DNA of 28,009 nt from a virus, in IMG/VR virus record IMGVR_UViG_3300032116_001055, positions 1 to 28,009 of that record; one strand, 5' to 3'. The notes under the pieces were generated by a model. It was not told the DNA's origin. It ran no database searches and saw nothing but the letters and a program-made list of their open reading frames with translations. A program made the position numbers and the translations under genes. Of the stretch, positions 1-28,009 are shown piece by piece. Position 1 is the first letter of the stretch. Every line of letters starts with the position of its first letter.

Positions 1-431
1 CCGGCCCGCCGCAAGCAGTCGCCGAGATACTCCGCATCGAATGTCGCGCGGTGGTGATTCGCCAGATCGCCGTAGGCGTAGAGCCTGCCGTTGATCCACT
101 TCATCGGGTCGCCCTCTGGATTGTCACGCCGCCACGAATCGCCGCAGGTGCGATAGCGGTAGCACTCGACGATGTACTCGAAGTCGGGAACCCAAACCTC
201 GATCGAGCCACCTGGCTTGAGTATGCGGTAAGCCTCGGCCAGCGCCTCGCCGGTCTTCTGCCACGGCACATGCTCCAGCACATGACTGGCATAGATCAGG
301 TCGACCGAGTTGTCATCGAACGGCAGCCGATCGACACCCCAGCAAGCCCAGTGATTCGGCGTTCCGACGCAATCAACCGACTCGAAGCCATCGAGCGGAT
401 AAGGCCCTGGCCCGATCTCAATCTGCCGCAT
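1..431 (-). CDS. SAM-dependent methyltransferase, class I (3' part cut by window edge)
   Basis: The reading frame starts at the ATG at 431-429, preceded by a GGAGG ribosome-binding site, and runs off the left edge, so about 143 N-terminal residues are visible. Residues 4-10 (IEIGPGP) match the glycine-rich SAM-binding motif I. The stretch LPFDDNSVDLIYASHVLEHV (about 36-55) is the typical motif of Methyltransf_11-like enzymes, and RILKPGG (about 69-75) is the following conserved loop. This small type is common in polysaccharide and glycan gene clusters. It is the last visible gene of a run with a GT4 glycosyltransferase, so O-methylation of a sugar is a reasonable inference, but the substrate cannot be read from sequence. 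It overlaps the upstream tiny ORF by 14 nt, which suggests translational coupling. Confidence 0.85.
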   Translation of the reverse strand, partial: MRQIEIGPGPYPLDGFESVDCVGTPNHWACWGVDRLPFDDNSVDLIYASHVLEHVPWQKTGEALAEAYRILKPGGSIEVWVPDFEYIVECYRYRTCGDSWRRDNPEGDPMKWINGRLYAYGDLANHHRATFDAEYLGDCLRRA

Positions 432-573
432 GATTTTCCCTCCAGAAAATCGCCGCCAACGTCCACAGCACGCTATAGGTCAGCATGGCGCAAGCGTTGC
501 TCTCGGTGGCAATGCCGCAGGACAGAGCCGCCACAAGAGAACTTATCCAGAACACAAAAACTCTGCCGTTCAT
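418..573 (-). CDS. Small hydrophobic membrane protein (51 aa)
   Basis: A 51-codon ORF starts at the ATG at 573-571. That ATG overlaps the TGA of the upstream glycosyltransferase as ATGA, and a GGAG lies a few bases upstream. It ends with TGA at 420-418, inside the start of the methyltransferase gene. The protein has two hydrophobic stretches, about residues 5-21 (VFVFWISSLVAALSCGI) and 31-44 (LTYSVLWTLAAIFW), with short polar ends. It could be a two-pass membrane peptide, or one signal-like segment plus one helix. Overlap with both neighbours supports real translation. No family is recognised. A holin-like role or membrane anchoring of the adjacent glycan enzymes is possible but unproven. Confidence 0.55.
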   Translation of the reverse strand: MNGRVFVFWISSLVAALSCGIATESNACAMLTYSVLWTLAAIFWRENHAAD

Positions 574-1592
574 GACTCCATCAACTCCAGCCACTTGGTC
601 GTGTGAATCTCCGGCCTGAACCGATCGGCCACGCCGTACTCGACGCGCGGCATCCAGAGTTGCATCGCCGCAGCCATCGCATCAATGTCGCCTGGATTGA
701 CCACAACGAGGCCCTCCAGCCCGCGAAACTCCTCGTAGGCAATCCCGGTCCCCGCGTAGACGATCGCCGGTCGACAGCGAGCCAGAGCCTCACAGGCCGA
801 CATGCTCAGGCCCCAGGTCTGATAGCTCGGCACGATCGCCCCGGTGCTCGCGTCAAGCAGCCCAGGAACCTTGTTCGGCCCGCTGCCTGCGACGACCTGA
901 ACCGCGTAGCCAGCCAACTCTCCGGCTCGCTCGGCGTCGCGGTGTCCGTGTCGGTGCGTGAACGGTGAACTGGCGACCAGAAAGCAAGGTCGCTGCGGCA
1001 TCTTGTCGGATCGTGGTCGGAAGAACCGGCTGCCGACCGGGTTGTAAACCAGAGCCAGCTTGGCACCCGGATAGTATTGCTCGCCGTCCATTAGGTCTTT
1101 GCGGCAAGTCACCGCCACATGATCGAAGCTCAGCACCGCCGCCAACTCGGCCCGCAGCCGCCCGTCGCTGACAAGCTCGCCCGGAATCCGCCTGATCTTG
1201 TCGTGGGCATAGAGCGTGTCGATCGTCTTGAGCCAGCCGAGCAGCGACTCGTGCAGCGTGCAGCCGATCCGCTTGACGCCGCCCGGCCTCGACTCCCACC
1301 AACGGAGCGTCGGCTCGAAGTCTTCCAGATGCAGAATGTCCGGCTTGATCGCCTCGCAGATCGCTCGGCACTCCTCGGCGAATCGTCCCGACCAACGGCC
1401 CGGCTGACCCTCGCAATGATGCACGGCCAGCCCGTCGAAGTCACGACGAACGCCGACCTGCGGGTCGCCGGTCGTGATCGCGTGAACCTCGTGACCAAGC
1501 GATGCTAGCTCTTGCGCCCTGATCTCGCAGGTGTTTTCCCGCGCCGATCGGCGGTGAGTCGTCCAGGTCGATGATACGAGTGCGATCCGCAT
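570..1592 (-). CDS. Glycosyltransferase, GT4-like (GT-B fold)
   Basis: A 340-residue protein starting MRIALVSSTW, the usual N-terminal strand of GT-B glycosyltransferases, followed by RAQELASLGHEVHAITTG, the helix and strand typical of the GT4 acceptor domain. The C-terminal domain carries VPSYQTWGLSMSACEALA at about 255-272. This matches the GT4 E-x7-E region, where the second acidic residue binds the nucleotide sugar; the first acidic position looks replaced. The start has a good GGGAG site 5 nt upstream. The gene follows the small-gene island after a 69-bp gap with no obvious promoter, so it is probably read from P1/P2. It is ATGA-coupled to the tiny membrane protein. Donor and acceptor sugars are unknown. 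Confidence 0.85.
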   Translation of the reverse strand: MRIALVSSTWTTHRRSARENTCEIRAQELASLGHEVHAITTGDPQVGVRRDFDGLAVHHCEGQPGRWSGRFAEECRAICEAIKPDILHLEDFEPTLRWWESRPGGVKRIGCTLHESLLGWLKTIDTLYAHDKIRRIPGELVSDGRLRAELAAVLSFDHVAVTCRKDLMDGEQYYPGAKLALVYNPVGSRFFRPRSDKMPQRPCFLVASSPFTHRHGHRDAERAGELAGYAVQVVAGSGPNKVPGLLDASTGAIVPSYQTWGLSMSACEALARCRPAIVYAGTGIAYEEFRGLEGLVVVNPGDIDAMAAAMQLWMPRVEYGVADRFRPEIHTTKWLELMES

Positions 1593-1661
1593 TAGGCTCC
1601 CTTTCGTCTATCGGGAACCTAGCACGGATCGCGGAAACTCGCCCGGCGCGGACCTCGCTAA

Positions 1662-2018
1662 TCAGCCCCAGACCTCCGACATTTCAAACAATCCAGCCTT
1701 GCGAACGGCCACCACTCGATCGCTGCCAACTTGCTCGGCGTGGATCGTGATGCCGCGCTGTTCGTCGAATCGCGGTGGCTCGCACAGATTCCAGTCGCTC
1801 GGCAGGTCGAACGTGTACTCGTTCTGAATGTAGCCCTCGACGACCCTGGCGTCCTTGATTCGATTCGTCTTGACCGGCTGGCCGAGATACATCAGCAGCT
1901 TATTGCCGACGTTCCGCAGCGTCAGCATCCGGCCCGTAGGCTGGCCTCGCTTGGTGGTTTCGACCAAACGGTCAATGAACTGCTTGTAGGTCGGTCGGCG
2001 TCGAGTTGTGCGTGGCAT
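1662..2018 (-). CDS. Hypothetical phage protein (118 aa)
   Basis: A 118-residue protein with a basic N-terminus (MPRTTRRRPTYKQF), a central segment with MLTLRNVGNKLLMYLGQP, and an acidic, aromatic second half. There are no membrane segments or recognisable motifs. The start is fixed by the repeated leader GGAGATCAAGATCATG directly upstream (2016-2052). It is the last small gene of the left-hand island and lies 37 bp after the previous gene. The basic N-terminus could contact nucleic acid, but that is only a guess. Confidence 0.75.
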   Translation of the reverse strand: MPRTTRRRPTYKQFIDRLVETTKRGQPTGRMLTLRNVGNKLLMYLGQPVKTNRIKDARVVEGYIQNEYTFDLPSDWNLCEPPRFDEQRGITIHAEQVGSDRVVAVRKAGLFEMSEVWG

Positions 2019-2052
2019 GATCTTGATCTCCGTGGTTGGTGGTGGTTGGTGG
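2016..2052 (-). promoter_or_regulatory. CA-rich translation leader, copy 1
   Basis: On the coding strand this reads as a CA-rich tract (repeated ACCACCA) followed by GGAGATCAAGATCATG, ending in the start codon of the 118-aa gene. The same arrangement precedes the genes starting at 2259, 26020 and 26365. It fills most of the intergenic space, so it is probably a translation-initiation module rather than a promoter. Confidence 0.6.
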
Positions 2053-2055
2053 CGA

Positions 2056-2259
2056 CTACTCGCCTCGACGCTCGCGAACCTCTCGGAGCAGGTCGTAGGC
2101 CATGTCGTTCATGTGATCGAGTAGCATGTCCGATCCGCTCAATTCGGCTTCGCCAGCGCTCGTAAGCTCGCTATCGCTCAGGCGGGCCAGTAGCTCCTTG
2201 AGCTTCTCGACCGTCGTTTTGCCGTCTCGTTCGTATGATTGGAATTTAGGCTCGGACAT
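2056..2259 (-). CDS. Small acidic helical protein (67 aa), unknown function
   Basis: A 67-residue, strongly charged protein, probably mostly helical: VEKLKELLARLSD, then AEAELSG-type turns, then a C-terminal helix with LLREVRERRGE. There is no membrane segment and no cysteine pattern. The start is supported by a GGAGATCAGATCATG leader. It lies 32 bp after the 75-aa gene and is read from promoter P1. I do not recognise a family. Size and composition resemble small phage accessory or inhibitor proteins, which is inference only. Confidence 0.7.
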   Translation of the reverse strand: MSEPKFQSYERDGKTTVEKLKELLARLSDSELTSAGEAELSGSDMLLDHMNDMAYDLLREVRERRGE

Positions 2260-2290
2260 GATCTGATCTCCGGTTTGGTGGTGGTTGCTT
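2257..2290 (-). promoter_or_regulatory. CA-rich translation leader, copy 2
   Basis: The coding strand reads AGCAACCACCACCAAA, then CCGGAGATCAGATCATG, filling the whole gap between the stop of the 75-aa gene and the start of the 67-aa gene. It nearly matches the leader at 26363-26400, almost 24 kb away. Confidence 0.6.
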
Positions 2291-2291
2291 T

Positions 2292-2519
2292 CTAGAACTT
2301 ATTGACGGCGTACTCAGTGGCTTTGATTGCCAAAGCCTTCTGTCGGAGCTTATCGAACTTGACTTGATCGCAGGACTCGACCTGGATGCAGAAGCCGACA
2401 CATTCGCCGCTGCCGTTGAATTCAGGGCTGAACGACGGCTTGTTGTGATCGCCGAGAGCTTCGCAAATTTGAGCAGCAATTTCAGCGGTTTTGACGAAGC
2501 AGAGTCCGGTGGTGTTCAT
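2292..2519 (-). CDS. Small hypothetical protein (75 aa)
   Basis: The protein begins MNTTGLCFVKTAEIAAQ. An upstream in-frame ATG near 2573 is rejected because it lies upstream of the transcription start expected from promoter P1 (-10 at 2561-2566). The protein is mixed alpha/beta with Cys residues in ECVGFCIQVESC and a lysine-rich C-terminal helix ending KATEYAVNKF. No family is recognised. It is the first gene behind P1, with a short 5' leader of about 35 nt. Confidence 0.65.
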   Translation of the reverse strand: MNTTGLCFVKTAEIAAQICEALGDHNKPSFSPEFNGSGECVGFCIQVESCDQVKFDKLRQKALAIKATEYAVNKF

Positions 2520-2560
2520 GGCTTTGGCTCTTGTTTGATTGGTGTCGTGTTGACTATCTA

Positions 2561-2589
2561 AGTATATCATCACGCTAGACCCAAGTCAA
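2561..2589 (-). promoter_or_regulatory. Sigma70-type promoter P1
   Basis: On the minus strand, -35 TTGACT (2589-2584) is followed by a 17-nt spacer beginning TGGGTCTAGC and -10 TATACT (2566-2561). A T-rich, UP-element-like tract (TTTTCAGATTTTTTGA) precedes it. It shares -35, -10, spacer length and spacer core GTCTA with four other sites in the window. It would drive the 75-, 67- and 118-aa genes and possibly the GT4 gene. Confidence 0.85.
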
Positions 2590-2629
2590 ACACAAAATCT
2601 CAAAAAATCTGAAAATGTTTTCTGGCCGA

Positions 2630-2866
2630 TTAGTGGCTGTCGCGGTAGATCAGGCTCTCGACGGCCTCCTTTGCCTCAGCCATCGTGTCTGCCGTTCCCT
2701 TGACCCGCTCGCCCTTGCAGTCGACTTCGTAGTACCAGCGAGCCGACTTCGACAGCCGCACCCGGCTGCCGGGAAGCTGAATCACAAGGCCGTGGTTGAT
2801 CGTCAAATAGGAGCCTTCGTCGCTATTCCGACGCCACTTGACTTGGTTGCTGGTTGCTGTCGTCAT
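2630..2866 (-). CDS. Small hypothetical protein (78 aa)
   Basis: A 78-residue basic protein with a beta-rich core (YLTINHGLVIQLPGSRVRL, WYYEVDCKGERVKGTA) and a C-terminal helix TMAEAKEAVESLI. The strands-then-helix layout resembles small double-stranded RNA/DNA-binding-like or phage early proteins, but no family can be assigned. The start has GGACCAAGATCATG upstream. It is the only gene between promoters P2 and P1, so it is probably expressed as its own unit. Confidence 0.7.
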   Translation of the reverse strand: MTTATSNQVKWRRNSDEGSYLTINHGLVIQLPGSRVRLSKSARWYYEVDCKGERVKGTADTMAEAKEAVESLIYRDSH

Positions 2867-2906
2867 GATCTTGGTCCTTGCCTTGATGATTGCTTTGTCT
2901 CTACAG

Positions 2907-2935
2907 AGTATATCGTAACGATAGACCTATGTCAA
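2907..2935 (-). promoter_or_regulatory. Sigma70-type promoter P2
   Basis: On the minus strand, -35 TTGACA (2935-2930), a 17-nt spacer containing GGTCTATCG, and -10 TATACT (2912-2907). A T-rich stretch with TTTTTCAGATTTTTTTGA lies just upstream. The spacer/-10 region contains TATCGTTACGATA, a perfect 6-1-6 dyad that could be an operator. The transcribed leader shares AGAGACAAAGCAA with that of P4. Confidence 0.85.
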
Positions 2936-2971
2936 CAGGATTTTCAAAAAAATCTGAAAAATAACCTGCCA

Positions 2972-2985
2972 CGCAACTTGTTGCG
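2972..2985 (-). repeat. 14-bp palindrome CGCAACNNGTTGCG, copy 1
   Basis: Coding strand CGCAACAAGTTGCG, exactly 2 nt after the TGA of the sulfotransferase gene and about 37 nt upstream of the P2 -35 box. It has 6-bp arms with a 2-nt centre. It is one of eight exact copies in the window. Confidence 0.9.
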
Positions 2986-2987
2986 GA

Positions 2988-3614
2988 TCATGTCCAGTGA
3001 ACCATTTCGGGCTTGCAGAGTTCAGCCCATTTCTGCGACCCTTTGAGCCGATCCCACTTGAGTTCGCCGAACTGCGACAGGGCATCGTGAACCTGGGCAT
3101 AGTCGCTCAGAATCTCAGGAAAGTAGACGAACCGAAACGGCACGCGATTGTCGGCCAGCGATTGTACGGCACTCAACAGATCGCCATTGAGCCGGGCAAT
3201 CTGCTCCCCCTCGGTCGCGGTTCGCCAGTAGTCGATCGACGAAAAGAACGCCTCGCGGCTCGACCTGACGGCGGCTCGAACTTCGCGGTGCGAGATCACC
3301 ACCCGCAGGTCTTTGCGGAGCGTCGCCCAGACGCGCATCACGCCGGGGTGCCTGACGAACCTCGGGTCTTTGACTACGCGCGGCTTGAACGCCATGATCT
3401 TCGCCGCTAGATCGCCCTCCAGGGCCTCGGCCAGCCGCCGCTGCCTGCCAAGCTCATTGATCCGGTCATTGATCTCGACACACTCCCGGCTCTCCCAGCC
3501 CGCGTTAATCGACTTATCCCAGCCGCCGCCGATCCCCTTGTCGTAGCCGAGTTCGCGGCAAAGCTGAGCCAGTAGCGACGTACCGCAGCGGCCCGTTCCG
3601 GTAATAATTAGCAT
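2988..3614 (-). CDS. P-loop sulfotransferase-like protein
   Basis: A 208-residue protein starting MLIITGTGRCGTSLLAQL. GTGRCGTS (6-13) is the 5'-phosphosulfate-binding loop of PAPS-dependent sulfotransferases. KPRVVKDPRF (77-86) and VVISHREVRAAVRSS (105-119) fit the conserved KDPR segment and the 3'-phosphate-binding arginine/serine region of the Sulfotransfer_3-like family. The frame is open further upstream, but that part lies antiparallel in codon phase to the glycosyltransferase gene, so I start at the ATG at 3614, 8 nt after the previous stop. It probably moves sulfate from PAPS to a sugar or protein hydroxyl. Its position right after a tandem glycosyltransferase suggests a sugar acceptor. 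Sulfotransferases are uncommon in phage structural operons. Confidence 0.75.
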   Translation of the reverse strand: MLIITGTGRCGTSLLAQLCRELGYDKGIGGGWDKSINAGWESRECVEINDRINELGRQRRLAEALEGDLAAKIMAFKPRVVKDPRFVRHPGVMRVWATLRKDLRVVISHREVRAAVRSSREAFFSSIDYWRTATEGEQIARLNGDLLSAVQSLADNRVPFRFVYFPEILSDYAQVHDALSQFGELKWDRLKGSQKWAELCKPEMVHWT

Positions 3615-3622
3615 GGCCCGCC

Positions 3623-5275
3623 TCAGTTGTGGGTGAACAGCGTGTTCTGGACGTGGACGAGATTCTCTTCGCCGTAGCGTTCGATGATCCGCTCGATGTA
3701 GGTCCAGTCGGCGTCCTTGGCCTTGTCGAGCCAGCCCGCCTCGATCGCCACCTCGCGCTGCACCATCACGCAGCCGCAGTCGATATTGCCGTGGTGCAGA
3801 ACCGACCGCAGCGGCTTCCATTGCCAGTAATTGTGGGTCATGTCGCAATAGCCGCCGACCGCGCCTGGCTGCTTCTCGATCGCGTTGACCATGATGTCGC
3901 AGAAGCCCGGCGCGTAATAGTTGTCGCCGTTCGTAATCACCACATAGTCGCCAAGCTCCATCTTGCTGACGATATTGAGCCCAAGCTGCCGCAGCGTGTG
4001 ACCCCAGTCGTTGTACCGCTTGCGGGTCGTGTACTGGAGAATCCTGGGCTCGCAAACCCGTCGCAGCTTGGCGACGACCGGCTCCGGCTTGACCAGCGGC
4101 CCGTCGTGATAAAGCACCAGCTTCCAGTCCCTGTGCCTTTGATCGAGCAACGACTCAATCAAGACCGGGTAATACTCGTAGAACGGCGCAATGAACGTCA
4201 CGGTTCGCCCGCGCTCGCCCGGCGACTCCAAGGCCGTAATCGGCACCGGCGTCGGCTCGTCGTGGACCGCCGCAGGCTCGCTCGGCAGATCAAGTTCGTC
4301 TTCTGCGAACTTCTTTCGCTGCCTGCCTTGAGCGATCGCCGCCAAAGCCTCGATCGTTTCGCTGGTGATGCCCTGGCCTCGCTCGACGGCCAGCATCGCC
4401 ACCCGCTCGACAATATCAGGAAGCTCGTCGAACCGCTCGGACGGCTTGCCGTATAGTGCCGCCGCCGTGAAGCTCCGCAGGTGGATTCGCCGTTCGTCCT
4501 CTTCGATCTCGCCGGTCGTTTCTTCGCCGACGATGATCGCATTGAGGCTCGCGTCTTTGAGCATTTCGTTGATAAGCACTTCCGTGTCGGCCCGCTGCGT
4601 CTCTTCGCCGGACTCCCACAGGTGTCGATAGTTGTTGACCAAGCGGCGAATCGTCCAGCCCGCTTTGATCCGGTCGATCTGCGGCATGTGCCAGAGCGAA
4701 AGCGTATGCGACAGCATCCCCTGCCACCAATCGCAGCCTGATCGCGGTATGCTCTGATAGCCGATCGCCGCCGCCATTTCGCGGTCGCAGCGTTCGATCC
4801 ATTCCTCGACGAGATTCTGCTGCGTGACGAGGCAGTCCGAATGAACCGTGAGCATCCACTCGGTCTGCACGCAAGCCTGCCCGGCCTCCATCGCGATCGA
4901 CACCAACTCGGACGAGTGTCGCCCGCCGTGGCAGTTGATCTGATGGACCTCAAGGTCATCGGCTCGCAGCGCCAGCACGTCGTCGAGCATCGAATCTTGC
5001 GTGCCCGTGTCGACCACCACGATATAGACCGGCTCGGTCTGACTGCGGAGCATCGCCACGCAGAGCTTGAGCAGGTCCGGCGTGTTGCAATGCGGCACGA
5101 CCGCCGTCACGCGATACTGCCAGGGCTTCTTCTCGATCGCCCCCTCCCAGGGTGCCTGCGTGGCCGTCGCCCGCCACGTCGCCGGACAGACAAGCTCGTC
5201 GCGGGTGAATTTGCTGTTCGGTTGCCGTGTCTGCGATAGGCGGCGATTGATCGCCTGGGAGATTTTGCGGCTCAT
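3623..5275 (-). CDS. Tandem glycosyltransferase family 2 protein (two GT-A domains)
   Basis: A 550-residue protein with two GT2-like domains. Domain 1 (about 55-215) begins YRVTAVVPHCNTPDLLKLC and carries WMLTVHSDCLV, where HSD stands at the DXD position. A linker of about 140 residues rich in charged residues and prolines follows. Domain 2 (about 355-550) begins TVTFIAPFYEYYPVLIESLL and has VVITNGDNYYAPGF, with NGD at the DXD position, followed by a WTYIERI segment. Two transferases in one chain usually add alternating or successive sugars. The start codon overlaps the stop of the tail tip gene as ATGA, so it is translated together with a virion protein. Modification of tail or capsid proteins, or of the host surface, is inferred. 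Confidence 0.85.
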   Translation of the reverse strand: MSRKISQAINRRLSQTRQPNSKFTRDELVCPATWRATATQAPWEGAIEKKPWQYRVTAVVPHCNTPDLLKLCVAMLRSQTEPVYIVVVDTGTQDSMLDDVLALRADDLEVHQINCHGGRHSSELVSIAMEAGQACVQTEWMLTVHSDCLVTQQNLVEEWIERCDREMAAAIGYQSIPRSGCDWWQGMLSHTLSLWHMPQIDRIKAGWTIRRLVNNYRHLWESGEETQRADTEVLINEMLKDASLNAIIVGEETTGEIEEDERRIHLRSFTAAALYGKPSERFDELPDIVERVAMLAVERGQGITSETIEALAAIAQGRQRKKFAEDELDLPSEPAAVHDEPTPVPITALESPGERGRTVTFIAPFYEYYPVLIESLLDQRHRDWKLVLYHDGPLVKPEPVVAKLRRVCEPRILQYTTRKRYNDWGHTLRQLGLNIVSKMELGDYVVITNGDNYYAPGFCDIMVNAIEKQPGAVGGYCDMTHNYWQWKPLRSVLHHGNIDCGCVMVQREVAIEAGWLDKAKDADWTYIERIIERYGEENLVHVQNTLFTHN

Positions 5276-8121
5276 TTTTTCTGCGAGTAAACTCGGCTAT
5301 TGGCGGTCATGGGCTGTCGGCACATGATGTCGAAGATACCCTCCGGCCCGCCATCCGTAACCTCGACGACCTCGCAATCGGTCAGATCGAACGGCACCTT
5401 GATCGCCACGATCGCCGTCCCGGTGAACGTCGTCTCACTGGAGCCGGATAGACCTTCGCCTAGCCACACCTTATTAACGCCGCCGCGAACAACTTTGATC
5501 TTGAACGCACCCTGACTGACGCCGAGTGAGTTTTTCAGCAGCACGTACCTGCCGACGTGGGTTTGATCGAACGTAAAGTCGCCGGTCGTCACTGGCTTGA
5601 GCCAGTAGATATCCTTCTCGTACAGCGTCGCAGTTCCATCAACCAAGTCCCAGCCAACCGGGTTGCAGACGTGAACATTCAGCCTCGCACAGCCTTCGAC
5701 CACTTCCTCTATCGTTCGCGTGCCGCCAAAGGTTGTCGGCAGACTCCCTAAAGGCAGATCGCACGACGTAATCTCCAGCGTCCTGCCGACATCAACGGCC
5801 TTGAACGGCCTGGCTGTCGAGGTGACCCAATAGCCGCGATTCAGCACCGGATCGGCCTTGCCACCGCCAAACGGATTCTCGGCACTCACCAAGTCGGTGT
5901 AGGTGATCTCAGCTAGTGTGTCTGTCTCGAATGTCGCGGCAAACTCATTGCCGATCTGGCCCTCGAAGTAAGACAGCTTAACCCAGTCGCCCGGCTGGAG
6001 CTTTAGTGCCTCGTGACACGACTTGAACTTGACGTTTCGATACAGTCGCTTGTACCGCGTAAGGTAGAACTGAGCCACTGTCGAGACATGCGGAAACCTG
6101 CGATAAATCCAGAGCGGCATTTCGAGCGGCTGATTGCCGTAAGCCTGTTGCATGTCGCTATCGAACTCGATATGCGTGTTGTTCTTGTTGCCGTAGATAT
6201 CATCCCACGAACGGCGGTAGGTGCCGATAATCATCGTGGTCAGTTCTTCGAGCGGCGAATCAGTGTACTCCAGCGAGTTCTCCAGAATCTTGTCGCGGTT
6301 GAAATGCACCACATGACCAGGGCTGGTGTTGCTCAGCCGCTTGATCCTGATCTTACCTTGATCGAAGAACAGCACGCACCGGCATTGCCGCGCGATATCT
6401 TGCAGTAGAGCCAGCCCGTCGATGTTGTCGATCTGAGCAAACCCGCAGACTATCGTCGAAAGCTCACCGGCCACGGCGTTGAAGCTCGAAGCGTCGATGA
6501 ACTCATCGGCCACGGCCATCAGATTGTCGTTTTGCAGATACTCGGCAATGATGCCTGCCGGATTGGTAATCAAGTCGCCAGTGGCGTCGCCTTGATCCTC
6601 GATCCCGTCGAGCGTGACCCAAATGCGATCATCACGCAGCCCGCCCTGAGTCATACTTGGTGCCGCGTCAAATGTGATCGTGGTGATTCTGCGGCCCAGT
6701 TCGGTTTCCCAGGTGTTGTCGTTGAGATTCACCGTGTACGGGCTCGCCACGAAGTCGGTCACTTCGACCGTGCCGCTCAATTCGTCGCTCGTGATCCCGC
6801 CCAGGTAGACAAAATCCTCCCGATCGCCACCGCCCGCCCCTTTGGTCTTGCCGAAGCCCTCGACCCGCGTCACCGACTTGCTCGGCAGAGCATTGACGGC
6901 GTAAATGTACTTGCCCGGCCCGGTCGCGCCAGACACCGACCTGATCTGAGCACCCGAGTTGGCCGGTTTCTGCTGGGCGGTTGAGTTCAAAAACCTGATC
7001 GGCTGCCCAGCCGTGAAGTCGTCGCTGTGCGTGGTGAGCGTGATCTCGTAGCTGCCGACCGTGGGCGAATCGGGCGTAATCGTGGCAATCGTATCAGCGA
7101 CCCACGAGCCGCCGACCAGAATTTCAACATCGGCACCAGCCGGAAAATCACTCGCCAGCGTGTTGTAGAGCCCTGCTGGCGAGATCGTGTCGGCCTGGAT
7201 CACACCGCTACGAGTTGGCGAGAATCCGAATGATTGCGAAATCGTCGCGGTCGCCACAGCGGTCGCGCTGAATCCGGTGATCGTCACCGTGCTATCGGTC
7301 GTGTCCGGCGTGCCTGACGCCGAGACGTAGCCCTCGGCCTTGTCGCCATTGATCCAGATTTCAATCGGCGAACCGACCGTGCCGCCAGGAAACTCGCCGC
7401 CGATGCCGATCTCGTCGGGGTGGCTCGCGATCTGAACCGTGAACGGCGGCGAACTGCTGGCGGGAATCGGCACAGCGGTCCTCGTGCTCCACGGTGCCGA
7501 GATCAAGACCGCCTCGACTCGTTCGCACTTGCCCCACACGACCGGAACCATCTTGCCGCGCGATTCGAGTGGACAGTTCGGAAAAATATCTTTGTCGATC
7601 CGCAGCCCGACGTTGCCCATGATCCGCCGAGAGATATCCTCCAGTGGAATCGAGATCGTGTTGTCGGCCTCCGACCACGAATAGGGCTTGATCGCACCGG
7701 CGAAAATCAAGGCTTTGTCGTCATCCCAGACCACATCGTCTTCGTCCCACATGCGATAGATTTTGACGACCTCGCGCTGCTGCACCGCGTCGTCGAGAAA
7801 GCCGCGAATCTCGCCCAGCGTGTCTTCGAGCTTGATCGTCAGATCATCCACCGCGCCGACCTGCCCCTCGCGTAGCGACAGCTTCACGCTTCCCCAGTCG
7901 ACGACTCGGCACTTGCTCAAGCCAGCGTCGTAGCCAGGGCAGCGATCCGCCGCCAGGGCGTCGAACTGCGACAGCGGACGGTCGATGTAATATCGCGTCT
8001 TGACGTAGTTCGTCTGCTTGTACGCTTCGCTGTTGACGTACCAGTCGATCTGCAAAACGAGGTAGGGCCTGCTTGATCGCTTGTTGAGTTGGCTCAAGAA
8101 CGGCGTGGTGAATGTGCGCAT
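5272..8121 (-). CDS. Tail tip / baseplate hub-like protein
   Basis: A 949-residue protein directly downstream of the tape measure gene, the usual place for distal tail and tip proteins. The N-terminal part (1-210) has the phage-tail layout TFTTPFLSQLNKRSSRPYLV, then DLTIKLEDTLGEI and PLEDISRRIMGNVGL. The middle (210-530) is beta-rich and threonine/serine-rich, suggesting Ig-like or carbohydrate-binding insertions. Around 690-720, RNVKFKSCHEALKLQPGDWV resembles the domain of lambda J-like tail proteins. I infer that it forms the tail tip and may contact the receptor. The palindrome ending in GCG plus GAG forms its ribosome-binding site. No separate distal tail (Dit) gene is seen before it, so it may combine roles. 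Confidence 0.75.
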   Translation of the reverse strand: MRTFTTPFLSQLNKRSSRPYLVLQIDWYVNSEAYKQTNYVKTRYYIDRPLSQFDALAADRCPGYDAGLSKCRVVDWGSVKLSLREGQVGAVDDLTIKLEDTLGEIRGFLDDAVQQREVVKIYRMWDEDDVVWDDDKALIFAGAIKPYSWSEADNTISIPLEDISRRIMGNVGLRIDKDIFPNCPLESRGKMVPVVWGKCERVEAVLISAPWSTRTAVPIPASSSPPFTVQIASHPDEIGIGGEFPGGTVGSPIEIWINGDKAEGYVSASGTPDTTDSTVTITGFSATAVATATISQSFGFSPTRSGVIQADTISPAGLYNTLASDFPAGADVEILVGGSWVADTIATITPDSPTVGSYEITLTTHSDDFTAGQPIRFLNSTAQQKPANSGAQIRSVSGATGPGKYIYAVNALPSKSVTRVEGFGKTKGAGGGDREDFVYLGGITSDELSGTVEVTDFVASPYTVNLNDNTWETELGRRITTITFDAAPSMTQGGLRDDRIWVTLDGIEDQGDATGDLITNPAGIIAEYLQNDNLMAVADEFIDASSFNAVAGELSTIVCGFAQIDNIDGLALLQDIARQCRCVLFFDQGKIRIKRLSNTSPGHVVHFNRDKILENSLEYTDSPLEELTTMIIGTYRRSWDDIYGNKNNTHIEFDSDMQQAYGNQPLEMPLWIYRRFPHVSTVAQFYLTRYKRLYRNVKFKSCHEALKLQPGDWVKLSYFEGQIGNEFAATFETDTLAEITYTDLVSAENPFGGGKADPVLNRGYWVTSTARPFKAVDVGRTLEITSCDLPLGSLPTTFGGTRTIEEVVEGCARLNVHVCNPVGWDLVDGTATLYEKDIYWLKPVTTGDFTFDQTHVGRYVLLKNSLGVSQGAFKIKVVRGGVNKVWLGEGLSGSSETTFTGTAIVAIKVPFDLTDCEVVEVTDGGPEGIFDIMCRQPMTANSRVYSQKK

Positions 8122-8129
8122 GGTTACTC

Positions 8130-8143
8130 CGCAACAAGTTGCG
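8130..8143 (-). repeat. 14-bp palindrome, copy 2
   Basis: Coding strand CGCAACTTGTTGCG, exactly 2 nt after the TAG of the tape measure gene and 8 nt before the tail tip ATG. Its last G joins the following GAG to form the ribosome-binding site GGAG of the next gene. Confidence 0.9.
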
Positions 8144-8145
8144 TG

Positions 8146-11100
8146 CTAGCCTCCCTGTTTGGCGAACGTCGAATCGCTGCGGCTAAAGAACCGATTGCGG
8201 GTATTGCTTCGCGCGGTGCCGCGACGATCCAGAGCGCCTTCGAGTTGCTTGGCGAACTCGGCATGATCCGTGACGCCGTTGAAGTTTTGTACCACAGTGG
8301 TCGAACCGGAATCGTGAACCGACATCGCCCCGTACTGACCGGCCTGCGACCCGCGATTGCCGCCGATCGGAGCCGCCGCTGGCTTGTTCTTGGCAGCCCG
8401 CGCGCGATCCTCGGCCTTGCTGCGAGCGTCGGCTTCCTCCCACCAGAGCTTGTTCTTTTGTCGCTGGAGTAAGTCGAGTTCCTCTTGGACATTGACCTCG
8501 GCGCGACGGCTTTCCATGCTGCCCGTGACGGCTGTGTTGTGCATCATCATGCCAGCCTTGGCTTGCAGATTGCCGATCATCATGTCGAGCCGCTGCATCG
8601 GGCTCGCCTCTTCGAGGGCTTGATTAAAGCTCGCCATTCCAGCCCCAATGCCCTGCACCGCCCCGTTGAAGAGGTTCGTTAGACCAAAGCTCATCTGCAT
8701 GATCTGCGTCATGGCGCTGCCGACCTGATCGGTGTAGATCGGTGCCCCATTGCCGGTGCCGCCAGCCGACAGACTGATGCCGTTGCCTTGATTGGTCAAC
8801 TTGCGACCACCAGCATAAGTGACGCTGCCGTTGACCATCGAAGCGCCAGAGCCTCCCGCCCCTACCGATTGACTGGCTGCCTGCTTTTCGATCGCCGCCG
8901 ATTTTGCATTGGAGACTTCCTGCTCACGGCCCTTCTTGTCGGCCTGAACTCGGCGATCGCTTTCGGCGATTTCCTTGTCTGCCGTCGCCTTTGCGGTATT
9001 CACCTTGGCATCGCCAGCCGTTTTGGCTTGCTCGGTTTCGGCCTTGTAGGTGCCTGCAATCTTGTCGCTGATCTTCTGGTACGTTGCCGCATACTTGCTT
9101 TCAAGCTCTCCGAGCGAGGCGACCATTTCGCCGCGAGCCTCGCCGCTGGCCTGCTTGGCAGCCTGCATGGTTTGAATAATCTGCTGCCGCAAGCGATCCA
9201 TTTCGGCAAGGTCTTTGCCTTCGACGCTGCTCGTGCCGCCGCCAGCTTCCTCACGACCCTTGCGTCGGCGCAGGGCGTCGATCGTGCCCATGCTCATGCG
9301 ATTAAAGTTGCCGACGTTCTCTTGGATTTGGTTTCGGCTCATCGAAGACCAGTCGCCGTCCAGGTACTTGCCGTGATCCCCCGGCAGCCCAGGCAGCCCG
9401 CGCTTCGCCTCGGCAATCGGCTCATTGACTCGCTCGGCAGGGATTGACGCAGCGCCGCCAGCTTGAGCTTCTGGTGCAGCCTTGTTTTTGGCGGCAGCCT
9501 TCGCTTCTTTGGCTTTATCTTCTCGCTCCTCCCGCTCAAACCGTTCGCGCGAGCGTCGCATTTCGGCAGCGCCTTCCCGGTCGGCCTTTCGCTTTTCGTT
9601 GTCGGCGACAATACTCTCGGCCATCTTGTCCTGCTCTCGCAGAGCAGCCTGACCTTTGGCTCGCTCCTGAGTCGCTCGCTTGTTGCTGAGATTCGCGCCA
9701 GCTTCGTCGCCGATCGCTCGCTTGGCCTCGGCCATTGCGTCGTGGAACGTCGCCAGTGCGTCGTGATAGATTTTCTTGAGCCCAAGCCCGATCGTTTCGA
9801 GCCTGCGAAAGTCGCCGTTGAGCGCATCGAGCCCAGTCTCAATCACGAACATCAGGCTCTCGAAAGCACTCTTGATAACGCCGATTGCCCACTCGCCCGC
9901 GCTGCCAAACTTACCCCAGGCATCCGACTGCGAAACCAGATTGACGATGTTCGTAATCACGACACCGATATTGATCGCCAACTCGCCGAGCTTCTCGACG
10001 ATCCTCTGCAAGCTGTCGGCGTTCTCAGAAGCCCACTTGCTCAGGCCAGCGCCGACATTTCCAAACAGGTCCATGAAGGCGCTCTTGGCTTTCGTGGCCC
10101 ACTGAACCACGTTGTCCCAGACGAACTTGCCGCGAGCGGCATACTCGTCCGACGACTGCATGGCCTGACGAATCGCCAAGGCAATCGCACCGATTGCAAC
10201 CGTGTAAGGATTGACGATCGTCAACACCGTGCCGATCGACCCACCAACGGCGGTCGTCGCGGTCGCAAACATACTGGCTGCGGTCGACAGCATCGAGAAC
10301 GGATTGACCAGATTGCCGATGATCGTAAGCAGCCCGCCTATAATCGGCGTCATCGGCCCGATTGCCCGCAGAGCCAGGCTCACAGCACTCATCGCGGCAC
10401 CTAGCGACAGTAAGCCCTGCACGCTCGGCGGCAGCTTGTCAAATAGCGCAAAGAGCCCGCTGACGCCGCTCACTAATGGCCCAGAAAATTTGTCGACCAG
10501 CATCCCGATAACGCGAACGGCTTCGGTGCCACCACGAACGAGACGGTCAACCGCAGAGTCAATCCCCTGACCAAGCCATTGCTGGTTTTTATCAATCCAA
10601 GCCGTCATGGCATCGACGCCGGATCGCAGGGCAGGAGTGAGCCCTTGGCCGAATCGCAGCCGCAGTCCTTCTGTGGCATTATCCAGCTTCGTGAAGCTGC
10701 CGATCAGATTGTCGAGCATTGTCTTGGCGATTCGACTCGCCGTTCCATCGGCAGCTTTGAGAGCTTCCTCCATCTTGCCGATGGCCTCGCCTCCGGTCGA
10801 AGACAGCGCAGCCAGGGCGGTCGCCGAGCGAACGTCCATCGCCGCCGAAGCCTTGGTAATCATCTGCTCGCTGCTCATGCCCTGACGCTTCATTGAGGCG
10901 TCAATGTCTTTGATGATATCCAACAGGTCGCGCATCGCGCCACTCGGCTTGCGCGTCTCGACCCCCATATCGTCGAAGAATTTCTTCGTGGTCTTGTCGA
11001 GCCTCGCCACGTCGGTCATCAGCGACCGCAGTCCAGTGCCAGCCGTACTGCCGTCGAGCCCCTTGTTCTGCATGGCCTGCATCAGAGCGATCAGCCGCTC

Positions 11101-12108
11101 CATCGACATGCCGCTCATCGTCGCAATCGGCCCGACGTATTTCAGGCCCTCGCCGATGCCAAGAATGTCGGTTTTGGCGGTCGTCGCGGCCTTTGCCAAA
11201 ACGTCCATCAAGTGACCCATTTTGTCGGCTGGAACTTCCAGTCCGTACAAAGCCTGGGCGGTAATCTTGGCTGAATCGCTCACACTCACATTGCCAGCGG
11301 CGGCAAGGTCAAGCACGGCTGGCATTGCCTTCATGATGTCCGACGCCTTGACGCCAGCACGGGCAAGCTCCTCCATGCCTCCAGCCGCATCCCTGGCGGT
11401 GTAGACCGTCTCCGCACCGAGCTTTTGAGCCAGGGCCTCCATGTCCTTCATGACCCGCTCAAGCTCTTGCGTGTCCGTCACGCGACCAGAGACGAGAGCT
11501 TTGACTCGCGACATGCCTTGCTCGAACGTCGCCGCCAATCGGGTTGAGTCAGCAGCGCCGACAGCCGCCGCCGTCGAAGCGACCGTGCTCACCCCGCGAA
11601 TCGTCTCCGTGGCTCGCTGCATCCCGGCTTGCAGACTTGCACCAAGTCCGCGTGCGGCATTAGACAGCCTCGTGATCGCGGCTTCGGCTTGCTGCGAAGA
11701 TTGAACGACAAGTCGCGTTTGTTGCACCATCGGCTGAGCGAATTGAGTATTCGCCCGCATTTGCGCAAGCTCACGATTTAGCCCTTGCGACTGCGTGGTC
11801 ATCGCGCGGGTGTAGTTCGCCGCCTGTGCGAGCGGCCCGCCGAGCCCGCCGATATCCGAGCCCACCGCGCGAATCGAGCCACGGCTCCGATCCATGACCT
11901 GAACCATGCGGTCGATGCCAGCCGCCGATTGCGTGATCCTGTTGGTGGCAGAGCTTAGCCGACCGGCAGCGGTATCAATCGACGAAAAGACGCCATCGAC
12001 CGACTTGCGAAAGTTTCCAAGCGACCGCTGAGCGTCAGCCAGCCCCTTGTCCCATTTCTTCGCGTCGATCGACAAAATGCCTTTGAGGACATCAAAGTCA
12101 ATGCTCAT
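8146..12108 (-). CDS. Tail tape measure protein (TP901 type)
   Basis: At 1320 residues this is the longest gene, as expected for a tape measure protein that sets tail length. Residues about 185-500 match the TP901 core: FEQGMSRVKALV, LGAETVYTARDAAGGMEELA, AQALYGLEVPADKMGHLMDVL, TMSGMSMERLIALMQAM and LRSLMTDVARLD. A hydrophobic stretch at about 565-665 (repeated Gly/Ala/Ile/Leu helices) is the membrane-insertion region usual for this family. Residues about 820-1100 are charged, Ala/Lys/Glu-rich coiled coil. GGAGGGG lies upstream of the start. Its length suggests a tail of roughly 200 nm by the usual 1.5 angstrom per residue rule. Confidence 0.93.
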   Translation of the reverse strand: MSIDFDVLKGILSIDAKKWDKGLADAQRSLGNFRKSVDGVFSSIDTAAGRLSSATNRITQSAAGIDRMVQVMDRSRGSIRAVGSDIGGLGGPLAQAANYTRAMTTQSQGLNRELAQMRANTQFAQPMVQQTRLVVQSSQQAEAAITRLSNAARGLGASLQAGMQRATETIRGVSTVASTAAAVGAADSTRLAATFEQGMSRVKALVSGRVTDTQELERVMKDMEALAQKLGAETVYTARDAAGGMEELARAGVKASDIMKAMPAVLDLAAAGNVSVSDSAKITAQALYGLEVPADKMGHLMDVLAKAATTAKTDILGIGEGLKYVGPIATMSGMSMERLIALMQAMQNKGLDGSTAGTGLRSLMTDVARLDKTTKKFFDDMGVETRKPSGAMRDLLDIIKDIDASMKRQGMSSEQMITKASAAMDVRSATALAALSSTGGEAIGKMEEALKAADGTASRIAKTMLDNLIGSFTKLDNATEGLRLRFGQGLTPALRSGVDAMTAWIDKNQQWLGQGIDSAVDRLVRGGTEAVRVIGMLVDKFSGPLVSGVSGLFALFDKLPPSVQGLLSLGAAMSAVSLALRAIGPMTPIIGGLLTIIGNLVNPFSMLSTAASMFATATTAVGGSIGTVLTIVNPYTVAIGAIALAIRQAMQSSDEYAARGKFVWDNVVQWATKAKSAFMDLFGNVGAGLSKWASENADSLQRIVEKLGELAINIGVVITNIVNLVSQSDAWGKFGSAGEWAIGVIKSAFESLMFVIETGLDALNGDFRRLETIGLGLKKIYHDALATFHDAMAEAKRAIGDEAGANLSNKRATQERAKGQAALREQDKMAESIVADNEKRKADREGAAEMRRSRERFEREEREDKAKEAKAAAKNKAAPEAQAGGAASIPAERVNEPIAEAKRGLPGLPGDHGKYLDGDWSSMSRNQIQENVGNFNRMSMGTIDALRRRKGREEAGGGTSSVEGKDLAEMDRLRQQIIQTMQAAKQASGEARGEMVASLGELESKYAATYQKISDKIAGTYKAETEQAKTAGDAKVNTAKATADKEIAESDRRVQADKKGREQEVSNAKSAAIEKQAASQSVGAGGSGASMVNGSVTYAGGRKLTNQGNGISLSAGGTGNGAPIYTDQVGSAMTQIMQMSFGLTNLFNGAVQGIGAGMASFNQALEEASPMQRLDMMIGNLQAKAGMMMHNTAVTGSMESRRAEVNVQEELDLLQRQKNKLWWEEADARSKAEDRARAAKNKPAAAPIGGNRGSQAGQYGAMSVHDSGSTTVVQNFNGVTDHAEFAKQLEGALDRRGTARSNTRNRFFSRSDSTFAKQGG

Positions 12109-12126
12109 CGCTGCCCCTCCGTGTCA

Positions 12127-12140
12127 CGCAACAAGTTGCG
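12127..12140 (-). repeat. 14-bp palindrome, copy 3
   Basis: Coding strand CGCAACTTGTTGCG, exactly 2 nt after the TAG of the 134-aa gene, in the 34-bp gap before the tape measure start. Confidence 0.9.
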
Positions 12141-12142
12141 GA

Positions 12143-12547
12143 CTAGACTGTCGTTTCGTCGTATCGGTTCGGATGATCGCTCTGCTCGACGACCACCGTC
12201 ACGTCCCAAATATCGCGGCTGATTCGCGTCGCCTCGGGCGGCTCCACAAACGAGCATATGACCTCGCGATAGTTCGAGTCGCCCTTGGGCTGGTAGCGAT
12301 AGATAAAGTCGTTCGCCAACCCGCCAATCGCCTCGAAGAAGGTCACAAAGGCGTTCATTTCCGAATCGCTCAGCGACTCGAATTTACGAGTCACCTGATA
12401 GCGAGTCGGCGCGTGCTTGACGGCGTAGAGAGAGTTCGCCGAAGTGCGATGCACGCTCTGGGCGAGTAGCGGCTTGACCGCCGCGCCGCCCGCAGGCCAC
12501 GGCATATTGAGAGTCGTCACGCCCGCTTTCTTGAATTGCACGCCCAT
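12143..12547 (-). CDS. Hypothetical tail-region protein (134 aa)
   Basis: A 134-residue protein with a beta-rich composition: FKKAGVTTLNMPWP at the N-terminus, YQVTRKFESLSDSEMNAFVTFFEAIGG in the middle and IWDVTVVVEQSDHPN at the end. There is no signal peptide or membrane segment. It sits between the tail assembly chaperone and the tape measure, where most siphoviruses have no gene. A minor tail or tape-measure-associated role is plausible. Some distal tail proteins start with similar short strand pairs, but the match is too weak to name it. The ribosome-binding site is a G-rich stretch rather than a clean GGAGG, so start confidence is moderate. Confidence 0.7.
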   Translation of the reverse strand: MGVQFKKAGVTTLNMPWPAGGAAVKPLLAQSVHRTSANSLYAVKHAPTRYQVTRKFESLSDSEMNAFVTFFEAIGGLANDFIYRYQPKGDSNYREVICSFVEPPEATRISRDIWDVTVVVEQSDHPNRYDETTV

Positions 12548-12562
12548 CAGCCCGCCCCCAAG

Positions 12563-13084
12563 CTAGCGCCCAAGGACTTTGCTGATCGGCTTGGTGCCAT
12601 CTGCTTGGCACAGCATCCCAGCCGCCTTGAGCGATTCGTAAACCTCGTCACGCTCCTTGTCGCAGTCGGCGATCGCTCGCTGAGTCTGCGGATCGAGGGT
12701 CTGCTCCCACTCGATCACTGTCCCCGGCCCGCTGGTCATCAGGTTGATTCTGGCTAAGATCGCGTCGCGAGTCTTGTCGTCATAGTGCGGAAAGCATGTC
12801 GCAATCCGCATGTCCTCAATCCGCTCCCAGCGACGACGGCAAGCCATCATCGCGTAGTGTAGAGCCGCCACCAAAGGCAGGTCGAGAATGTCACTGTGCG
12901 ACCAGTGATACTCGCCTGCGATTGGCTCGACGACATCAAGGCTCCAAGTGTTGTACGGCAGCGTTCGGCTGCCGACATTTACTCGGCTTCGCCGCTCGCT
13001 TGCTTGGTCGTTTCGGATCGACGGCCTGCGGCGTCCATAAGGCCCCCAATCCGACCAATAAAACCCACGACGGCCTCCACGGTT
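12563..13084 (-). CDS. Tail assembly chaperone T-like ORF, expressed by -1 frameshift from the upstream G-like gene
   Basis: This frame is open from just after a TGA (13087-13085) to the TAG at 12563 and has no convincing start codon. The strong protein-like part begins TLPYNTWSLDVVEPIAG, continues with HSDILDLPLVAALHYAMMAC and ends DGTKPISKVLGR. It lies in the -1 frame relative to the upstream gene and overlaps its last 106 nt. In lambda-like tails a short G protein and a G-T fusion act together as chaperones for the tape measure. Here a slip at GGGTTTT (13060-13066) would give a fusion of about 334 residues. Separate initiation at an internal TTG (12874) is the alternative, but it would leave conserved-looking sequence untranslated. 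Confidence 0.7.
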   Translation of the reverse strand, partial: NRGGRRGFYWSDWGPYGRRRPSIRNDQASERRSRVNVGSRTLPYNTWSLDVVEPIAGEYHWSHSDILDLPLVAALHYAMMACRRRWERIEDMRIATCFPHYDDKTRDAILARINLMTSGPGTVIEWEQTLDPQTQRAIADCDKERDEVYESLKAAGMLCQADGTKPISKVLGR

Positions 13085-13566
13085 TCATGGACCCCCGTGA
13101 GTTCAAGAACCTCGGCGATAATCGCCAGCGCATCGGTGATGCTCAAGGCCGAGATTTCGGCAGGCTTGAGATTCGTGCAGCCGCCGATCAGAGCTTCGAT
13201 CGCGCCGTCCGAACTGACCACCAAGTCGACGATCGCCTCGGTGCGAGCCGAGTTCGACTCGGAGATCATCCGCTTCTGCTCGACGCTCAAGTTGGCGTAA
13301 GCCTCTTGAATCAGAGCCGCTTTGACCTCTTCGCTCGGTGCGGCATTGATCGCCGCCCGCTGTTCCGGGGTAACAAAATCGCCAAGCACCAGTCCAGCCG
13401 GGATGCTCTTGATCCCAGCCTTGGTGATCGCACCCACCACTCTGAACGTGGTGCCAAGCGATAGGCCGCGAACCGACACGCTCGCGCCGTCCTTGGTCAC
13501 GATTTCCGAAACCCGCTTGATAGGGGCATCCACCGGCACTTGCCGTGGATCGACTGCCGTTGTCAT
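12979..13566 (-). CDS. Tail assembly chaperone, G-like (195 aa)
   Basis: A 195-residue protein between the tail tube-like gene and the tape measure, the standard slot of the tail assembly chaperone. It begins MTTAVDPRQVPVDAPIKRV. Its middle is helical with FVTPEQRAAINAAPSEEVKAAL, and its C-terminal half is hydrophobic-helical (IEALIGGCTNLKPAEISALS, ALAIIAEVLELTG), as in other chaperones of this class. The last 27 residues after the slippery site are polar and low in hydrophobic content, fitting a dispensable tail read only when no frameshift occurs. GGGAG followed by six T residues precedes the start. Confidence 0.75.
   Translation of the reverse strand: MTTAVDPRQVPVDAPIKRVSEIVTKDGASVSVRGLSLGTTFRVVGAITKAGIKSIPAGLVLGDFVTPEQRAAINAAPSEEVKAALIQEAYANLSVEQKRMISESNSARTEAIVDLVVSSDGAIEALIGGCTNLKPAEISALSITDALAIIAEVLELTGVHETVEAVVGFIGRIGGLMDAAGRRSETTKQASGEAE
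13060..13066 (-). other. Probable -1 ribosomal frameshift site G_GGT_TTT
   Basis: On the coding strand GGGTTTT lies in the right register (G GGT TTT) at codons 168-169 of the chaperone gene, matching the X XXY YYZ pattern. It is inside the only stretch where the zero frame and the -1 frame are both open (13084 to 12979). A weaker candidate, T GGG GGC, lies 10 nt further on. Which one is used is inference. Confidence 0.6.
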
Positions 13567-13591
13567 AAAAAACTCCCGCGAACTTTAAGAG

Positions 13592-13625
13592 CCGCGCGGG
13601 TGACGTTCGCAAGCCACCCGCGCGG
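13592..13625 (-). terminator. GC-rich 11-bp hairpin between tail tube-like and chaperone genes
   Basis: CCGCGCGGGTG (13592-13602) and CACCCGCGCGG (13615-13625) are perfect inverted repeats around a 12-nt loop. On the coding strand the hairpin is followed by CTCTTAAAG, not a T run, so it is a poor intrinsic terminator. It may be an attenuator or a 3'-end stabiliser for the abundant tail tube mRNA. Confidence 0.55.
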
Positions 13626-13652
13626 TTGCCCCGATCTAACAGGCTGACATCG

Positions 13653-14174
13653 TTAGCTCGTCGCCACGCCGATCTTGCCGATCAACTGGCCGTCGCTCTT
13701 GCTCTCGTCGATCAGCATCTTGAAGGTCGCTTCAAAGACGCGATCGTTGCCGACCGAGCCGAACTGAACTTCACCCACGTCCGACACGACCGCCTTGTAG
13801 AACGTCACGTCGTCGACCGTGCCCGAGCCGTCGAGCGGGTGCAGCACCAGCGCACCGGCCAGCGAACTGCCCTTAGTGCCCGGCAGCTTGCCGATACCCC
13901 AGCAGCTTGAACTGATCGAGCTACCGAACTGGTAGACCGTCTGCACAACCTGCATCGTCTTCTCGGCGAACTTCGCCTTGCAGTCGACCTGATCGCCTTG
14001 GTAGATCAAGTCGGCCAGATGCTCGCCGTACTCGTCCACCTTGCGCTCGCGAAGCTGCGGCTTGACGCCGAACGTCACGCCACCCATCGTGTGACCGCAG
14101 GCGACCGATTTGTACGTCACCTTGCACGGCCCGGTTTCAATTTTACTGAGATCACCACCAACTTGGCTTGCCAT
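13653..14174 (-). CDS. Major tail (tube-like) protein, copy B
   Basis: A 173-residue protein placed just before the tail assembly chaperone, where the tail tube gene normally lies. It is beta-rich, with GPCKVTYKSVACGHTMGGV near the N-terminus (17-35), then KPQLRERKVDEYGEH, ALVLHPLDGSGTVDDVTFYK and SDVGEVQFGSV. These features fit the tube-protein fold by context, but the family assignment is inference. It is about two-thirds identical by eye to the protein encoded at 16188-16775. A GGGGC-type site and ATCATG precede the start. The gene is followed by a strong hairpin, as expected for a highly expressed structural gene. Confidence 0.7.
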   Translation of the reverse strand: MASQVGGDLSKIETGPCKVTYKSVACGHTMGGVTFGVKPQLRERKVDEYGEHLADLIYQGDQVDCKAKFAEKTMQVVQTVYQFGSSISSSCWGIGKLPGTKGSSLAGALVLHPLDGSGTVDDVTFYKAVVSDVGEVQFGSVGNDRVFEATFKMLIDESKSDGQLIGKIGVATS

Positions 14175-14246
14175 GATTTTGCCCCTTTTAGATCGGATGA
14201 ATTGCCCTTGTCAGCGCAGACAGGGAAGACGCCGCCGATCAATCAA

Positions 14247-14684
14247 CTAGCTCTGCTTTCGCAATGCCGTGAACCGCCACTCGCTCTGCCACTGGATCAC
14301 CGCATTGCCCGTTGTGTCCTGTCGAGCGTTCCATGCTATTTTGCGCCAGCCGACCTCCCGGCGTAGTCGCGTGATCCTCCACTCGGAGCTATCCATGCCG
14401 CCGCCGTGACACAGGTCGCCCAGCCCCAAGTCGACCGACAGCTTGAGGTCTTCGAGTTGATCCTCGTCGCTGCCAAACAAGTCGACCGTGATTTTGTAGT
14501 CGCGATAGAGCCAACTTTCGGCGTCGGTCGGACCCGGCGATTCGTTGAAGTGCCAGCACAGCAGCGGAAAGCCCTGGTGGTCTTCGGGCGTGCCCTGGAA
14601 TACTCTGCCGCCCAATGCTGAGATTCCAGACAGGCCCGCCATTGCCGTCTGGATCGCCTCAATCGGTTTCGTTGCCGTGCTCAT
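14247..14684 (-). CDS. Tail terminator / tail completion-like protein
   Basis: A 145-residue protein with IEAIQTAMAGLSGISALGGRVFQG, then FPLLCWHF, YRDYKITVDLFGSDEDQLEDL and a C-terminal strand WRFTAL. This is the layout of small siphovirus tail terminator proteins (gpU/DUF3168-like): an N-terminal helix, a strand pair with the xVxDLFG motif, and a helix. It sits immediately upstream of the tail tube-like gene, as in many phages. Such proteins cap the tail tube and form the head-tail junction. Assignment rests on order and layout, not on a catalytic motif. Confidence 0.6.
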   Translation of the reverse strand: MSTATKPIEAIQTAMAGLSGISALGGRVFQGTPEDHQGFPLLCWHFNESPGPTDAESWLYRDYKITVDLFGSDEDQLEDLKLSVDLGLGDLCHGGGMDSSEWRITRLRREVGWRKIAWNARQDTTGNAVIQWQSEWRFTALRKQS

Positions 14685-14694
14685 AGACAGCCCC

Positions 14695-14955
14695 TTAGCT
14701 CATGCCCACTTTGCGCTTCCACCCATCGCCATCGTCGTCTTCTTCGGCTTCATCCGGTGGCATATCGAACTCGCCACCGTAGTCTTCGTCGTGGTAGTGG
14801 TGATAGACCTTGCTCACCTGCTTGGTCGCCGCCTCTTGCCGCCTGCACACGACAGCCATCGCAGCGCCGAAGAATACGCCGGTCGCAAAGCAGCAAGCCG
14901 CGACAGCAGCGACACCAACCCCAAACAATCCGACCGTAATCGCCGTCGTCGTCAC
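14695..14955 (-). CDS. Small single-pass membrane protein with acidic tail (86 aa)
   Basis: It starts at a GTG whose GTGA overlaps the TGA of the upstream gene. Residues about 6-37 form one long hydrophobic segment (GLFGVGVAAVAACCFATGVFF and following). A basic patch (CRRQEAATKQ) and a very acidic C-terminus (EDDDGDG) follow. This topology resembles some phage holins or small inner-membrane proteins, but the position inside the tail module is unusual for a lysis gene and no endolysin is nearby. Function unknown. Confidence 0.6.
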   Translation of the reverse strand: MTTTAITVGLFGVGVAAVAACCFATGVFFGAAMAVVCRRQEAATKQVSKVYHHYHDEDYGGEFDMPPDEAEEDDDGDGWKRKVGMS

Positions 14956-15269
14956 AGCAAAGCCTCCTCGGTTGCCTCTGGATTTTGCTCTACGTCTTTG
15001 AGCTTCATGTCGGCTCGGTGCAGCATCGCGTGAACGGCTTCATAATCCTCTGGCCGATGCAGCAAGATCAGCCGACCCCACTTTTCGTCGTCGGCGTAAA
15101 TCAGTACCTTGCCGCGTGGCACATTCAGCCGCTCTCTGACCGCCAAGTCGATCGGAATCGAGCCGCGTCGGATGCAGAAGTGCTCGGCGACTCGTTCGAT
15201 ATCGCCGACCAGATTCATGATCGAAACCTCGGCCACTTCGACCTCGCGGTCCTTCTTTCGCTTGCCCAT
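14952..15269 (-). CDS. Hypothetical protein (105 aa)
   Basis: A 105-residue protein with a highly charged start (MGKRKKDREVEVAEVSIMNL), a middle part ERLNVPRGKVLIYADDEKWGRLILLHR, and a helical acidic end. It contains no cysteine pattern beyond a single Cys and no membrane segment. It lies between the gp10-like gene and a membrane protein and overlaps the latter by GTGA. In many siphoviruses a small head-tail joining gene occupies this slot, but I see no motif to support that. Confidence 0.65.
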   Translation of the reverse strand: MGKRKKDREVEVAEVSIMNLVGDIERVAEHFCIRRGSIPIDLAVRERLNVPRGKVLIYADDEKWGRLILLHRPEDYEAVHAMLHRADMKLKDVEQNPEATEEALL

Positions 15270-15296
15270 CGACTTTCCTTACTGCCCGCCGACTGA

Positions 15297-15788
15297 CTAT
15301 GTTCTTGCCACCACCGCAGCGATATCGTTCGGGATTCGTCGGACTCGCTGCATCACAAATTGCCTGATCGTGTCGAATGACCCACGGAACGGCGGCATCA
15401 ATTCGTCTTCGCTATGCGTGCCGCCGTGATTACCTGCGGCCCCCATGCTCTTGCGAACCCACTCGGTAATCAGCGGATCGCCGGGAAGCCAGCCAATCAC
15501 TTGGCCGCCCGCGACATAGGGGCTACCGAACTCAAGATGAGCCACGTAGTCGATATCGCTGCCAACCGCAGCAATCAGGCTAGCAGGCGAAGCGAGAACG
15601 GCGTGGACCTGCCGCTTGGCGTCACCTGTGTCGACCGGCATCCGGCGCTTGACCTGCTTCATCCAGACGGTCGCGATCTCGTTGAGGCAATCGGCCAGAG
15701 CCCGATGGACTCGCTCGGTGATCTGCCTGAGCCTACGCTCGGCAGCGCGATCGACAGCGGCGTCGAATTGACACTTGATCTGAAACAT
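15297..15788 (-). CDS. HK97 gp10-like neck / tail completion protein
   Basis: A 163-residue protein with an N-terminal helical region (AAERRLRQITERVHRALADC), then the family signature RRMPVDTGDAKRQV (about 48-61) and SDIDYVAHLEFGSP (about 77-90). The pair 'PVDTG...' and 'YA..hEfG' is typical of HK97 gp10-like proteins, which complete the neck or tail connector of siphoviruses. The downstream segment with a G-rich loop (GAAGNHGGTHS) is longer than usual. A weak GAGGG site lies upstream of the ATG. Confidence 0.8.
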   Translation of the reverse strand: MFQIKCQFDAAVDRAAERRLRQITERVHRALADCLNEIATVWMKQVKRRMPVDTGDAKRQVHAVLASPASLIAAVGSDIDYVAHLEFGSPYVAGGQVIGWLPGDPLITEWVRKSMGAAGNHGGTHSEDELMPPFRGSFDTIRQFVMQRVRRIPNDIAAVVART

Positions 15789-15800
15789 GATCGACCCTCA

Positions 15801-15814
15801 CGCAACAAGTTGCG
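15801..15814 (-). repeat. 14-bp palindrome, copy 4
   Basis: Coding strand CGCAACTTGTTGCG, exactly 2 nt after the TAG of the 123-aa gene, in the 28-bp gap before the gp10-like start. Confidence 0.9.
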
Positions 15815-15816
15815 GG

Positions 15817-16188
15817 CTAAGTTGCCGACCTGCGAAGAAACGCCACCTTGAGTTTGCGGGCATTGGCCGGATCGCGCGTCGAGATCACCAGCCAGCTTGT
15901 CGATGATCCAGTCTCGTCGGTGATCGTCAGCCGATCGCCCAGTCCGTCCGACTGCGAAGCTCCCGGCCTGATATCGGTCCCAGCCGGAAAATAAGCCATC
16001 GCGTCGAACTCGATATCCGTGCCGTATTCCTTGGTCGACTTGCGCGCGTCGCGCGGATGCAAGGCGCAGGCCACCGCCGACATGCCATTCACAGCCGCCA
16101 GCGTCGCCTTGCGAACACCCGTTGCCGACTGCGAGACGGTCGGACGAGAAACAGCCGCCGTGAAGTTCATCCTGCGGAGAGCGGGCAT
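15817..16188 (-). CDS. Probable head completion / head-tail joining protein (123 aa)
   Basis: A 123-residue, beta-rich protein. YGTDIEFDAMAYFPAGTDIRPG in the middle, then GDRLTITDETG and a C-terminal strand series (SWLVISTRDPA, KLKVAFLRR), resemble small stopper or joining proteins that have a short beta barrel. It is TAATG-coupled to the tail tube-like copy A upstream and lies next to the gp10-like gene. Position and fold type favour a neck role. No single signature residue makes this certain. Confidence 0.5.
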   Translation of the reverse strand: MPALRRMNFTAAVSRPTVSQSATGVRKATLAAVNGMSAVACALHPRDARKSTKEYGTDIEFDAMAYFPAGTDIRPGASQSDGLGDRLTITDETGSSTSWLVISTRDPANARKLKVAFLRRSAT

Positions 16189-16775
16189 TAGACACCCACC
16201 TTGCCGAGCAACTGCCCGTCAGCCTTGGTTGCATCCGTCACGCACTTGAACGTGCAGTCGAAAACCCGATCGGCAGTCACGCTGCCGAACTGAACTTCGC
16301 CAATGTCACTGACCGTGGCCTTGAAGAATGTCACGTCGTCGCGCGTGCCATCGCCGTCGAGCGGATGCAGCACAAGCTCGCCGCCAACCGTGCCGCCCTT
16401 GGCCCCAGGTCCGTAGCCAACGTGCAGCGTCTCGGTCACGCGGTTGCCGAACTGGTAGACCGCTTGCACGACCGCCATTGTCTTCTCGGCGAATCGGCAC
16501 TTGACCTCGGCCATGTCGCCGACATAGATCAAGTCGACGCCGTGCTCGCCGTACTCGTCGACCTTGCGGTCCCGCAATTGCGGCTTGATCGACATACTGA
16601 CGCCGCCCATCGTGTGACCGCAGGCCACGGAGCGATACGTCACCTTGCACGGCCCAGACTCGATTCGAGACAAGTCGCCGCCGACTTGCGACAGTGAGCT
16701 AGGCGTAGAGACTCCCACGAGGTCGGCAACGAATGTCCGCCTGCTGCGAATCACCGGAATCATCGCTGCCAGCAT
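16188..16775 (-). CDS. Tail tube-like protein, copy A (paralogue)
   Basis: A 195-residue protein whose residues 29-195 align without large gaps with the major tail protein at 13653-14174. Shared stretches include GPCKVTY, SVACGHTMGGV, RKVDEYGEH, LVLHPLDG and GEVQFGSV. The two differ mainly in a 12-residue loop (NRVTETLHVGYG here) and in an extra 28-residue basic N-terminal extension (VIRSRRTFVADLV). It lies on the head side of the neck genes, about 2 kb upstream of the other copy. It could be a second tube subunit, a neck ring or a decoration on the connector. The duplication itself is seen directly; the role is inference. Confidence 0.7.
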   Translation of the reverse strand: MLAAMIPVIRSRRTFVADLVGVSTPSSLSQVGGDLSRIESGPCKVTYRSVACGHTMGGVSMSIKPQLRDRKVDEYGEHGVDLIYVGDMAEVKCRFAEKTMAVVQAVYQFGNRVTETLHVGYGPGAKGGTVGGELVLHPLDGDGTRDDVTFFKATVSDIGEVQFGSVTADRVFDCTFKCVTDATKADGQLLGKVGV

Positions 16776-16777
16776 GT

Positions 16778-17842
16778 TTAGACCTCCACATCGCGAGTAA
16801 TCACCGCTCGGTCAGTGCAGGCATTGCCATCAATCGTCGCCGCGACATGCACCACCACGGCATCGCCCAACGAGATCAGGCTCGTCGCTTCGTTGTACTT
16901 GTAGACGCCCGCGATCACGCTCGTCATGTTCGAGGTTGTGATGAGGTCGGCACCGGCTCGCGTGTAGACTCGGATCGTCGGGGTGCCCGAGATACCACTC
17001 GTGACAGGCGACCCGTTCTTGAACCAGATCACCGTGTACTCGTCCTGGTCGTTGACCTCATCGCGCGTCAGCTTGATGTCGGCGTAGTAGATATCCGCCA
17101 ACGTGTCGGTCTTGGCCTTGATCGCAGCAATTTCGGTGTCGACATAATCGTCGATCGCATCGAGCTTGCTGTTGACTGTCGAGAACAAGGCTGCGATATC
17201 GCTGGCATCAGCCGGATCGCTCGGCAGATTGTCCGTCTTCGCCTTGATCGCAGCCACTTCGGTGTCAATATAGGCCGCAATCGTCGCCAGTGTGGCCTCG
17301 GTCGCCGGGCTCGACGGAATGGTGTCAGTCTTGGCTTTGATCGCCGCGACCTCGGTGTCGATATAGCCCGCGATCGTGGTGATCCCAGACTGAGCGGTCG
17401 CCAGCGCCGAAGCGGTTGCCATGTTGGCCTGAATCTCAGTCACCGCATCGGCGTTCAATGACGCCGCCGTGATCGCATCCGTGTCGATCGCCTTAACCTG
17501 CGAGTCCATGTAGTCCGTGCCAGCGACCAGCGTGTCGTAGATCATTGCCGGAACGACCATGAAGTCAGCCCAGACAGGCAAGTGCGTTGCCGAATCGTGA
17601 ACCAGAACCCGCAGCACGCCGAGCGTCGCGGTGTCGGTCGCATCCAGATGCACGCGGTAATAGCCGCGCGCGTCATAGGCAATCGCGGTTGCTGAATTGC
17701 GGGCAGCCTGTGCGGCCCCGTCTTTGCTGACGTAGACCGTCATCGAGCCAGCCAGCCCAGCCTCGGCAGTCACGCCATCGGTCGCATCGAGAAACGGGCC
17801 AAGCAGAATGTAGCGAGCCGTCGATTGCTTCAAGAGTTTCAT
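16778..17842 (-). CDS. Fibre-like protein with YIDTEVAAIKAKTD repeats (354 aa)
   Basis: The N-terminal 95 residues look like a beta-sandwich domain (LLGPFLDATDG, SMTVYVSKDG, GYYRVHLDATDTATLG). Three near-identical repeats of YIDTEVAAIKAKTD follow at residues 160-173, 191-204 and 233-246. Such repeats usually form trimeric coiled-coil stalks in phage fibres. The C-terminal 100 residues are again beta-rich (YTVIWFKNGSPVTSG, GVYKYNEATSL). The gene lies two bases after the Calx-beta gene and two bases before the tail tube-like copy A. A head-fibre or neck-whisker role is plausible from position. Receptor binding cannot be shown. Confidence 0.65.
   Translation of the reverse strand: MKLLKQSTARYILLGPFLDATDGVTAEAGLAGSMTVYVSKDGAAQAARNSATAIAYDARGYYRVHLDATDTATLGVLRVLVHDSATHLPVWADFMVVPAMIYDTLVAGTDYMDSQVKAIDTDAITAASLNADAVTEIQANMATASALATAQSGITTIAGYIDTEVAAIKAKTDTIPSSPATEATLATIAAYIDTEVAAIKAKTDNLPSDPADASDIAALFSTVNSKLDAIDDYVDTEIAAIKAKTDTLADIYYADIKLTRDEVNDQDEYTVIWFKNGSPVTSGISGTPTIRVYTRAGADLITTSNMTSVIAGVYKYNEATSLISLGDAVVVHVAATIDGNACTDRAVITRDVEV
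17105..17365 (-). repeat. Coding repeats (YIDTEVAAIKAKTD x3)
   Basis: Three copies of a 42-nt coding unit are separated by 17 and 28 codons. They are visible at the protein level and partly at the DNA level, with different synonymous codons, so they are an old, protein-selected repeat rather than a recent DNA expansion. Confidence 0.85.
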
Positions 17843-17844
17843 GA

Positions 17845-18894
17845 TTAGCCTGCCCTCATGCGTTGATATGCTGCCTGGATTGCCGGAATTGAAACAGCCG
17901 TAGCATCGTCGTCTGTAATCGTAATCGTAACCTGTTGCGTGCCGTTTTCGGCTGGCGTTTGGCCGTAAGTGCTCGTGATGCTCGTGATTTCGACAATGAT
18001 CGTTAGATCGCCTTCACTCAAGGCGTTGTCGAGGGCCGTGATTTCGATCGAGCCTGACGTGATGCCAACTCCCCCATTAGCCCACATGCCCGGCATCACA
18101 ATCGAGGTTGTGCTGACCGAATAGTGCTCGTCCTGAACCGCCGTACCGCCAAACCCCAGGTTGACGGTTGTTTCGCCCCAGTCTGCATTGTCCTGGATGG
18201 CCGTCACGACGCTCACGCCGCCATTTTCAGCAATGGTCAACGGGCTGCCAGATAGAGATACAGTCGCGGGAGCGCCATGCTGGAGCACGGTCACTGTAAT
18301 CGAAATGAGCGTGCCGACGCTCTCGCTATAGATCGAAAATGTGTCTTGGGGGGATAGTTCTCTGATGCCGATATACTCAACATCAAACACGCCTGCCGAT
18401 GGACTTGTAACACTGACGATCGTCGAGGCCGCAAGTGTATTGATCGCAGACGCGATCGCGGCCGCGCCTCCGCTCACGGCAATTGCTGCCGTATTCATGC
18501 CTCCAACCGCAGGCATTATGAGAATAAACTCTCCCGTGTCGCCTGAGATCGTGATTCTATGAATCGCGTTTTGAGATTCAGAGCCGGTCTGAATCGACTC
18601 CACGCCAATCGAGCCATCAATGGCTAGCGTGCTGTTGGCTGCCGTAAACGGCAATATATTGGTGTTCGATAGATCGTGAACAAACTCAACGGTGAAGCCG
18701 TCCGTAAAGTTTCCAGATACCACAGATCGCCCGCCACCAATTCCAGGACAGCTATTGATCGAAGTTGCCAGGGCGGCGGCGTCGCCGTTGTACTGGTGAT
18801 AGTCCGTAGCTGGCGAACCGCCGCTGTCGTAGGCGGGCCTCCAGCTACCAGAAATAGGCACGCCGCTAAACGTGAATTTGATGATTTCATTCAT
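17845..18894 (-). CDS. Virion surface-type protein with Calx-beta domain (349 aa)
   Basis: Residues about 208-335 show the Calx-beta pattern: PLTIAENGG, then VNLGFGGTAVQDEHYSVS, SIEITALDNALSEGDLTIIV and VTITITDDD. The acidic loops usually bind calcium and mediate adhesion. The first 200 residues contain two related beta units (about 4-92 and 112-195), each with a strand, an 'AIASAIN' type helix and a 'V.V......F.VE' strand pair. The gene sits between the connector and the fibre-like gene. It is likely displayed on the head or neck. Acquisition from a bacterial adhesin is possible. Confidence 0.7.
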   Translation of the reverse strand: MNEIIKFTFSGVPISGSWRPAYDSGGSPATDYHQYNGDAAALATSINSCPGIGGGRSVVSGNFTDGFTVEFVHDLSNTNILPFTAANSTLAIDGSIGVESIQTGSESQNAIHRITISGDTGEFILIMPAVGGMNTAAIAVSGGAAAIASAINTLAASTIVSVTSPSAGVFDVEYIGIRELSPQDTFSIYSESVGTLISITVTVLQHGAPATVSLSGSPLTIAENGGVSVVTAIQDNADWGETTVNLGFGGTAVQDEHYSVSTTSIVMPGMWANGGVGITSGSIEITALDNALSEGDLTIIVEITSITSTYGQTPAENGTQQVTITITDDDATAVSIPAIQAAYQRMRAG

Positions 18895-18950
18895 GCGTCA
18901 ACCACCACGATAGATCACTGACCACTTGGATTGCATTGGCCGATAGGCAA

Positions 18951-19439
18951 CTACTCGGCTGCTGGCTCAGCGACCGGCTCGGTCGTCGGCTCTGGCTCAC
19001 TCACCGGCTCAATCACTGGCTCCGGCTCCGGCTCATTGTCAGCCGCCACGATCGCCGCCACCTGCTCGTCAATCTGCCGTTGAATGTCGGCCACGCTGGC
19101 GGTCATGGTGTTCACGTTCATTCCGGCCCCGGCAACGTCCTGCTTGTACATGCCGACTGCCTGCGTGTTATTCACGACTTCGGCCATCAATAAGCCCTCG
19201 GCGACTCCCAGTGCAGTCTTCTCGCCTTGCAGTTCGGCGATCTTGAGTTCGATCTCACGCTGCTTGGCGCGGTTGCCGTCGAGTGATTCACCGGACTTTG
19301 CCAGCGAGTTCTCCGTCTCGAACAGTCGCGACTCGGCCACCGCCAGCGCGGTCTTCGCTTCCTCAAGTTGCACCTTGGGGAACACGATCGAAGCCTCAAG
19401 TGCCGCCAAGTAATCTCGCATCGCCTGTGTCGCTGGCAT
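18951..19439 (-). CDS. Coiled-coil protein with Glu-Pro-rich tail (162 aa)
   Basis: Residues about 20-85 are heptad-like (VQLEEAKTALAVAESRLFETE, IELKIAELQGEKTAL). A short Gly/Met-rich segment follows, then a tail of repeated EP/VxEP units (EPEPEPVIEPVSEPEPTT and following). The Pro-Glu tail is likely extended and flexible. There is no membrane segment. A clean AGGAG site lies upstream and ATCATG surrounds the start. It lies between the head-tail connector and the Calx-beta gene. It may be a structural linker or decoration anchor; no family is recognised. Confidence 0.7.
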   Translation of the reverse strand: MPATQAMRDYLAALEASIVFPKVQLEEAKTALAVAESRLFETENSLAKSGESLDGNRAKQREIELKIAELQGEKTALGVAEGLLMAEVVNNTQAVGMYKQDVAGAGMNVNTMTASVADIQRQIDEQVAAIVAADNEPEPEPVIEPVSEPEPTTEPVAEPAAE

Positions 19440-19451
19440 GATCTGCTCCTG

Positions 19452-20033
19452 TTAGCTGGAAACTCGATAGCGGTTTAGAATCGCTTCGGCCTGAGCGGGA
19501 ATCCCGCCAGCCGTAAGCTCCTTTTGATAGTAGTCGTTCCGGTCGCCAAGGTCTTCTTGAGCGAGTTCGTTTTGGATTCCGCCACCCGCAAGCTGCTTGG
19601 CTCGCGTGTAGAGGTCGGCCACGATGATGTTCGCGGCGTGAACCACGTCCTTTGGCAGCGTCGCATAGCCCGCCGAGTAGACGACCTTAATGTTCCGCCT
19701 GCCCTCGGACCAGACGCCGGTCGTGTGAAAGATCAAGCCCGGCTCGGCGTCGAGATAATAGTCCTCGGCGTCCTCGTCGTTGTCTGGATCGAAATCCCAG
19801 CCAGCATCGACATTGACCGACGTGACGCTAATCACCGGATAGTTCGCCAGCCGGATGAAGTCGCGGCCATTGCCGTCGAGGCGCTCGGTGTAACTGGTCG
19901 ACTCCAGGCTTCGGCCCAAGAATCGCTTCACCATGTCGTCGGCATACAGAATCAGCGCAGCCAGCAGCGTGTCGTCGCCGCTGCCGGAGATTCCGATGTA
20001 CTGCTTGACGTTCGTCGAGTTGGTCAGCGACAT
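19452..20033 (-). CDS. Head-tail connector protein (gp6-like)
   Basis: A 193-residue protein with the gp6-like pattern: a start with NVKQYIGISGSGDDTLLAALI, then helix ADDMVKRFLGRSLES, the strand segment YTERLDGNGRDFIRLANYPV followed by ISVTSVNVD, and an aromatic/Gly turn VVYSAGYATLPKDVVHAANII. These are hallmarks of the Phage_connect_1/gp6 family, which forms the ring under the portal. The start overlaps the upstream gene by 10 nt. A DE-rich loop (DFDPDNDEDAEDYYLD) is an insertion compared with short members. Its place downstream of the capsid gene fits HK97-like order, but about 6 kb of extra genes separate them. Confidence 0.85.
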   Translation of the reverse strand: MSLTNSTNVKQYIGISGSGDDTLLAALILYADDMVKRFLGRSLESTSYTERLDGNGRDFIRLANYPVISVTSVNVDAGWDFDPDNDEDAEDYYLDAEPGLIFHTTGVWSEGRRNIKVVYSAGYATLPKDVVHAANIIVADLYTRAKQLAGGGIQNELAQEDLGDRNDYYQKELTAGGIPAQAEAILNRYRVSS

Positions 20034-20341
20034 AGAGCTTCAACGAGTTCGACGAACAGCCGAATCGTGTCCGGCGTCGTCTGGGTGTGGAAGGTCAGCG
20101 TGCGGCTCGTCCCCTGAGCCTGCTCGGGATAAGCCCGCAGGCTCTTGCCGAGCGACTTCGCCATTTCCTCTAGCTTGTGATTCGGGTACTTCAAAATCGC
20201 GAGCGTGATTTTCTCGGCCTGAGAAAGCTCAGCGGCCTCCGCAACTTGTTGCGTGCCCGAATCGACCTCACCGGAGAGCACTCTGCCCCTTGTGCTCTCA
20301 CGGCGGGCCGGTGTTTTGGTCTTTTCCTGATCTTCGCTCAC
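20024..20341 (-). CDS. Small hypothetical protein (105 aa, GTG start)
   Basis: The GTG start at 20341 overlaps the TGA of the GT4 gene as GTGA, and the 3' end overlaps the connector start by 10 nt. Both support this reading rather than a longer ATG-started frame. The N-terminal 35 residues are charged and disordered-looking (VSEDQEKTKTPARRESTRGR). One copy of the 14-bp palindrome lies here in frame and encodes T-Q-Q-V-A at residues 30-34. The rest (about 38-105) has a helix SQAEKITLAILKYPNHKLEEM, an alternating strand LTFHTQTT and a final helix TIRLFVELVEAL. Function unknown. Confidence 0.6.
   Translation of the reverse strand: MSEDQEKTKTPARRESTRGRVLSGEVDSGTQQVAEAAELSQAEKITLAILKYPNHKLEEMAKSLGKSLRAYPEQAQGTSRTLTFHTQTTPDTIRLFVELVEALCR
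20240..20253 (-). repeat. 14-bp palindrome, copy 5 (intragenic)
   Basis: Coding strand CGCAACAAGTTGCG inside the 105-aa gene, in a low-complexity linker. It starts at codon position 2, unlike the copies after stop codons, and is followed by GAG as in copies 2 and 7. Confidence 0.9.
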
Positions 20342-21366
20342 GATATCGACTCCACGACCTCGATCAGTTTCCTGCCGCATTTTTCCCAGGTGAAGTGCTC
20401 GCGAATCCGCCGCGCCGCCTTGCGGCCCCTGGCTAGCGCTTGCTGCCAATCGCTCATCACCTTGCCCATCTGCAAAGCGAGATCGTAGGTATCTGGCGTC
20501 GCAAGCTGAGCCTGGAGTTGATAGCTCCGCTCAAGCGCTTCATCGACGCCGGTCCAACTCCAGTCTTCCCACTTGAGGTCGTACTTGATTGGATATCCTA
20601 CAAGTTCATCTGGCGGGGCGAGGTCCAGCATTGCGGTCGCTGGCGTGTAGACGCATGGCAGGCCAGTTGCCATCGCTTCGCCGAGTGTGAGCCCAAAGCC
20701 TTCGCCGACGCTCGGAAACGCAAAGGCGTGCGAATGGGCGTAGATACCGGCCAACTCCGTGGCAGGCACTCGTCGCGAGTCGAAAATGATGTTCCCGATC
20801 CGCTTAATGCCCGGTGGCTGGTCGTGCTCGCCCTGCGGGAATGTGGTCTTGAGGTACAGTTCACAGTTGGGAGAATCGGCAAACGCCCGCCATGCCTCAA
20901 GCACATGCAGCGGACCCTTGCGGGCGTTCGGAGCCCCTAGCCACAGGAACCTGAATGGCCTGTGCTTCGGCCCGCCGTAGATCGGCCTCCGCTTGGCGTC
21001 ATTGCGATCGACATACCGGAACAGGTCGCTGTCGACCCCGAGCGGCACATGATAGATCGGCTTGCCCGGCAGCAGCTTGCGGAACGGTTCGACCAGAAAG
21101 CTCGCGGTTAGGCAAACGGCGTCGGCCCGTTCGAGTATCCGAAAGCACTCAGGAAGCTGCGAAGCCTCCCAGGCCGCGTATGCGATATTTTTCTTTCCGG
21201 GCACAGGCTCAAACATGTGCGGCGGCGTGACGTGAAAAGCCACGTCAGATGAAGCGTCCATCACAACCCCTAGTCGCTCGCACGCCTCTTTTGCTTTCGA
21301 GTTGTGTATCGAGTACCCGTAGGAATTGCCCACGCCAAAATAATCAGTGACCCAGTGAAGCTTCAC
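20338..21366 (-). CDS. Glycosyltransferase, GT4 family (GT-B fold)
   Basis: A 342-residue protein from a GTG start at 21366 that overlaps the HNH stop as GTGA. An upstream in-frame ATG lies inside the HNH gene and is rejected. It has KLHWVTDYFGVGNSYGYSIH at the N-terminus, a mid-protein strand RFLWLGAPNARKGPLHVLEA that starts the nucleotide-sugar domain, and PSVGEGFGLTLGEAMATGLP at about 217-236. That last stretch is the E-x7-E signature of GT4 retaining transferases. It likely adds a sugar from an NDP- or GDP-sugar. It sits in a four-gene, start-stop-overlapping run with a GT2, a membrane protein and an HNH nuclease. Confidence 0.9.
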   Translation of the reverse strand: MKLHWVTDYFGVGNSYGYSIHNSKAKEACERLGVVMDASSDVAFHVTPPHMFEPVPGKKNIAYAAWEASQLPECFRILERADAVCLTASFLVEPFRKLLPGKPIYHVPLGVDSDLFRYVDRNDAKRRPIYGGPKHRPFRFLWLGAPNARKGPLHVLEAWRAFADSPNCELYLKTTFPQGEHDQPPGIKRIGNIIFDSRRVPATELAGIYAHSHAFAFPSVGEGFGLTLGEAMATGLPCVYTPATAMLDLAPPDELVGYPIKYDLKWEDWSWTGVDEALERSYQLQAQLATPDTYDLALQMGKVMSDWQQALARGRKAARRIREHFTWEKCGRKLIEVVESIS

Positions 21367-21893
21367 GCTATAACCCTCCACGCCTTTCCGACCTTGATTC
21401 GCGACGCAATGCTCTTTGAGACACCAAGCCACCTGGATATGAAGTCAACGGACCCGTAGCCGCTATGCCTCAAGAAAAAACGCTTAATCAGTGCAGCCAC
21501 TTCGTTGCTTATCGTTGCCTTGTGGTGCCGCTCGGCTCTCGGTATCGTTCCGTGCTTGACTCGATCGCGGTTGTTCTCGGCAATGGTGCCCCAGGCAAGA
21601 TTCTCAAGCCTGTTGTCTTTCTGATTGCCATTCAAATGCCTGCACACCATGCCGACTGGCCTCGGGCCGACAAATGAACAGAGCACGAGCCGGTGAACGT
21701 AGGCGTGTTTTTCGACGTACCGGCCATCTTGACGGCCACACAAAGTCACCTGCGGGTATCCACGGCAATCTGGAGAGCATGAAATCTCTCTGTCGCCATG
21801 AAAAACACGGCCTTCTTTTGTCACGAAGTAGCTAGAAAATCCAGCTATCTCGACGGCATCGCCTGCCTTGACTTGATCTTCTAGCAGCTTCAT
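21363..21893 (-). CDS. HNH homing-type endonuclease (NUMOD4/HNH_3-like)
   Basis: A 176-residue protein. Residues 15-33 (EIAGFSSYFVTKEGRVFHG) match the NUMOD4 start 'pipgyeg.Y.vS..G.v.s'. Residues 66-102 hold the HNH_3 core: VHRLVLCSFVG, CRHLNGN, KDNRLENLAWGT, with His67 and His86 and the Asn residues near 88-98 in the expected places. Residues about 125-175 (KATISNEVAALIKRFF, then WLGVSKSIASRIKVGKAW) form a helix-turn-helix DNA-binding tail. Such enzymes cut DNA and spread by recombination. It is ATGA/GTGA-coupled to both neighbours, so it does not look freshly inserted. Confidence 0.88.
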   Translation of the reverse strand: MKLLEDQVKAGDAVEIAGFSSYFVTKEGRVFHGDREISCSPDCRGYPQVTLCGRQDGRYVEKHAYVHRLVLCSFVGPRPVGMVCRHLNGNQKDNRLENLAWGTIAENNRDRVKHGTIPRAERHHKATISNEVAALIKRFFLRHSGYGSVDFISRWLGVSKSIASRIKVGKAWRVIA

Positions 21894-22294
21894 TTTGTGA
21901 TATCCGTTCGCCCTTCGATGACTTCGACCCGCAGCGGCAAGATCGCCGTCCGATTGCGGTCCATCCAGTAGCCTTTGACCATAGCAATTCTCGAAACTCG
22001 AACCCCTTCGCGGACCTCGCGGCTCGACAGATCATGCAGCGTGAGGTACTTGCAGGTCATTTCGTAGACGCCGCCGCGCGGCTCGAAGAACCAGCCCGAT
22101 ATGCGGTGCCGTTCGTTCTCGCCCCAGGGCGTGTAGTGGTCGATCTCAACCGCGATCTCGCACGGCTCCTTGGTGATCGTCGCCGAGTCAGCGCCATCGA
22201 CCATTCCGGTCAGCAGCATCGCGATGAAGACCGCGACTCCCCAGAGCAAAATCTCAACGACCGAACTCCAGATTGCCTTGGCTAGATCGCTCAT
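21890..22294 (-). CDS. Membrane-anchored protein, one N-terminal helix (134 aa)
   Basis: The start is the ATG at 22294 that overlaps the GT2 stop as ATGA; the longer upstream frame is shadow sequence. Residues about 9-31 (WSSVVEILLWGVAVFIAMLL) form one membrane helix. A beta-rich, charged domain follows (VEIDHYTPWGENERHRISGW, VRVSRIAMVKGYWMDRN, AILPLRVEVIEGR). It probably faces one side of the inner membrane. Lying between two glycosyltransferases, it might anchor or assist glycan transfer at the membrane, but no family is recognised. Confidence 0.7.
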   Translation of the reverse strand: MSDLAKAIWSSVVEILLWGVAVFIAMLLTGMVDGADSATITKEPCEIAVEIDHYTPWGENERHRISGWFFEPRGGVYEMTCKYLTLHDLSSREVREGVRVSRIAMVKGYWMDRNRTAILPLRVEVIEGRTDITK

Positions 22295-23094
22295 GGCCCC
22301 ATGAACCTCCGGCCAAGATTCTCGGTAGCCCGCAGCTTCTCGGCCATCGCCTCTTGCTTGCCGCCGTGGTCGCCCGTGATCGTGCCTGCCGCCTTGACGG
22401 TCGAGCAAAGCACCTTGGGAATCCGCACGAAGCCTTCGCCGCCGTAGAGCTTTTCGATCCGCATGAACAGACCGTAGTCGCCGCCTGGGAACTCATTCGC
22501 CCCGACCTCGTTCTCTGGCCCGTGCCAGCGATAGCCGCCGACTGCCGAGTAAGCGATCGCCGGGAAGCATCGCACACCCTCGCCGGGGCACATCGCCGCC
22601 TTGAGCATCCACGGCTGATAGTCGGGCTTCTGATAGTGGCCTATGATCTCGCCGTCGCCATCCAGGTGGATACAGTCTCCATAGACAAACCCAGCCCCAT
22701 CGACGATCGCCTGCCGCACCAGATCGAGCGTGTCGTGGGTCAGAAAGTCGTGGTCGTCAAGTTCGATGATCCAGCCGCCCGGTCGAGCCATCGAACAGCC
22801 CGCGTGCCGCGCCATGTTGACGGTCGACACCCGATTCCGCATGTAGTCGAGATTGATCTCCAAAATCGCGTCGGCGTGAACGAATTTGGCCGGGTCGCTT
22901 TCGTTCCGGTCGTCGTCAGAATCCCGCACGATGATCCAGCGATCATGCGGCCCAAGCTGATCGGCCAGCAATTCGGCTTGATGCTCCAGATCGCGCGGTC
23001 GGTTTCGGGTCGGCGTCACGATGTCGAGAAAGACATCGGCGACCGATTCGGGCTTGACGTAGCCGAGCGTGGTGAGGATTTGCGGCGGCTTCAT
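22291..23094 (-). CDS. Glycosyltransferase family 2 (GT-A fold)
   Basis: A 267-residue protein. LDIVTPTRNRPRDLEHQ (23-39) is the N-terminal strand and loop of GT2 enzymes. VRDSDDD (56-62) is the first acidic motif. GGWIIELDDHDFLTHDTLD (107-125) contains the DXD-like LDDHD that binds metal and nucleotide sugar. The C-terminal half has an acidic W/H-rich loop and a GGDYGLFMRIEKLYGGEGF segment typical of the acceptor side. The start lies 3 nt after the previous stop. It begins the coupled GT2-membrane-HNH-GT4 run. Confidence 0.88.
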   Translation of the reverse strand: MKPPQILTTLGYVKPESVADVFLDIVTPTRNRPRDLEHQAELLADQLGPHDRWIIVRDSDDDRNESDPAKFVHADAILEINLDYMRNRVSTVNMARHAGCSMARPGGWIIELDDHDFLTHDTLDLVRQAIVDGAGFVYGDCIHLDGDGEIIGHYQKPDYQPWMLKAAMCPGEGVRCFPAIAYSAVGGYRWHGPENEVGANEFPGGDYGLFMRIEKLYGGEGFVRIPKVLCSTVKAAGTITGDHGGKQEAMAEKLRATENLGRRFMGP

Positions 23095-23097
23095 GCC

Positions 23098-23304
23098 TTA
23101 ACCTCCGTAGACACCAGGACGATCGCCGGACGCCGCCATTGACGAATCACGACGCTCCAGCGGCACATCAGACGGCTCGCGAATCACCGTGCCAGCGCCG
23201 CAGGCATAGAGCGAGCGAGCGACCGGCTCGGGGACTTCGATGATCTCGCCGACCATTCGCATTTCGCCGTGGATGCAGGTCGGCCTGCTGAGAACTACGC
23301 GCAT
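23098..23304 (-). CDS. Small phage protein (68 aa)
   Basis: The preferred start is the ATG at 23304 (MRVVLSRPTCIHGEMRMVGE). A further upstream ATG lies inside a strong hairpin and is rejected. The pattern 'strand, short loop, VGEIIEVPEPVARSLYACGAG' is seen in many small phage proteins near capsid genes, where a KV/VE strand pair precedes an A..L...G helix. The last 25 residues are polar. Function unknown. Its ribosome-binding GGGAG lies in the 3' arm of the hairpin at 23311-23340. Confidence 0.65.
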   Translation of the reverse strand: MRVVLSRPTCIHGEMRMVGEIIEVPEPVARSLYACGAGTVIREPSDVPLERRDSSMAASGDRPGVYGG

Positions 23305-23306
23305 TG

Positions 23307-23340
23307 AAAAGGCTCCCAAGTGAATGAACACATGGGAGCC
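23307..23340 (-). terminator. Hairpin with T4 tail overlapping a ribosome-binding site
   Basis: On the coding strand GGCTCCCA pairs with TGGGAGCC (8 bp, with an inner GTG/CAC extension) around the 14-nt centre, and is followed by TTTTC. It looks like an intrinsic terminator or attenuator. Its 3' arm includes GGGAG, which is the ribosome-binding site of the next gene, so it could also act on translation. Confidence 0.65.
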
Positions 23341-23373
23341 TAAACGATGCCGCAGATTCTTGCCTTGAGCGGA

Positions 23374-23733
23374 CTACGCCGGATTCTCGCAACTTGTTGC
23401 GGACGACTTGCCATCCAGGTAGAAGCCGACGCGGCTAGCCATCGCCTCGCTGGCGTCGTCGAACGGCTCGATGCCAAGATACGTCTTGAGCTTGCGATTT
23501 TCGTCGAGCACTTGCTTGCTTGATCGCAGTTCACGCTCAAGCTCGTCGATCCGCTTCGTCAGCTTCAAGACTGAATCGCGAGCCTCGTCACGCTCCTTGA
23601 AAGCGTCTTGAAGTCGAATCTCCAGCGATTCGATTCTAATTTTGGCGTATCCGCTGACACACGATGACTCTGGCATTGGTCGACCTTCGGCGGCGACTTC
23701 GATCACGCCGCCGAGCGTGGTTCGGTCAGACAT
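23374..23733 (-). CDS. Coiled-coil protein (119 aa) with palindrome at its 3' end
   Basis: A 119-residue protein. It begins MSDRTTLGGVIEVAAEG, close to the start of the gene upstream (MSVQIGGVVEVSA). Residues about 32-85 are heptad-rich (RIESLEIRLQDAFKERDEA, KLTKRIDELERELRSSK). Near the end the 14-bp palindrome is read in frame as part of SATSCE. The codon 2 nt before the palindrome is TCG, where other genes have a stop codon, suggesting the last 9 residues are a read-through extension. The start overlaps the upstream gene by 8 nt. Function unknown. Confidence 0.7.
   Translation of the reverse strand: MSDRTTLGGVIEVAAEGRPMPESSCVSGYAKIRIESLEIRLQDAFKERDEARDSVLKLTKRIDELERELRSSKQVLDENRKLKTYLGIEPFDDASEAMASRVGFYLDGKSSATSCENPA
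23388..23401 (-). repeat. 14-bp palindrome, copy 6 (in 3' end of a gene)
   Basis: Coding strand CGCAACAAGTTGCG. The in-frame triplet ending 2 nt upstream is TCG, one substitution from TAG, at the position where five other copies have a true stop. Confidence 0.9.
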
Positions 23734-24484
23734 TTTCGACGACCTCCTTCTTATCCAGCTTGCTCAGTTGAATGTCAGCAAGCTCAACGGCTGCCCTGCT
23801 GGATTCGGCCAACGCTTTTCTGCGACTGGTTAGCTGCTGCATCGGCTTGTTCATCAACCGAAGTTGACGATGCCGACGAGCACTCTTTTGCCGAGTCCGT
23901 TCGAGCTTGGCGGTCAGATTTTCGATCTGCTCGTGCAGTTCGTTGACCTCGCGGACATGGACCTCGCTGGCCTCAGCCCAGCATCGCTGGAACTCAAGCA
24001 TTGAGATCGCTGGCTGCGTGTCGACCTTGACGAGTTGCTTCGCGCGAATGACCGCGTGATGCTTGTGTTTTGTCTCGGCCAGCAATTGAAGATCGCTGGC
24101 TGGTACAGGCGACTTTTCGCCGCACAAGAACACCCGTTCCTCGGCATCGCCTGGAATCCAGCCGCAGGTCGAAACCTGGAACACCGCCCGATCGGACCTC
24201 CGAACGACCGTATCGCCGGACTTGAACGGAAGCTGCTTCTCCGAGCGCTCGACCCGCTTGGTGATCGTGCCGCACTTGATTCCATCGCCGAGATCGGCCA
24301 CCGAGACTTCACAGTCGTCGCCGACCAGCGACTTGAGGAACTCCATAATCACGGCGTCCGACTCCTCGGGCTCACACGCCTGGACGTTCTTGATCGCCGC
24401 CTTGCAGCAGCCATCTTGACCACAGTCGACCGGCTCCTGACTCGCCGCCGAAACCTCGACCACTCCACCAATTTGCACGCTCAT
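23726..24484 (-). CDS. Cys-containing protein with C-terminal coiled coil (252 aa)
   Basis: The start is the ATG at 24484, supported by AGGAGATCAAAC directly upstream; the longer frame is shadow sequence. The N-terminus (MSVQIGGVVEVSA) resembles that of the next gene. Cysteines at CGQDGCC (about 21-27) and later EVSTCGW-type sites suggest metal or disulfide binding. A middle domain with LPFKSGDTVVRRSDRAVFQV looks like a small beta barrel. Residues about 165-245 are coiled coil and basic (ENLTAKLERTRQKSARRHRQ). A DNA- or protein-scaffold role is possible; no family is recognised. Confidence 0.7.
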   Translation of the reverse strand: MSVQIGGVVEVSAASQEPVDCGQDGCCKAAIKNVQACEPEESDAVIMEFLKSLVGDDCEVSVADLGDGIKCGTITKRVERSEKQLPFKSGDTVVRRSDRAVFQVSTCGWIPGDAEERVFLCGEKSPVPASDLQLLAETKHKHHAVIRAKQLVKVDTQPAISMLEFQRCWAEASEVHVREVNELHEQIENLTAKLERTRQKSARRHRQLRLMNKPMQQLTSRRKALAESSRAAVELADIQLSKLDKKEVVENV

Positions 24485-24494
24485 GTTTGATCTC

Positions 24495-24830
24495 CTAAAT
24501 CTCTTGGGCTTCCGCCATTTCGTCGAAACTATCGTAAACCGGAGCCGCCATGTCGAGCTTCGTGTGATCGTAGGCTCGCAGACGCTCCATAACACGCATC
24601 AGATTGCTTGGCCTGCCGAGCTTCTCCAGCAGGATCAAGTGCCCAGCACACTGAACCTCGGCCTTGCCGCTCGCGCCGCCAGCCCGCGTCGTCTTGTGGC
24701 ACGGGAAGCCGCCTTGGTCGAGCGATTGCTCAATCTCACGGACCCGCTCGCTGTTCAGGTACGGTCGAACGTCTGACCGGAACGGGCAGTTGCAGCACGG
24801 CGATTTCATGGCATACGGATCGTGACTCAT
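24495..24830 (-). CDS. Cys-rich small protein, DUF6283-like (111 aa)
   Basis: The start is the ATG at 24830 (MSHDPYAMKS), 7 nt after GGAG; a TTG further up lies in the palindrome and is rejected. The pattern is PCCNCPFR (11-18), then FPCHKTT (42-48), then QCAGHLILLEK (60-70). Four to five cysteines with a CHK and a CAG motif match the small-protein group I know as DUF6283. They probably bind zinc or an iron-sulfur cluster. It is read from promoter P3. Function unknown. Confidence 0.75.
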   Translation of the reverse strand: MSHDPYAMKSPCCNCPFRSDVRPYLNSERVREIEQSLDQGGFPCHKTTRAGGASGKAEVQCAGHLILLEKLGRPSNLMRVMERLRAYDHTKLDMAAPVYDSFDEMAEAQEI

Positions 24831-24840
24831 GATTTTGCTC

Positions 24841-24854
24841 CGCAACTTGTTGCG
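24841..24854 (-). repeat. 14-bp palindrome, copy 7 (in a 5' leader)
   Basis: Coding strand CGCAACAAGTTGCG, beginning about 5 nt after the start site expected from P3. It is followed by GAG, forming the ribosome-binding site GGAG. This placement would suit an operator or an RNA hairpin acting on the leader. Confidence 0.9.
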
Positions 24855-24865
24855 TTGATCTATCT

Positions 24866-24894
24866 AGTATATCGTCCCGCTAGACGATTGTCAA
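24866..24894 (-). promoter_or_regulatory. Sigma70-type promoter P3
   Basis: On the minus strand, -35 TTGACA (24894-24889), a 17-nt spacer containing CGTCTAGCGGGACGA, and -10 TATACT (24871-24866). It is followed by AGATAGATCAA and palindrome copy 7. It would drive the DUF6283-like gene and the coiled-coil genes behind it. Confidence 0.85.
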
Positions 24895-24901
24895 TAACAA
24901 A

Positions 24902-25204
24902 TTACCGCCTTTCCAGCCGTCGCTTGATCGCCGTCACGGCCTGCTCCAGAAATTGCATACGCTCGCTTGGCTCAAACGCCCCGTCGCCCGTCGCTTCCTC
25001 GGAGTAAAAAATCGTCTCGACGCCGCAGCACGGATGGTCGACTCGGAACTCCCCATGCCGCAGCCGCAGGTAGCCGACCTGCACGCCATCGGGACCAAGG
25101 GCGTCGTACTGCTCGGGACAGGCCGGGCAGGTCATCGCCAGCTTGATGCCGTCGATCGTGATCTCTTCCGGCCCGAAGTTGTCGGGGTCGAATGGGTCGC
25201 TCAT
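24902..25204 (-). CDS. Small Cys-rich protein (100 aa)
   Basis: It starts at the ATG at 25204, ATGA-coupled to the upstream gene. The long upstream frame reads as a shadow and is rejected. The pattern MTCPACPEQYD (24-34) and DHPCCGVE (56-63) provides a CxxC plus a HxCC pair, fitting a zinc-ribbon-like fold. The C-terminus is a helix FLEQAVTAIKRRLERR. It may bind metal and possibly nucleic acid; no family is recognised. Confidence 0.7.
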   Translation of the reverse strand: MSDPFDPDNFGPEEITIDGIKLAMTCPACPEQYDALGPDGVQVGYLRLRHGEFRVDHPCCGVETIFYSEEATGDGAFEPSERMQFLEQAVTAIKRRLERR

Positions 25205-25434
25205 GGGTTTTGCTCCTGATATTGTCGCTTGGCGATGTCGAGCGCCGTCTCCATCTGCAACTGCGACGGAGCCAGATCGGCACAGTAGAATCCCGGCACG
25301 CCGAACAGATCGCGCGGCTCGTGGATCGCCATGATCTCCGGTCGTTCGGGAATCATGGCGAAGATACGATCTGTCAGATCGGCGGTCACTGACCGATGCG
25401 GATACTTGGCGGCTGATTTTGGTGGCGTCGGCAT
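25201..25434 (-). CDS. Small hypothetical protein (77 aa)
   Basis: A 77-residue protein with a basic N-terminus (MPTPPKSAAKYPHRSV), a middle IMAIHEPRDLFGVPGFYCADL and a helical C-terminus. A GAGG site lies within the end of the upstream gene, and the start is 2 nt after its stop. It is coupled to the downstream gene by ATGA. No motif is recognised. Confidence 0.7.
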   Translation of the reverse strand: MPTPPKSAAKYPHRSVTADLTDRIFAMIPERPEIMAIHEPRDLFGVPGFYCADLAPSQLQMETALDIAKRQYQEQNP

Positions 25435-25436
25435 GG

Positions 25437-25694
25437 CTAGAGTCCTCGGATCGTGGTGGAAACAAATTTCACGCCGCTTTGCCCTCGGTCGACCTTGCCC
25501 GTTCTCGTGTCCCTGACGCCGACGACTCGGCTGAACTTCTGCTTGATCTCGTCGACCGTGTAGCGGCGGAAGCCGCCTCGCTCAAAGACGCCGGTTGTCA
25601 TGCGGATATCTTCGATCATTTTGTCGTCCATCGGCTCGTAGATGAACTCGCGAAACTCGGGCGGAATCCAGCCTGCTGGCTCATCGAAGTTCAT
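25437..25694 (-). CDS. Small hypothetical protein (85 aa)
   Basis: The start is the ATG at 25694, preceded by AGGAGATC. A more upstream ATG is rejected because it lacks a ribosome-binding site. The protein begins MNFDEPAGWIPPEFREFI, contains MIEDIRMTTGVFERGGFRRY and ends VKFVSTTIRGL. It has no membrane helix or cysteine. No family is recognised. Confidence 0.7.
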   Translation of the reverse strand: MNFDEPAGWIPPEFREFIYEPMDDKMIEDIRMTTGVFERGGFRRYTVDEIKQKFSRVVGVRDTRTGKVDRGQSGVKFVSTTIRGL

Positions 25695-25705
25695 GGCTTG
25701 ATCTC

Positions 25706-26020
25706 CTAGAGGCTGCAATACAGCCCGGTTTCACGCTCGAACAACTCGACCAATTGGTCACAATAAATGTCGCTGTGCTCGCTGATCGGCGTCAGCTTCA
25801 AGGCTCGATACTTGGCGAACTGCACCGTGTAGGTGTCGCACGGGTCCAGCGTGATCTTGACGCGGTTGCTGCCGTTCTTCGCCATGCCGGATCGCAGGCA
25901 GAAGCTCAGGCTGTTCTCGTCGCCGATGAAGTTCTTGGCTCCGGTCATGGCAATGAACTTGCCGCCGCCGAGTTGGGCCAGAATCGTCTTGGCTACCGTC
26001 ATGTCAGTCGTCGCACTCAT
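25706..26020 (-). CDS. Conserved small phage protein type (104 aa)
   Basis: The start is the ATG at 26020 with the repeated CA-rich leader upstream; an earlier ATG at 26056 is rejected. The pattern TILAQLGGGKFIAMTGAKNF, then LSFCLRSG, VKITLDPCDTYTVQFAKY and a final amphipathic segment DQLVELFERETGLYCSL is a layout I associate with small proteins found in many unrelated phages. Their function is not known to me. It lies in the right-hand small-gene island. Confidence 0.8.
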   Translation of the reverse strand: MSATTDMTVAKTILAQLGGGKFIAMTGAKNFIGDENSLSFCLRSGMAKNGSNRVKITLDPCDTYTVQFAKYRALKLTPISEHSDIYCDQLVELFERETGLYCSL

Positions 26021-26047
26021 GGTCTTGATCTCGCGTTGGTGGTTGCT
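26018..26047 (-). promoter_or_regulatory. CA-rich translation leader, copy 3
   Basis: The coding strand reads AGCAACCACCAACGCGAG, then ATCAAGACCATG. It closely matches the leaders at 2016, 2257 and 26363, with one CAC unit fewer in the CA tract. Confidence 0.6.
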
Positions 26048-26053
26048 GAAAAG

Positions 26054-26133
26054 CAAGCGGCCCGGCGACCAGGGCTGTGACCGCGATCGAGTCGCATGTC
26101 GCGCCGGGTGAGAACAGGGACAACTTCCGCTTG
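26054..26133 (-). other. Possible structured RNA or terminator in a 117-bp intergenic gap
   Basis: On the coding strand CAAGCGG (26133-26127) can pair with CCGCTTG (26060-26054), CCCGGCG with CGCCGGG inside it, and GCGA with TCGC inside that. CTTTTC follows the outer stem. GC-rich DNA makes some pairing likely by chance, so this is tentative. Without further support it could simply be a terminator for the preceding single-gene unit. Confidence 0.35.
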
Positions 26134-26137
26134 TGGC

Positions 26138-26365
26138 TTAGGCGTCAATCAACTCGATCACGCCGCACTCTGGTTCGTTGCTGTGGCTAATCAGGGTACG
26201 CTCGACATCGTTGACCATAATCGGCTCGTCGAGCTTGACATGGATCGAGTCACAGCCGCCGCCCCAGCTATAGAGGCAGATCGTGACTTCGCCGCTGAAC
26301 GGCACGCCAAAGTAGGTGCCCTGAACGCGATCGCCGGTTTCGAGCAGTCGGGTGGTGGTTGACAT
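26138..26365 (-). CDS. Small beta-rich phage protein (75 aa)
   Basis: A 75-residue protein with LETGDRVQGTYFGVPFSGEV, then CDSIHVKLDEPIMVNDVERT and a closing strand. The segment 'GDRVxGTYxGVPFxGxV' recurs in small single-domain phage proteins of unknown role and looks like a small beta barrel. Position 1 is fixed by the CA-rich leader with GAGATCAAGATCATG. It is the first gene behind promoter P4. Confidence 0.75.
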   Translation of the reverse strand: MSTTTRLLETGDRVQGTYFGVPFSGEVTICLYSWGGGCDSIHVKLDEPIMVNDVERTLISHSNEPECGVIELIDA

Positions 26366-26400
26366 GATCTTGATCTCGCTTGCGGTTGGTGGTGGTTGCT
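26363..26400 (-). promoter_or_regulatory. CA-rich translation leader, copy 4
   Basis: The coding strand reads AGCAACCACCACCAAC, then CGCAAGCGAGATCAAG and ATCATG. Together with the preceding AGAGACAAAG it links promoter P4 to the gene start. Confidence 0.6.
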
Positions 26401-26412
26401 TTGTCTCTATCT

Positions 26413-26441
26413 AGTATATCGCCGTGCTAGACCCAAGTCAA
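26413..26441 (-). promoter_or_regulatory. Sigma70-type promoter P4
   Basis: On the minus strand, -35 TTGACT (26441-26436), a 17-nt spacer TGGGTCTAGCACGGCGA and -10 TATACT (26418-26413). A T-rich stretch with ATTTTCAG precedes it. It drives the 75-aa gene and possibly the genes behind it. Confidence 0.87.
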
Positions 26442-26461
26442 CAGTGAAACTGAAAATTATT

Positions 26462-26475
26462 CGCAACTTGTTGCG
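26462..26475 (-). repeat. 14-bp palindrome, copy 8
   Basis: Coding strand CGCAACAAGTTGCG, exactly 2 nt after the TAA of the 62-aa gene and 20 nt upstream of the P4 -35 box. It is followed by AATAATTTTC, a weak T-rich tail. Confidence 0.9.
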
Positions 26476-26477
26476 GG

Positions 26478-26666
26478 TTAGGCGAGAAGCCCGAGCAATC
26501 GCTCGCACTCAGCCAATTGGGCTGCAAGCCACTCGCAACCAGCCAGTTCGTTTTCCTGGCAGCGTTGAAGCTCCAGCGAAAGCTCAGCGCCGCGAGCCAG
26601 CAAGCGTTGGCGGGCATTGAGGTTGCGATTATTCAGAAGGCCCTGGCTCATTAGCAAGTTGGTCAT
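26478..26666 (-). CDS. Small helical protein (62 aa)
   Basis: A 62-residue protein, leucine-rich and probably all helix: MTNLLMSQGLLNNRNLNARQ, then LARGAELSLELQ and LAAQLAECERLLGLLA. Two cysteines (in RCQENELAGC) may pair. An AGGAAG site lies 8 nt upstream of the ATG. It is the only gene between promoters P5 and P4. No family is recognised. Confidence 0.65.
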   Translation of the reverse strand: MTNLLMSQGLLNNRNLNARQRLLARGAELSLELQRCQENELAGCEWLAAQLAECERLLGLLA

Positions 26667-26710
26667 GATCGTGCTTCCTGTTTTCGAGTTGTGGTTGATT
26701 AACTCTACTA

Positions 26711-26739
26711 AGTATATCGTCCTGATAGACCCAAGTCAA
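26711..26739 (-). promoter_or_regulatory. Sigma70-type promoter P5
   Basis: On the minus strand, -35 TTGACT (26739-26734), a 17-nt spacer TGGGTCTATCAGGACGA and -10 TATACT (26716-26711). An A/T-rich stretch precedes it. It lies 37 bp after the capsid terminator and starts the right-hand small-gene island. Confidence 0.87.
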
Positions 26740-26775
26740 CAGCCATTTTCAAAATAATCCAAAAAATGTCTCGGC

Positions 26776-26815
26776 GCAAAAAACAACCCCCGGCAGTTTC
26801 CCACCGGGGGTTGTT
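26776..26815 (-). terminator. Strong intrinsic terminator after the capsid gene
   Basis: A 12-bp perfect stem, AACAACCCCCGG with CCGGGGGTTGTT, encloses a 10-nt loop. On the coding strand the stem is followed directly by TTTT (TTGTTTTTTGCG). It lies 38 bp after the capsid stop and would end the head operon. Confidence 0.92.
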
Positions 26816-26852
26816 ATCTCGTTGTTGCCTAACTTGCCCCGCAGGGCGTCGA

Positions 26853-28009
26853 CTAGACCAAGCTGGTCACGCCCGCGAGAACTCGCGTGCGGGCCATTGG
26901 TTTAGTCACCGGAAGGATGGGTTTTCCGTCGCACCTTTGCGTGAACTTGATCCACATTTGGTGAGCCGCGAACGAATCGCCGCCCTCCATCGTGGACTCG
27001 ACCGCAAGCTGCTGCCGGTCGAACCAGCAGTAGTACCGGAGATCGCCGATGCCGAGGTAGTTGTTCGGCAAGCTCGCCTCGATCGAGTACGGCACACCCA
27101 AGATCGTGCTGACACGACCCGTGAGAGCACCGCCGTTGATCGGCACACCGCCGTCGACGAAGATCGGCAAGCCGTTGCCGTCGACCACCTGCATCAACGC
27201 CGCCAGCACGTTCTGATTCATCGTCCAGCGGAACGATGGCGAACTGTGGTAGCGAATGTCGACCGAGTGCTTGAGCTTGACGATGTTGGCATACGTCAGG
27301 CTCGTGATCGTGACATTCGTGATGCCGCTGGCCGAGTACAAGCCAGTCGGTCGGCCCGTGCCGCTACCGATCGCGATCACCTTGTCGTTCTCGCGAGCGA
27401 TCGCCTCTTGGAACAACTCAACCACCGTCGTCACGATGTCCGGGTTGGCGTCGCTGACGATTTCTCGACTCAGCTTGACCATCGCGTTCATGCGCTTGAC
27501 GGTGTAAGTGTTCTGCCCGAACGTCACCGACGAGCTATTGTCGGTCATCGCCGAGCCTTCGGTGTCGCCCCAGGTCACACTCGCGTTGGTGCCGACCGCA
27601 GGCATTTCACCCGAGTCACCAGCCACCGGAATCCGACGCACGAACTGGAACAACTGCGAAATCTTCGGGATGTCGCGGGTGATCTCAGGGATGAAGCCCG
27701 GAGGAATCAGGTAGCCGCCGTCAGCATTGGTCGTGCTCAAGGCACGAACCAAGCCAGGATCGGCATCCGAGCCCAACTGCTCGCCCACCGGCACCTTGAA
27801 GATCGCTTGGCGGAAGAACGCATTGAGAGCCGCCCGGCGTTGGCCGCGTTGCTCGCCCGGCAGTTCGTTCCACGGCGTCCGGTCCATCACGTCATGCGTC
27901 TTGAGGCCGCGCGTCGCCGCTTCGATCTCAGGGAAACGCAGGTAGCGTCGGTCGGTCTTGTCCGCACCGGCTTCCTTCATGTGCTTCTGGAACATATCGG
28001 CCATCGCGC
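26853..28009 (-). CDS. HK97-fold major capsid protein (5' end may lie beyond the window)
   Basis: At least 383 residues. GGYLIPPGFIPEITRDI (about 95-111), SQLFQFVRRIPVAGDSGEMP (about 114-133) and VKLSREIVSDANPDIVTTVV follow the HK97 order: N-arm, then spine helix, then peripheral domain. Later segments GSGTGRPTGLYS, the HS..F.WTMNQNVLAAL helix and ILGVPYSIEASLPN are the axial-domain landmarks. An ATG lies at 28004, but the frame stays open to the edge. Only about 85 residues precede the capsid core, so a longer delta (scaffold) domain may be cut off. It forms the icosahedral shell. Confidence 0.93.
   Translation of the reverse strand, partial: AMADMFQKHMKEAGADKTDRRYLRFPEIEAATRGLKTHDVMDRTPWNELPGEQRGQRRAALNAFFRQAIFKVPVGEQLGSDADPGLVRALSTTNADGGYLIPPGFIPEITRDIPKISQLFQFVRRIPVAGDSGEMPAVGTNASVTWGDTEGSAMTDNSSSVTFGQNTYTVKRMNAMVKLSREIVSDANPDIVTTVVELFQEAIARENDKVIAIGSGTGRPTGLYSASGITNVTITSLTYANIVKLKHSVDIRYHSSPSFRWTMNQNVLAALMQVVDGNGLPIFVDGGVPINGGALTGRVSTILGVPYSIEASLPNNYLGIGDLRYYCWFDRQQLAVESTMEGGDSFAAHQMWIKFTQRCDGKPILPVTKPMARTRVLAGVTSLV

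Follow-up and report, generated by a model that had tools for sequence, protein, structure and literature searches.

A genome-wide, evenly spaced array of identical palindromes at gene boundaries in a probably temperate phage

The palindromes and the phage that carries them

The window, by which we mean the whole stretch of 28,009 nucleotides analysed here, is a 28-kb viral record whose genes lie nearly all on the minus strand. An earlier note on this DNA had listed eight exact copies of the palindrome CGCAACWWGTTGCG, at 2972, 8130, 12127, 15801, 20240, 23388, 24841 and 26462, and all eight were confirmed; the pattern CGCAACNNGTTGCG gave eight matches in the window and none in 100 shuffles. 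Allowing up to two mismatches added a single copy, at 17926, which carries one mismatch and is probably a non-working site. The note's second claim also held: read on the minus strand, five of the eight copies start exactly 2 nt past a stop codon, the stop and the two following bases being TGA-TC at 2972, TAG-CA at 8130, TAG-TC at 12127, TAG-CC at 15801 and TAA-CC at 26462. The copies at 20240, 23388 and 24841 are placed without this offset. The sites in question, together with three promoter-like sites of one family (TTGAC..TATACT), are as follows.

2907..2935, minus strand: promoter-like site of the TTGAC..TATACT family, the early promoter near copy 1
2972..2985, minus strand: palindrome copy 1, AA-centred, 2 nt after a TGA (2988-2990) and upstream of the early promoter at 2907-2935
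8130..8143, minus strand: palindrome copy 2, TT-centred, 2 nt past the TAG that ends the tape-measure gene and leading into the GGAG ribosome site of the gene that follows
12127..12140, minus strand: palindrome copy 3, TT-centred, 2 nt after a TAG
15801..15814, minus strand: palindrome copy 4, TT-centred, 2 nt after a TAG, with the next start 12 nt on
17926..17939, minus strand: off-centre variant with one mismatch, within a gene
20240..20253, minus strand: palindrome copy 5, AA-centred, within a reading frame, the preceding stop lying 84 nt away
23388..23401, minus strand: palindrome copy 6, AA-centred, within the 3' part of a gene that ends 14 nt further on
24841..24854, minus strand: palindrome copy 7, AA-centred, set 11 nt downstream from the -10 box of an early promoter and leading into a GGAG before a start codon
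24866..24894, minus strand: promoter-like site of the TTGAC..TATACT family, one of 15 in the phage
26413..26441, minus strand: promoter-like site of the same family, the early promoter near copy 8
26462..26475, minus strand: palindrome copy 8, AA-centred, 2 nt after a TAA and 20 nt upstream of an early promoter

The window coordinates of the promoter-like site at 24866 are those of a longer record, G001, plus 10916. This record (IMGVR 3300032050_000072; 83,617 bp) was reached through the capsid protein and shares 90-100% identity with the window across the aligned stretches. Its ends overlap by 258 bp and the window spans them, so the phage is either an 83,359-bp circle or a permuted molecule.

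The genes of G001 were called by a custom script rather than a standard caller, which probably placed one helicase start too short, and family scans covered part of the 126 predicted proteins. Among the products of the phage are a major capsid protein, a tape measure protein and a terminase, together with an ERF-type protein, an SSB and two DNA methylases. An integrase (Pfam 2.8e-12) lies on the other strand, and gene 92 encodes a 72-aa Cro/CI-type helix-turn-helix protein (Pfam 1.9e-9), the helix-turn-helix being found again in a second scan. In G001, gene 92 spans 62232-62450, gene 82 spans 54791-55744 and gene 91 spans 61436-62230. With this integrase, gene 92 and genes 82 and 91, which match ParB-like PHROGs, the gene content indicates that the 83.4-kb phage is probably temperate. 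A search with window positions 1-25000 returned no DNA match in the phage collection. The integrase had no match among plasmids, nor among 288 genomes from the phylum to which one Kiritimatiellae genome belongs, in a search run without a positive control, and the relatives of genes 82 and 91 found in IMG/VR all belonged to the same phage.

Placement, form and conservation of the sites

In the whole of G001 there are 26 exact copies of the palindrome against three with one mismatch and one with two. A chance origin is ruled out by the shuffles and by this copy number, and no other palindrome with six-base arms is present in high copy, the next best (6 copies) being the same site read one base further out. 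The sites are distributed around the 83.4 kb at a mean density of one per 3.2 kb, with gaps of 608 to 6,943 bp (coefficient of variation 0.534), and are spaced more evenly than chance would have it, whether judged against random places (P 0.0003) or random gene ends (P 0.00015).

Placement relative to genes is equally far from random. Sixteen of the 26 sites are wholly intergenic, compared with 8.4% of positions (P 1.5e-11), and 20 lie within 31 nt of a gene boundary where 4.2 would be expected. Eleven sit 0-8 nt after a stop codon, and eight do so at exactly 2 nt (0.04 expected). Three copies lie 8-10 nt before a start and run directly into its GGAG ribosome site. The 10 intragenic copies use all three frames, which rules out a peptide motif. 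Simple economy of space fails to explain the exact stop offset, since two of the eight stop-abutting sites (15546 and 75415) have about 100 nt free beyond them. The earlier note had proposed an extended element of the form TAG-Y-C plus palindrome. The two flanking bases are indeed conserved, mostly as YC or CA; however, at the 18 sites that lack the offset of 2 nt, reading by eye showed no stop at the corresponding place, which puts the stop codon outside the core element.

The TTGAC..TATACT family comprises 15 promoter-like sites in the phage, and searching with its pattern gave matches only in records of this same phage. A palindrome lies near seven of the 15, and for the other eight none is found in the 75 nt before or the 70 nt after; the palindrome can thus be ruled out as a part of the promoter. 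At only two of the 15 does it stand 11 nt after the -10 box, where it would be placed to block clearance.

The centre of the core is AA or TT in all 26 copies and never AT or TA. On the coding strand it is AA in 18 and TT in eight, so that the earlier note's assignment of TT to the tail region and AA elsewhere describes the window but breaks down over the whole phage, where TT copies occur outside the tail region too. Around the 14-bp core the outer bases are partly conserved, and the extended site, YM-core-KR, is about 18 bp long. Read on the coding strand, the outer base pair is A..G in 10 sites, C..T in eight, C..G in six and C..A in two; an A-type half-site is joined to a C-type in 18 of 26 (P 0.002) and never to another A-type. 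This flank asymmetry points forward in eight sites and in reverse in 10, with eight undefined. A reader of double-stranded DNA is favored by the AA/TT-only centres, by flanks that are under selection and yet mostly unpaired, and by the use of both orientations and all frames. Indeed, a dimeric protein acting on duplex DNA would explain the AA/TT equivalence, the two orientations and the exactness of the copies.

The same features bear on the possibility, raised in the earlier note, of an RNA hairpin with a CUUG or CAAG loop, which might serve in processing, stability or the ending of transcription. The placement behind stops would suit it, and the coding-strand context folds into a 5-bp stem with a tetraloop at 21 of the 26 sites, the other strand at 16; however, the fold is weak (-3.3 kcal/mol), and the outer flanks base-pair in just six of the 26 sites and fail to do so in 20, 18 of these being A/G or C/T. 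A stem selected for its stability would change letters in step, and so the presence in G001 of a single two-mismatch copy, where compensated two-change copies might have accumulated, counts against a hairpin. Moreover, the site at 22593 stands directly behind a separate strong terminator hairpin (by eye), and the Rfam matches in the window and in L146-L148 were tRNAs only, none of them on the palindrome. The RNA reading is weakened by these findings to the point that we regard it as improbable. As an intrinsic terminator the palindrome was rejected: in addition to the weak fold, a T-run follows within 12 nt in only three of 26 copies.

The sites are strongly conserved between strains. In five site pairs (four in the strain L063 and one in the window) whose flanks differ at 110 of 1,235 bases, the outer 12 letters of the core are unchanged; this 9% flank figure leaves aside those rows of the window, L189 and L010 in which the flanks differ little or not at all, and four paralogous-site rows (the window with s24967 and s42164, L063 with s15546 and s42164) were left out. 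One centre has swapped between AA and TT while its immediate flanks stayed the same (L063 8517, G001 22593). L063 is without one whole G001 gene, the missing stretch falling exactly between the GGAG of a palindrome and the GGGAG of the next gene, and the palindrome beside it is present in both strains.

Comparison of occupied with empty sites in relatives bears on another suggestion of the earlier note, a tiny REP-like mobile palindrome that settles behind stop codons. No empty site was found in the alignable stretches; the sites are retained in the aligned strains, and the single loss, in L010, takes several genes with it, between two promoter copies. According to PMC3733652, GTAG-tagged REPs often provide their neighbors with a TAG stop, and the GTAG-1 and GTAG-2 classes have two bases between tag and stem. 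The phage palindrome resembles such REPs in being short, mostly extragenic and accompanied by a TAG near the stem. It differs from them in that its copies are exact, where REPs vary, and come without tag, dimers or REP transposase: GTAG or GGAG within 8 nt was seen in 0 of 26 and CGTC in three of 26, the smallest gap is 608 bp, and the Y1 transposase (PF01797) was absent from four of four phage records in a scan whose control was positive in five of 14 genomes. Membership of the GTAG/CGTC REPs was rejected on the missing tag and the missing phage transposase. Together with spacing that is more even than random, these results leave a mobile repeat highly improbable, despite a likeness to bacterial repeats that is described below.

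The same core in other genomes

A scan of viral records for the core gave at least 118 loci, 74 of which were recounted over whole records. Among these 74, the core occurs once in 69 and twice in two, one of which is the same phage; three records have more, namely G004 with six copies, G005 with eight and G001 with 26. G005 is an unrelated 58-kb phage (46% GC) whose likeness to G001 is limited to the terminase, a helicase and one borderline small protein. Genomic stretches around relatives of the terminase (16 loci, L155-L170, of 4-21 kb and 28-48% identity) contained no copy of the core, and no six-base-arm palindrome occurred more than twice in any of them.

The eight exact copies of the core in G005 raise the prospect that the sites belong to a DNA-binding protein of the host and have been retained by phages of that host. 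Broad use of this kind was not seen, the core being single-copy in 69 of the 74 recounted records (of the at least 118 loci), and in G005 itself the centre is AT in three of the eight copies and the flanks are mostly other than in G001. We therefore consider a host protein distinctly unlikely as the reader of the sites.

In bacteria, the same core was seen by eye as inverted pairs with a GTAGGAG tag in three genome records of proteobacteria (L175, L176 and L177), the one observation from other genomes that speaks for a REP-like origin, and in close pairs flanked by GGGAGGG in the RUG10884 record. These close pairs look like REP-type repeats. The scan of bacterial genomes sought copy pairs within 30 bp and was biased to paired repeats; in the eight genomes counted, the core numbered 2 to 89 copies.

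A putative operator array

Taken together, these observations suggest a genome-wide array of identical putative protein-binding sites, bound by a dimeric protein of the phage that would silence the prophage. This is the reading that we tentatively prefer, and we give it a little under an even chance. Of the three explanations offered in the earlier note, a phage operator or partition-type site fares best, given the even spacing, the conservation between strains, the equivalence of AA and TT and flanks that are selected without being paired. In the prophage, a dimeric phage-encoded DNA-binding protein would occupy the sites and block transcription at gene boundaries, such that no stray transcript would run through the lytic genes, as with the stoperators of L5-like phages. 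The sites would be kept where they burden the proteins least: after stops, in gene tails and before ribosome sites. The candidate binder is perhaps the 72-aa product of gene 92 or a ParB-like protein. Across the 11 kb that include the integrase and gene 92 there is just one site, a sparseness that would be expected if those genes stay expressed and that we take as a weak sign in favor of the array.

Three observations on the sites of G001 count against this reading. For most promoter-like sites there is no palindrome in a blocking position, and the stop offset is exact even where about 100 nt are free. Repressors commonly bind an operator at their own promoter, and the distance of more than 1.2 kb from gene 92 to the nearest site hence also argues against an array of operators.

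The strongest rival to the operator array is a set of loading sites of the ParB, KorB or Noc type, on which a ParB-like protein of the phage would load and then slide as a clamp, silencing, compacting or positioning the phage genome or prophage. The even spacing fits this arrangement. Genes 82 and 91 match ParB-like PHROGs (6e-6 and 2.5e-6), and gene 82 is among those with a palindrome 2 nt past the stop; the multi-copy phage G005, too, encodes a 268-aa protein that has a weak helix-turn-helix match (0.0039) and appears ParB-like by eye. The support for ParB is thin, however. The PHROG that gene 82 matches best has no known function, a comparison of gene 82 with the PDB found no ParB, and its predicted fold was too poor (pLDDT 46) for a structure search. 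Pfam ParB_N (PF02195) had no match at 0.001 in G001 or G005, the match of gene 49 standing at 0.0017; the G005 protein gave only chance-level hits (Spo0J at E 0.68), and no ParA was recognized among the scanned part of the 126 proteins. Furthermore, ParB-like genes are common in phages. In the known systems, KorB sites are dispersed over RK2, and the Noc site differs in sequence from the phage palindrome. The RK2 KorB operator is palindromic and bound by a ParB-family CTPase (PMC11790492), and Bacillus Noc, likewise a ParB-family CTPase, has 16-bp sites scattered round the chromosome (PMC4331003, PMC8429893). The phage array is unlike both in the sequence of its palindrome, and its ParB-family binder is a weak candidate. 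On balance, clamp-loading sites appear unlikely to us.

Among phage systems, the operator array is best set beside the L5-type stoperators of Cluster A mycobacteriophages, which number more than 20 copies across the temperate genome, at promoters and in short intergenic spaces (PMC9283540), and are 13 bp long and asymmetric, with most of them oriented alike relative to transcription (PMC6550527). The phage array is like them in having 26 sites, 16 of them intergenic, in a genome with an integrase; it is unlike them in that the site is a 14-bp palindrome, unoriented and nearly invariant, with a strong stop-codon offset and a repressor that is putative. That the sites are neither asymmetric nor oriented also counts against the stoperator-like reading. 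By the symmetry and the orientation of its site, the array stands outside the L5 stoperator family. By analogy, it may nevertheless work most like stoperators, through a putative binder. A second comparison is with the start-associated sequences of Cluster K mycobacteriophages, described in PMC3203893 as a non-palindromic 13-bp word of unknown function that occurs 11-19 times at phage gene borders, typically 3-7 bp before starts, in one orientation and in the right half of the genome. A short multi-copy word at phage gene borders is common to both; the present array is, however, genome-wide and mostly after stops or inside genes, with no copy 3-7 nt before a start, and is thus not one of the start-associated sequences. 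Our survey of the literature on phage-wide palindromic repeats and on promoter/stem-loop cassettes gave no match by title or abstract, and a prior description is still possible.

To our knowledge, few phage groups carry genome-wide repressor arrays, and the reason for their dozens of sites is unsettled. An array that is symmetric, near-invariant and even, in a phage without a DNA match in the phage collection, would allow promoter repression to be told apart from an elongation roadblock and from clamp-type spreading, and the exact 2-nt stop offset is a sharp clue to the action or the origin of the site. It is tempting to speculate that in this evenly spaced array set against stops, one small phage protein, whether of the Cro/CI type or a ParB-like clamp, silences or organizes the prophage. 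In this specific form the proposal is rather unlikely; were it true, it would constitute a second, independently evolved solution to the stoperator problem, with a symmetric site that serves in either direction and with an action that is perhaps achieved by clamp loading at fixed intervals.

Finally, the half-site CGCAAC occurs outside the palindromes of G001 only 11 times against 34.5 expected (both strands), a depletion that speaks for the operator array. In G005 this depletion is absent (36 against 37.7), which counts against the operator array. Part of the depletion in G001 may be ordinary word avoidance, since many restriction-type words are strongly avoided by the phage too; unlike the half-site, these words are mostly near zero.

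Repeated promoter-like sites and strain differences

We found 15 promoter-like sites, alike in the form TTGAC..GTCTA..CGATATACT, in the closely related longer record G001, and a CAACCACCACCAAA-type leader is present at most of them. Scanning IMG/VR with a pattern built from these sites returned no matches beyond the records of this phage. Within the window, the sites and an HNH endonuclease gene are positioned as follows.

2907-2935, promoter-like site
24866-24894, promoter-like site
26413-26441, promoter-like site
26711-26739, promoter-like site
21363-21893, HNH endonuclease gene

Whole-gene differences between strains fall between copies of the promoter-like site (window 2589-2907; about 1650 in L010, a strain fragment of the same phage), as if the repeated promoters served as exchange points. 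Additionally, L010 is without the stretch matching the HNH endonuclease gene (about 10450-10967 in G001), a pattern as for a homing insertion.

Avoidance of short words

Observed against expected counts revealed extreme avoidance of many six-base palindromes throughout the window and G001 (L145-L149). In G001, ATCGAT (106 expected), TGATCA (103) and CTCGAG (102) are each absent, and the asymmetric words GGTCTC, GAATGC and CTGAAG are likewise shunned, with zero occurrences each; by contrast, CGATCG, GTCGAC and GATATC are frequent. The avoidance probably reflects heavy restriction pressure.

Structural-gene and tRNA-like neighbours

Two tail-region genes share 73% DNA identity, which suggests that they arose by duplication, and the gene at 13653-14174 has a match to an Ig-domain PHROG. 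Transferase matches lie among the structural genes.

13653-14174 and 16188-16775, tail-region gene pair
570-1592, glycosyltransferase match
3623-5275, glycosyltransferase match
20338-21432, glycosyltransferase match
22291-23094, glycosyltransferase match
2988-4055, weak sulfotransferase match

Directly behind one copy of the 14-bp palindrome is a tRNA-like end (G001 51190-51245; L147 11190-11245), its T-arm and acceptor paired by eye, at which ARAGORN called no tRNA. Another copy of the palindrome lies 7 nt behind a tRNA-Arg.
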